Positions 1 to 64,000 of a stretch of DNA of 64,000 nt are shown one piece after another (positions within the stretch are counted from its first letter, which is position 1; the number at the start of each line of letters is the position of its first letter). The notes below the pieces were generated by a model. The model was not told where the DNA came from and searched no databases. It worked only from the letters and a program-made list of their open reading frames with translations. A program made the position numbers and the translations under genes. The DNA is from Belliella pelovolcani (lineage in GTDB: Bacteria > Bacteroidota > Bacteroidia > Cytophagales > Cyclobacteriaceae), in assembly GCF_900156785.1 (NCBI RefSeq), contig NZ_FTOP01000003.1, forward strand, positions 62,001 to 126,000. The letters are read 5' to 3'.

Positions 1-198
1 GATGTTCAAGTCTACCATGTGAACATCAGGAGTATAGATCAAGTCTCTGAAAAGGATAGCTGGAGAGTAGAAATGAATCTGCTCTTTGATACCTGGACCG
101 TAAACTACACAAGGAACGTTGCCTTCTTCTCTGATTTCTTTCAGTGCAGCTCCGTCGAGATTTGCTCTTTTAAACCCTATAATCTCTAAAGATTTCAT
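1..198 (-). CDS. rplY: 50S ribosomal protein L25 (Ctc type), 3' end outside window
   Basis: An ATG at 198 on the minus strand opens 66 codons that run off the window edge without a stop. The product begins MKSLEIIGFKRANLDG and continues with EGNVPCVVYGPG and HFYSPAILFRDLIYTPDVH, typical of the N-terminal 5S rRNA-binding domain of Bacteroidota L25/Ctc proteins. L25 binds 5S rRNA in the large ribosomal subunit. The full protein in this phylum is usually about 190-220 residues, so roughly two thirds lies outside the window. It starts 42 nt after the prs stop, the usual prs-rplY arrangement, so the two are probably co-transcribed. Confidence 0.93.
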   Translation of the reverse strand, partial: MKSLEIIGFKRANLDGAALKEIREEGNVPCVVYGPGIKEQIHFYSPAILFRDLIYTPDVHMVDLNI

Positions 199-240
199 AA
201 ATTTTAAATTGAATTGTTTATAAATAATTAAGTGTAATGC

Positions 241-1167
241 TTAAATAAACAGTGCTGAAATTGAAGTATTTCCTGTCACTGCGTGTATTGCTTTAGCAAA
301 AAGATCAGCAACAGAGATGACTCTGATTTTGTCTGATTTTTGCTTTACTGGAATAGTATCAGTGATGACCAATTCCTGCAATACTGAATTTTCAATATTT
401 TCATAAGCTTTTCCTGAAAGTACACCATGTGTTGCGATGGCTCTGACAGATTTGGCTCCCTTATCCATGATGATTTGAGCAGCTTTGCAAAGTGTGCCAG
501 CAGTATCTACCAAGTCATCTACCAACACCACATCTTTTCCTTCTACATCACCTATCACTTGCATTGAAGCCACTTCATTGGCTCTTTTTCTGTGCTTATC
601 ACAGACGACCATTTCTACTTCGAAGTGCTTGGCATACGACCTTGCTCTTGCTACGCCACCCACATCAGGTGCTGCAAAAATAAGGTTGCTGGTGTCTAGC
701 CTTTCCAAATAGGGCACAAAGATAGCTGAACCATTCAAATGATCCAAAGGTATGTCAAAAAATCCCTGAATTTGTCCCGCATGCAAGTCACAAGTCATGA
801 TCCTATCAGCGCCAGCAGAGGTCAAGATATTAGCCACAAGCTTGGCCGCTATCGAAACTCTTGGTCTATCTTTCCTATCTTGTCTTGCATAGCCGTAGTA
901 AGGAATTACTGCACATACTTTGTAAGCAGATGCTCTTTTTGCAGCATCGATCATCAGGCATAGCTCGAGCAAATTATCCGCAGAAGGGTTGGTAGATTGA
1001 ATCAAAAATACTGTACATCCTCTTACTGATTCGTTGAAGCTGGGTGACATTTCGCCATCGCTGAACTTGGACATGGTGAGATCGCCAAGTTTTTTGCCAT
1101 AATGTTTGGCGATTTTTTCGGCTAATTGATTGCTGTTGGTTCCGGAGAAGAGTTTGACCTCAGTCAT
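241..1167 (-). CDS. prs: Ribose-phosphate pyrophosphokinase
   Basis: This 308-aa cytoplasmic enzyme makes PRPP from ribose 5-phosphate and ATP, for purine, pyrimidine, NAD, His and Trp synthesis. Visible family features are the ATP loop YYGYARQDRKDRPR (90-103), the DLHAGQIQGFF block (127-137) and the PRPP-binding loop VVLVDDLVDTAGT (213-225). Length is normal for class I PRPP synthetases. The start gives MTEVKLFSGTNS, the expected N-terminus. It lies just upstream of rplY on the same strand. A near-consensus -7 box (TACCTTTA) lies about 60-70 nt upstream, but I did not find a convincing -33 element. Confidence 0.98.
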   Translation of the reverse strand: MTEVKLFSGTNSNQLAEKIAKHYGKKLGDLTMSKFSDGEMSPSFNESVRGCTVFLIQSTNPSADNLLELCLMIDAAKRASAYKVCAVIPYYGYARQDRKDRPRVSIAAKLVANILTSAGADRIMTCDLHAGQIQGFFDIPLDHLNGSAIFVPYLERLDTSNLIFAAPDVGGVARARSYAKHFEVEMVVCDKHRKRANEVASMQVIGDVEGKDVVLVDDLVDTAGTLCKAAQIIMDKGAKSVRAIATHGVLSGKAYENIENSVLQELVITDTIPVKQKSDKIRVISVADLFAKAIHAVTGNTSISALFI

Positions 1168-1271
1168 TTTTTTGTGAAGGGTTTTGGGAGTGAATCTATT
1201 TGTTTTAAGATGCCTGTAAAGGTAGCTATTTTTGCAGGCTTTGAGAAAGATTATTAATGCTTTGTGAAATT

Positions 1272-2000
1272 TTATTTGGTTTTAATCATTTGTGCTACAA
1301 GTTCTTGATCTTGTAGCTTTCCTATGATTGGGAATAAGTCCAAACTAAGGCAAAAATCTATATCTGCCTCAATCTGATGGTTTTGGAGTCTTTTTGCGTG
1401 AGAAGCTTGCGCTAGAAACCCCGCTAAATCGGATTTATTGGATTCGTAAAGACCTTTCATGGCGATAGCTCCATCACAGTCAAATTCGAAATTTTCTTCC
1501 AATAAGCTAACCAAAGCTCCAGCATATAAGGAATCTTCAAGGTTGAATTTGCCTTTCCAGCCGGCACAGTGAATCAATACATCATGGTTTTGTGAAGTCA
1601 AGTAATAGGCTGTAGCTCGTAGATTGACAAAAGCCCCTATCAGTACTTCCTTGGAACCTGCTTTGGATTTTTCTATAGCCAAAGTGCCATTTGTCGTGGT
1701 CATGGCTATTTTTTGATTTGTATATGCGCCATCAAGATAAGCTAAGGGGGAATTGCCTAGCGTGAAGCCCTCAGCAGTTTGGCCATTTCTTTCTCCTGCG
1801 ATGACATAACCCTTAGACTGCATAGCTCTACAAGTTTCTAAATCGGCAACAGGAGTGATGCTAGTAACACCATTTCCCAATGCCGCGATCATGGTGGAGG
1901 TAGCTCGGAATATGTCCACCACGACCACGATCTTATTTTCTAATTCATGAAGATGAACCAATTCAGGACTGAAGCAGACTTCTACTTTTCTCTTTGTCAT
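1272..2000 (-). CDS. comB: ComB-family 2-phosphosulfolactate phosphatase-like protein
   Basis: The product (242 aa from the ATG at 2000; two more codons are possible from a TTG at 2006) matches the ComB family. Conserved blocks include VDIFRATSTM (about 29-38), GERNG, TTTNGT and CAGWKGKFNLEDSLYAGAL. ComB dephosphorylates 2-phosphosulfolactate in coenzyme M synthesis in methanogens. Many bacteria without coenzyme M carry homologues whose substrate is not settled; a role in sulfonate or sulfonolipid metabolism is possible but only inferred. The ATG at 2000 is preferred to the TTG. It follows gcvT on the same strand, separated by a terminator hairpin. Confidence 0.85.
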   Translation of the reverse strand: MTKRKVEVCFSPELVHLHELENKIVVVVDIFRATSTMIAALGNGVTSITPVADLETCRAMQSKGYVIAGERNGQTAEGFTLGNSPLAYLDGAYTNQKIAMTTTNGTLAIEKSKAGSKEVLIGAFVNLRATAYYLTSQNHDVLIHCAGWKGKFNLEDSLYAGALVSLLEENFEFDCDGAIAMKGLYESNKSDLAGFLAQASHAKRLQNHQIEADIDFCLSLDLFPIIGKLQDQELVAQMIKTK

Positions 2001-2010
2001 GGGCAAAAGA

Positions 2011-2042
2011 AAACCCGCAAGACAATATTGCCATGCGGGTTT
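2011..2042 (-). terminator. Hairpin between gcvT and comB
   Basis: A 9-bp perfect stem (AAACCCGCA at 2011-2019 with TGCGGGTTT at 2034-2042) lies 6 nt past the gcvT stop and is followed on the minus strand by TCTTTTG. It probably ends or attenuates gcvT transcription just before the comB start. Confidence 0.65.
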
Positions 2043-2048
2043 CTGTAA

Positions 2049-3143
2049 TTATTTTTTATATAAAGGCAGCTTTTCTATTTTGGCCGCAATATTCTTGTTT
2101 CTGATCTGAATCGCAATCTCGGTACCTGGAGCAGCAAACTCCGACTTGACATAGCCTAAGCCTATACCTACCCCCATGGATGGTGACTGCGTTCCGGAGG
2201 TCACTTCACCGATTACCTCACCTGCTGCATTGACAATAGGGTAGTGGGCCCTAGGGATTCCTCTTTCTTGGAGGATGAATCCGACTAGTTTTTTGTCAAC
2301 TCCTGCTTCTTTTTGTTTTTTCAGGTTTTCACAGTTGATGAAATCTTTGGTGAATTTGGTAATCCAACCTAAGCCTGCTTCCAGTGGAGACGTTTCGTCA
2401 TTGATGTCATTGCCATAGAGACAAAAGCCCATTTCCATTCTCAAAGTGTCCCTAGCGCCTAGACCTATTGGCTTGATGTCATAGGATTTTCCAGCTTCAA
2501 AGATGGCGTTCCATACTTTTTCGGCATCCTCGTTTTTGACATAAATCTCAAACCCGCCAGCACCTGTGTACCCCGTTCCTGAGATAATCACATCTTTTAC
2601 ACCTGCAAATTCACCTACTGTAAAGTGATAAAATTTCACTTCTGAAAGATTCACAGGAGTGAGCACTTGTACTGCTTCTATGGCTTTTGGTCCTTGAACA
2701 GCAAAAAGAGAAAGCGTATCAGAAATATTCTCCAAATCAGCACCCATAGTATTGTGCTGATTGATCCATGCCCAATCTTTGTCTATGTTGGAAGCATTCA
2801 CTACAAGCATGTATTTTTCATCTTCAAACTTGTAGACGATCAGGTCATCTACTATACCACCTTTGTCATTTGGGAAACAAGCGTATTGTGCTTGTCCATT
2901 GATCAGTTTGGAAGCATCATTTGAAGTTACTTTTTGGATCAAGTCCAATGCTTTTGGACCTGTTACCATGAATTCACCCATGTGGGAAACATCAAAGACT
3001 CCAACGCCTTCGCGGACTGTTTTGTGCTCTTCCATATCAGAAGAATAGCGAACAGGCATATTGTAGCCAGCAAAAGGAACCATTTTTCCTCCCAAAGCTA
3101 CGTGGAGGTCATTAAGTTGGATTTTTTTGATAATATCTTCCAT
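2049..3143 (-). CDS. gcvT: Glycine cleavage system T protein (aminomethyltransferase)
   Basis: This 364-aa protein transfers the methylene group from the lipoyl H protein to tetrahydrofolate and releases ammonia. Family signatures are the N-terminal [42 protein letters not shown] and the C-terminal [20 protein letters not shown]. The frame stays open to a TTG at 3170, but the ATG at 3143 is preferred. It gives [14 protein letters not shown], and a consensus promoter -7 box (3168-3175) covers the upstream TTG, which would therefore not be transcribed. gcvP and gcvH are not adjacent. Confidence 0.97.
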
Positions 3144-3167
3144 GATCGGGTTTATTTCTTTAGGGGG

Positions 3168-3197
3168 CAAAGGTAATTTATAAAGGTGGATTACAAA
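3168..3197 (-). promoter_or_regulatory. Bacteroidota-type promoter for gcvT
   Basis: Read on the minus strand, TTTG (3194-3197) is followed after 18 nt by TACCTTTG (3168-3175), fitting the Bacteroidota pattern of -33 TTTG and -7 TAnnTTTG. The -7 box ends 24 nt before the gcvT ATG at 3143, which fixes that start. Confidence 0.7.
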
Positions 3198-3272
3198 AAG
3201 CAGGAACAGCCTTTTCCTTCAAATATTTTTATTAATTTGGAATTTGATTCATTAGTTGAAGTCTAAAAAATT

Positions 3273-3491
3273 ATGAGGGTTGTCCTGATTGTGTTAATAG
3301 CTTGGTTGATCATTTTAAGTTTTATTTTTCGAAATGAAACAGTTGATATTCAACTTTATGATACCTATTATATTATAGGTGTTCATTACATCATGTTAAT
3401 TTTAGCAGTACTAGTGTTGTGTATTGGACTTATTTTAAGGCTTATGGAATTGAAAAAGCAAAATGACTCTAGCAAAAAGATTGTTGACTAA
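3273..3491 (+). CDS. Small two-helix membrane protein with a COX1-like segment
   Basis: This 72-aa ORF has an ATG start and two hydrophobic helices (about 3-19 and 38-60), with a charged tail ending KKQNDSSKKIVD. Between the helices, DIQLYDTYYIIGVHYIML resembles the DxxLHDTYYVVAHFHYVL segment of cytochrome c oxidase subunit I, but only one of the two heme-ligand histidines of that motif is kept. Similar short membrane proteins occur in Bacteroidota genomes; I know of no assigned function. It stands alone between gcvT and a lipoprotein gene. Base composition is AT-rich like its right neighbour. The ORF is probably real, the function unknown. Confidence 0.6.
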   Translation: MRVVLIVLIAWLIILSFIFRNETVDIQLYDTYYIIGVHYIMLILAVLVLCIGLILRLMELKKQNDSSKKIVD

Positions 3492-3638
3492 GCTTTTTTA
3501 ATTAATTACGCAAAAAAATAATGGTTCTATCAATCTGCTATAAAGCCCTGATTATATAGGATGTTAAAACGATTGGAACCATACTCCATCCTAAATATAT
3601 TTTACTAGTTTTTATATAAACCCCATAATTTTAATTTC

Positions 3639-4730
3639 ATGTATAACAATCAAAAATTAGAGTATTTTAAAAAGGTTAAATTCAATGGTTTAATATTTAT
3701 TTCTTTAGCTTTTTTACTTTTCAATTGTATTAACAAAGAAAGTTCTATTCAGCAATTTAATGAGGAAGTGCCTATTTATGGAGAATTTGTTAAGGAAATC
3801 TCTATATTCAGTCAAAGTAATGTGAATTTGATGGTTGTTGATTCTTTTTTGGTTATTCAAACTAGCAAAGACAATTTCTTGAAAGTGTATAATACAAGTA
3901 ATTTCCAGCTTTTAGCTGAATATGGAACTATTGGAAATGGAGATCATCAATTTGCGACTCCTCGTTTGTTGAAAAATTATAGAAGATCAGAAAGTGAGAA
4001 TTCCCCAATTGTTGTGGTTTATGATTTGGATAGAATGGAAATCAATGAAATAGATTTATTTAAATGGATTAATGGCGAACCTCAATTTCATAGTCAAAAC
4101 CCTTTAGATGATAGAGAAAATTATTATTTGAATTTCTATTACAGTTCAGTAGATTATTATATCGGTGTTCCTGATGGACCGAAAAAATTCATCCTATATG
4201 ATAGGATCGGTCAAAACGAAATGGTGTTTCCGTACACGCCTAAGTTGGATTTTGACATTGAGCCATTTTTGATGTATTCAATTTATAAGCCAGCAATTAC
4301 AGTAAATCAGAGGGGAATGAAAATCGCTGCTGCAAGTTTGTTGGTCCCTAATCTTGAAATTTATGACTTTGAGCAGAATCTTTTAGCATCTATAAACTAT
4401 GATACTGTGGATTCTCTTAAGAATGGTTTAGAAGAATATAGAAAAACTGAATGGTTTGATTCTAAGCATTTTATTGTAGATATAGATTCGAATGACGAAT
4501 ATATTCTTGGATTAAATTACAATAATTCTTCTACTGCAATTTATAATAACTACAATCATCAAGATTTGAGTTTTTTGCAATTTGATTGGGATGGAAACCT
4601 CTTGAAAAAATATGTGCTTGCAGATAATAAGTTCGTGGAATCATTCGCAGTCGATTTCAATAATAAAAAGGTGTACTGCTTTCTACCTCACGAGAAGGAA
4701 TACAATCTTTATGTTTATGATTTAAACTAA
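3639..4730 (+). CDS. BF3164-like lipoprotein, predicted beta-propeller
   Basis: This 363-aa protein has a lysine-rich start, a hydrophobic stretch (GLIFISLAFLLFNC) and a lipobox ending at Cys29, so it is likely an exported lipoprotein. The rest contains repeating segments typical of the TolB-like 6-bladed propeller lipoproteins of Bacteroidota, such as FLKVYNTSNFQLLAEYGTIG, PNLEIYDFEQNL and LQFDWDGNLLKKY. Such proteins are often single genes of unknown function. It is very AT-rich compared with the housekeeping genes around it. A bidirectional terminator follows its stop directly. The family call is moderate; no ligand can be proposed. Confidence 0.75.
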   Translation: MYNNQKLEYFKKVKFNGLIFISLAFLLFNCINKESSIQQFNEEVPIYGEFVKEISIFSQSNVNLMVVDSFLVIQTSKDNFLKVYNTSNFQLLAEYGTIGNGDHQFATPRLLKNYRRSESENSPIVVVYDLDRMEINEIDLFKWINGEPQFHSQNPLDDRENYYLNFYYSSVDYYIGVPDGPKKFILYDRIGQNEMVFPYTPKLDFDIEPFLMYSIYKPAITVNQRGMKIAAASLLVPNLEIYDFEQNLLASINYDTVDSLKNGLEEYRKTEWFDSKHFIVDIDSNDEYILGLNYNNSSTAIYNNYNHQDLSFLQFDWDGNLLKKYVLADNKFVESFAVDFNNKKVYCFLPHEKEYNLYVYDLN

Positions 4731-4767
4731 AAAAAAACGTCTTTCCGCAAAGCGAGAAGACGTTTTT
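4731..4767. terminator. Bidirectional rho-independent terminator
   Basis: A stem formed by AAAAACGTCTTTC and GAGAAGACGTTTTT with a short loop, flanked by an A-run on the left and a T-run on the right. It sits between the convergent lipoprotein gene (ends 4730) and the IscA-like gene (ends 4789) and can serve both. Confidence 0.85.
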
Positions 4768-4788
4768 GATTACTAAACCACTATTGGC

Positions 4789-5115
4789 CTAAACAGAGAA
4801 GCTTTCTCCACATCCACAGGTGCGAGAAGCATTGGGGTTCACGAACTGGAATCCCTTGCCATTTAAGCCATCTGTAAATTCTAAGGTGGTTCCAGCCAAG
4901 TATAGCAAGCTCTTGCGATCAACTAGGATTTTGATACCCTTGTCTTCAAATACATGGTCTGTATCGGTCAAAGAAGCATCGAAACCCAAGTCATACATCA
5001 ATCCAGAGCAACCTCCACCTTTGACAGAAACTCTAATATTTTCATTTTCAGATCGGCCTTCCTCTTTTCTAAGCTCCAAGATTCTTTCTTTTGCCTTTTC
5101 AGAAACTACTATCAT
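4789..5115 (-). CDS. A-type iron-sulfur cluster assembly protein (IscA/SufA/ErpA family)
   Basis: This 108-aa protein has the three cysteines of A-type carriers: Cys36 in GGGCSG, and Cys100 and Cys102 in the C-terminal TCGCGESFSV. Such proteins receive and deliver Fe-S clusters or iron to target apoproteins in the cytoplasm. Length and the FxxxGLxGxGFxFxNPNA block are normal for the family. It cannot be assigned to IscA, SufA or ErpA from sequence alone, and no other isc or suf genes are adjacent. A strong Bacteroidota promoter lies at 5182-5213. Fe-S supply would suit the nearby anaerobic enzymes, but this is ordinary housekeeping. Confidence 0.93.
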   Translation of the reverse strand: MIVVSEKAKERILELRKEEGRSENENIRVSVKGGGCSGLMYDLGFDASLTDTDHVFEDKGIKILVDRKSLLYLAGTTLEFTDGLNGKGFQFVNPNASRTCGCGESFSV

Positions 5116-5181
5116 ATCTTATAATTTTCATTTATCTCAAATCAAAAGCAAAACACGCTAGGATTTGAAATGATTCAATTA

Positions 5182-5213
5182 CAAATATACTTTTGAAGTG
5201 ACTAAGTAGCAAA
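5182..5213 (-). promoter_or_regulatory. Consensus Bacteroidota promoter for the IscA-like gene
   Basis: On the minus strand TTTG (5210-5213), a 20-nt spacer and TATATTTG (5182-5189) match the -33/-7 consensus exactly. The implied transcript has a leader of about 60 nt before the ATG at 5115. Confidence 0.75.
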
Positions 5214-5251
5214 TCTCTTTATGGTGCTGATTAGGGAAATGGATTTTGGGA

Positions 5252-6019
5252 TTAGAAATCTTTTCTTTTGAATATCCGCATGGCTGTGGCAATAGGCCAT
5301 GAAATCCAAAGCAACATGATGCTACTCGATAAGAACATTCCCTTGGCACTGCCGAAGAAATTTTGGAAAAATGCTCCCGTATAGCCCATCAAGGCTGAAA
5401 TATCTAATTTCATCAGCATGATGATCCTGCCTAGATCTACTGGATTGAGAAAGACTAGACTGAGTGTCGTTTTTTCCAATGGATAATCTGAAAGGCTGTA
5501 AATCAAATAGAGCACAAAGCCATCATAAATCAAAGAAAAGTAAATCCAAAATGAAAGGCTGATACCGATTGCCTTGGCCTTGTCCCGTGTCAAGACAGAA
5601 GCTAGGAAAGCTAATCCAGCAAACACAATTGAAAGGGCTATTCCAATGGCTAGTAGAATCAGGATGCTTTCATCGGCTCCCCATAGCAGCATTGGGATAC
5701 CGAAACCGATCAGAATCGCAGCACTTAGCATGATGATGACAGCCAAGATTTGACTTAGAAATACATTTCTTCTTTTCACAGGCTGTGCCAACATCAGCTC
5801 AGTAAACTCTAGGTTATTGAAAAAGTGTGTCGTTGCAAATACTGCAGCAATCAAGGGAACGATCATCAGCATGATATTGAGCAAGCTCAATGAGACCTTG
5901 GCCAGGTCTTCTGATACTTGGTAGATGGATACAGCCACCAAAACCATGAAGATGGTGTAGAGTATAGCAAATCTACTTTTGAGAATATCGTATAGCGAAT
6001 ATTTGAGTAGCTTAAACAT
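5252..6019 (-). CDS. nosY: NosY, ABC transporter permease for N2O reductase maturation
   Basis: This 255-aa polytopic membrane protein has about six hydrophobic helices. It belongs to the ABC-2 permease type and carries the cytoplasmic ELMLAQPVKRRNVFLSQ block typical of NosY. With the ATPase NosF and periplasmic NosD it forms the NosDFY complex needed to build the CuZ cluster of NosZ. Its start overlaps nosF by 8 nt, implying translational coupling. It is the last gene of the nos operon; no terminator hairpin is evident in the 135 nt that follow, before the IscA-like gene. Confidence 0.93.
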   Translation of the reverse strand: MFKLLKYSLYDILKSRFAILYTIFMVLVAVSIYQVSEDLAKVSLSLLNIMLMIVPLIAAVFATTHFFNNLEFTELMLAQPVKRRNVFLSQILAVIIMLSAAILIGFGIPMLLWGADESILILLAIGIALSIVFAGLAFLASVLTRDKAKAIGISLSFWIYFSLIYDGFVLYLIYSLSDYPLEKTTLSLVFLNPVDLGRIIMLMKLDISALMGYTGAFFQNFFGSAKGMFLSSSIMLLWISWPIATAMRIFKRKDF

Positions 6020-6755
6020 GGCTCATTTCAGTTTTAGGTTGCTTTTTTTTTAAACTCCATTCCATCAATCTGGCAATAGCAGTGGTGAATCGATCTTCTC
6101 CAGTTGTTTCCTTGAGGGCGTCCACACTGTCGTTGAAGAAAATATCTCCTTCATAGATGTAAATGGCTTGATCTGTCAATTCATCCAACTCACTCAATAT
6201 ATGTGAAGTGATCAGAATCAATTTTCCTGAGTCTCTTTCTTTTTTGATTTTATTCTTAAGTGTTTCTACTGCCATGGGATCAAGTCCTGCCGTAGGCTCA
6301 TCTAGGATTAGGATGTCTGCATCGAACATAAAAGCCAAGGCTGCACTGACTTTTTGCCTTGTTCCTCCGCTGAGGGTATGCATAGGCTTTTCCATCATCT
6401 GATCTAGTCCAAATGCCCCAATCAATTCCAAGTCGTATTCCTTGATCTCAGGGCGCATATCTTGCATCATTCTGAAGAGTTGTCCGATCTTCATATTATC
6501 AGGATAGCGGCCGATCTGAGGCATATAACCAATATTAGACCGGTATTTGAAATTGTTTTTGATGGAATCGCCCTGTACGATGATGTCTCCTTTGTTGGGA
6601 ATGACCATACCGAGGATGATTTTGATCAAGGTGGTTTTGCCAGATCCATTAGGCCCCATCAATGCATAGCTTTTTCCTGCTTCAAACTCCAAGTTGAATT
6701 CACGGAGTACTTCTAGCTTTCCGAATTTCTTCGATATATTTCTAACTGAGATCAT
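6012..6755 (-). CDS. nosF: NosF, ABC ATPase for N2O reductase maturation
   Basis: This 247-aa ATP-binding subunit has Walker A GPNGSGKTT (34-42), signature LSGGTRQKVS (128-137), Walker B ILILDEPTAGLDP (148-160) and the switch His185 in ITSHI. It powers NosDFY, which acts in copper/sulfur delivery for NosZ. It overlaps nosD by 14 nt upstream and nosY by 8 nt downstream. Length is somewhat below that of many NosF proteins but all catalytic motifs are present. Confidence 0.95.
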   Translation of the reverse strand: MISVRNISKKFGKLEVLREFNLEFEAGKSYALMGPNGSGKTTLIKIILGMVIPNKGDIIVQGDSIKNNFKYRSNIGYMPQIGRYPDNMKIGQLFRMMQDMRPEIKEYDLELIGAFGLDQMMEKPMHTLSGGTRQKVSAALAFMFDADILILDEPTAGLDPMAVETLKNKIKKERDSGKLILITSHILSELDELTDQAIYIYEGDIFFNDSVDALKETTGEDRFTTAIARLMEWSLKKKQPKTEMSHV

Positions 6756-7965
6756 AAGGTTTCATTTTAGGGTTGTTGTCAATCATGTTTTCTGGTGTGA
6801 TGGCAGGAATGATTTTTTCCATTCTATCGAGTAGCGTCACCATAAAACTTCTCCAGAGAATGACAGCCGAGGGGATTTTTTCTACGATGACTGAAAACAA
6901 GCTGATGGGTCTGTATGGTACATCTCCGATTTTATCTTTGTTTAAGTCATAGCCTTCGTATTTGTCCCAGTAGTTTTCTTTGAGGGTGTTGAGAACAACG
7001 CTTCCATTGGTACTGATGTCGAAGGTGTTTGCAATGAAGTTATTTGCTTCAAAAGTATTATTGTCGCAGCTCGCCATCAATTTAAGCGCCCAGCCATTGC
7101 TGGTAAATGCGTTGTTTTTGAAAAGGGTCCGACTACTTCCTTCCATGTAGATCCCGATAGTGTTTTTCCTGAAAATGTTACCTACTACTTCTGAGTCTGT
7201 GATGTCTTTGAGTAGAATGCCGTAGGAACTTGGGCCTTCATTTTCCTCGAATACATTATCTCGCATGACTACATTTCGCGTGTACATGACAGCTACGCCT
7301 GCTCCATTTTTACGGAAGGTGTTTTTGATGTAGCTGTTGTCATGGGAAAACATAAAGTGCAAGCCGTATCGCTTGTTTCCATCCACAGTATTGTGCTGAC
7401 TGATGGTATTGGTGACAAATTCCAAATAAATGCCATCACGATGCCCTTCCACATGGTTACCTTCAATCATGGAGTCTTTGCATTTCCAAAGGTGGATGCC
7501 ATTACCTGTCTGATATTCTCTTTCGGCTCTAGAGATGAGCTTGTTGTTTTTTATGGTGAGGTTTGATGAATTGGAAAAATGCAAGCCAAAAAAAGTATTG
7601 TCAAGTTCGACGCCTTCAACGCTACAGTGTTGGGAGTCAAAGAATTTGATCGCAGCAGAGTCATCAATATTTGATTTTCCAGTATTGATGATCCTCAAGT
7701 TTTTGAAATGAATGTTTTCTCCCGCAACGATGAATATATCCCCTTGTTCTTTTCCATTGATGGTAGGCATTCCCTCACCTTGTATGGTAAGTGATTTGCG
7801 GATGATGATTTCGTGTTCGCTGTATTCTCCAGCGCTCAAGATAATCACGTCACCTTCCTGGGCTTTTGCAACAGCCTCTTTGATAGAGTCTCCAGGCTTT
7901 AGCAGCACAGTACCTGCCAAGACAGGGCTACTAAGCAGGAATAAGCATAAGAGTAGTGTTTTCAT
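6742..7965 (-). CDS. nosD: NosD, periplasmic parallel beta-helix protein
   Basis: This 407-aa protein begins with a Sec signal (MKTLLLCLFLLSSPVLAG). It contains many consecutive Asn-rich beta-helix coils such as IKNNKLISRAE, IEGNHVEGHRDGIYLE and FKNNAFTSNGWALKLMAS (CASH/NosD repeats), and ends with the typical NosD tail including ITPENMIDNNPKMKP. NosD is the periplasmic part of NosDFY, which assembles CuZ in NosZ. It overlaps nosF by 14 nt. The 93-nt gap to nosL contains only a purine-rich stretch. Confidence 0.95.
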   Translation of the reverse strand: MKTLLLCLFLLSSPVLAGTVLLKPGDSIKEAVAKAQEGDVIILSAGEYSEHEIIIRKSLTIQGEGMPTINGKEQGDIFIVAGENIHFKNLRIINTGKSNIDDSAAIKFFDSQHCSVEGVELDNTFFGLHFSNSSNLTIKNNKLISRAEREYQTGNGIHLWKCKDSMIEGNHVEGHRDGIYLEFVTNTISQHNTVDGNKRYGLHFMFSHDNSYIKNTFRKNGAGVAVMYTRNVVMRDNVFEENEGPSSYGILLKDITDSEVVGNIFRKNTIGIYMEGSSRTLFKNNAFTSNGWALKLMASCDNNTFEANNFIANTFDISTNGSVVLNTLKENYWDKYEGYDLNKDKIGDVPYRPISLFSVIVEKIPSAVILWRSFMVTLLDRMEKIIPAITPENMIDNNPKMKPYDLS

Positions 7966-8058
7966 GATGTTGATATTTAGAGATACGAGACGAGAGACAA
8001 GAGATATGAATCAAAATTCATCCTTCATAATTCAACCTCCTAAGTTCATCCTTTCTAT

Positions 8059-8493
8059 TCATTTAAATTGTGTCAGCAGTTCACCCCATGCCATGTAGAC
8101 TCCACCATGGTCTTTTTTGTATTTTTTGAGGGTTTCGTAGTCTGAGAAAGCGACAATATTGCTTGCCATTGGGGTTTTGAATTTTTCAGATTTCAAGTAA
8201 AAGGCAGTAGTTGCATCTGTCAATGTTTCACCTTGATTGTAGTCAGTGATTAGGATATGTTTTAGTTCTGCTGAGCTGAATTCACCGGATTCCATGAAGG
8301 TCATCAGGCAATTGACATCATCGAAGATGAAAATTTTACCTTTTTGCGTCACGACTTCCGCACCGTATTGAGGATCCATGAGTTTCATTTTGCAGTGATG
8401 GCATACATCTTCGCCATAATTGATAGCTCTGGGGTCTGCACTGCAAGAGAGTAGGAAAATGACTGAGAGAAGTGTTAAGATTTGCATTTTCAT
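8059..8493 (-). CDS. nosL: NosL copper chaperone lipoprotein
   Basis: This 144-aa lipoprotein has a signal ending in LLSC (Cys17) and the Cu(I)-binding block CHHCKMKLMDPQYGAEV (Cys31, Cys34, Met36). FIFDDVNCLMTFM follows, all diagnostic for NosL. NosL is an outer-leaflet or periplasmic copper chaperone feeding NosZ. It lies between the NosB-like gene and nosD, in the usual clade II gene order. The ATG at 8493 gives MKMQILTLLS; the second ATG at 8487 is equally possible. Confidence 0.95.
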   Translation of the reverse strand: MKMQILTLLSVIFLLSCSADPRAINYGEDVCHHCKMKLMDPQYGAEVVTQKGKIFIFDDVNCLMTFMESGEFSSAELKHILITDYNQGETLTDATTAFYLKSEKFKTPMASNIVAFSDYETLKKYKKDHGGVYMAWGELLTQFK

Positions 8494-8535
8494 GGTTTGG
8501 GTATTTAGTGGCGTAAATGGAATCTGTTAATTTTT

Positions 8536-9150
8536 TTATTGGACCTTCATATATGGGTTTTGCAGTTTGGCTTTTCGGTCTTCTAGGAAGCATCTGCTCA
8601 CCACGATCAGCATGAGTATGCCGGAGAAGGCGATGATCCAACCACCCGTGTCAGGTCCAGAATAAGCGAGGAAGTTTAAAAGTTCTTTGTATCCTAGCAG
8701 TGGAGGCTGGTAAGCCATACCAGGGACTTTGATGGCTGCAGTTGGGTCTAGATTGTGTCCGTAGTCATATCCCCATAGATACATATCCACCAATACCCCT
8801 ACACCTAGTAAAGAAATCATGGAAAAGAAGGTGTAAACTGCCCATCTTCTAGCGATCAAAGCAGCCAAAACTCCAAATCCAATAATAAATGCGAATACAT
8901 AAATCAGGTATGTGAACTCGGGAAACATCTCCACACCGATATGCTTCATGCCAATGTAATGGTTGACCCCATTGATGATATCTACATCTCCGCTAAGCCT
9001 GTCAATCCATATTTTCATATTTAGCCCCTCAGGATATTGGGGAGCCCATAGACTGATTTGCCAAAGAGGAGTGAAGTATGCTGTGATCATCAGCAATGCA
9101 GCGATCAAAACCAATGTGCGATTAGATGAATCTATTTTTTTCATAACCAT
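8536..9150 (-). CDS. NosB-like polytopic membrane protein of the nos operon
   Basis: This 204-aa protein has about four transmembrane helices (near 13-31, 80-98, 105-125 and 170-187) and a long extracytoplasmic loop with LWGYDYGHNLDPTAAI. It lies directly between nosZ and nosL. Clade II nos clusters typically carry a membrane gene called nosB just after nosZ, of unsettled function but a constant marker of that clade. I assign it by position and topology, not by a motif I can verify. The start may be 9150 or 9144. A strong hairpin at 9159-9182 separates it from nosZ. Confidence 0.7.
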   Translation of the reverse strand: MVMKKIDSSNRTLVLIAALLMITAYFTPLWQISLWAPQYPEGLNMKIWIDRLSGDVDIINGVNHYIGMKHIGVEMFPEFTYLIYVFAFIIGFGVLAALIARRWAVYTFFSMISLLGVGVLVDMYLWGYDYGHNLDPTAAIKVPGMAYQPPLLGYKELLNFLAYSGPDTGGWIIAFSGILMLIVVSRCFLEDRKAKLQNPYMKVQ

Positions 9151-9158
9151 GGAGGTAA

Positions 9159-9182
9159 ACCACCGGCAGGAATGCCGGTGGT
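9159..9182 (-). promoter_or_regulatory. GC-rich mRNA hairpin directly after nosZ
   Basis: CCACCGGCA (9160-9168), loop GGAA, TGCCGGTGG (9173-9181), plus one A-T pair, form a 10-bp perfect stem in the 39-nt gap between nosZ and the NosB-like gene. No T-run follows on the minus strand. It therefore looks like an mRNA-stabilising or partial-attenuation element that could keep nosZ message above that of the maturation genes. Confidence 0.6.
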
Positions 9183-9189
9183 ATTGGGT

Positions 9190-11148
9190 TTATTCACCTG
9201 TATAGAATTTGATTTCGGGATTGCTTCCTGCTGGAGATACGCGGAGGTACCCTTGCATTTCTTGGTGCAGTGCAGAGCAGAAGTCAGTACAGTAGAATGG
9301 GAAGATGCCAACTCTGTCAGGTACCCACTTGAGCGTGGCTGTTTCGCCGGGCATCACAAGAAGCTCAGCGGTATTGGCGCCCTTGATTGCAAATCCGTGT
9401 GGTACATCCCAGTCTTGTTCCAAATTGGTCACGTGGAAGTAAACTTCGTCTCCAACTCTGACGCCTTCGATATTGTCTGGTCTGAAGTTGGACCTGATGG
9501 TAGTCATGTAAACATGAACCTTGTTTCCTTCACGCTCTACTCTTGCATTATTGATTCCTTTTAGAGCCCTTGGGTGATTGTTTTTTTCTAAAGGATAGAA
9601 CTTCACCTGCTTGTCTTTGATCAAGGAGGCTGGGAAGGCTTCTGCATAGTGAGGCTCACCTATAGTTGGGAAGTCAAGCAGCAGCTGCATTTTATCCCCT
9701 GAGATGTCATATAGCTGAGCAGAGTGAGCCAATTCAGGGCCTGTAGGCAAGTATCTATCTTTAGTGATCTTGTTGTAGGCTACCATATATTTTCCGTGTG
9801 GCTTTCCAGTAGGGCCTCCTGGGATCATCAAGTGACCTACGGAATAGTAGGTAGGAACCCTGTCCAGTACTTGAAGAGTTTCGATGTTCCATTTCACAAC
9901 TTCTGAGGACACAAACATGGAAGTGTAAGCATTGCCTCTTCCATCAAATTCCGTGTGAAGAGGGCCAAGACCTGGTTTTTCTACTTCCCCGTGCAGTACA
10001 GATTCGTATTTCAAGACTGGCATGCCATCAATAGTACCTTCAAAGTCCTGGTTTTCTATGGCTTTAAGCATTTTGGTAAAAGAGAATACAGGGATGATAG
10101 CAGCTAATTTTCCCGAGCCGATAATATATTCTCCAGTTGGGTCAGTATCCGTACCGTGTGGAGATTTTGGACAAGGGATAAAGTAGATGATGTCTTTCAG
10201 CTCTTTTGGATCCAAGGTCAGAATGTCTTCCTTGATGGTGGAAGTAGCCATGTGGGTATTTTCATCCCAAATATTGTGTGCATACTTGGCTTTGGTTTTT
10301 TTGCCTTTGCCTTCTTTGATGTATTGTTCTGCTTTTTTCCAATTTACAGCCATAATGAAGTCCTTGTCCTTCTGTGAAGCATTTACTTCCAAAAGTGTAT
10401 GGGCCATCTCAGTGTTGTAAGTAGAGAAGAAGAACCAGCCATGTGATTTTTTCTTTCCTGCTCGAGCTAAGTCAAAGTTGAAAGGTGGCGCTTCAAGCTG
10501 AAATGCCAAGTCCATCGTTCCGTGATCTTTGTCTACAGAAATGAAGGAGATCGTGCCTTTGAAGTTCTCTTTATAGGTTTCTATAGGTACATCTCTATTG
10601 TCACCTGTTGGGACAGAGAATCGGGTTCCAGCTACCACATATTCAGTGTTTTCTGTGATAAAAGGAGAGGAGTGATTACCTGCTGAGTTAGGGATCTCGA
10701 GGATTTCTACTGTTTTGAATGTAGTCAAATCCACTCTAGCGATTCGTGGGGTGTTATTTCCGTTACCAAAAGCCCACCTTGCATCATGCTCTGCATTGGT
10801 AGTAGAGATGGCGATGTGGTGTAAGTCATCCCAAGGGACAAAACCATGAGCTGTATTGAGCATTGGCTTGGATTCTTCTGAGAATCCCCACCCATTTTCA
10901 GGGTGTACAGAGAATACGGGTACTATTTTCAATACTCTTCCAGAAGGAAGGCCTACGACGGACATTTGTCCATTGAAGCCACCGGAGACGATATTGTAAA
11001 ACTCGTCATGTTCTCCCGGTGCTACATACACTTTGCTGGCAGCATCACCAGATAGGGCAGATTGAGCACCTTTTGGTTTGCAACCAGGGGCAAATGCTAT
11101 GGCCACCATAGCTCCTGCCAATAACCATAATCTTGTCTTCATTTTCAT
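9190..11148 (-). CDS. nosZ: Nitrous-oxide reductase NosZ, clade II with Sec/lipoprotein-like signal
   Basis: This 652-aa terminal reductase turns N2O into N2 in the periplasm. The propeller domain carries CuZ histidine blocks: DDLHHIAIST, TNAEHDARWAFGNGNN, GNHSSPF, CPKSPHGTDTDPTGEY, GPLHTEFDGRGNAYTSMFVS and GEPHYAEAF. The C-terminal cupredoxin domain has the CuA site FYCTDFCSALHQEM (Cys620, Cys624, His628, Met631). The N-terminus MKMKTRLWLLAGAMVAIA lacks a twin-arginine motif and ends in FAPGC (Cys23), like a lipobox. That is typical of Sec-exported clade II enzymes rather than Tat-exported clade I. It lies 17 nt after the cytochrome c fusion gene, its likely electron donor. Confidence 0.98.
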   Translation of the reverse strand: MKMKTRLWLLAGAMVAIAFAPGCKPKGAQSALSGDAASKVYVAPGEHDEFYNIVSGGFNGQMSVVGLPSGRVLKIVPVFSVHPENGWGFSEESKPMLNTAHGFVPWDDLHHIAISTTNAEHDARWAFGNGNNTPRIARVDLTTFKTVEILEIPNSAGNHSSPFITENTEYVVAGTRFSVPTGDNRDVPIETYKENFKGTISFISVDKDHGTMDLAFQLEAPPFNFDLARAGKKKSHGWFFFSTYNTEMAHTLLEVNASQKDKDFIMAVNWKKAEQYIKEGKGKKTKAKYAHNIWDENTHMATSTIKEDILTLDPKELKDIIYFIPCPKSPHGTDTDPTGEYIIGSGKLAAIIPVFSFTKMLKAIENQDFEGTIDGMPVLKYESVLHGEVEKPGLGPLHTEFDGRGNAYTSMFVSSEVVKWNIETLQVLDRVPTYYSVGHLMIPGGPTGKPHGKYMVAYNKITKDRYLPTGPELAHSAQLYDISGDKMQLLLDFPTIGEPHYAEAFPASLIKDKQVKFYPLEKNNHPRALKGINNARVEREGNKVHVYMTTIRSNFRPDNIEGVRVGDEVYFHVTNLEQDWDVPHGFAIKGANTAELLVMPGETATLKWVPDRVGIFPFYCTDFCSALHQEMQGYLRVSPAGSNPEIKFYTGE

Positions 11149-11165
11149 TGGGTTTAATTTATAAG

Positions 11166-12989
11166 TCAGTTTAGAGCTGCATCACTGCCGCCAGTTCTTT
11201 CTCTATCATTTTTTCTGAAGTATTCGAGGATTTGTCTAGATTCATCAAGAGAGATATTTTGATTAGGCATTCTGGTTAGACATTCTTCCAATAATTGTTG
11301 CGCTACAGGATCTTCATCCAGCATGACATCCACATTGGTGATCATATTCATGATCCATTCAGGCCTTCTTCTATTGGTGACTCCTTCAAAACCAGGACCT
11401 ACTATTCGCTTGGCATCGTATTGATGACATGCTGTACATTTCATATCGAGGATGGCTTTTCCTTTTTCTGCCAATACCTGATCGATTCCCTCGCCGAGAT
11501 TTACTTCTTTGATTTCTCCTATCCCTTTGGGATCAGCTATTTTTTCTTTTTGAGCGCTCGGAGGGGTGTATGAACCTTTATTTTCATTACTTCCTCCACC
11601 GCAGCTTGCCATAAGGAGCACTACGAATATTCCAAATGACATCAGTACTGTACTTTTCATAGTTTCTGTGTTTTTAGATTTGTGTTGATTTTGTTGGATA
11701 TGAATTGAATTTGGTGATTTCTGAAAGAGCGAAAATGACGTCCATTGAGCAATCAGCATCATGCTCAGCCCTATGGGGAAAAATGCAGAGGAGACAAAGA
11801 TTAAAAGATGATAATATGGAATAAACCCCAACTTTGCCCAGAGTAAGGTGCCTTGACCTAGAAGGAGTAATTCTGAAGAGATAAACCCAATAGAAAGTAA
11901 TATCCAGGCTGTTTTACTCAATGAGCTATTGCTAAGCCATTTGTTTTTCAAAGCCAAAGCTCCCAAGCCAAAAGTAATGGCTCCAAGCATGACCAAATGA
12001 ACAAATCCAATCACATAATTTCTGATCGTATAGGCAATGTTAGCCACATCTGGAAGTATGAGAGTTGCTTGAATCAAGGCTTTGGCTAGAAGGCTAATGA
12101 TGCCTATCCATAGCATGGAATTGATCCAGCTTTTTGGAAAAGTGTAGACGTTGTACAGGTGTCTGATTATTGGTTTCAAGATGATGAAATAAGCGATCAC
12201 TTGAAGTATAACCCCCAGCCCATTCAGGTACAAAAGACCAGTGATGGGCGTACTCCATGCCACTGAAAGAGCATAGGTTAGGAAGAGTGATGAATGTAGC
12301 GCAAGAAGTATTTTTGGACTAATGGTTACAAAGTTGCCTTTGGTTTCCAAATAAGCTAAGAGTAAACCAAGAAGTGCGTAAACAAACCAGCCATTCAACT
12401 GAAAGTGCAAGAACCACTGGACAGACATAAAATAAAGTGGGTGCAATCGTCCTAAAGTAGCTCCTATGGGTGCAATAGCCCAAAGGCCTATGCTTGAAAT
12501 TAGCATCCAGATGAGGCTGAGTTTGATTAAGTTTTTGGCGGTATTAGAAGGTGATTTTTTTAAATCCTGAAAGAAGAAATAAGCAAAAATATAGCTCATC
12601 ACAAGGTGCATGGTAGAAAATGCAATGCTAAATCCTCCGTAGCCTTGAAAAGGAAAACTCAGCATCATTCCTAAATTCGCTATGATGGTCAGGCTTAATA
12701 TTTTTTTGTAGATATTAAGCCTATGTGGGCTTCTGACATAGCTGAAAGTCAATAGGCCCGCCACAAGTAAGTAGCCCCATCCCAGTAGTGCTACATGAGA
12801 ATGTGCGTGGAGGAGATGCTTGTACTCAAAAAATGGTACTTCTCCGATAAAGAAATAGCGCATGGCTAGACCAAATATAGCAGCGCAAAAGAAAAAGAAT
12901 ACTGCCCAAGTCATCCAGGTCTTGGGAAGAGACTTGGATACTATGGAAGGCATTTGCAATTTGTCCATATGATTAAGGGCAGTATTCAT
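11166..12989 (-). CDS. Multi-helix heme-copper-oxidase-like protein fused to a lipoprotein cytochrome c
   Basis: This 607-aa frame has two parts. Residues 1-443 form about 12 membrane helices with histidine motifs such as LLHAHSHVALLGWGYLL, STMHLVMSY, QWFLHFQLNGWFVYALLGL and RNYVIGFVHLVMLG, resembling heme-copper oxidase subunit I or NnrS-type proteins. From residue 444 (ATG at 11660) the sequence reads as a complete 164-aa lipoprotein cytochrome c: MKSTVLMSFGIFVVLLMASC with a lipobox Cys, a heme site CTACH (75-79 of that part) and a probable Met ligand in TRMPNQ. The linker (SPNSIHIQQNQHKSKNTET) looks like former intergenic DNA. The cytochrome part probably feeds electrons to NosZ. Translation may also start at 11660. 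Confidence 0.85.
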   Translation of the reverse strand: MNTALNHMDKLQMPSIVSKSLPKTWMTWAVFFFFCAAIFGLAMRYFFIGEVPFFEYKHLLHAHSHVALLGWGYLLVAGLLTFSYVRSPHRLNIYKKILSLTIIANLGMMLSFPFQGYGGFSIAFSTMHLVMSYIFAYFFFQDLKKSPSNTAKNLIKLSLIWMLISSIGLWAIAPIGATLGRLHPLYFMSVQWFLHFQLNGWFVYALLGLLLAYLETKGNFVTISPKILLALHSSLFLTYALSVAWSTPITGLLYLNGLGVILQVIAYFIILKPIIRHLYNVYTFPKSWINSMLWIGIISLLAKALIQATLILPDVANIAYTIRNYVIGFVHLVMLGAITFGLGALALKNKWLSNSSLSKTAWILLSIGFISSELLLLGQGTLLWAKLGFIPYYHLLIFVSSAFFPIGLSMMLIAQWTSFSLFQKSPNSIHIQQNQHKSKNTETMKSTVLMSFGIFVVLLMASCGGGSNENKGSYTPPSAQKEKIADPKGIGEIKEVNLGEGIDQVLAEKGKAILDMKCTACHQYDAKRIVGPGFEGVTNRRRPEWIMNMITNVDVMLDEDPVAQQLLEECLTRMPNQNISLDESRQILEYFRKNDRERTGGSDAALN

Positions 12990-12995
12990 GGGTGA

Positions 12996-13718
12996 TTAAG
13001 CGTTGAGTTTTTGATATAAATTCACAGCTTTGGGGAAGAGGATGTTATTTTCCAAGTGAATATGAGTATGTAGATCCTCTTCAAATTCTTTCAGCATGGC
13101 AAATGCTACCTTGTAAGTCTGACAGCCATCTGGTGGACAAGTATATCCATCTGTCAATGCTGCTATCTTTCTGAATCGCTCCCCTTCTGTGTCATGCTCG
13201 TGCTCCATCATGGCTATAGGATTATTGATATGTCCAAAATGAGCCTGTGATAGACTGAATCCGCTGCTATCGGCTTCTTCCATGGCTTTGATATAAGGGA
13301 AAAGGACCAACTCTTCTTTTTTCATGTGAGTAGTCAAAGCATCAGCTGCTAGCAAAAACTCCTGTGCCACAGCAAAAAGCTCTGGATGACGACCACCATG
13401 TACAGCTGCGAGTTTAGGGAGGTAGATTTTTAATGCTGGGATAGTCTCTTCTACATAGCTATGATGCTTGGTCACGATATGGTCTATCAGTTGACTTAAT
13501 CCAAAATCCTTGTAATGAACCTCCTCGGGTTGGACGACTATTTGTTCCAAATCTGCAAGAATGCTGGATAGTTCTACACCGTTCTTCTCGCAAGCATCCG
13601 ACACACTGATTCCGCCTTTACAGCAGAAGTCTATTCCGTATTGTGTGAAAACCTTGGCTGTTTTGAAGTTTTCTGCGACGATTCCGCCTACTTTTCTAAT
13701 TGCTAGTTCCTTCATCAT
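12996..13718 (-). CDS. ric: Iron-sulfur cluster repair di-iron protein (RIC/YtfE/ScdA)
   Basis: This 240-aa protein has the short N-terminal domain with YGIDFCCKGG (Cys32-Cys33) followed by a hemerythrin-like domain with metal-ligand histidines and glutamates in TKHHSYVEE, HGGRHPELF, HMKKEELVLFPY, EHEHDTEGERF and HTHIHLENNILFP. RIC proteins repair Fe-S clusters damaged by NO or oxidants. As first gene of the nos operon, 6 nt ahead of the fusion gene, it links N2O reduction to nitrosative stress. A copy of the palindromic operator (13738-13753) lies about 20 nt upstream. The start may be ATG 13718 or 13715. Confidence 0.95.
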   Translation of the reverse strand: MMKELAIRKVGGIVAENFKTAKVFTQYGIDFCCKGGISVSDACEKNGVELSSILADLEQIVVQPEEVHYKDFGLSQLIDHIVTKHHSYVEETIPALKIYLPKLAAVHGGRHPELFAVAQEFLLAADALTTHMKKEELVLFPYIKAMEEADSSGFSLSQAHFGHINNPIAMMEHEHDTEGERFRKIAALTDGYTCPPDGCQTYKVAFAMLKEFEEDLHTHIHLENNILFPKAVNLYQKLNA

Positions 13719-13737
13719 TTCTTTTTGTGGTTTATGG

Positions 13738-13753
13738 AAGACTATTTTATCTT
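13738..13753 (-). promoter_or_regulatory. Imperfect GATA-N4-TATC operator before ric
   Basis: Minus-strand reading AAGATAAAATAGTCTT matches the 16-bp operator found elsewhere in the window, with one arm position off. It sits about 20 nt before the ric start, where it could cover the promoter of the nos operon. Confidence 0.5.
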
Positions 13754-13771
13754 TTATTGTTGTAAATTTTT

Positions 13772-14203
13772 TTAATATTTCAGGAAGCTTATACCATCAT
13801 TGACCCGTGTAGCTATGTCTTTTAGATTGGTAGTCAACATCATACCTGTCAGATGGTCTCGCACTGCCTTGAATTTGTGGTGAACAGGGCAAGGGTGATC
13901 TTCTGAGCATTTTTCTAAGCCTAGTGCACACCCTGTAAAGATCAGGTTACCATCTATGCTACCTACTATTTGTGCAATAGTAATGGTATTTGGATCCCCT
14001 TGAATTTCAAATCCCCCGTGTGGGCCTTTGGCTGAATTCAGCAGTTCATCCCTGACGAGTTGCTGAAGTATTTTTGCTGTGAATGCTTCTGGTGAATTGA
14101 TTGCCTGAGCGATCTCTTTCAAGCCCGCACGCTGTACTCCCTCAGGAAGGGTAGCCACATAGATCATGGCGTTGATGGCATATTTGCAGGCTTTTGAAAA
14201 CAT
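13772..14203 (-). CDS. Rrf2-family Fe-S transcriptional regulator (first copy)
   Basis: This 143-aa protein starts MFSKACKYAINAMIYVA, the classic Rrf2 winged helix. The recognition region is FTAKILQQLVRDELLNSAKGPHGGF, followed by a three-cysteine cluster site (Cys92, Cys99, Cys105 in GCALGLEKCSEDHPC). IscR and NsrR use comparable triads to bind Fe-S clusters and sense NO or cluster status. The ATG at 14203 is chosen over a TTG at 14224 because MFSKACKYA is the conserved start. It lies upstream of ric on the same strand and has two operator copies before it, suggesting autoregulation and control of the nos operon. Calling it NsrR would go beyond the evidence. Confidence 0.92.
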   Translation of the reverse strand: MFSKACKYAINAMIYVATLPEGVQRAGLKEIAQAINSPEAFTAKILQQLVRDELLNSAKGPHGGFEIQGDPNTITIAQIVGSIDGNLIFTGCALGLEKCSEDHPCPVHHKFKAVRDHLTGMMLTTNLKDIATRVNDGISFLKY

Positions 14204-14217
14204 CTCCTCTTTAATAC

Positions 14218-14233
14218 AGGACAAATATATCCT
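14218..14233 (-). promoter_or_regulatory. Operator copy 1 upstream of the first rrf2 gene
   Basis: The site reads AGGATATATTTGTCCT on the minus strand: arms AGGATA and TGTCCT around 4 nt, one mismatch from a perfect palindrome. It contains TATATTTG, a consensus -7 box, so bound protein would block the promoter. Confidence 0.6.
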
Positions 14234-14244
14234 TTATTTAAATA

Positions 14245-14260
14245 AAGACAAAAATATCTT
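14245..14260 (-). promoter_or_regulatory. Operator copy 2 upstream of the first rrf2 gene
   Basis: The site reads AAGATATTTTTGTCTT on the minus strand, with the same arm pattern as copy 1 and 27 bp from it. It falls in the region expected for the -33 element. Confidence 0.55.
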
Positions 14261-14396
14261 TAAATATTTTTTACAATATAGTTTAGCAAAAAGAAAGTTG
14301 AAGCAGCTTTTTGAAGTAAGCATCAGCGAAAAAAATATACGTCCACAGATATAATTTGTAATGGTTATTTGAAAAGCTGAAATATAGGATTATTAA

Positions 14397-17300
14397 CTAG
14401 AGGTGTTTTTTGATGGTGAAGAAAAAGGTGGTGCCTTTATCAACTTCTGACTCTACCCATATCTCTCCTCCGAGTAGGTCAACGTTTTTCTTGACAATAG
14501 CAAGACCTATACCTGTACCTGAGAATTCATCCTTGGTATGTAACCTTTGAAACAATATGAAAATCTTATCGAAATACTCTTGCTGTATTCCTAGTCCATT
14601 GTCCTCAACTGAGAATTTCCAATAATTGGGGAGTTCCTCTGCTTTAATTTTTATCGAAGGCTTTACTCCCTTTCGAGTATATTTGAGACTGTTTTCGATT
14701 AGGTTTTGGAAGATTTGTCTGATGGGTGTTTCAAAGGATTTGATTACTGGAAGATCTCCTATTTCAAACTTAGCGTTAAGTTCCAAGATTCTTTTACCTT
14801 GCAGTCCAAGCACTTTTTCGATAATAGATTTCACTGGAATATATTCCATATTACCATTATCTCTACCTACTCTGGAAAACTCTAATAGATCAAGAATGAT
14901 CTGTTTCATTCTATTAGCCCCATCTATAGCAAAATGAATATACTGTTTGCCTTTTTCATCTAGTATTTGGTTATATTTTTTTTCTAGGAGCCTCATGAAG
15001 CTGCTCACCATTCTCAAAGGTTCTTGCAAATCATGTGAGGCGATATAAGCAAACTGTTCCAATTCCTGATTGGATAAGGCCAAGTCTTTGATGTTTTTTT
15101 GGAATTCCAGGTTCAATTGCTGAAGCTTTTGCTCGGAGAGTTTTTTATCATGAATATCCTGAACACTGCCATAGACCCTCACACATTTACCATTGACAAA
15201 TTCTGGTTGTCCTATTGATTTGATCCATTTTTCTTCTCCCTGCATGGTGATGATGATGGAATCTACTTCATAGCTTTGGTTTTTCTCGATTGCGTTTTCA
15301 ACACAGCTGGAAATTTCTTCACGAAATTCTTCTTTGTAAAAGTTGATGGCTTTTGCCACGTCTGGTTTATAATCATGCGGAACTCCAAAGATATCGCATG
15401 TAGTAGGTGTCCAGCTGAGCGTATTTTTGATCATATTGATTTCCCAACCACCGACTTTTGAAAGTTTGGAAGCAGAGTCAAGTAGCTCCTTGATCCTTTC
15501 GATTTCAGTAATATCTTTGATTGTTCCAATTACTCTGACAGGTTCACCTTGTTTGTTTCTCAAGATAACAGCAGAATCTTCTATCCATAAATATTCCCCA
15601 GCTTTATTGCGCATGCGGTAGATATGAGACCATTTTTCGGTCTTTGGGTTTTCTAAGGCTAGATTGAAAGAATTGACTGCAAAATCCTTATCATCAGGGT
15701 GAATCAGCTCTTTGTACCAATTTTTGTCTTCTTTTTCATGATCTAATTTATGACCAAAAATTCTCTCAAAATTTCTACCCAAATAAAAATCACCAGTTAT
15801 GGGATTAGACTCATAAATCACCTCAGAACTTGCTTCATTGAGTAATTCAAAGCGTTCGTTGATTTCTTTTACCTGTCTTTCAGCCTTGATCCTGTCATTG
15901 ATGTTGATCCCAGAGCATTGGATCTCGGTAGGGTTGCCATCTTCATCTGTAAGGCATACAAAGTCCCACAGCGTTGTTACTACCTCTCCAGCTTTTTTGG
16001 CAGGTTTATCAACTTCAAATTTATAAACCCTTCCAGGTTCTTCCATGCATTTACTAACAATTTCAATCACTTTTTCGTGATGATAATCACATATTGATTC
16101 TAGCGAATATCTTCCTTCAAAATTATAATTATGGATCCAACCAAACTCCTCTATGAATTTTTTATTGACGTAGGTATATCTTCCTTCAAGGTCTGTTTTG
16201 ATAATGTAATTGCTTTGGGATTCGAAGAATAAGCGGTAGCGCGCCTCACTGCTTTCAAGCTTTTGCTGAAATTCCTGTTGCTTGTTAATATCTCTTGAGT
16301 TTGTCAAAATGCCTTTGATTCCTTCTTCATCTAGGAAGTTGGTTGCTATGGTTTCTATCCATCTCCATCGACCAAGATTATCTTTGAACCTGTATGGTGT
16401 AAGTTCAATTCTTTTGGATTTTTGAAGTTGTTTGAATTCTTCTAGCACCAATGTCAAATCTTCAGGATGGATTAAATCAAAGCAGTTTTCACCTAACATT
16501 TCATCAGGAACCCATCCCAATATATTGAATGCGGTGGAACTGATATAGGTAAAGTTACCATCAGTATCCAAGATAGTAATCATGTCTCCGCCATCTTGTA
16601 CAATAGCACGGAATTTTTTTTCACTTGCGGCGAGTGCTTTTTCTATTTTTTTTGAAGCGTTGATATCAATCAATAATCCTGTAATTCTATGTGGTTTGCC
16701 ATCTTTGGCATATACCTTTACCTTGTCTTGCATCCAAATGTATTCGCCAGATTTGGTTCTCATTCTATAGTCAAAGGTATGGTCTTGAAGCCGTGTAGTT
16801 TCCGTATGACAGGTATTGATAGCATATGTTCTATCATCTGGATGAATATGATCTTGCCAAAAATTGGGTGTATTCAACCACTCCTCTGCTGTATATCCTA
16901 TGAATTTTTCTGCTTGAGGGCTTACATAATAAAACTCAAAAGTCTGTGCGTCTGCTTCCCAAAAAATTCCATCCGTATTTTCAATCAGTTTCCTATTTCT
17001 ATCTTTTGCAACTTCTAATTCTTGGATTTGCTTGTTTCCTGCAAAACTAAGGTGCCTTAACTCCAAAAGCGTGATGACTTGATCTCTTAATTTTAATAGT
17101 GCTTCAATCTGTGCTTCTGATAAACTCCTTGGGTTGTGATCCATCACACATAGTGTTCCTAAGGAGGTCCCGCTTGGAGTGATTAATGGTATACCAGCAT
17201 AAAAAGAAATTTTCGGATCTTGGTTGATCAGAGGGTTATCTTTGAAACTTTCATCTGCATGTAAATCTTGGACAATAAAAGGCTGATCCGAATGCTGAAT

Positions 17301-17543
17301 AGCTTGATTACAAATTGAATACTCTAATGGAATTTCTGAAATGTTTAGTCCATGATGTGACTTGAAAAATTGATTTTTGTCATCCAATAAGGTAATCAAA
17401 CTAATGGGGGTTCCGCAGATAAATGCAGCCAATTGGGTGATAGCGTCATATTCTTTTTCTGGAAGGGTATAAAGTATCTCGATGGGTTCAAGGTAAGCTA
17501 ACCTCATTTTGACGGCACTCTCGTCTTTCATGCGGGAAAACAT
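14397..17543 (-). CDS. Soluble GAF/multi-PAS sensor histidine kinase
   Basis: This 1048-aa cytoplasmic kinase has no membrane helix. An N-terminal GAF domain (about 30-165, with FKSHHGLNISEIPLEYSICN and FYAGIPLITPSGTSLGTLCV) is followed by about five PAS/PAC units (roughly 190-800, each with a WRW- or YLWI-like PAC strand). It ends with a HisKA domain whose phosphoacceptor is His837 in ASHDLQEPLRMV and an HATPase domain with NLIENSLKYT, VEDNGLGIQ and TGIGLAIVKK. This resembles bacteriophytochrome-like light or redox kinases, but no chromophore Cys is evident. No response regulator is adjacent. A functional link to the nos or Mo genes is not shown. Confidence 0.93.
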   Translation of the reverse strand: MFSRMKDESAVKMRLAYLEPIEILYTLPEKEYDAITQLAAFICGTPISLITLLDDKNQFFKSHHGLNISEIPLEYSICNQAIQHSDQPFIVQDLHADESFKDNPLINQDPKISFYAGIPLITPSGTSLGTLCVMDHNPRSLSEAQIEALLKLRDQVITLLELRHLSFAGNKQIQELEVAKDRNRKLIENTDGIFWEADAQTFEFYYVSPQAEKFIGYTAEEWLNTPNFWQDHIHPDDRTYAINTCHTETTRLQDHTFDYRMRTKSGEYIWMQDKVKVYAKDGKPHRITGLLIDINASKKIEKALAASEKKFRAIVQDGGDMITILDTDGNFTYISSTAFNILGWVPDEMLGENCFDLIHPEDLTLVLEEFKQLQKSKRIELTPYRFKDNLGRWRWIETIATNFLDEEGIKGILTNSRDINKQQEFQQKLESSEARYRLFFESQSNYIIKTDLEGRYTYVNKKFIEEFGWIHNYNFEGRYSLESICDYHHEKVIEIVSKCMEEPGRVYKFEVDKPAKKAGEVVTTLWDFVCLTDEDGNPTEIQCSGININDRIKAERQVKEINERFELLNEASSEVIYESNPITGDFYLGRNFERIFGHKLDHEKEDKNWYKELIHPDDKDFAVNSFNLALENPKTEKWSHIYRMRNKAGEYLWIEDSAVILRNKQGEPVRVIGTIKDITEIERIKELLDSASKLSKVGGWEINMIKNTLSWTPTTCDIFGVPHDYKPDVAKAINFYKEEFREEISSCVENAIEKNQSYEVDSIIITMQGEEKWIKSIGQPEFVNGKCVRVYGSVQDIHDKKLSEQKLQQLNLEFQKNIKDLALSNQELEQFAYIASHDLQEPLRMVSSFMRLLEKKYNQILDEKGKQYIHFAIDGANRMKQIILDLLEFSRVGRDNGNMEYIPVKSIIEKVLGLQGKRILELNAKFEIGDLPVIKSFETPIRQIFQNLIENSLKYTRKGVKPSIKIKAEELPNYWKFSVEDNGLGIQQEYFDKIFILFQRLHTKDEFSGTGIGLAIVKKNVDLLGGEIWVESEVDKGTTFFFTIKKHL

Positions 17544-17754
17544 TTGGTGATAAGTTTTACAATTTTAGAATTGAGTATCAGAGGGTGATTGAAATTACTC
17601 TTCTCCAATTTCGGTAAAATAATCGAATGTTTTTTTATTACTTGAATTTACTTTACAACCTGAAAATTAATGATTACCAATGCTAGATTTAATGGTATAA
17701 ATGTTTTCAATAGCTTTATTTTTAGTAGATGAAATGATCTGCTAGAAAATAAAA

Positions 17755-17779
17755 AAATCCCAGCATTAAACTGGGATTT
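17755..17779 (-). terminator. Rho-independent terminator of the nitroreductase gene
   Basis: AAATCCCAG and CTGGGATTT form a 9-bp stem with a 7-nt loop, followed on the minus strand by a T-run. It lies 4 nt past the gene's stop. Confidence 0.85.
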
Positions 17780-17783
17780 AAGT

Positions 17784-18416
17784 TTAGATTTTTACAAATA
17801 ACTTGTCTTTTGGTCTTCTAACTTTCTTGGCATTCACTAAGTGATCAGTATGGTCGTCTCTGTAGCCTAAGGCTAAAAGAGACGAAGCACCTAAACCTTT
17901 TGCTGCAAGTCCTAAAACTTCATCCACTTCGGCAGGATTGAAACCTTCCATTGGTGTGCTATCAACTTTTTCCTCAGCAGCCGACACCAAAGCGGTTCCC
18001 AATGCGATGTAAGCCTGTTTTGACGCCCAATTGAAAATCTCAGTCTCCGACTGTTTGGCAAAATGTTCCTTTAGAAAGTTGGCATATTGATCAAGAGCTC
18101 CTCTTTCCATACCTCTTTCTTCATATACAAGGTCGAAATAAGTATCAATCTGCTCAGGAGTAATTTTTTTCCAAGCAGCAAAGACCAGTAGGTGAGACCC
18201 TTCTACCACCTGCGGTTGCTTTACAGCAGACTTGAAAAGCTTTTCTTTAGTCTCCTTGTCTTCAATGACCAATACCGTGAATGGTTGTAAGCCATTAGAA
18301 GTAGCGGTCAATCTGATAGATTCTAAGATGTTTTCAAGTTTTTCAGCAGGAACTTGCTGCCCATTCATTCTTTTGGCTGCATAGCGCCAATTCAAACTTT
18401 TTATCGTTGTACTCAT
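17784..18416 (-). CDS. NAD(P)H-dependent nitroreductase-family flavoprotein
   Basis: The product is 210 aa from the ATG at 18416, giving MSTTIKSLNWRYAAKRMNG. The frame stays open to 18494, but the extra 26 residues are hydrophobic and not family-like. FMN-binding features of the NfsB-type family are present: WRYAAKRMNG, SIRLTATSNGLQPF, AYIALGTALVSAAEE, DSTPMEGFNPAEVDEVLGL and ALGYRDD. Such enzymes reduce nitro compounds, quinones or flavins with NAD(P)H in the cytoplasm. The true substrate cannot be read from sequence. It is a single gene with its own terminator. Confidence 0.92.
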   Translation of the reverse strand: MSTTIKSLNWRYAAKRMNGQQVPAEKLENILESIRLTATSNGLQPFTVLVIEDKETKEKLFKSAVKQPQVVEGSHLLVFAAWKKITPEQIDTYFDLVYEERGMERGALDQYANFLKEHFAKQSETEIFNWASKQAYIALGTALVSAAEEKVDSTPMEGFNPAEVDEVLGLAAKGLGASSLLALGYRDDHTDHLVNAKKVRRPKDKLFVKI

Positions 18417-18625
18417 TTTGTTTGTCTTGTTAACTGATGTATATACATATAATAGGATTGAATAGTTCAGAGTTTCAAAAAATACTAGCATCAAAATTAT
18501 TTTAATAAGACTATCATTTGATTGAGAGCTTTTCCAAAGTTTGGTTAAAAATTCTGACTGACTTTGGTAAATCTGAACTTTGGATAAGCCACATTAAATC
18601 AAATTGAAATCATAAACCAGAGTTT

Positions 18626-19540
18626 TCAATGCCTATACTTCGGCCCTTCCAAAACTTTGAATAGATGTAAAACCGCTGGAAAAATAGCGTCCATAGATTC
18701 TTCGGCGCCTTTGGTTGATCCTGGAAGGGCTAGTACGAGGGTATTGCCGATCAAGCCAGCAACAGACCTGGAGAGCATGGAGTAGGGCATACGGGCTTGT
18801 CCATAGCTGCGGATAGCCTCTTCTATACCGGGTACTTCTCGCTCTATCAGCGGTCTGATGGCCTCAGGGGTTACATCTTTCGGTGAAAGTCCTGTACCTC
18901 CTGAAAAGATGACCATGTCCATGCCTGCCTCAACAAATCCTCTGAGCTTGCTTTGGATCTTTTCTTTTTCGTCAGGGATGATGGAATAATCTTCAATGCT
19001 GACTTTTGAAGCTTCTAATTTTTGGATAATTACCTTGCCTGCCCTGTCTTCCTTTTGCCCTGAAGCTATGCTGTCCGAACAGACAATTACAGCGGCTTTG
19101 AGGTTTTGCTCCTTGTCTTTGGCATAATCTGTTTTTCCCCCTTTTTTCTCGATCAATTTGATCTGCTCTATGCTGATGTTTTTGTCTATGGGTTTGAGCA
19201 TGTCATACATGGTCAGGGCCACCACAGATGCAGCATGCATAGCTTCCACCTCCACGCCTGTTTTGTAGATGGTGTGGATTTCTACCAAGACATAAATCTC
19301 CAAACCTTTGATTTCGTAATTCACGGAAGTGAACTCCACAGGAAGAGGATGGCAATCCGGAATCATGTCAGCAGTACGCTTGGCAGCAAAAAGTCCAGCC
19401 ACCTTGGCCATTTCAAATACATCTCCCTTGGGCACTATTTTATTGACCACAGCAGCGATGGTTTCTTCCGAACTCACTTTAACAATGGCCTGTGCTATGG
19501 CTTTTCTAAGGGTGGTGGATTTATGGGTGATGTTGATCAT
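18626..19540 (-). CDS. moaCB: Bifunctional molybdenum cofactor protein, MoaC fused to MoaB/MogA
   Basis: This 304-aa protein has MoaC in residues 1-150 (GDVFEMAKVAGLFAAKRTADMIPDCHPLP, quoted here as the block GDVF to DCHPLP at about 39-67; EVEAMHAASVVALTMYDML) and a MogA/MoaB domain after 150 (VCSDSIASGQKEDRAG, FSGGTGLSPKDVTPEAIRP, LPGSTKGAEESM). MoaC works with MoaA to make cyclic pyranopterin monophosphate; MogA/MoaB adenylylates molybdopterin. The fusion joins an early and a late step of one pathway and is known from other Bacteroidota. It is the last of the minus-strand Mo-cofactor genes. Confidence 0.94.
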   Translation of the reverse strand: MINITHKSTTLRKAIAQAIVKVSSEETIAAVVNKIVPKGDVFEMAKVAGLFAAKRTADMIPDCHPLPVEFTSVNYEIKGLEIYVLVEIHTIYKTGVEVEAMHAASVVALTMYDMLKPIDKNISIEQIKLIEKKGGKTDYAKDKEQNLKAAVIVCSDSIASGQKEDRAGKVIIQKLEASKVSIEDYSIIPDEKEKIQSKLRGFVEAGMDMVIFSGGTGLSPKDVTPEAIRPLIEREVPGIEEAIRSYGQARMPYSMLSRSVAGLIGNTLVLALPGSTKGAEESMDAIFPAVLHLFKVLEGPKYRH

Positions 19541-19859
19541 TGTATTTTTAGCTTTATATGAAGTAAGTAGGGAAAAGGGTTAGATATTGATGGATATTAG
19601 CTGTTGCGATATTGGGATATTAGGTTAGCATGAAATAAGTATGTTATCCCCAAATTTAACTCAAAACACCTATATCAGTAACTTTAATATTTAGGGTTAT
19701 CCGATGCTCAGAAACAAAAATCAAATAATATCCAAATATCTTATAAGACGAATTTGACATGATGCTTCAGTATCTTGAGTTTTAGGTTTTATCTTGAGTT
19801 TTAGGTTTTGCGTCGAAACCAATATCCATTAGTATCAAATATCAATCAATATCTAATTT
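19541..19859. repeat. Intergenic region with 10-bp phased ATATC repeats and a 19-bp tandem repeat
   Basis: No gene is seen here. At 19583-19622 and 19831-19857 are runs of degenerate units of the form AATATCnAnn or its complement, spaced about 10 bp. At 19771-19808 a 19-bp unit (TATCTTGAGTTTTAGGTTT) occurs twice in perfect tandem. The same ATATC-type unit fills the other gaps of the Mo-cofactor cluster. Confidence 0.7.
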
Positions 19860-20306
19860 TCAAGTATTCACCTTCCACTCAGATTTTTCATTATCCAGAA
19901 TTTCTTTTCCCCAGATGGGCAACTCTTTTTTGATGCGCTCGACGAGTTCTTCACAGGCATCGATGGCGGCTTTCCGATGTTTGGAGGAAGTAAAGACAAA
20001 GAGGCAGATTTCTCCTGTTTTGACCTCGCCCAAGCTATGGTAAATATGCATGCAGGTCAATGGATATTTGGCAAAGATGGCTTCACGGATTTCGAAGGAC
20101 TGTTGCAAAGCCATGTCTTCATAGGCCGTGTATTCGATGGCCACTACTGAGCCCTCTTCTTTTTCATCAGCTCTTACCTGTCCGAGAAAGATGCTATGTC
20201 CGCCAATATTTGTTTTTGTGCTATGATTGGCGATGGATTTCGCGATTTTATCAGGAGAGATCGCTCCTTCTACAAATATGTTTTTTGGTGTTCTTTTCTT
20301 TTCCAT
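19860..20306 (-). CDS. moaE: Molybdopterin synthase catalytic subunit
   Basis: This 148-aa MoaE protein has GGHSIFLGQVRADE, VVAIEYTAYEDMA, HIYHSLGEVKTGEICLFVFTSSKHRKAA and the C-terminal IWGKEILDNEKSEWKVNT with the active-site lysine region. With the small subunit MoaD it inserts two sulfurs into cyclic pyranopterin monophosphate. It sits in the Mo-cofactor cluster, flanked on both sides by repeat-rich gaps of over 300 bp. That layout suggests these genes may not form one tight operon. Confidence 0.96.
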   Translation of the reverse strand: MEKKRTPKNIFVEGAISPDKIAKSIANHSTKTNIGGHSIFLGQVRADEKEEGSVVAIEYTAYEDMALQQSFEIREAIFAKYPLTCMHIYHSLGEVKTGEICLFVFTSSKHRKAAIDACEELVERIKKELPIWGKEILDNEKSEWKVNT

Positions 20307-20745
20307 GGTTTTTTTATTTAGGCCACAAAGGCGCTAAGACACTAAGGTAATATTGGTTTTGGCTCTTTGGGGCTTGTTTTTGATAGAAATATGATAGAAA
20401 TATGGTGGAAATATTATAGAAATATTGTTGAAATAGGGTTTGTCTTCATGTTTCATTCAGGTTTTTCGAAGCATATTTCCATTCTATTTCAACTATATCC
20501 CGAATCAATTCGCTCTCGGGATCTCCATTTCACTCCGATTTCGCCGAAGGTATATTTCACTATCCACTAATATCCAATATCCACAAATATCCTTTCTTCA
20601 ATATCCTGAATCAATTGTATCTTCTGGTTTGCGCTAAAACTCTGGGTTGAAAATATTTCGCCGAAGGCATATTTCTAATTATCTCGCAAAGCATATTTCT
20701 GTGTCATAATATCCATTAGTATCTAATATCAATCAATATCTTATT
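20307..20745. repeat. Intergenic region with five 11-bp tandem units and dispersed repeat fragments
   Basis: No gene is seen. Units GATAGAAATAT, GATAGAAATAT, GGTGGAAATAT, TATAGAAATAT and TGTTGAAATAG follow each other exactly every 11 bp at 20382-20436. A fragment like CACAAAGGCGCTAAGACACT at 20324-20343, several GCATATTTC motifs next to CGCCGAAGG (20540-20700), and ATATCC-type units at 20565-20600 and 20707-20745 fill the rest. Confidence 0.7.
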
Positions 20746-21825
20746 TCAATCAAAAAGGTACCTTAAAATTCCCCCCTCAACAGATTGAATATTTTTATCA
20801 GGAAATTGACTTTTGAGCATGTCAACGGCTTTCAGGCTTCTGCTACCTGATTGACAGAAAAGGAGGATGTTCTGAAAGGATGCTAGCTGACTTCTGGAAT
20901 TGGGTAAGTCAGCCAAAGCAATCTGGATGTGGTCAATATCGACCAGTTCCGGTTGTTCTCCAAGTTCCCGAACATCCACCAATACGGACTGATTGGTGTT
21001 TCTCAATAAGCTCAAAGCAACCTCCCAATCCGTTTGTGCACTCAAGCCACAGAAGTCCTGATAGTCCATTGTTTGGAGTTCGGAATGGTTTTTTGGTCTG
21101 TTTTGTTCCCTGTCTGGATTTTTGGCAAGTTGAACCTGATAGGAGTTGTGGTTGAGCAGGTCATAGAAGAGCATTTTGTCTTCAAGCGAGTCCCCATATC
21201 CAGTCAGGTATTTGATACATTCTGCAGCCATCCACGTTCCGATGATCCCTGGTAGCACACCTAATACGCCTGTTTCATTGCAGTTGGGTACTTCACGAGC
21301 TGATGGTGGTATGGGGTAGAGGTCCCGGTAATTGATAGAATGGCGTCCCTTGGCATTGAAAATAGCTACTTGTCCCTCGTGCTGATAGATGGCTCCGAAA
21401 ACCAAAGGTTTGCCAGCGATCAGGCAAGCATCATTGACCAAATACCGCGTGGGGAAATTGTCCGAGCCATCTAAGATCAGGTCGTAGTTTTGGATGATGC
21501 CCAGAATGTTTTCTTTCGTCAGGAAATATGGGATAGCTTCTACCTCTATGTCATCGTACTTTTTCTGAATGATTTCGGCAGCAGATTCAGCTTTGTTTTT
21601 TCCGAGATCTTCTTTTCCGAACAGGACCTGTCTGTTAAGGTTGGAAAGTGAAACCAAATCTCCATCTATGATGCCGATTTTTCCGATTCCTGCTGCGCTG
21701 AGGTAAAGCAAGGCCGGACAACCCAAACCGCCGGCACCTATGATCAGAACTGAAGTTTTTCTGAGTTTTTGCTGTGATGCGGGACCAAAGCCAGGTAGTA
21801 TATATTGTCTTTCAAATCTATCCAT
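20746..21825 (-). CDS. moeB: MoeB/ThiF-type adenylyltransferase with C-terminal rhodanese domain
   Basis: This 359-aa E1-like protein has FERQYILPGFG, the nucleotide site GAGGLGCPALLYLSAAGIG, NLNRQVLF, the zinc-type region and DGSDNFPTRYLVNDACL. A rhodanese domain from about residue 265 has the catalytic loop FCQSGSRS. It adenylylates the C-terminal glycine of MoaD and, through the rhodanese part, may supply the sulfur. Adjacent moaD (3-nt gap) supports the molybdopterin role over a thiamine role. Many MoeB proteins lack the rhodanese domain, so this is the sulfurtransferase-fused form. Confidence 0.92.
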   Translation of the reverse strand: MDRFERQYILPGFGPASQQKLRKTSVLIIGAGGLGCPALLYLSAAGIGKIGIIDGDLVSLSNLNRQVLFGKEDLGKNKAESAAEIIQKKYDDIEVEAIPYFLTKENILGIIQNYDLILDGSDNFPTRYLVNDACLIAGKPLVFGAIYQHEGQVAIFNAKGRHSINYRDLYPIPPSAREVPNCNETGVLGVLPGIIGTWMAAECIKYLTGYGDSLEDKMLFYDLLNHNSYQVQLAKNPDREQNRPKNHSELQTMDYQDFCGLSAQTDWEVALSLLRNTNQSVLVDVRELGEQPELVDIDHIQIALADLPNSRSQLASFQNILLFCQSGSRSLKAVDMLKSQFPDKNIQSVEGGILRYLFD

Positions 21826-21828
21826 GGA

Positions 21829-22056
21829 TCACCCTCCGGAGAATGGTGGCAGCAAAGCTACCTCAGCACCTGTGGTTATGCTTACATTTCCGTTGACTTG
21901 TTTTTTATCTATGGCAATGCTGAATTTAAGGTCTTTCAATGCGGGGTATTGTTGCTGCAAATAGCCCACTAGGATATCCGTATTTGGAAAATTCTCAATT
22001 TCTATCTCCTGCTTTCCAATGATCTCTGCTATTTTTCCGAAGGCTAATAGTTTCAT
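21829..22056 (-). CDS. moaD: Molybdopterin synthase sulfur-carrier subunit
   Basis: This 75-aa beta-grasp protein ends in VALLPPFSGG. The C-terminal Gly-Gly is the site that is adenylylated by MoeB and thiocarboxylated to donate sulfur to MoaE. The MKLLAFGKIAEIIG start and the length are typical. It lies 3 nt upstream of moeB on the same strand. Confidence 0.94.
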   Translation of the reverse strand: MKLLAFGKIAEIIGKQEIEIENFPNTDILVGYLQQQYPALKDLKFSIAIDKKQVNGNVSITTGAEVALLPPFSGG

Positions 22057-22091
22057 TGATTTTTAATTTTATTTAAATATACTACAAATTC

Positions 22092-22829
22092 TTAACCCCA
22101 AATTAATTTTACAGCGGCTATTAGTAATACGACAGTCAACGTATATTTCACTCCTTGGTAATTAAATTTTTTTGCCCCGAAGTATGCTCCCAAGGCTCCT
22201 CCAGCTATGGTCAGGGGCATCAAAACCCATAATTGAGGGTCGAATGAAATAGCAAATGCGTTGGTTCCCAATAAACCTGAAATGGAATTGAAAAAGATAA
22301 ATAAAGCACTGACGGCGGCAGTTTCTTTCATATCTGTCCAGCCCAAAAGCAGCAAGATTGGGGAGAGGATGATTCCGCCACCTATACCGATCAAGCCTGA
22401 AACGAAGCCAATCCCTAGGCCAAGAATACCTGCTAAAATCCAGTTTTCTGAGATTTTAGGTGCTGTAGATTTCGGGAAAACATTCAAAAACCGCAGTATC
22501 GGAAAGAATAATAATACTCCCAAAATCTGCTTGTATAAGCCCGCATCAACCAAAATCCTTCCCCCAAAAAAAGCGGCAGGAACTGAAAAGATGATGATGG
22601 ATAAAAAGAGTTTGGTGGGGAATTTCACAGTTCCCCTAAAGGCCAAAAAAGCCATTAGTGAAACGACAATGTTCAGAATCAAAGCGGTAGGACGGATTTG
22701 TTCCGGGGCAAAATTGAACAAGGCCAGAAACATCAGGTAGCTGCTTGCACCGCCATGACCTACTGCTGCGTATAAAAATGCCACGCTCGGCATCAGAATG
22801 TAGAGTAACCACCAATATGCTTCCATCAT
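22092..22829 (-). CDS. TSUP-family (TauE/SafE) membrane permease in the Mo-cofactor cluster
   Basis: This 245-aa protein has about eight helices and two half-repeats with the family's glycine motifs: VGHGGASSYLMFLALF near the N-terminus and GLIGIGGGIILSPILLLLGW in the middle. TSUP proteins move sulfur-containing anions such as sulfite, thiosulfate or sulfoacetate, and some move other anions. The start ATG overlaps the moeA stop by one base, so the pair is translationally coupled. This suggests a role tied to cofactor sulfur or oxyanion traffic, which is inference. Start may be 22829 or 22826. Confidence 0.88.
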   Translation of the reverse strand: MMEAYWWLLYILMPSVAFLYAAVGHGGASSYLMFLALFNFAPEQIRPTALILNIVVSLMAFLAFRGTVKFPTKLFLSIIIFSVPAAFFGGRILVDAGLYKQILGVLLFFPILRFLNVFPKSTAPKISENWILAGILGLGIGFVSGLIGIGGGIILSPILLLLGWTDMKETAAVSALFIFFNSISGLLGTNAFAISFDPQLWVLMPLTIAGGALGAYFGAKKFNYQGVKYTLTVVLLIAAVKLIWG

Positions 22830-24004
22830 TACCAGAGATACACGCCAACTTTTTCTCCTTTTTCCATCTCTTCAATACCTTCAGGAATCTCTGCGAAACC
22901 ATCGGCTATTGAAAATGCAATTAGGTTAAAAGATTCCTGACCTTGTAGTATTTCCACTTCTTCGGAGTGGGTTTTGATTTTTAGGAAAAAAGTGAGGTTG
23001 GGGTTCTTTTTCATTGGGCTATTTAATGGAAGCCAAAGAGATGGTTCCCAGCCCGGTTTTTTCCCCATCCATTGTCTGATGGAAGGTTTGACGTATTGGT
23101 TGAAACAGGTGATTACTGAGGCTGGATTGCCGGGTAAAGCAAAAACCATTTGCTTATCCTTAATGCCGGCATAAAGTGGTTTTCCTGGTTTCTGTTTGAT
23201 TTTGTAAAAAAGTTCTTGGACACCCGCCTGCTCTAATCCTTCTTTGACAAAGTCATAATCTCCGACTGAGATCCCTCCAGAGAGCAAGATCAAATCATGG
23301 ATGGCCAATGCCTTATTAATAGCTTGCCGGACCATGTCAGGATTGTCCTCTACGCGAATACATTCAATAGCTTCTATGCCTGCCTGTTGAAGGTAAGTGG
23401 TTAGCAGAGGGCCGTTGGCGTTGTAGATTTCGCCATTTTCCAAAGGTTGCCCCACTTCTTTGATTTCATTTCCTGTGATGATGATGCCGACGGATGGAGG
23501 AGCCACTACGGAAACGTGTTGGATTCCCACAGAAGCCAATAGGCCTATACCGCCAGGAGTGATTGCAGTTCCAGCTTGCATGATTATGTCACCGGATTGG
23601 GTTTGGGCACCTTTTTTTCGCACATGCATGCCTTTGATAATTTCTCCAGATTGCAGAGATATTGCGCCGTCCTCCGCAGTTATCCATTCCTGTTGGATCA
23701 CGGTATCTGCACCAGCAGGCATCGGAGCTCCAGTGAAGATCCTTATGGCCTTTCCAGAGGAAAGGTTTGGAATGTCTTTGGCACCAGCTGCAATTTCCCC
23801 TTCCAATTCCCAAGAGGTTTTTCCCTCTTCCCATGCAATGGCATAGCCATCCATGGCCGAATTGTCAAAAGAAGGGACGTGCATAGGGGAGTTGATATCT
23901 GTTGCACAGATCAAACCGATTGCTTTTTCGATAGGTACAAGTTTAGATTTCCTTGGAGGAATATGTTTTTGGAGTATTGCTTTAGCCTGACTGACTGAGA
24001 TCAT
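22829..24004 (-). CDS. moeA: Molybdopterin molybdenumtransferase MoeA
   Basis: This 391-aa enzyme inserts molybdenum into adenylylated molybdopterin. Signatures are PSFDNSAMDGYAI, RIFTGAPMPAGADTVIQQE, GIIITGNEIKEVG, YNANGPLL, LSGGISVGDYDFVKE, KIKQKPGKPLYAG and FALPGNPASVITCFNQYV. Length is close to the usual 390-410. It shares one base with the TSUP gene and has a 412-bp repeat-bearing gap before it. Confidence 0.96.
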   Translation of the reverse strand: MISVSQAKAILQKHIPPRKSKLVPIEKAIGLICATDINSPMHVPSFDNSAMDGYAIAWEEGKTSWELEGEIAAGAKDIPNLSSGKAIRIFTGAPMPAGADTVIQQEWITAEDGAISLQSGEIIKGMHVRKKGAQTQSGDIIMQAGTAITPGGIGLLASVGIQHVSVVAPPSVGIIITGNEIKEVGQPLENGEIYNANGPLLTTYLQQAGIEAIECIRVEDNPDMVRQAINKALAIHDLILLSGGISVGDYDFVKEGLEQAGVQELFYKIKQKPGKPLYAGIKDKQMVFALPGNPASVITCFNQYVKPSIRQWMGKKPGWEPSLWLPLNSPMKKNPNLTFFLKIKTHSEEVEILQGQESFNLIAFSIADGFAEIPEGIEEMEKGEKVGVYLW

Positions 24005-24416
24005 ATTTGTTTTTCACTAAAATGGGCTTCTTCTATTTTTTCTTTTTGGGACTTCTTTGACTGATTATTCTTACTTTGCCAAATTAGCTGATTAGGTCAA
24101 ACCTGCCAGGTTTATAAGCCAAAACAGGTTTATTTTTTATCATTTTAAAAAGAAACCTGGTGGGTTTTTCTTGTCATTTTTAACCTGACTAAGTAGGATT
24201 AGAGGTTAGAATTATATCTTTTCAATCTTATTTCCATCATGGTCCAAAATCAACTTTCCACAAAATATCCAATAGTATCCACCAGTATCCATTAAATTCA
24301 TTTGTTTCGTAGAACATCTATTTCTAAATATTTCAATTGTATTTCTACCATATTTCAAAAACAAACTTCCCCTCAAAATATCCATCAATATCCACTAATA
24401 TCGATTAATATCCTTT
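24005..24416. repeat. Intergenic region with AACCTG palindromes and 10-bp phased ATATCC repeats
   Basis: No gene is seen. AAACCTGCCAGGTTT (24099-24113) is palindromic and AAACCTGGTGGGTTT (24153-24167) is a related copy. At 24264-24293 and 24377-24413 run units such as AATATCCATC, AATATCCACT and AATATCGATT, each exactly 10 bp. Confidence 0.7.
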
Positions 24417-25397
24417 TTATCCCCCAATCTTAATCATACTCCGGTTTTCGATTTTATCGGCCTCTGCTTTGGTGTAGTCCTGAGAAAACTGTCCCCCAAG
24501 GGCTGCATACTTGTTCCAAACTGATAGTCTAATCAAGGGTTCAATGTCTTTGCCTTCCCTCAAAGCCCCTAAAATATCCATCTCTTCTTTTCCGAAAAGG
24601 CAATTCTTCATTTTACCATCTGCTGTAATCCGCATCCTATTGCAGGTACCGCAGAAATGCTCGCTCATGGTAGTGATAAAGGCAAAAGTCCCCAAATGCC
24701 CAGCCGCCTGAAAAGCTTTTGCGGTATCATTTGGAGCATCTTTGAGTTTGCTGACAATGAATCTCTCTTTGACCATTTCCAGCATTTTGGCTGCTGTGAG
24801 TACCTTATCCTTGTTCCATAAGTTGCCTGCAAAAGGCATGAATTCTATAAAACGGACATGTAAAGGAAGGTTTTCGGTAAGCTGAACAAAGCCCAACAAT
24901 TCCTTTTCAATGATACCGTTCAATGCAACCACATTGATTTTCACACGGAAGTTGTTTTCCAGTAAAAGGTTGATGTTTTCCCAGACCTTTTCGAATTGAT
25001 CTCTTTTGGTGAGTTTGTAAAAAGTTTCCTTATTGAGCGTATCAAGGCTTATATTGACCTTTCTGATATCGGCGGCTTTGAGTGATTCAAGGTGTTTGTC
25101 AATCAAAACACCATTGCTGGTCAAGGTAAGTTCAACGGGGAGTTTGGAAAGGGAATGGATGATGTCAGTAAACTCCTTTCTTACCAAAGGTTCACCTCCG
25201 GTAAGTCGGATTTTTTTTACCCCAAGTTCCACAAACTTTTTTGCGATTGCTTCAATTTCATCCGGCTGCATCAGGTGCGCATTAGGCATGCTCTGAATAT
25301 CCTCTTCAGGCATGCAATAGCTACAGCGGAAATTGCAACTGTCTGTCAGGGATATTCTAAGGTAATCGTGCTTGCGTTGAAACTGGTCTTGAAGCAT
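24417..25397 (-). CDS. moaA: GTP 3',8-cyclase (radical SAM)
   Basis: This 326-aa enzyme starts molybdopterin synthesis by rearranging GTP. The N-terminal radical-SAM site is CNFRCSYC (Cys21, Cys25, Cys28). KIRLTGGEPLVRKEF and VNISLDTLNKE follow, then the second cluster site FCGTCNRMRITADGKMKNCLF, and the catalytic C-terminal Gly-Gly (IKIGG) is present. Two 4Fe-4S clusters make it oxygen-sensitive, matching the anaerobic theme of the region. It is the first Mo gene in transcription order. Confidence 0.97.
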   Translation of the reverse strand: MLQDQFQRKHDYLRISLTDSCNFRCSYCMPEEDIQSMPNAHLMQPDEIEAIAKKFVELGVKKIRLTGGEPLVRKEFTDIIHSLSKLPVELTLTSNGVLIDKHLESLKAADIRKVNISLDTLNKETFYKLTKRDQFEKVWENINLLLENNFRVKINVVALNGIIEKELLGFVQLTENLPLHVRFIEFMPFAGNLWNKDKVLTAAKMLEMVKERFIVSKLKDAPNDTAKAFQAAGHLGTFAFITTMSEHFCGTCNRMRITADGKMKNCLFGKEEMDILGALREGKDIEPLIRLSVWNKYAALGGQFSQDYTKAEADKIENRSMIKIGG

Positions 25398-25544
25398 TGA
25401 AATGATTTTAATTCAAATTTGCTTAAACAAGGTAAAGACTTTTTGAATTGTTCCCTAAAAAACGGAAAATACATTAGTGGTAATTAAATACTGTCAGACT
25501 TTTTGAAATCTTTTTTTTAGCTGTTTTCCAGCTTTTCGGGATTT

Positions 25545-25785
25545 TGGCTGTTCGGGATTTACAATCCCGAACCTAGATAAAGAGGATTTGAAATCCTTAT
25601 TTCCGGTTTAGGGTAAAATGGAATTAGAAATTCCTTTTATCTGTCCTCGAAATTGCCAGCTTTTCGGGATTTGCAATCCCGAACTTCAGATAAAATGGAT
25701 TTGCAATCCTTTTATCCAGGACAGGGTAGAACGGAATTAAAAATTCCTTTTATCTGTCCTCGAAATTGCAAATTTCGAGGAGCAG
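25545..25785. repeat. REP-like hairpin array downstream of the RAYT gene
   Basis: Short inverted repeats follow one another: TTCGGGATTT...AATCCCGAA (25551-25571, and again 25663-25683), GGATTTGAAATCC/GGATTTGCAATCC types, GGAATTAGAAATTCC types, and CCTCGAAATT...AATTTCGAGG (25758-25780). Linkers such as TTTTATCTGTCC recur. The same units recur on the other side of the transposase gene. No gene lies in 25398-25796. Confidence 0.85.
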
Positions 25786-25796
25786 GGGAGCAGGGG

Positions 25797-26324
25797 TTAT
25801 AAAGGACTTAATTCAATCTTACTTTTTCTTAAACCATAAAATTCACCACAACTGCTGTTGATATACTCCTCTTCTTTTTCAACTATTCCTGCTCTCACAG
25901 GATTCATGTGGATATATCGTATTTTGGATTCTAAAAAATCTTTTGAATAAATTTCCTCACCATGGTAGCCGTGCTCCCAAAACCAAATATTTTCACCTTT
26001 CTTGAGCAACCACAAGAGCCAGCGCTTTCTACTTTCCCTTGGATTGTTTTCTATTGCCTTATAAATCGCTTTTGAAGTGAATTTTCTTAAATCTCTGATG
26101 ATATCACTTAATGGTATTTTATCACTGCCTAGTAATAAGTGACAATGGTTGGTCATAATTACCCAACAGTAAACTTTTAAGCATTTATTTTTTTGACAAT
26201 ATTGGATGCTTTTGATTAAAATGTCAATGTATTCCTCCCTGGTAAAAACATCCACCCACTGGTGAACGGTGAATGTGACATAGTGCATTGCAAATTGATC
26301 TTTGACAGTATATGAAAAAGCCAT
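25797..26324 (-). CDS. REP-associated tyrosine transposase (RAYT, Y1/IS200-type HUH nuclease)
   Basis: This 175-aa protein has the HUH metal site His60-Cys61-His62 (VIMTNHCHLLLG) and the likely catalytic Tyr137 in IRYIHMNPVRAG, both defining the TnpA_REP group. RAYTs cut single-stranded REP hairpins and are thought to spread them. The REP-like arrays on both sides fit this exactly. It is a domesticated-type single gene without IS200 end structures that I can recognise. It appears intact. Its insertion separates moaA from the nrd genes. Confidence 0.92.
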   Translation of the reverse strand: MAFSYTVKDQFAMHYVTFTVHQWVDVFTREEYIDILIKSIQYCQKNKCLKVYCWVIMTNHCHLLLGSDKIPLSDIIRDLRKFTSKAIYKAIENNPRESRKRWLLWLLKKGENIWFWEHGYHGEEIYSKDFLESKIRYIHMNPVRAGIVEKEEEYINSSCGEFYGLRKSKIELSPL

Positions 26325-26390
26325 AATCGAAAAATTTAAAGTGATACTAATCTATTCAAATTAATAAAAATTAGGGAGAGATTAAAATGT

Positions 26391-26590
26391 TTATTTGGAT
26401 AAGAGTGGAAATGGAATTAGAAATTCTTTTTACCTGTCCTCGAAATTGCAAATTTCGATGAGCGTGCTATTCGGGATTTGCAATCTCGAACCTAGATAAA
26501 GAGGATTTCAAATCCTCTTTTCCGGTTTAGGGTAGAATGGAATTAGAAATTCCTTTTATCTGTCCTCGAAATTGCAAATTTCGAGGAGCA
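26391..26590. repeat. REP-like hairpin array upstream of the RAYT gene
   Basis: Same units as on the other side: CCTCGAAATT...AATTTCGA (26439-26458), TTCGGGATTTGCAATCTCGAA (26470-26490, one mismatch in the stem), GAGGATTTCAAATCCTC, GGAATTAGAAATTCC and CCTCGAAATT...AATTTCGAGG (26563-26586). Order and linkers parallel the left array. No gene is seen between 26325 and 26650. Confidence 0.85.
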
Positions 26591-26650
26591 AAGTTTATTT
26601 ATTTCGAATTTTCTCCAAATCTTCAGTGCTTCTGTGGCAAGGGAAAAATC

Positions 26651-27328
26651 TTAGTTTCGCCAGACTAATTCAAGTTCGGGATAATCTGTAATTACTAGGT
26701 TTGGCTTTTTGCTTTGAGGTAAGGTCTTGATTGTTTCTTTTTCGTCTACGAAGTGTTGTAAATAATATTTTCCCTTGTAGCCTTGGTGATGAAGGAAACT
26801 AGCCATTTTCGAAACCTTTTCTGCGTTGATCAATTCTGAATGGACGGTTGTCCTTATTTCAAAGGGAACATTGTGGCCTTTCAATACTTCCAGACTTTCT
26901 CTAAACTGCTCAAAAAAATCAGAGTGGGTGATGCTTTCAAAATCTTCCGGCAAAGCTTTGAAATCCAGTGCGACATAATCCACCAATCTTTCATAAAACA
27001 AATCTTCAAGTACGTGAGGGTGGCTTCCATTGGTATCTATTTTGACTTTCATTCCAAGGCGCTTTACTTCCGAGGCATAGTAGGGTAGGTCTTGGTGCAT
27101 CGTGCACTCCCCGCCGCTGAAGACAACACCATCAAGCAGGTTTTTCCTTTTTTCTAAAAAGCTAAGCACTTCATCGAAACCGACCTTTCCTTTTCCTTTG
27201 ACGATTTCAGGATTGTAGCAATAGCCACAACGCATATTACAGCCTGCAAACCAAAGAATGCAGGCTGTATGATCAGGATAATCCAGCAGCGTAAATGGAG
27301 TGATACTGTAAATTGGCTTTTTGACCAT
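26651..27328 (-). CDS. nrdG: Anaerobic ribonucleotide reductase activating enzyme (radical SAM)
   Basis: This 225-aa protein has CNMRCGYC (Cys30, Cys34, Cys37) binding the 4Fe-4S cluster, FSGGECTMH for SAM, and KVKIDTNGSHP. It uses SAM to generate the glycyl radical on NrdD. It is of the longer form found in Bacteroidota and other anaerobes, rather than the 154-aa enterobacterial form. It follows the small glycyl-radical gene by 5 nt, so nrdD, the small gene and nrdG form one operon. Confidence 0.95.
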   Translation of the reverse strand: MVKKPIYSITPFTLLDYPDHTACILWFAGCNMRCGYCYNPEIVKGKGKVGFDEVLSFLEKRKNLLDGVVFSGGECTMHQDLPYYASEVKRLGMKVKIDTNGSHPHVLEDLFYERLVDYVALDFKALPEDFESITHSDFFEQFRESLEVLKGHNVPFEIRTTVHSELINAEKVSKMASFLHHQGYKGKYYLQHFVDEKETIKTLPQSKKPNLVITDYPELELVWRN

Positions 27329-27333
27329 TAAGT

Positions 27334-27504
27334 TTATTCTTTGAAATGGGTTCTCTGTTTGTGTTCCCCTTTTTTGCCAACGTTAAAACTTTCTACTGGC
27401 CTATGGTAGCCCATGACCCGGGTATATACCAGACATTTCGTCCTTTTGTCTTCATGTTGGGAAAGTAGGTTTTTGGTTTGGCGTTCTTTGATTTCAGTTT
27501 GCAT
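27334..27504 (-). CDS. Separate 56-aa glycyl-radical segment of anaerobic ribonucleotide reductase
   Basis: This ORF (ATG at 27504, TAA at 27334-27336) encodes MQTEIKERQTKNLLSQ..., then CLVYTRVMGYHRPVESFNVG and a basic tail. RVMGYHRPVESFN is the glycyl-radical block that normally ends NrdD, with the radical site expected at Gly32. The upstream nrdD frame stops without this block. The ATG overlaps the last 11 nt of nrdD in the +1 frame, so the two parts are either made as separate chains by coupled translation or joined by a frameshift. Free-standing short NrdD C-terminal proteins are annotated in some anaerobes, so a natural two-piece enzyme is plausible. A sequencing error is the other option. 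Confidence 0.85.
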   Translation of the reverse strand: MQTEIKERQTKNLLSQHEDKRTKCLVYTRVMGYHRPVESFNVGKKGEHKQRTHFKE

Positions 27505-29608
27505 GATTATATTGATTTTGGTTTAAATTATCTAATAGGATGTCATCGCATTTTGGACAGAATTCATGTTCACCGTTCAGATATCCATGTACTGGGCAGA
27601 TGCTGAATACCGGGGTGATAGTTATGTATGGTAGTTTAAAATTGGAGAGTACTTTTTTGACCAAGTTTCGGCAAGCCTCTGCTGAAGATATTTTTTCCCG
27701 CATGTACAGGTGGAGTACCGTGCCTCCGGTGTACTTGCATTGGAGATCATCCTGTAGCATCAATGCCTCGAATGGATCATCGGTATGATCTACAGGAATC
27801 TGCGAGGAATTGGTATAGTAGATGTTTTCCTTCATTCCAGCCTGAATGATATCATCAAAGCGTTTTTTGTCTTCCTTCGCAAACCTGTAGGTAGTGCCTT
27901 CGGCAGGAGTGGCTTCAAGGTTGTAAAGGTTACCTGTCGCCTCCTGATAGACTTTCATCTTCTCCCGGATATATTCCAGGATATCTGCCGCCAATTTTTG
28001 TCCTGAGTCAAAAGTGAGGTCATCCACACCATCAGTGAAGTTGAGGATCATTTCATTGATGCCATTGACACCGATGGTGCTGAAGTGGTTTCGGAAATGG
28101 GGAAGGTACCTTTTGGTATAAGGGAAAAGACCTCTGTCATACATTTCTTGGATAAATTGTCGCTTCTTCTCCAAGGTAGATTTGGCTATTTCCAAAAGAT
28201 GATCCAACCTTTGATAGAGTCCCTCCAAGTTACCTTTGTAGATATAGCCTAACCTTGCCATATTGATGGTGACTACTCCAATGCTTCCGGTCATCTCTGC
28301 CGAACCAAAAAGTCCATTTCCTCTTTTCAGAAGTTCGCGAAGATCCAGTTGCAGTCTGCAACACATGCTGCGCACAGCATTGGGTTTATAAGCATTTGGG
28401 TTTTCAACCCTATTACCTGATTCATCAAAGGTGTATTGACTTCCTATGAAGTTTTGGAAATATGAAGAGCCGATCTTAGCAGTATTTTCGAACAACATAT
28501 CCGTATTTTCACCATACCAATCAAAGTCCTCCGTGATGTTGACAGTAGGAATGGGAAAAGTAAAGGGCTGACCATTGGCATCACCTTCTGTCATTACAGA
28601 GTAGTAGGCCTTGTTGATCATGTTCATTTCCTTTTGAAAATACTTATAGCTCAAATCTTCCAAGCTGTTTACACCTCTGATTTTGGCGATTTCCAGTAGT
28701 TTTTCATCTTGGATAAATTTGAACAAATGAATGTCATTTTTAGTGGGGATCTGATCTTTTAAGTCCTCAGGAACTACCCAATCCAAAGTAATATTGGTAA
28801 AAGGAGACTGTCCCCATCGGGCAGGGACATTGAGGTTGTAGACAAAGGAGCGGATGGCTTTTTCTACATCTTTTTGGGAAAGTTGGTCTTTGAAGACATA
28901 GGGTGCCAAATAAGTATCAAAGGAACTGAATGCCTGTGCACCTGCCCATTCGCTTTGCAGGATTCCAAGGAAATTGGCCATTTGACCAAGTGCCTCTCTG
29001 AAGTGGGAGGGAGGCCGGCTTTCAACCCTGCCTCTTACACCATTGAAACCTTCATTGAGCAAAACCCTCAGGCTCCAACCTGCACAATATCCGGTCAGAC
29101 AATCCAGGTCATGTATATGAATGTCTCCATTGCGGTGCGCATAGCCTTCTTCCTTGCTATAAACCTTGTCGAGCCAGTAATTGGCAATGATTTTTCCTGC
29201 CACGTTATTGACCAACCCGGCATTGGAGTAGGATGTATTGGCGTTGGCATTGATGCGCCAGTCGGTTTGATGGATATATTCTTCAATAGTCTGCGTGCTG
29301 TCCACGTAGGTTGTGTCTTCATTGAGTCCGGCCACATGTTCCCTTTGCAATTTGCGCGTATGCCTGTAGAGCATAAAGGAGCGCATGACATCAAAATACC
29401 CGAATGCATACAGTTCCTTTTCGATGATATCCTGGATCTCCTCTACTGCCCAGGTCGTTTTGTATTCTAAATGCTCGAGGACTCTTTTAAAAGTGAGGGA
29501 ATGATAGGGTTGATGCACACTCTGAAATGCCTTCATCAGGGCATCTTCTATTTTGAAAGGTTCAAATGGGGCGTATTCCCCGTTTCTTTTGATGACAAAT
29601 TGATTCAT
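27494..29608 (-). CDS. nrdD: Anaerobic ribonucleoside-triphosphate reductase, large part lacking the glycyl-radical end
   Basis: This 704-aa protein has an N-terminal ATP cone (about 3-90), the NrdD body with RNGDIHIHDLDCLTGYCAGW, GQMANFLGILQSEWAGAQAFSS and NLNVPARWGQSPFTNIT, and a C-terminal zinc-type region ICPVHGYLNGEHEFCPKCD. It then ends NLNQNQYNHAN, before the RVxGYxRP block that holds the catalytic glycyl radical in class III enzymes. That block lies in the overlapping small gene. The enzyme makes dNTPs without oxygen. The upstream region contains operator copies shared with the divergent NnrS-like gene. Confidence 0.95.
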   Translation of the reverse strand: MNQFVIKRNGEYAPFEPFKIEDALMKAFQSVHQPYHSLTFKRVLEHLEYKTTWAVEEIQDIIEKELYAFGYFDVMRSFMLYRHTRKLQREHVAGLNEDTTYVDSTQTIEEYIHQTDWRINANANTSYSNAGLVNNVAGKIIANYWLDKVYSKEEGYAHRNGDIHIHDLDCLTGYCAGWSLRVLLNEGFNGVRGRVESRPPSHFREALGQMANFLGILQSEWAGAQAFSSFDTYLAPYVFKDQLSQKDVEKAIRSFVYNLNVPARWGQSPFTNITLDWVVPEDLKDQIPTKNDIHLFKFIQDEKLLEIAKIRGVNSLEDLSYKYFQKEMNMINKAYYSVMTEGDANGQPFTFPIPTVNITEDFDWYGENTDMLFENTAKIGSSYFQNFIGSQYTFDESGNRVENPNAYKPNAVRSMCCRLQLDLRELLKRGNGLFGSAEMTGSIGVVTINMARLGYIYKGNLEGLYQRLDHLLEIAKSTLEKKRQFIQEMYDRGLFPYTKRYLPHFRNHFSTIGVNGINEMILNFTDGVDDLTFDSGQKLAADILEYIREKMKVYQEATGNLYNLEATPAEGTTYRFAKEDKKRFDDIIQAGMKENIYYTNSSQIPVDHTDDPFEALMLQDDLQCKYTGGTVLHLYMREKISSAEACRNLVKKVLSNFKLPYITITPVFSICPVHGYLNGEHEFCPKCDDILLDNLNQNQYNHAN

Positions 29609-29724
29609 AAGCTGGGTTGATTTGATAGTTTAAGTTCACAAAACTTTTTCAAGGTAGAGCCAATAGTATGCTTCAGAAATAGAAATGGTCATGTTTTGAG
29701 TTGAGATATATCATGAAAAACTAA

Positions 29725-29746
29725 TAAAAGATAAAATTATCTTTTA
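29725..29746. promoter_or_regulatory. Perfect operator palindrome between nrdD and the NnrS-like gene
   Basis: Two 10-nt arms (TAAAAGATAA and TTATCTTTTA) flank AA; the core is AAGATAAAATTATCTT at 29728-29743. It is one of three operator-like sites in this divergent gap and lies about 95 nt before the NnrS-like start. Confidence 0.7.
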
Positions 29747-29755
29747 ATGGAAAAG

Positions 29756-29771
29756 TTGATATATTTGTCTT
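29756..29771 (+). promoter_or_regulatory. Imperfect operator overlapping a -7 box before the NnrS-like gene
   Basis: TTGATATATTTGTCTT has arms of the shared operator type around TATT and contains TATATTTG, a consensus -7 box for plus-strand transcription toward the NnrS-like gene. Confidence 0.55.
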
Positions 29772-29815
29772 CAGAAACTAGGGGAGCTATGCTCTTCTTT
29801 CTTATCAAATAAAAA

Positions 29816-29831
29816 CGGATAAAATTATCCG
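29816..29831. promoter_or_regulatory. Perfect operator palindrome just before the NnrS-like start
   Basis: CGGATAAAATTATCCG is a perfect palindrome with 6-nt arms around AAAT, ending 7 nt before the ATG at 29839. A bound repressor here would block initiation or elongation. Confidence 0.7.
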
Positions 29832-29838
29832 ACTTAAT

Positions 29839-30972
29839 ATGAGACTCTTGAAGCCACTTTATGTATTTCCATTGGTTTTGTCAGGGCTGTTACTTGGCAT
29901 TTCAGGTGGTTTTGTGAGGTTAGGCTTTTTAGACTGGAATATTTCGGGAACTGCAGCTCAGCATGGTGTATTGATGGTTGGAGGTTTTTTAGGAACCTTG
30001 ATTACGCTGGAGAGAGCGATGGTGATGAAAAATAGACTTTGGTTGTTTGTTGCTTTTTTAAGTGGTGTTTCCATCCCGGTTTTGTTGTTGCCGGGGTGGA
30101 GCACTTTTGGCCAGGTTTTATTACTTGGAGCCAGTATTGGTTTGGTGATCATCATTTACCTGCAGAGTATCAGACATCCCCAACCTTATCAATATATCAT
30201 GTCTATAGGTGCTATTTCTTGGTTTTTGGGGAATTTCACGATGATTTATACTGGGTTTATTCCAGCAGCAGTTCCTTGGTGGATGGGGTTTTTGTTGTTT
30301 ACCATTGTTGGAGAGCGGTTAGAATTGAGTAAGTTTTTGCCTACACCGTCTTATGCAAAGAAAGTTTTATATGTGTTGTTGGGGTTAAATTTTATAGGCA
30401 TGTGGCTTCCTTTTCATGGGATTGGTAATTGGCTTATGGGAGGTTCAGTGATATTCATTGCTTTCTGGTTATTGCATTTTGATATGGCAAAAGTCGCTTC
30501 GAAAAAAGAGCGACAGTTCAAGTATATAGGAATAGGTTTAAGGGTAGGTTATTTGTGGCTGGTTGTAAATGGTTTGGTGCTTTGTTTTATGGAAATGCAC
30601 CCTTTGTTTTATGACCTTTACTTACATACTTTTTTTCTGGGGTTTACATTTTCTATGATTTGGGCACATGCGCCAGTCATCTTTCCCATGATCATGAATA
30701 TCAAAGAAAAACCCTATCACCCAATCCTATGGCCCGCTTGGCTGATCTTTCAATTGACGCTAATAGGTAGGATAGGGAGTAGTCTATTGAAATTATCAGA
30801 TTGGAGATTGTGGTTTGGTGTGGCTAATGGGTGGTCAATTTTAATCATTTTTGCTTTGATGGCGCTAATTGTCCTTACTAAGATCACGTATTCTAAATTT
30901 TATCAAAGAATCAATACTTCTGTTCGTGTTCAAATTAAAAACACAGAGAATAAAGTCACAGAACAGTCTTGA
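29839..30972 (+). CDS. NnrS-like polytopic membrane protein
   Basis: This 377-aa protein has about 10-12 hydrophobic helices. The segment TAAQHGVLMVGGFLGTLITLERAM matches the conserved His-Gly and ERA block of NnrS-type proteins, and histidines recur in HPLFYDLYLHTFFLGFTFSMIWAHAP. NnrS proteins are heme- and copper-linked membrane proteins associated with NO stress and denitrification. It is divergent from nrdD, with operators close upstream. The match to NnrS is by motif and context; this may be a Bacteroidota subfamily with its own role. It is apparently monocistronic. Confidence 0.78.
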   Translation: MRLLKPLYVFPLVLSGLLLGISGGFVRLGFLDWNISGTAAQHGVLMVGGFLGTLITLERAMVMKNRLWLFVAFLSGVSIPVLLLPGWSTFGQVLLLGASIGLVIIIYLQSIRHPQPYQYIMSIGAISWFLGNFTMIYTGFIPAAVPWWMGFLLFTIVGERLELSKFLPTPSYAKKVLYVLLGLNFIGMWLPFHGIGNWLMGGSVIFIAFWLLHFDMAKVASKKERQFKYIGIGLRVGYLWLVVNGLVLCFMEMHPLFYDLYLHTFFLGFTFSMIWAHAPVIFPMIMNIKEKPYHPILWPAWLIFQLTLIGRIGSSLLKLSDWRLWFGVANGWSILIIFALMALIVLTKITYSKFYQRINTSVRVQIKNTENKVTEQS

Positions 30973-31059
30973 AATTCATTTGCCTTTTGAGAAACAATCA
31001 TAGGAATTTTAATAGAGTGCTTTCCCTAAATTTTAAGAAAGTAAAAACCCATTTTAAAA

Positions 31060-31075
31060 AAGATATATTTATCTT
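31060..31075. promoter_or_regulatory. Perfect operator palindrome before the HEPN/MNT pair
   Basis: AAGATATATTTATCTT has perfect 6-nt arms around TATT and covers TATATTTA, a near-consensus -7 box. It ends 44 nt before the ATG at 31120. Confidence 0.65.
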
Positions 31076-31119
31076 CACTGGAATCAATCATTTATATAGC
31101 ATTCAATTTGAAAGACAAA

Positions 31120-31518
31120 ATGGACATCAGGTGGAAACAGCGGTTTGAAAACTATCAAAAGGCTTTTGGTCAATTAAAGTCTGCGATTGAAGACAATGGA
31201 GTGAACCCAATTGATATTATCAAAGAAGGGATATTACAACGTTTTGAATTTACGCATGAGTTAGCCTGGAAAGTGATGAAGGATTACCTTGAATTTGAAG
31301 GGATTCAAAATATTACTGGTTCCAGAAGTGCCACTAGAGAAGCATTTAATATTGGATTAATTCAAAAAGGACAAATTTGGATGGACATGATTGAAAGTAG
31401 AAATAAAATAGTACATACATACAATCAAGACGTATTGATTGTAGAGTTTAAGAAAGTAGTTGAAGATTACTTTGTGCTATTTGAAGCGTTTGAGGAAAAA
31501 ATGAAATCATTGTTATGA
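31120..31518 (+). CDS. HEPN-domain protein of a HEPN/MNT pair (HI0074 type)
   Basis: The product is 132 aa from ATG 31120 (a TTG at 31108 would add four residues). The helical fold signature ILQRFEFTHELAWKVMKDYLE and SRSATREAFNIGLI mark the nucleotidyltransferase substrate-binding HEPN family. RNKIVHTY (Arg94, Asn95, His99) fits the RxxxxH RNase motif of HEPN toxins. It overlaps the MNT gene by 4 nt (ATGA). In characterised pairs the MNT partner neutralises HEPN, often by AMPylating it. It may therefore be a toxin, but HI0074-like members are not all toxic. Confidence 0.88.
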   Translation: MDIRWKQRFENYQKAFGQLKSAIEDNGVNPIDIIKEGILQRFEFTHELAWKVMKDYLEFEGIQNITGSRSATREAFNIGLIQKGQIWMDMIESRNKIVHTYNQDVLIVEFKKVVEDYFVLFEAFEEKMKSLL

Positions 31519-31829
31519 AGTTTGGTTTAGATCATAAAACGATTGAAAAAATTCAAAAAGTGTTTGAAAAATTTCCTGAAGTAGAGGAGGTGGTGATTTA
31601 TGGTTCAAGAGCCAAGGGAAACTACAGAGAAGGATCGGATATTGATATTACTTTAAAGGGAGAGCGCTTAAAAGAAGACTTACTTTCGATGATTTCGCAG
31701 GAAATTGATGAGCTAAATACTCCTTATCTTTTTGATATTTCTATTTTTCACAAACTAAAATCACCTTCACTGATTGAACATATCAATAGAGTAGGGAAGG
31801 TCTTTTACAGGCTCAAAGAAAAAGTCTAA
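31515..31829 (+). CDS. Minimal nucleotidyltransferase (MNT) partner
   Basis: This 104-aa protein has the Pol-beta-type catalytic motif GSRAKGNYREGSDIDI (30-45; metal-binding Asp42 and Asp44). It is the usual partner of HEPN proteins and probably acts as antitoxin by nucleotidylating or binding the HEPN protein. It is translationally coupled to the HEPN gene. The pair sits inside the anaerobic/NO region behind a copy of the shared operator, which is unusual for a stand-alone toxin-antitoxin system. Confidence 0.92.
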   Translation: MKFGLDHKTIEKIQKVFEKFPEVEEVVIYGSRAKGNYREGSDIDITLKGERLKEDLLSMISQEIDELNTPYLFDISIFHKLKSPSLIEHINRVGKVFYRLKEKV

Positions 31830-31839
31830 TCCTGTTATA

Positions 31840-31855
31840 AAGACATTTTTATCCT
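31840..31855 (+). promoter_or_regulatory. Imperfect operator before the second rrf2 gene
   Basis: AAGACATTTTTATCCT fits the operator pattern (arms AAGACA and TATCCT around TTTT), 25 nt before the rrf2 ATG. It suggests autoregulation or cross-regulation. Confidence 0.5.
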
Positions 31856-31880
31856 TAATTTAGCAAGAAATAGTATTTAT

Positions 31881-32321
31881 ATGTTTTCAAAAGCTTGTCA
31901 GTACGGAATCAAGGCAGTCATATATATATGGTCACAAAGTCTCAAAGGGGTAAAAGTAGGCGCTAAGGAGACGGCAGAACACGTGGATGCTCCCGAGCCA
32001 TTTACTGCCAAAATCCTCCAAGAACTAGTCAGAAAAAAAGTCATAGGCTCTCAAAAAGGCCCTTCTGGTGGTTTTTATGCGGGGACAGAACATGAAAAAC
32101 TCACCTTACAAGACCTCGTGATAGCCATAGATGGAGATGGACTTTTCAGTGGCTGTAGTCTTGGATTGAAAGCATGCTCAGAGACCAATCCCTGTCCGTT
32201 ACATCATGAAATCAAAAAAGTAAGAACCCATGTAGTAAGCATGCTCACCAAAAAGACACTTAAAGAACTCGCCCTTGAAGTAGAGAGTGGAGAGACTGTC
32301 TTGGCTAGATTTGATGTGTAA
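31881..32321 (+). CDS. Rrf2-family Fe-S transcriptional regulator (second copy)
   Basis: This 146-aa protein is clearly paralogous to the Rrf2 protein encoded at 13772-14203: both start MFSKAC, share FTAKILQ, LVR, GP-GGF and place cysteines at 92, 99 and 105 (GCSLGLKACSETNPC). It therefore probably binds an Fe-S cluster and senses NO, oxygen or cluster supply. It lies next to HEPN/MNT and has an operator copy upstream. Two such paralogues 18 kb apart suggest split or hierarchical control of one regulon. Confidence 0.93.
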   Translation: MFSKACQYGIKAVIYIWSQSLKGVKVGAKETAEHVDAPEPFTAKILQELVRKKVIGSQKGPSGGFYAGTEHEKLTLQDLVIAIDGDGLFSGCSLGLKACSETNPCPLHHEIKKVRTHVVSMLTKKTLKELALEVESGETVLARFDV

Positions 32322-32330
32322 AATAAAAAA

Positions 32331-32352
32331 AAGCCAACCGTACGGCTGGCTT
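32331..32352 (-). terminator. Rho-independent terminator of the fatty acid hydroxylase gene
   Basis: AAGCCAACCG and CGGCTGGCTT form a 10-bp stem (one G-T pair) with a TA loop. The adjoining A-rich stretch at 32320-32330 becomes a T-run on the minus strand. It may also help end the convergent rrf2 transcript. Confidence 0.8.
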
Positions 32353-32360
32353 CTATGCTT

Positions 32361-33257
32361 TTATAGACTGACTTTTTCCTTTTCTCTATACTTCTCTTTG
32401 ATAGTTTCTAATTCGCTGGGCCTTGAAAATGCCATGGCATAAGCTTCTTTGAGCGATTTAGAATTTTTGACATCTCGCACCAAATCCGCCCATTCATGAA
32501 AGTTCAGTGTGATTGGATTGTATGAATTCACTTGCTTGGTCAAGCCGTAAGTAGGTCGGTCTTCTTCTGGCATGAAAGTGCCAAACATCCTATCCCAGAT
32601 GATAAATGTTGACCCATAGTTTTTATCCAAATACTTTTCATTGCTCGCATGATGAACCCTATGATGGGATGGTGTTGTGAAGAAATACTCTATTGGTTTT
32701 GGGAGTTTTGTGATGTACTCTGTATGAATCCAGAATTGATACAAAACGGCGATCTGATGTACAATAAAGAATACTACGGGGTGAAAACCTGCTAATGCTA
32801 CTGGAATAAAAAATATGATCTTGATATGTTGGGTCCAACTCAATCTGAAAGATACAGACCAGTTATACTTTTCAGAATTGTGATGTGTCACGTGTGTTGC
32901 CCACCAAAAACGGTTTTCATGTGCAACCCGATGTGCCCAATATCTCCAGAAATCAAGCCAAAACAAGCAAAGTATAAAAGCCCACCAGGTATTGGGAATA
33001 GACCATGGTACAAGGTTATAGAAAAACAAAATGATTCCAAATGTAACTACTTTGATTCCAGCGCTCATGGCCACATTAACTAGACCTATGAAGGTTGCTG
33101 AAATGGTATCCTTGCCATCATAATAGTCTTTCTTCTCTCTGTAAGAGAAAAACCATTCTAACAAAACCAATCCTATCATAACAGGTGCTGCATACAGGAT
33201 GATATTTGGTAAATCTAAACTAAAGACTTGTTCTAAGGTGAGTTTTTCTTTGTTCAT
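32361..33257 (-). CDS. Sterol desaturase/fatty acid hydroxylase family membrane protein
   Basis: The product is 298 aa from ATG 33257 (MNKEKLTLEQ); another ATG at 33293 would add 12 residues. The di-iron histidine clusters of the family are present: HRVAH, HVTHH and HHRVHH, among several membrane helices. Such enzymes oxidise lipids using O2. Members in Bacteroidota act on fatty acids, carotenoids or sphingolipid-like lipids, and the substrate cannot be told here. Being O2-dependent it does not obviously belong to the anaerobic genes around it. A terminator follows. Confidence 0.9.
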   Translation of the reverse strand: MNKEKLTLEQVFSLDLPNIILYAAPVMIGLVLLEWFFSYREKKDYYDGKDTISATFIGLVNVAMSAGIKVVTFGIILFFYNLVPWSIPNTWWAFILCLFWLDFWRYWAHRVAHENRFWWATHVTHHNSEKYNWSVSFRLSWTQHIKIIFFIPVALAGFHPVVFFIVHQIAVLYQFWIHTEYITKLPKPIEYFFTTPSHHRVHHASNEKYLDKNYGSTFIIWDRMFGTFMPEEDRPTYGLTKQVNSYNPITLNFHEWADLVRDVKNSKSLKEAYAMAFSRPSELETIKEKYREKEKVSL

Positions 33258-33293
33258 AAATTTATAAAAAGGAAGATTAATGGTTGAAATCAT

Positions 33294-33610
33294 GTCACTG
33301 CTGGGCTTTTTTTTTTAGTTTGCAGGGACCTAGATTTAGGTGATTCCAAGAAAAATGAATGTAGTAAAAACACGAGTTCGTAAGATTGAAATATTGGTAA
33401 TCATAATCAGGTAATTTTTAAGCTTTTCGTTTTTGAAAAGTACATCAATCTTAAATATAAGTATTTTTTTCAGCGAATGAAAAGTAATAGTTTGTTGATT
33501 GATTTTTGTAATGATAAGGTTCTAGGGTTTGGGTTCTTGATTTTATAGGATATTGTCGTGGAATTATTTTTCAAAAAACAATTTAAAAGCGCTAAAACCT
33601 GACTTTTATC
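33294..33610. other. Intergenic region without a recognised gene
   Basis: AT-rich sequence between two divergent genes. I see no ORF of note, no RNA gene and no clear promoter besides the operator that follows it. Confidence 0.5.
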
Positions 33611-33634
33611 ATAAAGGATATATTTATCCTTTAT
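33611..33634. promoter_or_regulatory. Best operator palindrome, before the fasciclin gene
   Basis: Ten-nt arms ATAAAGGATA and TATCCTTTAT flank TATT without a mismatch; the core AGGATATATTTATCCT contains TATATTTA, a near -7 box. It ends 31 nt before the ATG at 33666. This is the most extended copy of the shared motif in the window. Confidence 0.75.
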
Positions 33635-33665
33635 TAATTTTGATTGTTAATCAAACCCGATCAAT

Positions 33666-34223
33666 ATGAAAGATACTTTAAAAATTTTGCTGGGAGCCTT
33701 TCTGGTCAGCAGCATGATGGCTTGTGGTGGAACTGGTCTAGAATCTACCGCATCAACACCACAAGCTACAGGAAAATCAGTGGGTCAATCTGGTGTTAAA
33801 GATGACGTTTCCAACCCCAATGTTGTGCAAGTCGCGGTAGGGTCAGCTGATCATAGTACCCTTGTTGCAGCCTTGCAAGCAGCAGATTATGTAGATGCTT
33901 TGACCAATGTTGGACCATTTACTGTATTTGCTCCAACTAATGCAGCTTTTGACCAATTGCCAGCTGGAACTTTGGAATCACTAATCAAGCCAGAAAATCA
34001 GAGAAAACTCCGAGATATCCTTGAGTATCATGTACTTTTGGGAGTGTACAAAAAAGGAGATTTTGTAGCTGGAAGAAAAATGGGGACAGCTGATGGAAGA
34101 GCTGTTGAAATCATGGTGAATGAATCAGGAGACGTCTTGATCAATGGAGGTAAAATCCTTGGTACAGTAGAGGCTTCTAATGGGATCATCCATGTGATCG
34201 ACAAAGTATTGGTACCCAATTGA
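33666..34223 (+). CDS. Fasciclin (FAS1) domain lipoprotein
   Basis: This 185-aa protein has a signal MKDTLKILLGAFLVSSMMAC with lipobox Cys20, a low-complexity linker, and one FAS1 domain with NVGPFTVFAPTNAAFDQLPAGT and the C-terminal H2-type ILEYHVLLGVY and NGIIHVIDKVLVPN. FAS1 domains mediate adhesion or ligand binding outside the cell. Its role is unknown. The perfect operator upstream puts it in the same inferred regulon as the NO and anaerobic genes, which is not an expected partner. A terminator follows. Confidence 0.93.
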   Translation: MKDTLKILLGAFLVSSMMACGGTGLESTASTPQATGKSVGQSGVKDDVSNPNVVQVAVGSADHSTLVAALQAADYVDALTNVGPFTVFAPTNAAFDQLPAGTLESLIKPENQRKLRDILEYHVLLGVYKKGDFVAGRKMGTADGRAVEIMVNESGDVLINGGKILGTVEASNGIIHVIDKVLVPN

Positions 34224-34259
34224 AAGACTAAATAGAGGAGTTTAGGTGGTTTATGAAAG

Positions 34260-34286
34260 TCCCAGATAAGTTGTCTGGGATTTTTT
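34260..34286 (+). terminator. Rho-independent terminator after the fasciclin gene
   Basis: TCCCAGA and TCTGGGA form a 7-bp stem around a 7-nt loop, followed by TTTTTT. Confidence 0.85.
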
Positions 34287-34358
34287 ATTGACTTCTCTTA
34301 TCTGATTTAGGGGAGATTTCAAGGAAGTAATCCTTATTTTTGTCAAAATGCGAGAATC

Positions 34359-34760
34359 ATGAGAAAAATTGAACACTTAGGAATTGCTGTTAAAGACCTA
34401 AAGGCTTCCAATGAGCTTTTCAAGAAGTTACTTGGACAATCACATTACAAGGAAGAAGAAGTAGGCGGTGAAGGCGTGATGACCTCATTTTTTCAAGTAG
34501 GAGAAACGAAAATAGAACTTCTAGAAGCCACTAGACCTGATAGCCCTATTGCCAAATATTTAGAAAAAAAATCTGAGGGGATTCATCATATCGCTTTTGA
34601 TGTGGAGGATATACATGCAGAAGTTGAAAGATTGAAGTCTGAGGGTTTTGAAATCCTCAATGAAACGCCCAAAGCAGGCGCAGACAATAAATTAGTTGTA
34701 TTTTTGCATCCCAAATCTACCAATGGTGTTTTGGTGGAATTGTGTCAAGAGAGAAAATAG
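34359..34760 (+). CDS. mce: Methylmalonyl-CoA epimerase
   Basis: This 133-aa protein of the VOC fold has the family blocks IEHLGIAVKDL, KIELLEAT, GIHHIAFDVEDI and GVLVELCQ, which supply the metal-binding His and Glu residues. It interconverts the R and S forms of methylmalonyl-CoA in propionate metabolism. It is followed by thiL after 5 nt. Methylmalonyl-CoA mutase genes are not in the window. Confidence 0.93.
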   Translation: MRKIEHLGIAVKDLKASNELFKKLLGQSHYKEEEVGGEGVMTSFFQVGETKIELLEATRPDSPIAKYLEKKSEGIHHIAFDVEDIHAEVERLKSEGFEILNETPKAGADNKLVVFLHPKSTNGVLVELCQERK

Positions 34761-34765
34761 AGATT

Positions 34766-35797
34766 ATGGAGAATAATAAAAGAACAGAAATAGGGGAGTT
34801 AGGTGAATTTGGCCTAATCGATCATTTGAATAAAAGTGTCAAAATCAAAAATTCATCTACCTTCAAAGGTATTGGAGATGATGCCGCTGTGATTGAGGCA
34901 GGAGATCATGTCAAAGTGGTGACCACAGATTTGCTTTTGGAAGGTGTACATTTTGACCTTTCTTATGCGCCGCTTCAGCATGTGGGGTTCAAAGCAGTAG
35001 CTGTCAATGTCTCAGATGTAGCCGCTATGAATGCTATACCGAAGCAGATTACGGTCAGTATTGCGCTGTCCAATCGTTTTTCAGTAGAGGCAGTAGATGC
35101 GCTTTATGCAGGGATCAATGCAGCCGCAGAGCATTATGGCGTAGATGTAATTGGAGGAGATACTACAGCATCTAGGTCTGGCTTGGTGATTTCTATTACT
35201 GCAATAGGAGAGGCCAAAAAGGAAGAACTTTCTTACAGGTCTGGGGCCAAAGTGAATGATATCATTTGTGCAACAGGAGATTTGGGCGGCGCATTGGTTG
35301 GCTTGCAGATCTTGGAGCGTGAGAAACAGGTATTTATGGCCAATCCTGATATGAAGCCTGATTTGGATAAGTACACGTATGTGACTGGTAGACAACTCAA
35401 GCCTGACGCAAGGATGGATATCATCCATGAGCTGAGAGAATTGGGTGTTGTACCTACCAGTATGATAGATATTTCGGATGGCTTGGCTTCTGAGTTATTT
35501 CATATCTGTAAGGCGTCTAACTTGGGCGTGACTATCTATGAAGATAAGCTTCCTATCGATAAGCAGACTTTTGATACCGCAGTAGAACTGAATATGGATC
35601 CGATCACTTGTGTGCTCAATGGGGGAGAGGATTATGAATTGCTATTTACGATAGATCAAAAGGACTTTAAGAAGCTGGAGAAGCATGCAGACATTCACTT
35701 CATCGGCCATACCACCAAGCCGGAAGATGGTAAAAACCTAGTTACCAAAAGTGGGACTGTGGTAGAATTAAAGGCTCAAGGCTGGAAGCATTTCTGA
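34766..35797 (+). CDS. thiL: Thiamine-monophosphate kinase
   Basis: The product is 343 aa from ATG 34766 (MENNKRTEIGELGEFGLID). A GTG at 34742 inside mce is less likely. Motifs are GIGDDAAVIEAG, TTDLLLEGVHFD, VNVSDVAAMNA, GGDTTAS and MIDISDGLASELFHI. It phosphorylates thiamine monophosphate to the active diphosphate. It is followed at once by an exceptionally long terminator hairpin. Confidence 0.95.
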   Translation: MENNKRTEIGELGEFGLIDHLNKSVKIKNSSTFKGIGDDAAVIEAGDHVKVVTTDLLLEGVHFDLSYAPLQHVGFKAVAVNVSDVAAMNAIPKQITVSIALSNRFSVEAVDALYAGINAAAEHYGVDVIGGDTTASRSGLVISITAIGEAKKEELSYRSGAKVNDIICATGDLGGALVGLQILEREKQVFMANPDMKPDLDKYTYVTGRQLKPDARMDIIHELRELGVVPTSMIDISDGLASELFHICKASNLGVTIYEDKLPIDKQTFDTAVELNMDPITCVLNGGEDYELLFTIDQKDFKKLEKHADIHFIGHTTKPEDGKNLVTKSGTVVELKAQGWKHF

Positions 35798-35848
35798 TAT
35801 TTTCACTAGAAGAGGGGAGCGAAATGCTCCCCTCTTCTAGTGAAAATA
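35798..35848 (+). terminator. 23-bp perfect-stem terminator after thiL
   Basis: The arms 35798-35820 and 35826-35848 pair without mismatch around the loop GAAAT; the right arm ends GTGAAAATA. The stem begins directly after the thiL stop. It is long for a terminator, and the same stem contains a GTG that an ORF finder would use as a start for the next gene. Confidence 0.85.
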
Positions 35849-35890
35849 GTTGTTGTTATGTATATTTATAAAGAATCAACTTTTAACTCT

Positions 35891-36595
35891 ATGAAAGATT
35901 TTTTGAGTGGGTCGAAGTTTTATCCGTTGGAGATTGTGATTGATGATAGGGAGCCTGATGCGATGCTTGAGTATCTGCTTTTTTACAAAAACATCATTGT
36001 AAGGAAAGAACGGTTGCTTGTAGGGGATTATCTTCTAGATTCGGAATTAATTGTTGAGAGAAAAACCCCTTCAGATTTTAGTGCTTCTATTAAAGATGGA
36101 AGATTTTTTAAGCAGGCTGGTAAGTTGGCGAATTCAAAAGTACCTGCTTGTCTGATTTTGGAAGGTCGAAAAAGAGAATACAAGAATTTAGGTTTTAGCA
36201 AAAATGCAGTTCAAGCAATTTTAATGTCTGTATCCTTGATTTTCAAAATCCCTATTTTAAGAGCTAAGACTCAGAAAGACACTGTTTCAATCATGCTACA
36301 ATCTTTTAAACAGCTCACTAAAGATAAATTGGCTGATTATAAATTTCACCCAAGGCTAAAGCCTAAATTCAAAAGTCAGCAATCTGATAAATATTTGAAG
36401 CAAAAAATCCACATCCTTGAAGGATTTCCAGGTATAGGAGCTGACCGCGCTGAACTATTGCTGAATCACTTCGGGAATCTTCAAAATATATTCAATGCCC
36501 CAGAATCAGAACTGTCGAAAGTGGTGGGAATAGGCAAATCTACTATTGAGAGGATGAAATTGATTTTGAATGAAGGGAATTTTAATAATGCTTAA
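35891..36595 (+). CDS. ERCC4-type (XPF/Mus81-like) nuclease with helix-hairpin-helix domain
   Basis: The product is 234 aa from ATG 35891 (MKDFLSGSKFYPLEIVIDDRE). Earlier in-frame starts (35858; a GTG at 35840 inside the terminator stem) seem less likely. The nuclease core has DDRE (18-21), VGDY (44-47) and ERKTPSDF (56-63), the GDxxxERKxxxD catalytic pattern of XPF-family enzymes. A C-terminal HhH pair follows (LEGFPGIGADRAELLL and VVGIGKSTIERM, about 173-220). The layout matches the minimal archaeal XPF form that cuts branched DNA. In bacteria it is uncommon but known. No helicase is fused. Confidence 0.88.
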   Translation: MKDFLSGSKFYPLEIVIDDREPDAMLEYLLFYKNIIVRKERLLVGDYLLDSELIVERKTPSDFSASIKDGRFFKQAGKLANSKVPACLILEGRKREYKNLGFSKNAVQAILMSVSLIFKIPILRAKTQKDTVSIMLQSFKQLTKDKLADYKFHPRLKPKFKSQQSDKYLKQKIHILEGFPGIGADRAELLLNHFGNLQNIFNAPESELSKVVGIGKSTIERMKLILNEGNFNNA

Positions 36596-36731
36596 ATACC
36601 TCACTCTAAACCAATTATATTACTTCTAACACCTTTAAGCCTCCAATACCGATAAACAGTCTTAACAAATTCCCTAATCTCCCAATCTCCCTAACACACC
36701 TTTGCAACTTCGCATGCTTTGCGAGCTCTAG

Positions 36732-37109
36732 CTACTCCTCAGGAAATGGCACGTACACAAAACTCGTAAACTCCTTGTCCATCACAAATAGACAGCAGAA
36801 TTCATCTGGGTTTTTGTAGTTTTTCTCAAATTCCTCCAATAAGTCCTCGGCTATCAATTTCCTTTGGATAAATTCATCCACATAAGTGATGTAATAATTC
36901 CAGTCTAAGTTCTTTTCTTCTCGTCCAAGAAGCAATTGACCTATGGGCTGCTCTTCTTTGGAAATCGGGAAGATGGGGTATTTGGAAAATTTCCTACTCC
37001 TTACTTGGTAAGAAGCTTCTTTGAGTATCTCTGATACCTTGATGAAGTCTTTGGTAATTGTTCCAAGGTATTTACCGTTGAGTTCTGGATCGTTGAAGTC
37101 TGATATCAT
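36732..37109 (-). CDS. Conserved hypothetical protein
   Basis: This 125-aa soluble, acidic protein has no signal or membrane segment. I do not recognise a named domain. Features are KFSKYPIFPISKEEQPIGQLLLGR, quoted here as a block near 39-62, aromatic residues in DWNYYITYVDEFIQRKLI and a C-terminal FCCLFVMDKEFTSFVYVPFP. It overlaps the rlmD stop by 4 nt, so the two are translationally coupled, possibly part of the same operon. Probably real because of the coupling and the normal codon use. Confidence 0.7.
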   Translation of the reverse strand: MISDFNDPELNGKYLGTITKDFIKVSEILKEASYQVRSRKFSKYPIFPISKEEQPIGQLLLGREEKNLDWNYYITYVDEFIQRKLIAEDLLEEFEKNYKNPDEFCCLFVMDKEFTSFVYVPFPEE

Positions 37110-38512
37110 GATTTCAAAGTTAGAAGTACTACATTTTCTACGTGGTAGGTCTGTGGGAACATATCCACAGGCTGGATTTTATCTACTGAATATTTATCAG
37201 CCAGCAAAGCCACATCGCGAGCTTGTGTAGCAGGATTACAGCTGACATAGACGATTTTTGGTGCTGCTAGTTTGAGGAGCATATTGACCACATCTTCATG
37301 CATACCTGCGCGTGGCGGATCAGTGATGATGACATCAGGACGAGCATGTTGTGCAATAAATTCATCATTGAGCATGTCTTTCATATCTCCAGCATAGAAT
37401 AGCGTGTTCTCTAGTCCATTGACTGCAGAATTGAGCTTGGCATCTACGATTGCTGCTTCTACATACTCTATACCGATCACTTGTTTGGCTTGTTTGGCCA
37501 CGAAGTTGGCGATGGTTCCTGTGCCCGTGTACAAGTCATACACTACTTCATCACCTTGTAGCGCAGCAAATTCCCTGGTGACTTTATACAATTCGTAGGC
37601 TTGGTCAGAATTGGTTTGGTAAAATGATTTGGGACCGATTCTGAATTTTAAGCCTTCCATTTCTTCTTCGATGTAGGCTTTTCCAGCAAAAGTAACTACT
37701 TCCAAATCATGGAAAGTTTCATTTTTCTTTAAATTGATAATGTACAGTAGAGATGTGATTTGCGGGAATTTTTCATGGAGAAAATTCATCACCAGTTCAA
37801 TCTCATCCTGATTATCTCCGCCAAACTGTACGATGACCATGCTTTCGCCAGTACTTGTGGTTCTGATGATCAAGTTTCTAAGTAAGCCAACTTGGTTTCT
37901 GATATCATAAAATGTAAGTGAATTGCTTAATGCAAAATCTCTCAATTCATTTCTGACATCATTTGAAATGTCCCCTTGGAGGTAGCAATGCTCGATATCT
38001 ACAATCTTATCAAACATCTTTGGGATATGAAAACCAAGCGCATTTCTTTCAAAGTCTGCTCCCGAGTCTATTTCTTCTCTGGTGAGCCATCTATTGTTTG
38101 AAAAAGTAAAGTCAAGCTTATTTCTATAATACTGTGTCTGTGCTGACCCTAGTATGGGCAAGACCTCAGGAATATCCACTTTGGCAATTCTCGTAAACTG
38201 GTCCACGACCTGTTGCCTTTTGTATGTTTTCTGTAAGTCGTAATTGATATGTTGCCACTTGCAGCCACCACAAGTGCCGAAGTGGGCGCAAAATGGCGCT
38301 ATTCTGTCTTTGGAGTATTCATGAAAACGAATCGCTTCACCTTCCATAAAGGAACTTTTACCTCTGGTGATCCTCACATCCACCACATCTCCCGGTGCCA
38401 CACCCTGCACAAATACCACTTTACCTTCATGATGTCCTACGCACTTCCCTTCCGTAGCGATTCTTTCTATAGTCAGGTTTGTGATAACCTTGTTTTTCAT
38501 TTTTCTCGACAT
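37106..38512 (-). CDS. rlmD: 23S rRNA (uracil-5-)-methyltransferase, RlmD/RumA family
   Basis: The product is 468 aa from ATG 38512; a start at 38500 (MKNKVITNLTIE) would give 464 aa. A TRAM domain (about 5-65) is followed by an Fe-S site CAHFGTCGGCKWQH, the SAM site VYDLYTGTGTIANFVAKQAKQ, and the catalytic ITDPPRAGMH and VSCNPATQARD. It methylates a uridine in 23S rRNA (or tRNA; the family is not always easy to split). The -7 box at 38518-38525 lies only 5 nt before the ATG at 38512, so the mRNA may be nearly leaderless or start at 38500. Confidence 0.92.
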   Translation of the reverse strand: MSRKMKNKVITNLTIERIATEGKCVGHHEGKVVFVQGVAPGDVVDVRITRGKSSFMEGEAIRFHEYSKDRIAPFCAHFGTCGGCKWQHINYDLQKTYKRQQVVDQFTRIAKVDIPEVLPILGSAQTQYYRNKLDFTFSNNRWLTREEIDSGADFERNALGFHIPKMFDKIVDIEHCYLQGDISNDVRNELRDFALSNSLTFYDIRNQVGLLRNLIIRTTSTGESMVIVQFGGDNQDEIELVMNFLHEKFPQITSLLYIINLKKNETFHDLEVVTFAGKAYIEEEMEGLKFRIGPKSFYQTNSDQAYELYKVTREFAALQGDEVVYDLYTGTGTIANFVAKQAKQVIGIEYVEAAIVDAKLNSAVNGLENTLFYAGDMKDMLNDEFIAQHARPDVIITDPPRAGMHEDVVNMLLKLAAPKIVYVSCNPATQARDVALLADKYSVDKIQPVDMFPQTYHVENVVLLTLKS

Positions 38513-38517
38513 GGGCG

Positions 38518-38525
38518 CAAAATTA
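38518..38525 (-). promoter_or_regulatory. -7 promoter box for rlmD
   Basis: Minus-strand TAATTTTG fits TAnnTTTG. No clear -33 TTTG is found at the usual spacing, so the call is tentative. Its closeness to the start codon matters for choosing the start. Confidence 0.45.
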
Positions 38526-38613
38526 AACAAAAATGTCAATGTAATTGGGTATAATTGAAATATGCATTACCTTTTTAAGTAGGTGAGAATTGAAATTTAG
38601 GTTTTATAAAAGG

Positions 38614-38733
38614 ATGATTGTAAAGTTGATTTCTGATTATGGTCAAAGAGAAAAAATCATCTCTAGGAACGCTGAATTAGCTGACGTAATTGAGCTTATT
38701 GATATAGAAATAGTATTGAAGCTAAAAGATTAA
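38614..38733 (+). CDS. Possible 39-aa small ORF
   Basis: An ATG opens 39 codons (MIVKLISDYGQREKIISRNA then ELADVIELIDIEIVLKLKD) between rlmD and a convergent gene. Codon use is protein-like, with alternating polar and hydrophobic residues, but no family is recognised and there is no clear promoter. It may be a remnant of a larger gene or chance. Confidence 0.25.
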   Translation: MIVKLISDYGQREKIISRNAELADVIELIDIEIVLKLKD

Positions 38734-39329
38734 AAGATTCTCTTGATCAAAATCAGCCCACTCGACAAAACCACAAAAAGTAATAATACACCAAGAGAAT
38801 TGATCGCTGTCTGCCCGTATCCTATTTCGGCAACATTCACAAAAGGATAAGGGTAAAATCCAGAAAAATGTCCTCTGATCATGATGTAAACCAAATAGAC
38901 TGCAGGATAGGTAAGCCATGCAGGTAAGAGCTGCCAAGTCAGTTGATTTTTCTTTTCATAAAGATACCAATACACCAGCGTCAAGACAGGAATCACAGTA
39001 TGTAATAATTCATCAGTGATTTTTTGCAATCCCTCAGGATTCCAAATACTTCTGAGTGCTACTTGATATACTATCCCTACTACAAGAATATAAACTGTGA
39101 TGGCGCTCAAACTTCCCTTTCTGTTGAAAAATGAGATTTTGTCATTAGTTGTGGTTTGAGCAGTGAAATAGCTAGCGACGAGTGTGTTAGTCAAAATAGT
39201 AAAATAGCTAAAAAACCTGACCAAAGCTTCAGGTACTGGAGTCGCTCTATTTTGTAAAGCCAAATATAGCTGAGACAACACTGCAAACCAGCCAATAAGC
39301 GCAAATAGGATTGATAGGTTTTTTTTCAT
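38730..39329 (-). CDS. Pr6Pr-family membrane protein
   Basis: This 199-aa protein has about six membrane helices. FFSYFTILTNTLVASYF, LHTVIPVLTLVYWYLYE, PAWLTYPAVYLVYIMIRGH and YPYPFVNVAEIGYGQTAINSL follow the pattern of the Pr6Pr family, a group of six-helix proteins of unknown function common in bacteria. It is a single gene, convergent with the small ORF. No signal of function can be read from the neighbours. Confidence 0.85.
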   Translation of the reverse strand: MKKNLSILFALIGWFAVLSQLYLALQNRATPVPEALVRFFSYFTILTNTLVASYFTAQTTTNDKISFFNRKGSLSAITVYILVVGIVYQVALRSIWNPEGLQKITDELLHTVIPVLTLVYWYLYEKKNQLTWQLLPAWLTYPAVYLVYIMIRGHFSGFYPYPFVNVAEIGYGQTAINSLGVLLLFVVLSSGLILIKRIF

Positions 39330-39490
39330 GACCTGTAATTTAAATAAAATATCGATTGAACTCTTTTAGATCATGTGGAATTATGATTTATTTGGTGAAA
39401 TGTTGTAACTTGAATTCATGCAATTACCTAATCGCTTTGCCTTTTCACTGCCATTTCTAATTTTTATCTTTGGGCTCAAAATAAGGGAAA

Positions 39491-40303
39491 ATGAAATTTA
39501 AGGATAAAGTAGTCATCATCACCGGCGCAACTTCTGGAATTGGAGAGGCTTGTGCAGCAGCATTTGGACATGAAGGCGCCAAGGTGGTGATCACTGGGAG
39601 AAGTCAAGTGAAGTTGGACAATACCTTGTCAAAATTGCAAGGAGCAGGTATAACTTGTCATGGTGTTTTGGCCGATGCGGCATCTGAAGAAGCTAATCAA
39701 AAAATGGCTGAAGAAGCTATACAGAAATATGGTAAAATTGATGTCCTGATCAATAATGCGGGGATATCCATGCGTGCACTTTTCCAAGATTTAGATTTGA
39801 AAGTATTCAAGCAAGTCATAGACGTGAACCTTTGGGGGACGGTATATGCGACCAAGTATTGCTTGGAGCAAATCACTGCCAATCAAGGAAGCATCGTAGC
39901 CATTTCTTCAATCAATGGTTATAGAGGGACTCCTGCAAGAACTGCCTATACAGCGAGTAAATTTGCAATGAATGGTTTCATGGAGTCACTCCGGACGGAG
40001 TTGCTTAAGAAAAATGTCCATGTTCTATTGGCCTGTCCTGGATTCACTGCATCCAATATTCGCAATAATGCACTTCAAGCTGATGGCAAACCTCAAGGCG
40101 CATCACCAAGGGATGAAGGCGAAATGATGACAGCAGAAGAAGTGGCTTTGGAGATTGTGAAGGCTACATATAAACGAAAAAGGGAAATCGTATTGACAGG
40201 GCAAGGAAAATTGGCGGTATTTTTGAATAAATGGATTCCGGGCATCATGGACAAAGTCGTCTACAATGAAATGGCCAAAGAAAAAGATTCTCCATTCAAA
40301 TAA
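39491..40303 (+). CDS. SDR-family oxidoreductase
   Basis: This 270-aa classical short-chain dehydrogenase has the cofactor motif TGATSGIG (11-18), NNAG (88-91) and the catalytic Ser140, Tyr153, Lys157 (SSINGYRG, AYTASKF). It resembles the DHRS7/SDR7-type enzymes (GTPARTAYTASKFAMNGFMESLRTE, cited as the block 147-171). The substrate is unknown. It is followed by the SF1 helicase gene after 5 nt, probably an operon by position only. Confidence 0.93.
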   Translation: MKFKDKVVIITGATSGIGEACAAAFGHEGAKVVITGRSQVKLDNTLSKLQGAGITCHGVLADAASEEANQKMAEEAIQKYGKIDVLINNAGISMRALFQDLDLKVFKQVIDVNLWGTVYATKYCLEQITANQGSIVAISSINGYRGTPARTAYTASKFAMNGFMESLRTELLKKNVHVLLACPGFTASNIRNNALQADGKPQGASPRDEGEMMTAEEVALEIVKATYKRKREIVLTGQGKLAVFLNKWIPGIMDKVVYNEMAKEKDSPFK

Positions 40304-40308
40304 ACTGT

Positions 40309-43300
40309 ATGCTTAAAGAGACTTTTCAGATCTATCTCAATCGCTTGACCGATTTATCTTCTAGAAATCGATCACTTTACTTGCCAAAGCTTCATATTTC
40401 GCAAATGATGGATCTGAAAACTTTAGATTTTTTCAATCATCATCCAGCTTTTGATTATATCAAAATGATGATCGAGGGAAAGAAAAGCTTCCCACTGATC
40501 CCAATATCAGATCCCCGAGATCAGCATGTCAACAAAGCCTCCAAAGACCTCAACAGGATTATCCATCAAGTGCAGCTCACAGAAGAAGAGACTGGTGAGA
40601 AGAGTTTATACCTGGCTTATCCTTTTGTAGAGGGTAAATTGCTCAATGGCCAAGTGGTCAGATGCCCCTTGATTTTTTTTCCTATCAAGCTCACCAAAGA
40701 ACACGGCAGCTGGATGATCCAAAAAGATCAAGAAGATCAGGCTGTATTCAATAAAACTTTCCTTTTGGCTTATGAAAGAGCATATGGTAAAGCTCCAATT
40801 GGCGAAGATGATCTTGTATTGGAGGGGTATCCTGATGATGCGAAGGCCTTCCGTACGGCATTGTATGAAGTGCTCAAGGATAATTTTTCGATCAATTTCA
40901 ATCAACAATTGTATGAAGATAAGTTAGAGATCTTTCCTGATTCAGCGAAAAGCGTTGATGAAGCTAATTTAAAAACTGGAGAGCTCAAATTGATGCCATA
41001 TGCAGTATTAGGGCAGTTTTCTCAAAAAACTAGCTTTCTGATGGAAGATTATTCCGAGCTGCTAAAGCAAAATGAGTATAATAATCTGGAAGCGTTGTTT
41101 TCCACTTATTTCGCTCCAGAAGATGATATACAGATCCCAAGAGAAGATCAGCTTTATCATGTTTTTCCACTTGATGCCAGTCAGGAAGAAGTAGTCAAGG
41201 CAGTCAGAGCTGGTAACTCCTGTGTAGTAGAAGGCCCACCTGGAACAGGGAAGTCACAGTTGATCAGTAATCTAGCAGTTGATTACATTGCAAGGGGCAA
41301 AAAGGTCTTGGTAGTTTCTCAAAAAAGGGCTGCACTGGATGTTGTTTTTAGGAGACTAGAAGAAAAGGGTTTCGGCTCATTTTTGGCATTGGTTCATGAC
41401 TTCAGAGCAGATAGAAAGTCACTTTTTGAAAAGATTAAAGCACAGATTGAATCTGTTGAGCAGTATCAAGACTTGAATAGAAGCATCAATGCCATTCAAT
41501 TGGAACGCGAGTTTACTCAACTATCTAGGACCATAGAAATGCACCTAGAGTATCTTGATGAATTTAAGAAAAGCCTTTTCAATACTGAAGAATGTGGTAT
41601 ACCAATCAAGCAGCTTTACATGACCTCTAGGTTGGGAGAAGAGACTTTAGACTTGACTCAGTATTACAAAAAATTCCACTGGGATCGAATAGGGGAGTTT
41701 TTAAGAAACTTTAAATCCTATGAAGTTTATTATCGCAAATATCAACACGCGAAGTCGTTTTGGTTACATAGAGTTGATTTTAGTGGTTTTGGCTCAGCAG
41801 CGGCCCAGCGAATCAAAGAGACTTTGGCCGAAATAGATGATTTAAAGACTAGATTCAATAAGGCATTTGGAGATATTACAGGGTTTGATTCTACTTATTT
41901 ATTTTCACTGTATGACCAACGAGAAAAGATACAGATCTTGAAGCATTTTCTCCATAGGGAGGACAGTCAAAAAGCTTTTGATCAAATCAAGGATGTTCCG
42001 ATTGAATCTTTCGACCTGCTATGGTTAGAAAATAAAGTGGATACAGTCAAGACCCTACTTTCTCAAGAAGGAGTAGTCTGGACCGTGCCCGACGGACAAA
42101 TCCAAGAGCATTTAAGCCTGGCTTTGGATTATACACAGTCCAAAACATCTGTTTTCGGGAAAATCAATTTATTTTTCAATCATAAGAAGTTCGGTTCATT
42201 GAAGAATTTGCTTGAAGCGGAAGGTTTAAATGCCACCCCACATGACTTAGATTTATTAATCAAAAAACTTGAAAATAGACTCAACCTCAATCATCAATAC
42301 ACCTTATTGGATGGGAAACCTTGGCTGAATATGCCCGCCAAGCCATTCAATTTTGTCGTTTTTAACCATTTTACATCTAGCTTACTCGAAGCGATCAAGG
42401 CAAGATTTACCTTAGAAGAGTTCGATGGTATTATTGATTTGATAGAGGATCAAATCCCAACCGCTAAGACACTACTCTCTTTGGTGGAGCAGTTGGAGTC
42501 ATTTACAGAGGAAATTGAATCTAAGCTGAAGACTTGGTCTATTTACCTCAGTAAAATTCAGATCCAGCACCTGATTTCCCATGCACCAGGAGAGAGTTTT
42601 TTGGAGCAGAAGGAACAGATTCCTTTCGTTTTTGATGAATTGCTAGCCTTTGACACCCTCAGGGCTAAATTACCATCTGAAGATAAAGTTGTGATGGAAA
42701 AACTTCTTGATGACTTCCCTGAAGAAGATTTTGAGCAATTGAGTTATCATTTTTTGGTTGCATTGAGTAATGCTTGGATAGATCATATTGAATCCAAATA
42801 CCCCGTTCTGAAAGAAATTATAACGCCAAAATTTCAATTCGTACAAGAAGAACTCCTGCAGGCTATAGAAGATAAGTGGAAGATTTCTCAGTACATTTCC
42901 GAGCTAAGAGTTAGAGAGCAGACATTCAAAAACCTTGAATATAACAGGTTGAATAATCTGGTAACTTACAAAGAATTGCTGCACCAGGTGAGTAAAAAAA
43001 GAAGACTTTGGCCTTTGAAAAAATTGATAGCAAGTTTTGAAGAAGAATTGTTTAAACTTATTCCTTGTTGGTTGGCATCTCCAGAGACTGTTTCGGCTTT
43101 ATTTCCTATGAAGCAGGAATTTGATTTGGTGATTTTCGACGAAGCATCACAATGCTATGTAGAAAAAGGTGTCCCAACGATGCTAAGGGCTAAGCAAGTA
43201 GTCATTGCGGGTGATTCGCAGCAATTGCAGCCCTATGACTTATATCAGATCAAGTTAGAAACTGATGAGGAGGGACTGGAGGTAGAGACAGAGTCACTGT

Positions 43301-44250
43301 TGGAATTAACTTCCAGCTACTTCAAGAAGTTTTGGCTCAAAGGACATTACAGAAGTTCTCAGCGACCATTGATAGATTTTTCCAATCAGCATTTTTATCA
43401 AAATAAATTAGAGATGCTTGTGGATAGAACATTGCTCAATCAAGGCGTAAATCCATTTGACTTAGTGAAAGTTGATGGGGTTTGGGAGAAACAACAAAAT
43501 GTCATAGAGGCATCAGAAGTCATACATCAAATCAAGGAAATTCAGCAAAAATATCCCGATTGGTCTATCGGAGTAATTACATTCAATTATTTTCAGATGG
43601 AGCTAATCCAAGAGCTAATTGAGCAGGATGTAATAGTCAATCAGGAAATGGTCGCTGTGAAAAACATTGAAAATGTCCAAGGAGATGAATTTGACTGGGT
43701 AATTTTCTCCATCGGTTATGCCAAAAACAAAACCGGTAAGCTGATTGCTAATTTTGGAATGCTGTCAAAGCGTGGAGGGGTCAATCGATTGAATGTCGCA
43801 ATCACAAGGGCTAGGAAAAGAGTGACTTTGGTGACAAGTTTATCTTCACGGGATTTTAAGAAGGAACAGTTAGAAAATCATGGGATAAAGCTGCTAAGAG
43901 ATTATCTCCTTTTTGTAGAAAATCAAGTTCAGGGAAAGATTGAACGAGAAGAATTCCCATCACCGAATGGCTTTATTGATAGTTGGTCGCTTAAAAAGCG
44001 CTTGAAATCAGTCAATGAGGAGCATGAACTCCATCTTTTTCCAGAATCATCTTGGATGGACCTTGCCGTTAGATGTAAGGAAGAAGGATTCCTTGAGGCG
44101 ATTTTGACAGATGATCAAAGGTTGTATGATTCTTCCGGTGCAAAAGAGGCATTTGTCTACCATCCATTGCAACTTAGAGCCAAAAACTGGCCATTTCATT
44201 TTTATTTTAGTAGACAATATTGGATGGGCAAGGAGCTTTTTGAAAAATAA
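40309..44250 (+). CDS. Large SF1 DNA/RNA helicase-like ATPase
   Basis: This 1313-aa protein has an N-terminal region like the DUF4011-type helicases (LNRLTDLSSRNRSLYLPKL). Walker A is EGPPGTGKSQ (about 308-317), Walker B DLVIFDEASQ (about 939-948), then VIAGDSQQLQP (966-976), LKGHYRSSQRPLIDF and the C-terminal GVNRLNVAITRARKRV. This places it with Upf1/Dna2-like superfamily 1B proteins. The 600-residue insert between motifs I and II is mostly alpha-helical or coiled coil. A defence or repair role is possible for this class, but the neighbours give no support. Single copy and intact. Confidence 0.88.
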   Translation: MLKETFQIYLNRLTDLSSRNRSLYLPKLHISQMMDLKTLDFFNHHPAFDYIKMMIEGKKSFPLIPISDPRDQHVNKASKDLNRIIHQVQLTEEETGEKSLYLAYPFVEGKLLNGQVVRCPLIFFPIKLTKEHGSWMIQKDQEDQAVFNKTFLLAYERAYGKAPIGEDDLVLEGYPDDAKAFRTALYEVLKDNFSINFNQQLYEDKLEIFPDSAKSVDEANLKTGELKLMPYAVLGQFSQKTSFLMEDYSELLKQNEYNNLEALFSTYFAPEDDIQIPREDQLYHVFPLDASQEEVVKAVRAGNSCVVEGPPGTGKSQLISNLAVDYIARGKKVLVVSQKRAALDVVFRRLEEKGFGSFLALVHDFRADRKSLFEKIKAQIESVEQYQDLNRSINAIQLEREFTQLSRTIEMHLEYLDEFKKSLFNTEECGIPIKQLYMTSRLGEETLDLTQYYKKFHWDRIGEFLRNFKSYEVYYRKYQHAKSFWLHRVDFSGFGSAAAQRIKETLAEIDDLKTRFNKAFGDITGFDSTYLFSLYDQREKIQILKHFLHREDSQKAFDQIKDVPIESFDLLWLENKVDTVKTLLSQEGVVWTVPDGQIQEHLSLALDYTQSKTSVFGKINLFFNHKKFGSLKNLLEAEGLNATPHDLDLLIKKLENRLNLNHQYTLLDGKPWLNMPAKPFNFVVFNHFTSSLLEAIKARFTLEEFDGIIDLIEDQIPTAKTLLSLVEQLESFTEEIESKLKTWSIYLSKIQIQHLISHAPGESFLEQKEQIPFVFDELLAFDTLRAKLPSEDKVVMEKLLDDFPEEDFEQLSYHFLVALSNAWIDHIESKYPVLKEIITPKFQFVQEELLQAIEDKWKISQYISELRVREQTFKNLEYNRLNNLVTYKELLHQVSKKRRLWPLKKLIASFEEELFKLIPCWLASPETVSALFPMKQEFDLVIFDEASQCYVEKGVPTMLRAKQVVIAGDSQQLQPYDLYQIKLETDEEGLEVETESLLELTSSYFKKFWLKGHYRSSQRPLIDFSNQHFYQNKLEMLVDRTLLNQGVNPFDLVKVDGVWEKQQNVIEASEVIHQIKEIQQKYPDWSIGVITFNYFQMELIQELIEQDVIVNQEMVAVKNIENVQGDEFDWVIFSIGYAKNKTGKLIANFGMLSKRGGVNRLNVAITRARKRVTLVTSLSSRDFKKEQLENHGIKLLRDYLLFVENQVQGKIEREEFPSPNGFIDSWSLKKRLKSVNEEHELHLFPESSWMDLAVRCKEEGFLEAILTDDQRLYDSSGAKEAFVYHPLQLRAKNWPFHFYFSRQYWMGKELFEK

Positions 44251-44265
44251 AAAGTCATCAGAATT

Positions 44266-44721
44266 TTATTTCTTGACTTGCTTGAAGCCTATGGCCTCTA
44301 TGCCTTCAAGATCATCCACACGCATATATTGTACAAACTCAATCTTATGGTATTGGTCATGACTTTCGATTGGTAATGTGTCCATTCTTGTAAAAGTACT
44401 TCCAAAGCCCTTTCCAGTTGGTTTCCCTTCTTTGCTGTCAAAAAGCCTGATATTTAACAGTTGACTCTCTAAGGTATTGCCAGCACTGTCAGAAAGGAAA
44501 TATTTGAAATATAGATTGCGATAGGCATAATCTGTATTGTACTTCACAGCGATCAATCCTATTGTATTTTCTTGGGGATTTAAATCAAAACTAACCGTAT
44601 CATTGATGTTCCAGCTTTGTTTTTCCATACCTTGGTACGCTTCAAATACCCTATCACCGCTACATGCTTGTAGTAGTGATAGGGTAATTGTTAAACAAAA
44701 GCCATAGAAAAATCTAGTCAT
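44266..44721 (-). CDS. gldH: Gliding motility lipoprotein GldH
   Basis: The product is 151 aa from ATG 44721 (MTRFFYGFCLTITLSLLQAC, lipobox Cys20). The family blocks VFEAYQGMEKQSWNINDTVSFDL, quoted here as positions 24-46, and DQYHKIEFVQYMRVDDLEGI identify GldH, needed for gliding and type IX secretion in several Bacteroidota. The frame stays open to 45102, but the upstream part is an out-of-frame reading of the lysine-rich ricT tail. The start overlaps ricT by 8 nt, the usual ricT-gldH pairing. Confidence 0.9.
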   Translation of the reverse strand: MTRFFYGFCLTITLSLLQACSGDRVFEAYQGMEKQSWNINDTVSFDLNPQENTIGLIAVKYNTDYAYRNLYFKYFLSDSAGNTLESQLLNIRLFDSKEGKPTGKGFGSTFTRMDTLPIESHDQYHKIEFVQYMRVDDLEGIEAIGFKQVKK

Positions 44722-46171
44722 TTTGATTGCCATTATTTTGATCTCCCTTTGGACCACCTTTTCTAGGTGGAAATCTTCTTTTTCCTCCATTACTTCGGTT
44801 TTCCCTTGGGTTGGTATTATTGTTTCCTTCAGGTTTTGAAGCTTGATTAGCTTGAGGCTTTGGCTTGTGTTCCGTAGGAGTATTGCCTTGAGTTTTGTTC
44901 TCAGGGTTTCTTCTATTAGGCTTATTTCTTCTGTTTCTATCTCTTTCTTTTCTGTTTTCACCAGAAGGTTTTTGGTCTTTTCCCTCTTGAGATTGAGTAT
45001 TTTCTCTTTTAAGAGGTCTGTTTTGTCCTGCTTGATTTTCCGGCGTTCCCAGTTCTCTATTTCTTGGTTTTTTCTTTTTCTTCTTCTTTTTAGAAGTAGC
45101 AAATTTTTTATCTAGAGCCTCCAATTCCATCGTAGCTTTAGATGCCTTATCTTCTACATCTTTAGCATTATTATTTTGGAGGTCAAAAGGCTTCACATCT
45201 TTTGCATTGAGCTCTTGGATTTCTTTTACTCTTTCACAAGTGATGGAGTGCCAGTTATTTTCATTGTTGTAACTGAACCACATCAGTTTTCTGAAAATAT
45301 CCGTCTTTTGTAATTTGGCTTGGCCAGCTTCTGTCAGCAACGGCCTGTCTACATTAGGGATATCTTCCAATGCGGACATATAAGTGTCTAGTTCATAATT
45401 TAAACAGCACTTCAATCGACCACATTGACCAGATAGTTTGGTAGGGTTGAGGGAGAGGTTTTGGTATCTCGCAGCAGAAGTACTTACGCTTTTGAAGTCA
45501 TGAATCCATGTCGAGCAGCATAATTCCCTACCGCATATCCCAATGCCACCTAGTCTTCCTGCTTCTTGTCGGAGGCTTATTTGGCGCATTTCTACCCTGA
45601 TTTTGAATTCAGAGGCAAGTAGTTTTATCAATTCTCTAAAATCCACTCGGTCTTCAGCAGAATAGTAAAAAGTAGCTTTGGAATTATCAGCTTGGAATTC
45701 CACATCTGATAATTTCATGTCTAGTTTCAACTCGTCTATAATCTGCTTGGTGCGATAGATGGTCGGAACTTCACGGTTTTTGGATTCCTCCCATTTTTCG
45801 ATATCCTTTTGATTGGCTATGCGATATATTCTCAGGATGTTGTCATCATCCCTGATCTTTCTTTTTTGCATTTGAAGCCTAACCAATTCACCTTGCAATG
45901 AAACCCAGCCAATATGATGACCATTGGGAACATCTACTACGACGGGATCTCCTGTAGTGAGTGAAAGGTGATCTACGTTTCTATAGTATTCTTTTCTGCC
46001 ACCTTTGAATTTTACTTCAACGATGTCAAATTTATCTACTACTGGTATTCCCATGTGGGAGAGCCAGTCAAAAGCATTCATTTTATTACAATCGCTCGTG
46101 CCGCAGGTGCCATTGTTTTGACATCCTCCGCTTCCACCTGTGGTGGTTGAGCAGCTACTACATCCAGCCAT
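44714..46171 (-). CDS. ricT: RicT/YaaT-like PSP1-domain protein with long basic tail
   Basis: This 485-aa protein has an N-terminal cysteine cluster (Cys4, Cys7, Cys17, Cys23, Cys28), then the PSP1 core with RKEYYRNVDHLSLTTGD, VQMQKRKI-like segments, GGIGICGRELCCSTWI and LSGQCGRLKCCLNYEL. The RicT complex of Bacillus carries Fe-S clusters and affects RNA processing. From about residue 365 the protein is a Lys/Asn/Pro-rich low-complexity tail (KKKKKKKPRNRELG onwards), usual for Bacteroidota members. It overlaps gldH. Confidence 0.9.
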   Translation of the reverse strand: MAGCSSCSTTTGGSGGCQNNGTCGTSDCNKMNAFDWLSHMGIPVVDKFDIVEVKFKGGRKEYYRNVDHLSLTTGDPVVVDVPNGHHIGWVSLQGELVRLQMQKRKIRDDDNILRIYRIANQKDIEKWEESKNREVPTIYRTKQIIDELKLDMKLSDVEFQADNSKATFYYSAEDRVDFRELIKLLASEFKIRVEMRQISLRQEAGRLGGIGICGRELCCSTWIHDFKSVSTSAARYQNLSLNPTKLSGQCGRLKCCLNYELDTYMSALEDIPNVDRPLLTEAGQAKLQKTDIFRKLMWFSYNNENNWHSITCERVKEIQELNAKDVKPFDLQNNNAKDVEDKASKATMELEALDKKFATSKKKKKKKKPRNRELGTPENQAGQNRPLKRENTQSQEGKDQKPSGENRKERDRNRRNKPNRRNPENKTQGNTPTEHKPKPQANQASKPEGNNNTNPRENRSNGGKRRFPPRKGGPKGDQNNGNQND

Positions 46172-46215
46172 AATTCTTTATATCTAGGGAGCCATTGCTC
46201 CTCCTTAGTTTGGGT

Positions 46216-47514
46216 TTACTTCTGTAATCTCAAAATATCCTGACCTATATCTTTTCTGAAATATAAGTCATCCCAGCAAATACCCGATACGGTTTCATAA
46301 GCATTTGCTAGGGCCTCTTGGACATTATGCCCGATTCCCGTGATAGCCATGACACGACCACCGTTGGTTAGTACTTCATTTTTTTCATTCAACTTGGTTC
46401 CTGCATGAAAGATGAGTGCAGTGTTGTCTTTACCTAAATGCTCCAATCCAGAGATATTGTCCCCTTTACGATAGTCACCCGGATAGCCACCTGCTACCAT
46501 CACAATAGTAGTGCTGGTAAAACTTTCTAGCTCAATCTTATACTGATCAAGCTGTCTGGTTCCCATGGCATGCAATAAATCTACGAAATCACTTTTGATT
46601 CTCGGTAATACTGCTTGGGTTTCAGGATCACCCATACGCACATTATACTCTATGACATAGGGATCCCCACCAATATTCATCAATCCAATGAAAAGGAATC
46701 CAGTATATCGGATGTTCTCTTTTTGTAAGCCTTTGACAGTAGGGATGACAACTCTTTCTTCTACTTTACGCATAAAAGCTGCGTCAGCAAATGGAACTGG
46801 ACTTACTGCTCCCATCCCACCGGTGTTCAGGCCTGTATCTGCCTCACCGATTCTTTTGTAATCTTTGGCTTCGGGTAGGATTTTATAACTTTTCCCATCA
46901 GTGGCTACAAACACCGACAGCTCAATACCGTCGAGAAATTGCTCTATAACCACTTTTGAAGAGGCTTCTCCAAATTTGCTCTCAAGAAGCATTTCTTTCA
47001 ATGAATCTTTGGCTTCATGATGGCTTTGACAAATCAAAACACCTTTTCCTGCAGCAAGTCCATCTGCTTTGAGTACGATAGGAGTTTTTTGCTGGTCGAT
47101 GAAAGCTATGCCCTCTTCTATATTTTCTTTAGTAAATGTCTCTGATGCGGCAGTAGGAATCTGGTGGCGGTCCATAAACTGCTTGGAGTAGTCTTTAGAA
47201 CCTTCCATTCTAGCACCTTCTTTACTTGGTCCAATAACTGGAATATTCGCTGTCTGAGGATTGGCTTCGAAATAGTCTACAATACCTCTTACAAGGGGCT
47301 CTTCTGGCCCTACTACCACCATTTCGATTTTATTAGCTAAAACGAAGTCGGTGATTTGAGCGAAATCAGTAATGGATAAATTGACATTTTCAGCAAGCTG
47401 TGCAGTCCCGGCATTTCCCGGAGCTACAAAAAGTTTTGTGCAGTTTTGACTGTTTACAATCTTCCAAGCGAAGGCATGTTCTCTTCCTCCACTTCCTAAT
47501 AATAATATATTCAT
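46216..47514 (-). CDS. purD: Phosphoribosylamine-glycine ligase
   Basis: This 432-aa ATP-grasp enzyme catalyses the second step of purine synthesis. Motifs are MNILLLGSGGREHAFAWKI, FVAPGNAGTA, VVVGPEEPLVRGIVDYF, VLKADGLAAGKGVLIC, FLDGIELSVFVATDG, GGMGAVSPVPF and EYNVRMGDPETQAVLPR. Length is normal. It is followed by ricT-gldH on the same strand after 44 nt and preceded by recQ after 15 nt. Confidence 0.97.
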   Translation of the reverse strand: MNILLLGSGGREHAFAWKIVNSQNCTKLFVAPGNAGTAQLAENVNLSITDFAQITDFVLANKIEMVVVGPEEPLVRGIVDYFEANPQTANIPVIGPSKEGARMEGSKDYSKQFMDRHQIPTAASETFTKENIEEGIAFIDQQKTPIVLKADGLAAGKGVLICQSHHEAKDSLKEMLLESKFGEASSKVVIEQFLDGIELSVFVATDGKSYKILPEAKDYKRIGEADTGLNTGGMGAVSPVPFADAAFMRKVEERVVIPTVKGLQKENIRYTGFLFIGLMNIGGDPYVIEYNVRMGDPETQAVLPRIKSDFVDLLHAMGTRQLDQYKIELESFTSTTIVMVAGGYPGDYRKGDNISGLEHLGKDNTALIFHAGTKLNEKNEVLTNGGRVMAITGIGHNVQEALANAYETVSGICWDDLYFRKDIGQDILRLQK

Positions 47515-47529
47515 GGAATGAAATACGGT

Positions 47530-49707
47530 TTAATTGGCGTGCTCTGAAATGAATTTGACTCTGTAGACTCTGATTTCTTCTTCAGCAAAATCTTCGTCTT
47601 CCAATTCACTCAATGCTGCCTTGATATTGTCTGTTTCGGCACTCATGAAGTAATCATGGAGAATGTCCTCTCTTTCCTCATCCATGATGTTTTCAATATA
47701 ATAGTTGATATTCAGCTTCGTGCCACTGTAAATGATCTGCTCTATCTCTTGGAGCAATTCACTCATGGACAGGTTCAGATTTTCGGCAATTTCGTCTAAA
47801 TCTATTTTCCTATCTACTTGCTGAATAATTGATATTTTGACTTTGGAACGGCTTCCTGCAGTCTTGACGACCACATCGGCAGCAGTCATGATGTCATTTT
47901 CTTCTACATAAGTAGCAATCAACTTCAAGAAGGAAGCTCCAAATTTAGCTACTTTTCCCATTCCCACCCCATTTATTTGAGCCAATTCCTCACGGGTGGT
48001 TGGGTATACAGTTGCCATTTCTTCTAGAGAAGGATCTTGGAAAATTACATAAGGAGGTAGACCTTTGGATTTTGCGACCTTTTTCCGTTCTGCCTTGAGA
48101 AGCTCAAAAAGATTTTCATCATATGATTTTCCATTTGCTGACAAGACCTCTGGGGCTTCATCGATCATCATTTGTTCAAAATCATGATCTTTACTCATCT
48201 GTATGCTGTAGGGCTCTTTTAGGAAATTGAGACCTTTCTCTGTAATCTTAATTACGCCATAATTTTCGATGTCTTTTTCTAAGAAATCATTGATCATAGC
48301 CTGTCTGATCACCGTTTTCCAAAGTCTTTCGTCATCATCTTTGCCAATGCCAAATAAGGCTAGCTTATCATGGCTATAGCTGACCATGTAATCGTTTTGC
48401 TCACCACGGATCACATTGACGATATGGTCGATATTGAATCTATTATTAGTTTCTTTGACTGCTTGTATAGCTGTGACCAAATAATCCTTTCCGTCGAATT
48501 TTTCCTTTGGATGCTTACAGTTGTCACAAAAGCCGCAGTCTTTTTCCATGTACTCTCCAAAATAATGGAGGATGGTTTTTCTTCTACAAACAGAACTTTC
48601 TGCATAGGCTGCCATTTCCTGAAGCAAGACCTTGGCATTTTCTCTTTCTGTGACAGGCTTATCTTTGTTGAATTTATCAAGCTTGATGATATCATCATAC
48701 CTGTAGAACATCAGGCAGTGTCCTTCAAGACCATCCCTTCCGGCTCTACCTGTCTCTTGGTAGTAACCTTCTAGCGATTTTGGCACATCATAGTGAATGA
48801 CATACCGCACATCAGGCTTGTCGATTCCCATTCCAAAGGCAATGGTAGCGACAATGACATCCACTTCTTCGTTGAGGAAGTCATCTTGATTTTTGATTCT
48901 CACCGACTGATCTAGACCAGCATGATAAGGCGCTGCATTGATGCCATTGACTTGGAGTAAAGCGGCAATTTCCTCTACCTTTTTTCTACTTAGACAATAG
49001 ATGATTCCAGACTTCCCTTTTTGACCTTTGATATACTTGATGATTTGCTTTTTGGTCTCATTTTTTACTTTAGGACGAACTTCATAATAGAGGTTGGTTC
49101 TATTAAAAGAAGACTTATAAAGGTCAGCTTCCTCCATTTGGAGGTTGCGTTGTATATCCTGCTGTACTTTTGGTGTTGCAGTGGCTGTTAAGGCAATGAT
49201 GGGGAGTTTTTCCCCTATTTGGGCGATGATTGATTTGATTCTTCTGTATTCAGGTCTGAAGTCGTGTCCCCATTCGGAAATACAATGTGCTTCATCAATC
49301 GCTACAAAACTCAGGTTAGCCTCTTTGAGAAACTGCACATTTTCCTCTTTGGTCAAAGATTCAGGTGCTACATAGAGAAGTTTGGTTTTTCCTGCCAATA
49401 CTTCTTTTTTCACCTTATTGGTTTCAGATTTATTGAGTGTAGAATTGAGAAAATATGCATTGATTCCAAATGCATTGAGTTGATCCACCTGATTCTTCAT
49501 CAAGGCGATCAATGGGGAGATAACTACGGCTGTCCCATCTTTGATCACAGCTGGAAGCTGATAGCAAAGTGACTTACCTGCTCCTGTAGGCATGATGACG
49601 AAGGTGTTGCTACCTCCAAGTATGTTGTCTACGATGGCCTCTTGGTTTCCGCGAAATTGGCTAAAACCAAATATCTGTTTGAGATTGTCTTTTACTTTCT
49701 GATCCAC
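47530..49707 (-). CDS. recQ: ATP-dependent DNA helicase RecQ
   Basis: This 725-aa helicase has Walker A MPTGAGKS (39-46), DEAH (138-141), GRAGRDG, the zinc-binding CRRKTILHYFGEY and CGFCDNCKHP, an RQC winged helix, and an HRDC domain (LPPYVIFQDPSLEEMA). A C-terminal helical region with SELLQEIEQIIYSGTKLNI follows, usual for Bacteroidota RecQ. It unwinds recombination and replication intermediates. A divergent gap with kdsD carries a -7 box facing the other way. Confidence 0.96.
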   Translation of the reverse strand: MDQKVKDNLKQIFGFSQFRGNQEAIVDNILGGSNTFVIMPTGAGKSLCYQLPAVIKDGTAVVISPLIALMKNQVDQLNAFGINAYFLNSTLNKSETNKVKKEVLAGKTKLLYVAPESLTKEENVQFLKEANLSFVAIDEAHCISEWGHDFRPEYRRIKSIIAQIGEKLPIIALTATATPKVQQDIQRNLQMEEADLYKSSFNRTNLYYEVRPKVKNETKKQIIKYIKGQKGKSGIIYCLSRKKVEEIAALLQVNGINAAPYHAGLDQSVRIKNQDDFLNEEVDVIVATIAFGMGIDKPDVRYVIHYDVPKSLEGYYQETGRAGRDGLEGHCLMFYRYDDIIKLDKFNKDKPVTERENAKVLLQEMAAYAESSVCRRKTILHYFGEYMEKDCGFCDNCKHPKEKFDGKDYLVTAIQAVKETNNRFNIDHIVNVIRGEQNDYMVSYSHDKLALFGIGKDDDERLWKTVIRQAMINDFLEKDIENYGVIKITEKGLNFLKEPYSIQMSKDHDFEQMMIDEAPEVLSANGKSYDENLFELLKAERKKVAKSKGLPPYVIFQDPSLEEMATVYPTTREELAQINGVGMGKVAKFGASFLKLIATYVEENDIMTAADVVVKTAGSRSKVKISIIQQVDRKIDLDEIAENLNLSMSELLQEIEQIIYSGTKLNINYYIENIMDEEREDILHDYFMSAETDNIKAALSELEDEDFAEEEIRVYRVKFISEHAN

Positions 49708-49769
49708 TTCACGTGCATGTTTTAATGTCCCGCTTTAGGGCTTTCATTAAACTTTAAGGATTTCTTTTT

Positions 49770-49777
49770 TACCTTTG
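49770..49777 (+). promoter_or_regulatory. -7 promoter box for the kdsD-manC operon
   Basis: TACCTTTG fits the Bacteroidota -7 consensus and lies 31 nt before the TTG start at 49808. No convincing -33 box was found. Confidence 0.5.
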
Positions 49778-49807
49778 ATACAAATTTAATGATTAAGCCC
49801 GTCAAAA

Positions 49808-50776
49808 TTGAAATTAGCAAAAAATATTAAATCAAGCGCTATACAGGTCCTTCAAAAGGAGGCTGATGCTGTACAAAATCTAATAAATTACATCGACGAG
49901 GATTTTGTTACTTGTGTGGAGGCGATTTTGGCTTCTCCAGGTAGAGTGGTTATTACTGGAATCGGTAAAAGCGCCATCGTTGCAAATAAGATAGTGGCTA
50001 CGCTCAACTCTACTGGGACACCAGCACTTTTTATGCACGCAGCAGATGCCATCCATGGTGATCTGGGTATGATCCAAAAAGATGATTTTGTCATTTGCAT
50101 ATCAAAAAGTGGTAATACTCCTGAAATCAAGGTTTTGGTACCACTTCTAAAAAGACTGGGTTCCAAATTGATTGCTTTAGTGAGCAATACCAAGAGCTAC
50201 CTGGCAGAACATGCAGATTATGTGCTGAATGCCACTATAGCTGAGGAAGCTTGTCCAAATAATCTGGCACCTACGACAAGTACTACTGTACACATGGCTT
50301 TGGGTGATGCTTTGGCTGTTTGCTTATTAGAAGCTAGGGGCTTTTCATCAGAGGATTTTGCTAAGTATCATCCTGGTGGTGCACTGGGAAAGCAACTTTA
50401 CCTCACTGTGGCCGATGTAGTGCCCAAAAATCTAGTGCCAAAAGTTTCAGAAAGTGCACCTTTATCAGAAATAATCGTTGAGATCAGTAGCAAAAGGCTT
50501 GGAGCAACAGCGGTCGTGGATAACAACGATCAACTTTTAGGGATTATAACTGACGGGGATTTGAGAAGAATGCTACTTTCAGGAGCTGATATCAATCGAG
50601 TGAAAGCTTCGGAAATCATGACCAAAAATCCCAAATCAATAGCTCAAGCTGAATTTGCCATTAGAGCACTCAATCAGATGAAAGAACACAATATCACCCA
50701 ATTGGTAGCAATGGATGGGGATAAAATTGTAGGGTTCATTCATATTCATGATTTGATGAAAGAGGGAATAGTTTAA
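49808..50776 (+). CDS. kdsD: Arabinose-5-phosphate isomerase (KdsD/KpsF)
   Basis: This 322-aa protein has an SIS domain (about 35-165: GRVVITGIGKSAIVANKIVATLNSTG, quoted as 44-69; ISKSGNTPEI; TSTTVHMALGDALAV) and two CBS domains (about 205-322). It interconverts ribulose 5-phosphate and arabinose 5-phosphate for Kdo in lipopolysaccharide. The start codon is TTG at 49808, since an in-frame stop lies 16-18 nt upstream and the product then begins KLAKNIKSSAIQVLQ as expected. manC follows after 9 nt. Confidence 0.94.
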   Translation: MKLAKNIKSSAIQVLQKEADAVQNLINYIDEDFVTCVEAILASPGRVVITGIGKSAIVANKIVATLNSTGTPALFMHAADAIHGDLGMIQKDDFVICISKSGNTPEIKVLVPLLKRLGSKLIALVSNTKSYLAEHADYVLNATIAEEACPNNLAPTTSTTVHMALGDALAVCLLEARGFSSEDFAKYHPGGALGKQLYLTVADVVPKNLVPKVSESAPLSEIIVEISSKRLGATAVVDNNDQLLGIITDGDLRRMLLSGADINRVKASEIMTKNPKSIAQAEFAIRALNQMKEHNITQLVAMDGDKIVGFIHIHDLMKEGIV

Positions 50777-50785
50777 AAAATTAAA

Positions 50786-51859
50786 ATGCAAGACAAACCG
50801 TATATAGTAATTATGGCAGGGGGAATAGGTTCCCGATTCTGGCCGTATAGTAGACATGAAAAACCAAAGCAGTTTTTAGATATCCTAGGCACAGGAAGAA
50901 CGCTGCTTCAGATGACTTTTGATAGGTTTTTAAATATCACTGATGTGGATAGATTTTTTGTTGTCACGAATAAAAAATACGAACATTTGGTTAGGGAGCA
51001 GTTGCCCGAAATTCCAGAGACCCAGATTTTATCAGAACCGCTCCGGAGAAATACTGCAGCCTGTATCGCTTATGCAAGTTACAAGATAGCTAAAAAAGAC
51101 TCACAAGCCCAAGTCGTCGTTACCCCTGCTGATCATTTGATTCTCAAGGAATCCAATTTCATTCAAAAAATCAAGCAATCGCTTTCAGCTGCGGAAATAG
51201 AAAACCACCTTATCACTATTGGTATCAAGCCAAATCGTCCTGAAACTGGCTATGGCTATATCCAATACATCGTCAACGAGAAAGCAGAAGCGAAGAAAGT
51301 AAAGACATTTACCGAAAAGCCTAATGCCAAACTGGCGAAGACCTTTTTGGAAAGCGGAGATTTTGTTTGGAATTCGGGGATGTTTGCCTGGCATGTAAAA
51401 AGTATTATTCATGCATTTGAAAAATTCATGCCTGAGGTTGCAGAGATTTTTGAAGAAGGGAATACATACTATGATACCGAAAAAGAAGAGGCGTACATCA
51501 ACAAAGCTTACACATTGGTGAAAAACGTTTCCATTGATTATGGTATCATGGAAAAATCAGATCAAGTATATGTCATCCTAGGAGATTTTGGTTGGTCAGA
51601 TTTGGGTTCTTGGATGAGTTTGCATGAGCTGCAGCCTAAGGATAAAGGGAATAATGTAGTGGAGGCCAATGCGCTACTGTATGACACTGAAAATTCCTAT
51701 ATCAAAGTCAATTCAGATAAGCTTGTAGTGGTGCAAGGATTGAATAATTACTTGATCAATGAATCTGATAATGTCTTATTGATCTGTAAGCTTGATGCTG
51801 AAAAGAAGTTCAGGGAATTTGTCATTGATGCCAAATCAAAAGGGGAAGACTTTGTCTAG
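50786..51859 (+). CDS. manC: Mannose-1-phosphate guanylyltransferase
   Basis: This 357-aa nucleotidyltransferase has IVIMAGGIGSRFWPYSRHE, KPKQFLDILG, LSEPLRRNTAACIAYA, TPADHLI, TGYGYIQY, FTEKPN, WNSGMFAWH and SIDYGIMEKS. It makes GDP-mannose for surface polysaccharides. It lacks the C-terminal isomerase domain of bifunctional enzymes. Its last codons form one arm of a terminator hairpin shared with the convergent phosphatase gene. The symbol manC is functional shorthand. Confidence 0.93.
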   Translation: MQDKPYIVIMAGGIGSRFWPYSRHEKPKQFLDILGTGRTLLQMTFDRFLNITDVDRFFVVTNKKYEHLVREQLPEIPETQILSEPLRRNTAACIAYASYKIAKKDSQAQVVVTPADHLILKESNFIQKIKQSLSAAEIENHLITIGIKPNRPETGYGYIQYIVNEKAEAKKVKTFTEKPNAKLAKTFLESGDFVWNSGMFAWHVKSIIHAFEKFMPEVAEIFEEGNTYYDTEKEEAYINKAYTLVKNVSIDYGIMEKSDQVYVILGDFGWSDLGSWMSLHELQPKDKGNNVVEANALLYDTENSYIKVNSDKLVVVQGLNNYLINESDNVLLICKLDAEKKFREFVIDAKSKGEDFV

Positions 51860-51868
51860 TCTTCCCCT
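51841..51868. terminator. Bidirectional terminator overlapping the manC stop
   Basis: AGGGGAAGACT (51841-51851) and AGTCTTCCCCT (51858-51868) form an 11-bp perfect stem that includes the manC stop codon. It lies 6 nt from the end of the convergent phosphatase gene; A/T runs on both flanks. Confidence 0.8.
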
Positions 51869-51874
51869 ATTTAA

Positions 51875-52594
51875 TTAATTCGATAAACTGATATTTTGTC
51901 CTTTACTGTTGATCACCATCCCGCTTGGAAGTGAGTTTTTTTGTTCGACATCTCTAGGGTCGGTAGGTATAGTGATGGTTTCTATAAGTGTACCATCTTT
52001 ATTGAGTTTGATTCCAGTGAGGTAATTTCCTTGATAGGCACCAGTATCAATATTCCAAGAATTGGAAGCTTCATGAAATTCGGCTTTTGAACCAGCGATT
52101 GGCGTATGTCCGATCACTTGTAGTTTACCCATATGGATCAGTGGTTTTCTGTTCCATAAGACTCCATCAGGGTTGTGGGTGTCAAATGGTGAACCATTTC
52201 CTGAAAATCCTGCATGGGAGACCAATACGTTTTTATTTTCCCAGATTAATGGCATCGTATTCAGCCAACCCAAATAAAAGTAGGGGTCAAGCTTGTGGGT
52301 TTTGAATTGCTCAAGAGTTTCTTTGCCACCATTGTCCAGCCAATGATCGGAATTTGGCTCCCCTTGGAGATACCTGATCATCATGTGCTCGTGATTACCT
52401 TTTAGGAAATGGACAGAGTTTTTGAATACTTTTTTGACTTCGAATGCGAGTCTAATTGTCAATGGAGAAAAGTTTCCTCTATCTACCAGGTCTCCAAGCT
52501 GAATAAGTGTCTCAGTCTTAGGTTCCCAATGGTCCATCAACTTAAGATAAGTATGGAAACATCCGTGCACATCACCAATGATAAAAAGTGACAT
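51875..52594 (-). CDS. PPP-family metallophosphatase
   Basis: This 239-aa protein has the three PPP motifs: IGDVHGC (6-12), LGDLVDRG and LKGNHEHMM, which bind two metal ions. VSHAGFSG and VIGHTPIAG follow. It may be a protein Ser/Thr phosphatase or a diadenosine tetraphosphatase-type hydrolase; the short bacterial PrpA/ApaH-like proteins cannot be split by these motifs. No partner kinase is adjacent. Confidence 0.9.
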   Translation of the reverse strand: MSLFIIGDVHGCFHTYLKLMDHWEPKTETLIQLGDLVDRGNFSPLTIRLAFEVKKVFKNSVHFLKGNHEHMMIRYLQGEPNSDHWLDNGGKETLEQFKTHKLDPYFYLGWLNTMPLIWENKNVLVSHAGFSGNGSPFDTHNPDGVLWNRKPLIHMGKLQVIGHTPIAGSKAEFHEASNSWNIDTGAYQGNYLTGIKLNKDGTLIETITIPTDPRDVEQKNSLPSGMVINSKGQNISLSN

Positions 52595-52856
52595 ATTTTT
52601 TAAGTTTTTTAAATGGATTTTTCAGTGATCAATACCACTGATTACATAACGAAAGTAAGCGATTCTAGCTTATTTTGGGCATTTTTTAATGAAAAAATTG
52701 ACATAAATCTTTGATCTCCAATATCCTATATTCCACAAACAAAATTCCATATATGAAGTTATTTTTTTGATTTGCTTCATTTTGAGGAAATCACTGCTTA
52801 AATTAAAGAAATTTCCAAAATGTGAATATTTGATTGATAACTTTACCTATTTCAGT
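52595..52856. other. Intergenic region without a recognised gene
   Basis: AT-rich divergent gap. The frame of the next gene stays open to 52767 but reads as untranslated leader. A few ATATCC-like units occur near 52720. No RNA gene seen. Confidence 0.4.
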
Positions 52857-53441
52857 ATGAAAAATTTTGCTTCAACTTTCCTAGTCCTCTTGATATTGGG
52901 TACTGGATGCATGTCTCAAAAAGATTATATCGCAGAATATGACTTCAACTATACTGCAAATTTTAAAAGGTATAAAACCTTTGGTTTTGTAGAAAATCCA
53001 GATGATCATGAAGATCTTGAAGTAGTTGAAATTATTCGTCGATCAATCTCCAATAGATTAGGTTCTCAGGGGTTCAAGTTTGACGAAGCAAGACCAGACT
53101 TGTTGGTCAATTATAAAGTCTACAAAGAGGAGGTGAAATATAGAGGTTATGATCAGCCAAATTTTGATTATTGGTTGCAAAGAAAAGGTGCTTTTGTGAC
53201 TGAAGAGGATGAATTCTTGAAAGAAGAAGATAAGGAGAAAGACGAAAACTACAACCGTGTAAAATATGCACAAAACGATGGCATGCTTGTCGTCTTCGTC
53301 ATAGATAATAAAAGAGGAAATACAGTTTGGCAAGGTTACACATCGGCAATATTTGATTACAACTCGCCTGAGTTAAAAACAGACCTTACTCGAGCTACAT
53401 ACAAAGTCATGGATCAATTTAGGGTGTTGACGAGAAATTAA
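52857..53441 (+). CDS. DUF4136 lipoprotein
   Basis: The product is 194 aa from ATG 52857 (MKNFASTFLVLLILGTGC, lipobox Cys18). The upstream in-frame extension to 52767 has no signal character. It matches the DUF4136 pattern, DFNYTANFKRYKTFGFV, RSISNRLGSQGFKFDEARPDLLVNY and QGYTSAIFDY, found in many envelope lipoproteins of Bacteroidota and Proteobacteria with unknown function. A strong terminator follows. Confidence 0.88.
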   Translation: MKNFASTFLVLLILGTGCMSQKDYIAEYDFNYTANFKRYKTFGFVENPDDHEDLEVVEIIRRSISNRLGSQGFKFDEARPDLLVNYKVYKEEVKYRGYDQPNFDYWLQRKGAFVTEEDEFLKEEDKEKDENYNRVKYAQNDGMLVVFVIDNKRGNTVWQGYTSAIFDYNSPELKTDLTRATYKVMDQFRVLTRN

Positions 53442-53462
53442 CAGTTAGAAATTTAAATTTTT

Positions 53463-53500
53463 AAATAGGCTCTTTCTACAGATGGGAGCCTATTTTTATT
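53463..53500 (+). terminator. Rho-independent terminator after the DUF4136 gene
   Basis: AAATAGGCTC and GAGCCTATTT form a 10-bp stem with a 13-nt loop, followed by TTATTTTT. Confidence 0.87.
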
Positions 53501-53549
53501 TTTGCTCAATATTTTCTTTTTCTACCCGAATTCCTCACATATTTGTGAC

Positions 53550-54020
53550 ATGATGGATGATAGATTTCCTTTTTTGAATGAAAAGCTCAATTTTCCTCAA
53601 TTTGAATTTAGGCTTCAAGAAGAGCAGGATGGTAAGCTGAGTATTTTTGATTCATTGAGAAAAAAGTACTTGATCCTGACACCTGAAGAATGGGTGAGAC
53701 AGCATATTATCCAAGTTTTAATTCAAAAATATGAATATCCGAGAAGCTTATTTGCATTGGAAAAGGGATTAAAATACAACCGACTTCAAAAAAGGTTTGA
53801 TGTCTTGGTTCACGACCGAAATGGTCTACCTTTTTTGTTGATAGAATGCAAAGCACCTGAGGTGAAGCTTACCCAAAAAACTGTCGAACAGGTCTGTATT
53901 TATAATAAAACCATCCAAGCTCCATACCTCGGAATCAGTAATGGAAAGCAACATATTTTTTTGAAATTTGAGGAGCTGGCCAATAACTTTATTCAAATCA
54001 GTGATTTGCCTAAAATTTAG
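53550..54020 (+). CDS. Stand-alone type I restriction HsdR N-terminal-like nuclease domain
   Basis: The product is 156 aa from ATG 53550 (MMDDRFPFLNEKLNFPQFEF). A PD-(D/E)xK type core is visible: RFDVLVHD (Asp84) and LLIECKAP (Glu99, Lys101), preceded by PEEWVRQHIIQVLIQKYEYP. This is the HSDR_N_2 family, present as a short single protein in many Bacteroidota without any methylase or specificity subunit. None is near here either, so it is unlikely to be a restriction system. The function is unknown. Confidence 0.88.
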   Translation: MMDDRFPFLNEKLNFPQFEFRLQEEQDGKLSIFDSLRKKYLILTPEEWVRQHIIQVLIQKYEYPRSLFALEKGLKYNRLQKRFDVLVHDRNGLPFLLIECKAPEVKLTQKTVEQVCIYNKTIQAPYLGISNGKQHIFLKFEELANNFIQISDLPKI

Positions 54021-54110
54021 TTTATTGCGTCTGTATTTTATGACAAATGTTGGTTTTTTGATTATATTTAGACATTGAAGAAATGAATATAAGTAACCCC
54101 ATTTTAGGCT

Positions 54111-54821
54111 ATGATTAAAGAAAAAGCAAGTCCCTGCGAACTTTGTTTGAGTAGGAAATTTTCCATGTTTGCAGATTTAACGGACGCTCATCTTTGCAAT
54201 ATTTCCGATAATAAAAACTTTATATCGCACAAAAAAGGGCAGATTTTGTATTACGAAGGCACCAAGCCACTTGGCGTTTTTTGTGTGAGTTCGGGTATTG
54301 TAAAAGTCTTTAAAACAGCCTCCAATGGAAAGGAACAAATCATCAGACTTGCACAGAAAGGTGATTTTCTTGGCTATTCCTCAATGCTTGGCGAAGAAGC
54401 CTATTCAAATACTGCTACCATTGTAGAAGATGCCAAAATTTGTTTTGTACCGAAAGATGTGTTCTTAAAGGTATTGGTCGAAGACAATAATTTCCATAGA
54501 AGATTGACTAAAGCGCTGTGCAACGACCTGGGGATGATGGAGGAGAAGCTCACAGATGCTACACAAAAAACGATCAGAGAGAGGCTTGCTTTTACACTAC
54601 TCAAGCTCAGTGATACTTATGGTGTAGATGGAGGTGAAGGTGAGAAAATAGATGTCGTGCTGACTAGAGAAGAGATTGCAGGTTTAGTTGGTACTGCTAC
54701 CGAAACAGTCATCAGGTTACTGTCGGAATTCAAGAAGGATAATCTGATAGAATTTGAAGGAAAGAAAATCATCGTCAATGATAAAAAAGGACTGGCTAGA
54801 CTGAGTGATTTTTATGGGTAA
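54111..54821 (+). CDS. Crp/Fnr-family transcriptional regulator with N-terminal cysteines
   Basis: This 236-aa protein has a cyclic-nucleotide-type beta-roll (KKGQILYYEGTKPLGVFCVSSGIVKVF, 41-67) and a C-terminal winged helix with LTREEIAGLVGTATETVIRLLSEF. The N-terminus CELC (Cys9, Cys12) and Cys29 resemble FNR cysteines, and a fourth candidate lies in the beta-roll, so it may bind an Fe-S cluster. The spacing differs from E. coli FNR. It is a single gene with a terminator downstream. Control of the nos genes is possible but unsupported by binding sites I could find. Confidence 0.92.
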   Translation: MIKEKASPCELCLSRKFSMFADLTDAHLCNISDNKNFISHKKGQILYYEGTKPLGVFCVSSGIVKVFKTASNGKEQIIRLAQKGDFLGYSSMLGEEAYSNTATIVEDAKICFVPKDVFLKVLVEDNNFHRRLTKALCNDLGMMEEKLTDATQKTIRERLAFTLLKLSDTYGVDGGEGEKIDVVLTREEIAGLVGTATETVIRLLSEFKKDNLIEFEGKKIIVNDKKGLARLSDFYG

Positions 54822-54979
54822 TGTTCATTGTAGTTTAGATAAAGCCATAAGTTGATTAAAACAATTCCAAAGTTTAATTAAAGTTAAATTGAACTTATTT
54901 CACATGCATCAACTTTGGAAAAGTAATCCTAAATATACAACATTAGTTAATGATCAGTAATCAACTACACCATCAGGAG

Positions 54980-55017
54980 AGTCTCGTGTCGATCACATAC
55001 GAGGCTTTTGTTTTTAT
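54980..55017 (+). terminator. Probable terminator downstream of the Crp/Fnr gene
   Basis: AGTCTCGT and ACGAGGCT (one G-T pair) form an 8-bp stem with an 11-nt loop, followed by TTTGTTTTTATTT. It lies 160 nt past the stop, just before the rhodanese gene. Confidence 0.65.
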
Positions 55018-55058
55018 TTAGGTTTTGAACTTTAGCAATGCATCAATGTTCAAGTAGT

Positions 55059-55547
55059 ATGAAATTCATTATCTCAGTCTTTTTCTTGTTTTTAACCACA
55101 TTCGCAATGGTCAATGCTCAGAGTTTCGCTTACAAGACCTTGCTGAAGGGTGTGTATGATTCAGATTTTCCTGTCATTTATCCAGACAATGACTCCTTGA
55201 TCGGGAAAGCCGTATTGCTAGACACGAGAGAAAAGAGAGAGTTTGAAGTAAGTCATTTAGAAAATGCCAAATGGGTAGGTTATGAGACTTTTGACCTTGA
55301 AGTGATGAAAACTATTCCTAAGGATCAAGTAGTGATAGTCTATTGCTCTATAGGAGCGAGAAGTCAGGAGATTGGCAAAAAGCTTCAATCAGCAGGCTAT
55401 ACACAGGTATACAACTTGTATGGAGGAATTTTTCATTGGGTCAATGAAGGTAAGCCGGTCCACAACCAAAACGGTGCGACAAATGCTATTCATCCTTATA
55501 GCAAGACTTGGGGTATTTGGTTGACTAGAGGAGTCAAGCAATATTGA
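55059..55547 (+). CDS. Exported rhodanese-like sulfurtransferase
   Basis: The product is 162 aa from ATG 55059 (MKFIISVFFLFLTTFAMVNA, a Sec signal with likely cleavage before Gln21); an ATG at 55038 would add seven residues. The rhodanese domain has LLDTREKREFEVSHLENA and the active loop YCSIGARS (Cys96). It probably acts in the periplasm as a thiol or sulfur transferase. The C-terminal HPYSKTWGIWLTRGVKQY is shared with similar Bacteroidota proteins. It precedes the DUF547 operon by 329 bp. Confidence 0.9.
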   Translation: MKFIISVFFLFLTTFAMVNAQSFAYKTLLKGVYDSDFPVIYPDNDSLIGKAVLLDTREKREFEVSHLENAKWVGYETFDLEVMKTIPKDQVVIVYCSIGARSQEIGKKLQSAGYTQVYNLYGGIFHWVNEGKPVHNQNGATNAIHPYSKTWGIWLTRGVKQY

Positions 55548-55876
55548 TCCTATATACTGATAGTTGAATTTTAATTTTTGAAACGTTGGTAACATGTTGT
55601 AGCTAATTAAGCTTTGTATTGATATTGGTTGATATTAGAAATTCATGGATATTAGTCTTAAGCAAGCGATAACGCTAAGAAATAAATTGATACTGTCAGA
55701 GAAGCATATCATCTGGTAAAAAGTGGAGCCTAGCATATTTCTCCAAACTGAGCTTTGGAAAAATTGGATCAAAAGTAAAGTATTGATTATTGTATATGAA
55801 AAGACAAAAGCCTACTAAATATGTTCGATTAGTATTCAATCCATAAGCCGACATTACTCGTTAATTGTGTAAAAAA
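55548..55876. other. Intergenic region with ATATT phased units, no recognised gene
   Basis: Units like GATATTGGTT, GATATTAGAA and GGATATTAGT occur at 55620-55657 with a 10-bp step, the complement of those in the Mo-cofactor gaps. The remainder shows no ORF or RNA structure I can support. Confidence 0.5.
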
Positions 55877-56638
55877 ATGAAAGTTCAAATCCTCCTTGCT
55901 TGTATTCTGCTTTTTAACTTATCATGTGGTGCATCCGATTTAGGAGCATTGGGAAGTAGTGCGCCATCCCATGAATTATTTGATCAATTGCTCAAAAAAC
56001 ATGTCACCAAAGACGGTATGGTGGATTATCAGGGCTTCATCAAAGACAAAGCTATACTAAATCAATATTGTGACCTGCTGAGCAAAAATGCGCCTGATCG
56101 CAAGAGTTGGTCTGAAGCTGAACAATTGGCCTACTGGATCAACGCTTACAATGCTTTTACCATCAAATTGATTGTGGATAATTACCCAGTAAAAAGTATT
56201 CAAGATTTGCATCCAAAAATCAAGATTCCCTTGATCAATACTGTCTGGCATATCAAATTCTTCCAGATAGGAGGTCAAGACGCTAGCCTAGATGAAATTG
56301 AACACAAGATCTTGCGTAAGGAATTTGAAGAGCCACGCATTCACTTTGCGATCAATTGTGCCTCTTATTCTTGCCCGCCCTTACTCAACGAGGCCTTTGT
56401 ACCAGCTAAGCTTGATGCTCAATTAGATAAAGTGGCAATAGCATTCATCAATGACCCCAAAAGAAATAAAATCAGTAAAGACAAGGTCGAGATTTCAAAG
56501 ATTTTTTCTTGGTTTAAAGGAGATTTTACAAAAAATGGGAATATAATTGATTACCTTAACCAGTATTCCAAAGTAAAAATCAATACCAAAGCCAAAGTCT
56601 CCCATCTCGATTATGACTGGTCTCTCAACGAAAAGTAA
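55877..56638 (+). CDS. DUF547 lipoprotein
   Basis: The product is 253 aa from ATG 55877 (MKVQILLACILLFNLSC, lipobox Cys17). The DUF547 domain is recognisable by AYWINAYNAFTIKLIVDNYP, INTVWHIKFF, DEIEHKILRKEF, EPRIHFAINCASYSCPPL and KIFSWFKGDF. The HFAINCASxSCP block with two Cys is the family hallmark. DUF547 proteins are widely found near redox and glycosyltransferase genes but lack a proven activity. The stop overlaps the next start by 26 nt. Confidence 0.9.
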   Translation: MKVQILLACILLFNLSCGASDLGALGSSAPSHELFDQLLKKHVTKDGMVDYQGFIKDKAILNQYCDLLSKNAPDRKSWSEAEQLAYWINAYNAFTIKLIVDNYPVKSIQDLHPKIKIPLINTVWHIKFFQIGGQDASLDEIEHKILRKEFEEPRIHFAINCASYSCPPLLNEAFVPAKLDAQLDKVAIAFINDPKRNKISKDKVEISKIFSWFKGDFTKNGNIIDYLNQYSKVKINTKAKVSHLDYDWSLNEK

Positions 56639-57986
56639 ATCAAAGCATTTTGTAATCATAGGCAATGGAATAGCAGGAGTTACATGTGCTAGACACCTAA
56701 GAAAAGCAGATCAAAACTGTCAAATCACAATTATTTCTGGAGAAAGTAAGTATTTCTTTTCAAGAACAGCCCTGATGTATATCTACATGGGGCAAATGAA
56801 ATATGAGCATACCAAGCCTTACGAGGATTGGTTTTGGGAGAAAAATAACATCAATCTGATACAAGCCTGGGTAAGTGAAGTTGACACGGATAATAAACAG
56901 CTGATTTTCTCGGATAAGACCATTTTTGACTATGATGTATTGATCATTGCGTCTGGATCCAAACCCAATAAATTTGGATGGAAAGGCGAAAATCTGAACG
57001 GTGTGCAAGGTCTCTATAGTCTACAAGATTTGGAGTTGATGGAACAGCAAACTCATGGGATTTCAAAAGCAGTTGTTGTAGGAGGTGGTTTGATTGGGGT
57101 CGAAATGGCGGAGATGCTGGCAAGCAGAAAGATTCCCGTGACTTTTCTAGTCAGAGAGCGGAATTTCTGGGATAATATCCTGCCAATGGAAGAAGCAAAA
57201 CTGATCAATCGACATTTATTGGAGCACCATATTGACTTACGTCTAGCTACTGAGTTGGATGAAATCATCGGAGATGAAAATGGCGCTGTGAAAGCTGTCA
57301 AGATCGATTCAGGTGAAACAATTGCTTGCCAGTTTGTAGGATTGACTGTGGGAGTGAGTCCTAATGTAGATTTCCTCAAAGGAACTGCTATTGAATTGGG
57401 TAGAGGGGTGAAAATAGACGGATATTTTAGAACTAACATAGCGGATATATATGCCATTGGAGATTGTGCGGAATTTCTTGAAGCACCTGCTCCGGATAGA
57501 AAGAATATCGAACAAGTATGGTACACAGGAAGAATGCAGGGTGAGACACTTGCCTATAATTTGACCCAAGCCAAGCCAGTCAAGTACCAGCCAGGCATTT
57601 GGTTCAATTCTGCCAAATTCTTTGACATAGAATATCAAACTTACGGTTTTGTCCCTCCAGCATGGGGGAAGGAGTTTGAGAGTTTTTACTGGGAAGACCA
57701 AGGTGGCAAAACAGCCATCAGATTTTTATATTATAAATCAAATCAGCAAATCTCCGGCGTCAATGCCATGGGCTGGAGATTGAGACATGAATATTTTGAT
57801 AATGCCATACAAAAGGGTTTCCAACTCGAAAAAGTTATTTCTGAATTGGGCAAAGCGAGTTTCAATGCGGAATTTTACCAGCCATTTCATCAAGAAGTTT
57901 TGCAACAATACAATACTCAGTTTGGAAAGTCTATCAAGCAGAGCAAACAATCATTTCTCCAAAAACTGATAGGGTCAAGGTTATGA
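56613..57986 (+). CDS. FAD-dependent NAD(P)/disulfide-type oxidoreductase
   Basis: This 457-aa protein has two dinucleotide folds: FVIIGNGIAGVTCARHL (13-29) and AVVVGGGLIGVEMAEML (about 148-164), plus the FAD motif DIYAIGDCAEF. It resembles nitrite reductase- or rubredoxin reductase-type flavoproteins (NirB-like N-terminus), with a C-terminal domain of its own. It overlaps the polyferredoxin gene by 4 nt (ATGA), so the two should act together, for example passing electrons between NAD(P)H and a membrane Fe-S protein. The start at 56613 lies inside the DUF547 gene; no better start is visible. Confidence 0.85.
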   Translation: MTGLSTKSKSKHFVIIGNGIAGVTCARHLRKADQNCQITIISGESKYFFSRTALMYIYMGQMKYEHTKPYEDWFWEKNNINLIQAWVSEVDTDNKQLIFSDKTIFDYDVLIIASGSKPNKFGWKGENLNGVQGLYSLQDLELMEQQTHGISKAVVVGGGLIGVEMAEMLASRKIPVTFLVRERNFWDNILPMEEAKLINRHLLEHHIDLRLATELDEIIGDENGAVKAVKIDSGETIACQFVGLTVGVSPNVDFLKGTAIELGRGVKIDGYFRTNIADIYAIGDCAEFLEAPAPDRKNIEQVWYTGRMQGETLAYNLTQAKPVKYQPGIWFNSAKFFDIEYQTYGFVPPAWGKEFESFYWEDQGGKTAIRFLYYKSNQQISGVNAMGWRLRHEYFDNAIQKGFQLEKVISELGKASFNAEFYQPFHQEVLQQYNTQFGKSIKQSKQSFLQKLIGSRL

Positions 57987-59527
57987 AAATAATGCAAAAA
58001 ATCGGCTTAGGCTTATTTCTACTAGCCATGCTCAGTTTCAGTTTCTTGCCATTCGTTGGTTCTTATCAACTGGAAGCCGATATCGTACGAGCTGAAACCA
58101 AAGATATACACCAAGAGGCCATGCTAGAGATTTTACAACCTATGTATGGTAAGTCTTATGATTCTAACATCAGATTCATAGCCGATTTCAATGAATATTT
58201 CAATGCTTATAATGAAGGCTTGAAAAAAGCAGAAGAATGGGATCGGGTGATATGGGATGATTATGCATTTGCGCTGACCAAGGCCGCTTCAACTGGGCCA
58301 GTTGGCGAGCAGCCTTATTTATACCTTGGAATTACCGTATTACTGGGCGTGATTGGAGCATTGCTGTATATTTTACCACTATATCGCGGTCAACCAGAGG
58401 GGATCAAAAATGATGGTATTTTCTTTTCTTCAATGAAGTCAAGGGGGCTTATTGGCATCTTGACTGGGAGTTGGTTGATTTTGTTTTACATCGTGTTATA
58501 TTGGTTTCCCGAGTATTTGACTAACCTGGTATTGATGGTCGATCCTTTATCTATGGCATTATCAGGCAACCCAGCTTCCCAATGGTTTTTGTATGGTTTT
58601 GTCTATACTTTGGCAATTTTGGTGATGGGAATCAGGATGTTTAGAAAATATCGAGGCAACAATTACCAAATGATTCGAACAGCTTCTGTGATGTTTTTTC
58701 AGCTTGCTTTTGCATTTATGCTACCTGAAATATTGGTTCTACTAAATATGCCATGGCATGATTTCAAGAATATCTGGCCTTTGGACTATTCATTTTTCTA
58801 TGACTACAGATTAGATGGCATGCTGGGCTCTGGTGCATTGGGGATGTTTATGTTGGTTTGGGGAATAATTCTGATTGTGTTAGGAGTTCCCATTTTCACA
58901 TACTTCTATGGCAAAAGGTGGTATTGCAGCTGGGTATGTGGCTGTGGTGGATTGGCTGAGACGCTAGGGGATCCGTATCGTCAGCTTTCTGATAAATCAC
59001 TTAAATCGTGGAAAATTGAGCGCTATTTGATTCATGGAGTCCTGGTATTTGCAGTGGTAATGACGGCTGTCACTTTGGCTAACTACTTCATGGAATTTGA
59101 ATTGCTTGGCTATGCGACCAATGAGCTCCATACAGTCTATGGCTTTATGATAGGCTCTGCATTTGCAGGAGTGATAGGGACTGGCTTTTATCCCTTGATG
59201 GGTAATAGAGTTTGGTGTAGATTTGGGTGCCCATTGGCAGCTTACCTAGGGCTAGTCCAAAGATTCAAGTCCCGTTTCAGAATCACCACCAATGGCGGAC
59301 AATGCATCTCTTGCGGAAACTGCTCTACTTATTGTGAGATGGGAATTGATGTTCGCTGGTATGCTCAGAGAGGACAAAATATTGTCCGGTCTTCTTGTGT
59401 AGGCTGTGGAGTCTGCTCAGCCGTCTGTCCAAGGGGCGTATTGAAATTAGAAAATGCAAATGAAGAAGGTAGAATCAATGACATGCCTATCATCATTGGC
59501 AATAAATCCATAAGCATAAAATCTTAA
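57983..59527 (+). CDS. Membrane polyferredoxin (NosR/NapH-like)
   Basis: This 514-aa protein has an N-terminal helix, a soluble loop, about six more helices and Cys motifs of the NosR/NapH class: YCSWVCGCGG (Cys315, Cys319, Cys321), WCRFGCPLAAY (Cys412, Cys416), then two 4Fe-4S sites CISCGNCSTYC (441-451) and CVGCGVCSAVC (472-482). In NosR and NapH such proteins carry electrons across or along the membrane. The nos operon here has no nosR, so this could fill that need, but the distance (45 kb) and the neighbours argue for its own pathway. It shares a base with the GT gene. Confidence 0.88.
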   Translation: MKIMQKIGLGLFLLAMLSFSFLPFVGSYQLEADIVRAETKDIHQEAMLEILQPMYGKSYDSNIRFIADFNEYFNAYNEGLKKAEEWDRVIWDDYAFALTKAASTGPVGEQPYLYLGITVLLGVIGALLYILPLYRGQPEGIKNDGIFFSSMKSRGLIGILTGSWLILFYIVLYWFPEYLTNLVLMVDPLSMALSGNPASQWFLYGFVYTLAILVMGIRMFRKYRGNNYQMIRTASVMFFQLAFAFMLPEILVLLNMPWHDFKNIWPLDYSFFYDYRLDGMLGSGALGMFMLVWGIILIVLGVPIFTYFYGKRWYCSWVCGCGGLAETLGDPYRQLSDKSLKSWKIERYLIHGVLVFAVVMTAVTLANYFMEFELLGYATNELHTVYGFMIGSAFAGVIGTGFYPLMGNRVWCRFGCPLAAYLGLVQRFKSRFRITTNGGQCISCGNCSTYCEMGIDVRWYAQRGQNIVRSSCVGCGVCSAVCPRGVLKLENANEEGRINDMPIIIGNKSISIKS

Positions 59528-60990
59528 TGATCTTTATTTATATCATCATGGGCATTTATGTCCTTGCGATGCTGTTTATCTTATTGTATAGCTTTGCTCA
59601 GGCAAATTTACTTTATCATTTTTTTAAGTTTAGAAAAAACATCCCTAAGGCAAGTCCTCCTGCTTGGGAAAAGCTTCCTTTTGTGACGATACAACTCCCG
59701 ATTTTCAACGAAAAATATGTTGTCGAGAGGCTTATTGACGCCGCGGCTAAATTCAACTATCCAAAGGACAAGCTTGAGATTCAGCTGCTCGATGATAGTA
59801 CAGATGAAACTGCGGATATTATCAAAAGCTATATTCAAAATTATCCAAAGATCGATTTTCAGTATATTCACAGAACAGATCGGAGAGGATTCAAAGCCGG
59901 TGCACTCAAAGCAGGATTGGAACAGGCAAAAGGTGAATTTATCGCTGTTTTTGATGCAGATTTTGTGCCTGATCCTGATTTTATTCTCCAGACTATCGGG
60001 CATTTTTCGAATGAAAAAATCGGCATGGTACAAAGTCGCTGGACCCATCTGAATGAAGGTTACTCTATTCTGACAAGGCTTCAAGCTTTTGCTTTGGATG
60101 CACATTTTATGGTGGAGCAGATGGGGAGAAATCATCAGCAAGCCTTTATCAATTTCAATGGAACAGGTGGGATTTGGAGAAAATCCTGTATCCTCGATGC
60201 CGGAAATTGGCATGATGATACCTTGACAGAGGATTTAGACTTAAGTTATAGAGCGCAGCAAAAAGGGTGGGAATTTATCTATCGTCCAGATATAAAATCA
60301 CCTGCAGAATTGCCGCCTGTAATGTCTGCGATCAAGTCCCAGCAATTTCGCTGGACGAAAGGTGGCGCTGAGTGTGCTGCAAAACATTTGAAAAATGTCT
60401 GGTTGAATCCTTTTGGGTTGAGAAAAAAACTTCATGCATCAGCACATTTACTCAATGCGGTGATTTTTATTGCGGTGGTGTTTGTAAGTTTATGTAGCAT
60501 TCCACTGTGGTGGGCTTTTCAGCAAGAAATGATTCCCGGAGAGATTTTTAGAGGTGCAGCTGTGTTTTTGGTTGGATTCGTGATTATCGCTTTGGTCTAT
60601 TTCTTCGCCAACTTGAGCTTGGTGGAATTTTCTACAAAAGGAATTTTGAGGTTTCTGTGGGAATTACCCTTATTTCTCTCTGTTTCTATGGGACTTTCCA
60701 TTCACAATGCGCAAGCGGTATGGGAAGGACTAACGGGTAAAAAATCACCTTTTATCCGAACGCCAAAATACAACCTGAGCGAATCAGAGTCTTGGAAGAA
60801 AAATAGCTATCACCAACTCAAGGTACCCATGACAACTTATTTAGAGGGAATAATGTCAGTGGTATTTTTATTTATGGTTGTCATGTCTATTTATTTTCAG
60901 ACCTACGAAATGCTCGTGTTTCATGCGATGCTGGCACTAGGTTTTACGCTAGTCAGTATCGAATCTTTCAAAAGCTACAGGTTGAAGTAA
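59527..60990 (+). CDS. Processive family 2 glycosyltransferase (membrane)
   Basis: This 487-aa protein has an N-terminal membrane helix, a GT2 domain with PIFNEKYVVERLIDAA, DDSTDETADII, AVFDADFVPDPDF, TLTEDLDLSYRAQQKGW and the Q-x-x-R-W motif in SQQFRWTKGG. A C-terminal group of about four helices follows. This is the cellulose synthase-like (CsuA/CESA) type that extends or transfers sugars to lipid acceptors. It overlaps the polyferredoxin stop by one base. The sugar and acceptor are unknown. Confidence 0.93.
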   Translation: MIFIYIIMGIYVLAMLFILLYSFAQANLLYHFFKFRKNIPKASPPAWEKLPFVTIQLPIFNEKYVVERLIDAAAKFNYPKDKLEIQLLDDSTDETADIIKSYIQNYPKIDFQYIHRTDRRGFKAGALKAGLEQAKGEFIAVFDADFVPDPDFILQTIGHFSNEKIGMVQSRWTHLNEGYSILTRLQAFALDAHFMVEQMGRNHQQAFINFNGTGGIWRKSCILDAGNWHDDTLTEDLDLSYRAQQKGWEFIYRPDIKSPAELPPVMSAIKSQQFRWTKGGAECAAKHLKNVWLNPFGLRKKLHASAHLLNAVIFIAVVFVSLCSIPLWWAFQQEMIPGEIFRGAAVFLVGFVIIALVYFFANLSLVEFSTKGILRFLWELPLFLSVSMGLSIHNAQAVWEGLTGKKSPFIRTPKYNLSESESWKKNSYHQLKVPMTTYLEGIMSVVFLFMVVMSIYFQTYEMLVFHAMLALGFTLVSIESFKSYRLK

Positions 60991-61028
60991 CCAAGTTCAA
61001 ACCCTTTCTTTTCACCAAATCAAAAATT

Positions 61029-61724
61029 TTGCAATTGAATCAGCCTATCATAGACGTCATTATTCCAGCTTTCAATGAGGAGGATTCCATTGGAAAAGTT
61101 ATCCGAGATATCCCCACAATTGTCAGGCATGTGGTGGTGGCAAATAATGGTTCTTCGGATTCCACCAAAAAAGTTGCTGAAGCAGCAGGAGCAATTGTAC
61201 TGGATGAACCGCAGAAAGGCTATGGCAAAGCTTGTTTGACAGCCATGGATTACCTGTCAAAAGTTGAAGAACAAGCAGATATTGTCGTGTTTTTAGATGG
61301 AGATTATTCTGACTATCCCGAACAGCTGCTTGATTTGATAAAGCCGATCATAGACCAGGATAATGATATGGTCATTGGTTCTCGGGCTTTGGGGAAAAGA
61401 GAAGGCGGCTCGATGACCTTGCCTCAAGTTTTCGGGAATTGGCTAGCGACGACACTGATGCGCTGGATTTACAAGACCAACTATACCGACCTTGGCCCAT
61501 TTAGAGCGATCAAGTGGGATCAATTGAAAGCCTTGGGCATGGTAGATGAAAACTACGGCTGGACCATAGAGATGCAAATCAAAGCCGCCCAAGCAGGTCT
61601 CAAAACCACAGAAATCCCCGTAGATTACAGAAAGCGCATAGGCGTCTCAAAAGTAAGTGGAACGGTGAAAGGAGTATTTGGAGCAGGATATAAGATTCTT
61701 TGGACGATTTATAAGTATTGGTAG
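61029..61724 (+). CDS. DPM1-like family 2 glycosyltransferase
   Basis: This 231-aa soluble GT2 has VIIPAFNEEDSIGKVI, ANNGSSDST, VVFLDGDYSDYP and the C-terminal VDYRKRIGVSKVSGTVKG. It is a short polyprenyl-phosphate or lipid sugar transferase. No ATG is available near the start; TTG at 61029 or 61035 (MNQPIIDVIIPAFNEE) must be used. The 47 codons at the end occur again as a truncated copy at 62941-63084. Confidence 0.9.
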   Translation: MQLNQPIIDVIIPAFNEEDSIGKVIRDIPTIVRHVVVANNGSSDSTKKVAEAAGAIVLDEPQKGYGKACLTAMDYLSKVEEQADIVVFLDGDYSDYPEQLLDLIKPIIDQDNDMVIGSRALGKREGGSMTLPQVFGNWLATTLMRWIYKTNYTDLGPFRAIKWDQLKALGMVDENYGWTIEMQIKAAQAGLKTTEIPVDYRKRIGVSKVSGTVKGVFGAGYKILWTIYKYW

Positions 61725-61757
61725 TGGAGAGGATGAGATAGGTAGCATTCATCAAAT

Positions 61758-61781
61758 ATACCCTGTTGGGGGTATTTTTTT
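61758..61781 (+). terminator. Terminator of the DUF547-glycosyltransferase operon
   Basis: ATACCC and GGGTAT form a 6-bp stem with a 6-nt loop, followed by TTTTTT. The identical structure is repeated at 63118-63141 after the truncated copy. Confidence 0.7.
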
Positions 61782-62034
61782 AGAGAGTAGATGGTGGTAG
61801 TTTTGGGTGGAGGAGATTAGGGTTTGGGAATCATTCATCAATCACGATTTTAAACCTGTCGAATTCGATACCTTTAGAAAACAGCTAGTGCTCAAAAGTT
61901 TTAGCATTACATTTAGAAAATAGCTTCCTGCAGCGCAGATCTGTTTTCTGGATCCACTGAGAGCCTAGATGGAAAGCAAAAATGATTTAGTAGAAGGGTT
62001 TAAAGAATTAAGATTCCCATTTATATTATAAAGA
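61782..62034. other. Intergenic region before the ORF6N gene, no gene seen
   Basis: Contains the end of the sequence shared with 63082-63148 and then unrecognised AT-rich DNA. I see no ORF or RNA gene. Confidence 0.4.
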
Positions 62035-62901
62035 ATGGAATTATTAACCACAAAAATCATAGAAAGTAGAATATTCACTTTTCAAGGAAAGCAAGTGATG
62101 GTAGATCGGGATTTGGCTGAATTGTTTCAAGTTGAAGTCAAAAGATTGAATGAGCAGGTAAAAAGAAATAGTTTAAGGTTTCCTGCCCATTTCCGATTTC
62201 AGCTATCTGATACCGAGAAGAATGAACTGGTCGCAAATTGCGACCGCTTCGAGATACTCAAACATTCAAGTTCGAACCCATACGTTTTCACCGAACAAGG
62301 AGTAGCCATGCTTTCAGCAGTATTGAGAAGCGAGAAAGCTATAATGGTAAGCATACAGATTATGAATACCTTTGTAGAAATGAGGAAAGTATTGGCTCAT
62401 CATTCGGGGCTTTTGCAACGAGTAGAAAGCATTGAGTCGAGACTGCAATTAAACGACCAACATTTTGAAAAAATCTTTACTGCTTTGGAACAAGGTAAAC
62501 CTACAGTCAAACAAGATGTATTTTTTAAAGGGCAAATTTTTGATGCCTACAGTTTTGTAATTGACTTAATTAAAAAAGCAGAAATCACGCTCGTAATTAT
62601 AGATAGTTATATAGATCTGAGCATTTTGGAAATGCTTACAGAAAAATCAAAAATTGTTAGTGTTACCATCATAACACAAAAAAATACACCTATTAAAGCC
62701 TTAGATATAGAGAAATTCAATGCTCAGTATGGCAAATTAGAAATAAAGCATAGTCAAGACTTTCACGATCGATTTTTAATCATTGACCATAAAGAACTGT
62801 ATCATATAGGAGCTTCTTTGAAAGATTTGGGAAAGAAGTGTTTCGCATTCTCTATGGTTGAGGATAAGAGTTTACTACAAAACTTAATCAATAAAATATG
62901 A
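62035..62901 (+). CDS. ORF6N-domain protein with PLD-like C-terminal part
   Basis: This 288-aa protein has an ORF6N (KilA-N-related) N-terminal domain (about 5-90: IESRIFTFQGKQVMVDRDLAELF, quoted as 8-30, RLNEQVKRNSLRFP, FTEQGVAMLSAVLRS), a coiled stretch, and a C-terminal part (180-288) with IIDSYIDLSILEML and HDRFLIIDHKELYHIGASL, which recalls a phospholipase D-like half-site. ORF6N proteins are typical of phages and mobile islands and often regulate or bind DNA. It sits between a gene and its truncated duplicate. Its exact role is unknown. Confidence 0.87.
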   Translation: MELLTTKIIESRIFTFQGKQVMVDRDLAELFQVEVKRLNEQVKRNSLRFPAHFRFQLSDTEKNELVANCDRFEILKHSSSNPYVFTEQGVAMLSAVLRSEKAIMVSIQIMNTFVEMRKVLAHHSGLLQRVESIESRLQLNDQHFEKIFTALEQGKPTVKQDVFFKGQIFDAYSFVIDLIKKAEITLVIIDSYIDLSILEMLTEKSKIVSVTIITQKNTPIKALDIEKFNAQYGKLEIKHSQDFHDRFLIIDHKELYHIGASLKDLGKKCFAFSMVEDKSLLQNLINKI

Positions 62902-62940
62902 TAACCATTTGATATAATTATTACCTATTTTTATTAAAGC

Positions 62941-63084
62941 AAAGCAGCACAAGCTGGCTACAAAACCACAGAAGTTCCCGTAGACTATCGAAAGCGAATA
63001 GGCGTTTCCAAAGTAAGCGGTACAGTCAAAGGCGTATTTGGAGCAGGCTATAAGATTCTATGGACGATCTATAAGTATTGGTAG
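62941..63084 (+). pseudogene. Truncated copy of the DPM1-like glycosyltransferase 3' end
   Basis: Forty-seven codons plus stop (KAAQAGYKTTEVPVDYRKR...TIYKYW) match the last 47 codons of the gene at 61029-61724 with only two amino acid changes (Leu/Tyr, Ile/Val). Many third positions differ. No start or upstream part of the gene remains. It seems to be the remnant of a former paralogue cut off by the insertion or deletion that brought in the ORF6N gene. Confidence 0.88.
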
Positions 63085-63148
63085 CGGAGAGGATGAGATA
63101 GGTAGCATTCATCAAATATACCCTGTTGGGGGTATTTTTTTAGAGAGT
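63082..63148 (+). repeat. Duplicated 3' flank of the glycosyltransferase, with terminator
   Basis: The stop codon and the next 64 nt match 61722-61788 with only about one mismatch, including the terminator hairpin (63118-63141). The adjoining coding copies differ at many silent sites, so the flank is better conserved than the coding part. Confidence 0.85.
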
Positions 63149-63318
63149 AATTGTTTGTAGTTTTAGGTGGAGGGGATTAGGATTTAAGCCCAATAAAACC
63201 AGATTTATTTCTTATCAATGGATGTTAAAGTCTGGTTTTTCTAGATATATAGATAAGTTATAGTGCATATTAAGAACCCCAAACCTAGCACAATCAGTTT
63301 TTTAACTTTGAAAATAGT
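63149..63318. other. Short intergenic region, no gene seen
   Basis: AT-rich DNA between the duplicated flank and the toxin-antitoxin promoter region. No structure supported. Confidence 0.35.
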
Positions 63319-63330
63319 AACTTTAAAGTT
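63319..63330. promoter_or_regulatory. Palindrome before the HigB-like gene
   Basis: AACTTTAAAGTT is a perfect 12-bp palindrome 11 nt before the toxin ATG and could be the autoregulatory operator for the HigA-like protein. Another AACTTT half-site lies about 15 bp upstream. Confidence 0.5.
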
Positions 63331-63341
63331 GCATTTGTATT

Positions 63342-63740
63342 ATGGAAAAAGTAAGGGAAGTCATTGCTTATCAGGACCATTTTGAGAACTTTTTAAAAGC
63401 CCAGACAGAAAAAGTTCAAAATAAGATTTTTAAGGTCATTGAAGCGATTGAAACTTTGAAAGAGTTCCGGAGACTTACCTGAAACCAATTAAAACAAAAA
63501 AAGGGCTATATGAAGCAAGGGTTCAGTTGGCAAGTAATATTTGGAGGGTGTTTTGTTTTTTTTGATGAAGGTAAATTGGTGATTTTGCTCAATGGCTTTC
63601 AGAAGAAAACCCAAAAAACACCCACCAAGGAAATTGAAAAGGCTGCCAGACTGATGGATGAATATTATGCTGAAAAGGAAGTTCAAAAAGGTAAAAAGAA
63701 AAAAAATGAATACGAAGAGCTGGAAAGAAATCAACGATGA
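63342..63740 (+). pseudogene. HigB/Gp49-type toxin gene with two frameshifts
   Basis: Frame 1 from ATG 63342 gives MEKVREVIAYQDHFENFLKA and stops at 63480-63482. Frame 2 then continues [20 protein letters not shown] and [13 protein letters not shown], and frame 3 carries [20 protein letters not shown] to 63740. Read across, this is a complete HigB-like (RelE/ParE superfamily, Gp49 group) mRNA-cleaving toxin. A G seems missing near 63458-63460 (TTGAAAG for expected TTGGAAAG) and a T extra in the T8 run at 63556-63563. The gene is dead, or these are sequencing errors; the T8 run is an error-prone place. Confidence 0.85.
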
Positions 63741-63996
63741 AGTGTATGGAGTCAAAGGAACCGAACGCAGGGATGAATCAGAAAGGGATTTTGAGTCTTT
63801 CAAAATTGGTTTGCTATTAAAAAAGGCAAGTGAGGATAAGAATCTAACTCAGGAACAATTAGCAGAATTAGTAGATAAAAAGAGAACTTATATTTCAAGA
63901 GTTGAAAACAATGGAAGTAATCTGACATTGAAAACCCTTTATGAAATAGTTGAAAAGGGATTAGGTGGTAAGGTGAAAATCTCCATTGAGCTTTGA
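63706..63996 (+). CDS. higA: HigA-like XRE-family antitoxin
   Basis: The product is 96 aa from ATG 63706 ([15 protein letters not shown]); the frame opens earlier but that part is a lysine-rich reading of the toxin end. An XRE helix-turn-helix ([22 protein letters not shown], in residues 50-71) follows a charged leader and ends [12 protein letters not shown]. It overlaps the toxin frame by 35 nt. It is intact while its toxin is frameshifted. The gene symbol is by similarity to the HigA group. Confidence 0.85.
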
Positions 63997-64000
63997 AAAG

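Follow-up and report, generated by a model that had tools for sequence, protein, structure and literature searches.

The 64-kb window analysed here (the whole stretch of Belliella pelovolcani DNA) encodes a clade II nitrous-oxide reductase and two regulators of the Rrf2 family, and a short palindrome recurs upstream of several of its genes. The question raised by this locus is whether the palindrome is a genuine operator and, if so, which protein binds it and what it controls. The window holds 13 copies of the core GAYAN4TRTC; shuffled sequence gives 3.3 +/- 1.6 (0 of 100 shuffles reached 13). Eight of the nine copies listed in the initial annotation are among these matches, the copy at 13738 being one base off the stated consensus (GACT). 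The five additional matches (4933, 13136, 43833, 48652 and 59480) have spacers containing G/C, and none scores 9 bits or more with the matrix described below; they were rejected as operators, that at 13136 scoring -13.9 bits and lying inside ric. The bare core was likewise rejected as a signal, being weak alone (382 matches genome-wide versus 308 for the reversed control). The 4.1 Mb genome has 18 copies of a tighter form, RGAYAWWWWTRTCY (control 8), and seven of these fall in the window, where 0.28 would be expected by length. All seven are intergenic, provided that rrf2A starts at the ATG at 14203; the 11 copies outside the window comprise ten within ORFs and one that is intergenic. A stricter 22-bp pattern returned 18 matches in eight genomes versus 1 for the control, with all four from this genome located in the window.

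A 24-bp matrix built only from the rrf2A promoters of other species identified seven window sites of at least 15 bits (14218, 14245, 29728, 29816, 31060, 31840 and 33615; Table 1), while 30 Markov sequences averaged 0.07 such sites and never had more than one. Training on loci L142-L199 alone recovered the identical seven sites at 10 bits or more, and no others. The consensus is approximately AAAGGATAwwwTTrTCCTTT, with a GGATA-N4-TATCC core. The palindrome is a real, non-chance signal, far more frequent than in simulated AT-rich sequence. The nine copies comprise the seven matrix sites and two degenerate ones (13738 and 29756), and the four described as perfect palindromes (29728, 29816, 31060 and 33615) have perfect 6-bp arms around non-palindromic 4-bp centres.

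Table 1. Genes, putative operators and promoter elements of the window (operator scores in bits are those of the 24-bp matrix)
Feature	Position	Strand	Evidence
nosZ (P0012), Sec-dependent nitrous-oxide reductase, clade II	9190..11148	-	TIGR04246 926.2 bits (cut-off 625)
P0007, 607 aa, membrane-type sequence fused to cytochrome c	11166..12989	-	PF00034 23.5 bits
ric (P0003), iron-sulfur cluster repair di-iron protein	12996..13718	-	TIGR03652 231.3 bits (cut-off 204.7)
Degenerate operator before ric, AAGACTATTTTATCTT	13738..13753	-	10.0 bits
rrf2A (P0001), proposed repressor	13772..14203	-	PF02082 87.4 bits; C92-x6-C99-x5-C105-x2-H108, C6
Proximal operator of rrf2A, AGGACAAATATATCCT	14218..14233	-	28.6 bits; second site retained in closer relatives
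Likely rrf2A -7 box, TATATTTG	within operator 14218	-	sequence
Distal operator of rrf2A, AAGACAAAAATATCTT	14245..14260	-	22.3 bits
nrdD (P0005), anaerobic ribonucleotide reductase	27494..29608	-	TIGR02487
Operator between nrdD (minus) and NnrS-like gene (plus), AAGATAAAATTATCTT	29728..29743	.	24.6 bits
Degenerate operator before nrdD, AAGACAAATATATCAA on minus strand	29756..29771	.	0.4 bits; alignment
Second operator before NnrS-like gene, CGGATAAAATTATCCG	29816..29831	+	23.1 bits; ends 7 bp before ATG
'NnrS-like' (P0004), membrane protein, about 12 helices	29839..30972	+	predicted helices
Operator-like site before HEPN/MNT, AAGATATATTTATCTT	31060..31075	+	15.6 bits, weakest of seven
HEPN / MNT pair (P0008, P0009)	31108..31829	+	PF08780, PF18765
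Operator before rrf2B, AAGACATTTTTATCCT	31840..31855	+	24.5 bits
rrf2B (P0002), paralogue of rrf2A, 45% identical	31881..32321	+	PF02082 73.3 bits
Operator before fasciclin gene, AGGATATATTTATCCT	33615..33630	+	30.3 bits
Probable -7 box of fasciclin gene, TAATTTTG	33635..33642	+	sequence
Fasciclin-domain gene (P0006)	33666..34223	+	PF02469

Comparison of 80 Bacteroidota loci showed the core no more than 150 bp ahead of rrf2A in 64, nearly always at -51 to -61 from the ATG, and seven of the other 16 carry a one-base variant at the expected place. Upstream of rrf2A in L172, L181, L187 and L197-L199 (five Flavobacterium and one Flavobacteriales MAG) no site was found; ric carries one in four of these six. 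Across the 80 loci (1.51 Mb), 166 matches of at least 18 bits were obtained, 87 of them outside the rrf2A promoters, which as the training set of the matrix are not independent of the matches there; 60 column-permuted symmetric matrices averaged 1.7 matches (sd 5.6, maximum 34). Genes for rrf2, ric, nirK, nor, NrfH, a nosZ-linked cytochrome, fasciclin, NnrS-like or hemerythrin-PAS proteins stand behind 162 of the 166, in a classification for which some query proteins were chosen from these very matches and one representative per class was checked. Only four matches lack a recognised gene downstream, so the motif is not equally common before unrelated genes, an outcome on which the initial annotation had made its proposal depend. 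In relatives, where the gene order rrf2A-ric-cytochrome-nosZ is retained (P0007 being the gene between ric and nosZ), the motif also precedes nirK, nor genes and the cytochrome-nosZ pair. Within the same family, sites were found upstream of eight of ten nrdD and nine of nine neighbouring fasciclin orthologues, and 11 of 15 NnrS-like genes also have one (window genes counted; excluded were 5 short NnrS-like sequences and, as weak, 3 nrdD pieces and 3 fasciclin loci), versus 0 of 18 fasciclin paralogues. The expected conservation before orthologues was thus observed for rrf2A, ric, the NnrS-like gene, nrdD and the fasciclin gene.

The pattern GGAYAWWWWTRTCC was counted in 57 of 148 genomes, grouped by Rrf2A identity. 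The 19 genomes with an Rrf2A of at least 64% identity contained 135 copies versus 29 for the control, the ten with an Rrf2A 50-58% identical 39 versus 34 (no excess), and the 28 with no or a weak Rrf2A match 76 versus 68. At group level, an excess is therefore confined to genomes having a close Rrf2A; two individual genomes depart from this with high counts, G086, which lacks an Rrf2A match and has 8 copies versus 1, and G120, whose match is weak and which has 7 versus 2. In relatives this strict 14-bp pattern is a weak marker: 23 of 50 matches in seven Rrf2A genomes lie inside ORFs, and seven of the remainder overlap an ORF within its first 90 bases, compared with 10 of 12 inside ORFs in five genomes without Rrf2A.

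The individual sites differ in how well relatives support them. At the place equivalent to 13738, sites of 16-27 bits precede ric in L063, L079, L081 and L089, and none of at least 15 bits was found in L069, L097 and L293. A site at about -110 to -126 is found before eight NnrS-like genes, including that of the window (29728), and seven of the 15 genes examined, again counting the window gene (29816), carry one at -23 to -29. The copy at 29756 was at first favoured as a -7 box only owing to its 0.4 bits, a view that was dropped since it aligns exactly on the nrdD operator of seven relatives (at -157 to -164); its low score is due to one poor outer arm. The plus strand of this copy also holds TATATTTG (29760-29767), 24 bp past operator 29728, which may serve the NnrS-like gene as its -7 box. 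Upstream sites accompany rrf2B in L295, L296 and L105 as well. The HEPN/MNT site at 31060, although among the seven matrix matches, has no counterpart outside this genome: HEPN homologues in relatives are mostly away from the regulon, judged by their contig places, and in G034, where decayed HEPN pieces lie beside NnrS-like and rrf2B pieces, no site of at least 15 bits was found between NnrS-like and HEPN. The name of the NnrS-like protein itself finds no support in family models: no Pfam or NCBIfam family matched P0004, including NnrS. A fold search gave a cbb3 oxidase chain as top match (TMq 0.68, E 0.044), a weak heme-copper-oxidase-like resemblance, and no significant similarity to the membrane part of P0007 was detected.

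The initial annotation placed -7 boxes inside several copies; the core does contain TAnnTTTR, and the likely rrf2A -7 box sits within 14218. Operator 14245 occupies the -33 position, 23 bp ahead of that box. Among the rrf2A-promoter sites, 60 of 79 have TAnnTTTG 21-25 bp past the operator's TTTG position, and in the remaining 19 the whole interval from 11 to 44 bp lacks it. Judging by these motif positions, the operator overlaps the -33 position sharply at rrf2A. Promoter overlap beyond rrf2A is mostly not established: an exact TAnnTTTG lies 15-40 bp behind three of 48 ric and two of four NnrS-like sites but is absent there from all nirK (13), cytochrome (9), fasciclin (5), norC-like (7) and qNor (2) sites, and 19 of the 48 ric operator cores are themselves TAnnTTTR.

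Both regulators belong to the Rrf2 family, exceeding the PF02082 cut-off of 30; with TIGR00738, Rrf2A (87.5) passes the cut-off of 73.3 and Rrf2B (68.5) falls just below it. Neither is recognised by the NCBIfam equivalog models of NsrR (35.9 and 26.9 bits, cut-off 182) or IscR (58.6 and 35.0 bits, cut-off 207.55), nor by the CymR model. The three cluster-binding cysteines of NsrR are present and invariant in the alignment (spacing x6/x5), and all 119 distinct Rrf2 proteins selected with an N-terminus and wing pattern carry C-x6-C-x5-C-x2-H. The fourth NsrR ligand is absent: residue 7, equivalent to Asp8 because query residue 4 aligns with NsrR chain residue 5, is occupied by Lys, Glu, Gln or Asn in each of the 20 proteins. 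Asp8 is described as a cluster ligand in the available text on NsrR (PMC13404960).

We consider it probable (roughly 0.8), from comparative sequence data, that Rrf2A is an Fe-S repressor acting at the palindrome and controlling itself together with a small regulon for NO defence and N2O reduction. The comparisons establish that the sites exist, that they are conserved across the phylum and almost confined to these genes, that genomes with a close Rrf2A have more of them, and that those at rrf2A overlap the -33 position. A cluster-loaded Rrf2A dimer would bind the palindrome and block RNA polymerase by covering promoter elements; attack of NO on the cluster would release Rrf2A from the operator, and rrf2A and its targets would be induced. 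The putative regulon here would include ric-cytochrome-nosZ, the oxidase-like membrane protein, nrdD, the fasciclin gene and rrf2B, and in relatives nirK, qNor, the norC-like cytochrome, NrfH and cytochrome-nosZ. Since neither a copper NirK nor a qNor-type NorB was found in this genome, the circuit would answer external NO and prepare the cell for N2O respiration and repair. The wider proposal, that Rrf2A responds to NO and is the master repressor of denitrification genes and clade II nos across much of the Bacteroidota, with an operator grammar of its own (a palindrome built onto the -33 or -7 element) and a distinct ligand set (C6, C92, C99, C105 and H108), stands at about even odds.

The cluster ligands of IscR form a Cys3-His pattern. 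The ligand pattern of Rrf2A is equally close to those of NsrR and IscR, so that something other than NO may be the signal. The operator and Rrf2A could be real and the signal be iron-sulfur status, oxygen or redox, as for IscR or RsrR, with NO acting indirectly. CymR and RsrR are indeed the closest matches to the predicted fold of Rrf2A, followed by NsrR and IscR, and nrdD, which encodes an oxygen-independent enzyme, has sites. However, ric, nirK, qNor and NrfH are NO or nitrite genes, and 162 of the 166 matches were assigned to genes other than isc/suf, models of which were not among the queries. We regard this alternative as unlikely.

The initial annotation named both Rrf2 proteins as the natural binders. 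Both carry the cysteine triad and their DNA-reading helices are similar (PE.FTAKILQ.LVR), and rrf2B has a site of its own here and in three further loci, so that Rrf2B might be the main binder, alone or together with Rrf2A (as homo- or heterodimers). Of the A-type genes, 67 of 70 (a count that includes matrix training loci) have an operator in the 200 bp upstream, as do 24 of 30 intermediate and only six of 19 B-type genes, and no site of at least 15 bits was present in the fetched stretch at rrf2B of L291, L299, L300, L301, L302 and L303. As the operator is commoner upstream of A-type genes, Rrf2A is favoured as main binder, and a leading role for Rrf2B, alone or shared with Rrf2A, is improbable. 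It is very improbable that another factor, such as a Crp/Fnr-family NO regulator, binds the palindrome with rrf2A merely a target. The window does encode an Fnr-like protein (P0011), and DNR/NnrR of this family control denitrification in Proteobacteria according to the available text of PMC1274295, but the palindrome precedes rrf2A itself in most loci, site number tracks close Rrf2A, and DNR sites, as given in the text available, are CTTGATnnnnATCAAG, with different arms and spacing. An AT-rich promoter artefact, GA-TAnnTTTR-TC merely containing the Bacteroidota -7 box that 29756 may supply, can be dismissed, as the GGATA/TATCC arms and A/T flanks are conserved even for sites at the -33 position and both the permuted matrices and the paralogous fasciclin promoters contradict it.

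The preferred reading, Rrf2A as repressor, resembles the NsrR regulon of Proteobacteria, Bacillus and Streptomyces, where an NO-sensing Rrf2 repressor with three cysteines operates. In the available portions of two studies, NsrR targets include ric/dnrN, nirK, norB and nos in one species, and tandem sites lie across a promoter (PMC1274295, PMC9268430). It differs in its operator (gATGyAT-N5-ATrCATc versus GGATA-N4-TATCC here). The initial annotation likened the arms to half of a known NsrR site; the canonical NsrR motif is not enriched here: ATGYATN5ATRCAT (two mismatches or fewer) occurs nine times in the window versus 15.8 by chance, never at the promoters concerned, and was rejected as a signal. 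Here, moreover, no hmp is among the identified target classes, fasciclin and nrdD are candidate targets, and Rrf2A, from a different phylum, has C-x6-C-x5-C-x2-H and lies far below the NsrR model cut-offs. IscR, RsrR and CymR, whose structures are solved, share the predicted fold and DNA-binding domain, but have different targets, and Rrf2A is below the IscR and CymR cut-offs. If the wider proposal is correct, Rrf2A would be a further NO-sensing Rrf2 lineage, and nitrosative stress would be a new field of action for two unexpected candidates, the fasciclin protein and the anaerobic ribonucleotide reductase. The literature covered yielded no description of this operator (subscription papers and regulon databases were outside its scope), in agreement with the initial annotation. 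In the same phylum (Bacteroides/Porphyromonas), HcpR controls nitrosative-stress genes, and dnrN of B. fragilis is among its predicted targets (PMC1274295, PMC13370916, available text); unlike Rrf2A, it is a positive regulator of another protein family, Crp/Fnr (PMC13370916, available text). Rrf2 genes beside clade II nosZ, variants of which are affiliated to Bacteroidetes among other lineages, were noticed in sediment metagenomes, and the available text of that study calls their role difficult to predict and gives no binding site, target list or mechanism (PMC6264515). An operator makes this role directly testable and supplies a target list for phylum-wide prediction of the regulon.

The palindrome had been reported nine times in the window in the initial annotation; eight of these copies match the loose core GAYAN4TRTC and copy 13738 is one base off. 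This core occurs 13 times in the window against 3.3 expected, and genome-wide is barely above chance (382 matches vs 308 for a reversed control). The pattern was tightened to the core with purine-G before it, C-pyrimidine after it and an A/T spacer, giving 18 sites in the 4.1 Mb genome, seven of them within the 64-kb window. These seven are all intergenic, taking ATG as the start of rrf2A, and 10 of the 11 sites outside the window lie within ORFs.

Orthologues of the proposed repressor gene rrf2A were collected with P0001 as query and the other window sites disregarded, the sample consisting of 30 same-family loci and the best 80 loci from named records across Bacteroidota. The core was found no more than 150 bp before the rrf2A start codon in 64 of these best 80 loci, and nearly all of these 64 have it between -51 and -61. 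Among the 16 loci without it are five of Flavobacterium and one of a Flavobacteriales MAG with the same N-terminus; seven others carry a one-base variant. A symmetric 24-bp matrix built on the rrf2A promoters of the collected loci identified seven window sites at ≥15 bits, compared with a mean of 0.07 (maximum 1) in 30 Markov-2 sequences. Markov-3 simulation gave 4 matches in 4.0 Mb. Training on L142-L199 only (38 sites, largely Flavobacteriaceae) returned the same seven at ≥10 bits. The conclusion is independent of the initially annotated site set.

Across the best 80 loci (1.51 Mb), 166 matches of at least 18 bits were identified, of which 87 lie elsewhere than in rrf2A promoters. The average for 60 column-permuted symmetric matrices was 1.7 (sd 5.6, maximum 34). 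Assigned by best-matching downstream gene, in a list that is partly circular as some query proteins were drawn from the matches, the 166 matches precede rrf2A (77), ric (47), nirK (13), cytochrome c (10), fasciclin (4), NnrS-like (4), rrf2B (3), qNor (2), NrfH (1), hemerythrin-PAS (1) and other genes (4). One representative per class was checked, and those for copper nitrite reductase (TIGR02376), NrfH (TIGR03153), RIC (TIGR03652) and qNor (NorB domain PF22085) scored above cut-off; a NarK-like transporter in G053 was below it. The label "norC-like" is our putative reading of what is only a general cytochrome c match. In ten of the best 80 loci the operator precedes a 167-aa cytochrome, always with nosZ next, roughly 0.6-1.2 kb on, and the nos cluster thus has its own site there. 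P0007 consists of a membrane-type sequence fused with cytochrome c. Christiangramia (L143) encodes a 402-aa membrane protein and a 167-aa cytochrome c by separate genes; the cytochrome gene is preceded by its own operator and followed by nosZ.

Features of the window discussed in the text
Feature	Coordinates	Strand	Remark
nosZ	9190..11148	-	
P0007	11166..12989	-	607 aa
ric	12996..13718	-	
rrf2A (P0001)	13772..14203	-	proposed repressor gene
nrdD	27494..29608	-	
nrdD upstream region	29608-29793		holds second conserved element
NnrS-like (P0004)	29839..30972	+	
HEPN/MNT pair	31108..31829	+	
rrf2B	31881..32321	+	paralogue of rrf2A
Fasciclin gene	33666..34223	+	

The expected conservation before orthologues was observed: with window genes included, sites of ≥15 bits within 400 bp upstream occur in 11/15 NnrS-like, 8/10 nrdD and 9/9 fasciclin orthologues, compared with 0/18 fasciclin paralogues elsewhere, a built-in negative control. 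Excluded before counting were five short pieces of the NnrS-like gene, three weak ones of nrdD (G010) and three weak fasciclin loci. Paired sites 88-102 bp apart precede 8 of the 11 site-bearing NnrS-like genes, eight of nine fasciclin orthologues carry one site between -51 and -58, and in seven relatives nrdD is preceded by a site at -157 to -164. Window copy 29756 aligns with the relatives' nrdD site, one arm having decayed; on the plus strand it contains TATATTTG, 24 bp downstream of operator 29728, and may therefore also serve the NnrS-like gene as a -7 box. Several relatives retain the order rrf2A-ric-membrane/cytochrome-nosZ; ric is preceded by a site in L063, L079, L081 and L089 and lacks one of ≥15 bits in L069, L097 and L293.

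A further conserved element, TGATTTAAGTCA or a near match to it (TGATATATCTCA in the window), is present upstream of nrdD in 10/10 aligned regions (L221-L229 in relatives), in each case closer to the start of nrdD than the operator. It is a Crp/Fnr-like TGA-N6-TCA box, and together with the operator suggests joint anaerobic control. NrdD shares 97% identity with its counterpart in G043 and 93% with the one in G085, Rrf2A only 65% and 78% with those of the same genomes, possibly reflecting horizontal transfer or unusual constraint. The NnrS-like protein had no match in Pfam or NCBIfam; its predicted structure is similar to a cbb3 oxidase chain (TMq 0.68, Foldseek E 0.044), and His42, His193 and His263 are invariant among 13 sequences. 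In G034 (L293:7119-8880), decayed NnrS-like and HEPN/MNT pieces adjoin rrf2B, the window's neighbourhood breaking down.

In the rrf2A site, the right half shows TTT then G in 45/67 training sites. Exact -7 boxes (TAnnTTTG) stand 21-25 bp further on in 60/79 rrf2A-promoter sites; the remaining 19 hold none between 11 and 44. Bacteroidota promoters have a -33/-7 spacing, which this distance matches, and overlap with the -33 element would explain the right-arm preference for TGTC over TATC. At rrf2A in the source genome and near relatives, the likely -7 box itself lies under a second operator, and the window fasciclin operator is directly ahead of a probable -7 box. Most other target classes have no exact -7 box at the -33 distance, so this geometry is established for rrf2A only.

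The strict pattern GGAYAWWWWTRTCC was counted in 57 genomes chosen from the orthologue search, hand-summed against the reversed pattern. Its excess follows the close regulator at group level: 135 vs 29 in 19 genomes with close Rrf2A, 39 vs 34 (no excess with this pattern) in 10 with 50-58% identical Rrf2A, and 76 vs 68 in 28 with no or only weak matches. G086 (no match; 8 vs 1) and G120 (weak match; 7 vs 2) are exceptions. Within the genus the block is patchy: G040, G108 and G143, three congeneric genomes that were sampled, lack a close Rrf2A as well as any NnrS-like or NrdD match.

Three Rrf2 proteins were identified in the genome by Pfam model, two of them in the window (Rrf2A and Rrf2B, 45% identity). 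Cys92, Cys99, Cys105, His108 and Cys6 are invariant in 20 aligned proteins; among 119 distinct Rrf2 proteins chosen from the collected loci by N-terminus and wing pattern, C-x6-C-x5-C-x2-H occurs in all and Cys6 in 113. In both window proteins Cys6 adjoins the position of the NsrR Asp8 ligand and is a possible extra cluster ligand. The predicted structure of Rrf2A (pLDDT 85.6) matches CymR and RsrR most closely, followed by NsrR and IscR. The curated NsrR and IscR models scored the window proteins far below cut-off. On this curated criterion Rrf2A is not NsrR; its mode of action is probably NsrR-like.

The whole-genome search covered nitrite reductases of the copper NirK type and NorB with its cytochrome-c-like domain, and found no match to either. 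With NosZ present, this suggests that the source organism is a non-denitrifying N2O reducer. From knowledge of these families, NO would come from neighbouring organisms, and the regulon would provide Fe-S cluster repair by RIC, oxygen-independent ribonucleotide reductase by NrdD, and N2O respiration.

A search of the openly accessible literature found no description of the operator, and the motif is probably new. Rrf2 genes beside clade II nosZ have been noted in a 2018 sediment paper, where their role is called difficult to predict (PMC6264515). The NsrR motif described for Proteobacteria, Bacillus and Streptomyces is gATGyAT-N5-ATrCATc, and in B. fragilis dnrN is controlled by HcpR (Rodionov et al. 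2005, PMC1274295).
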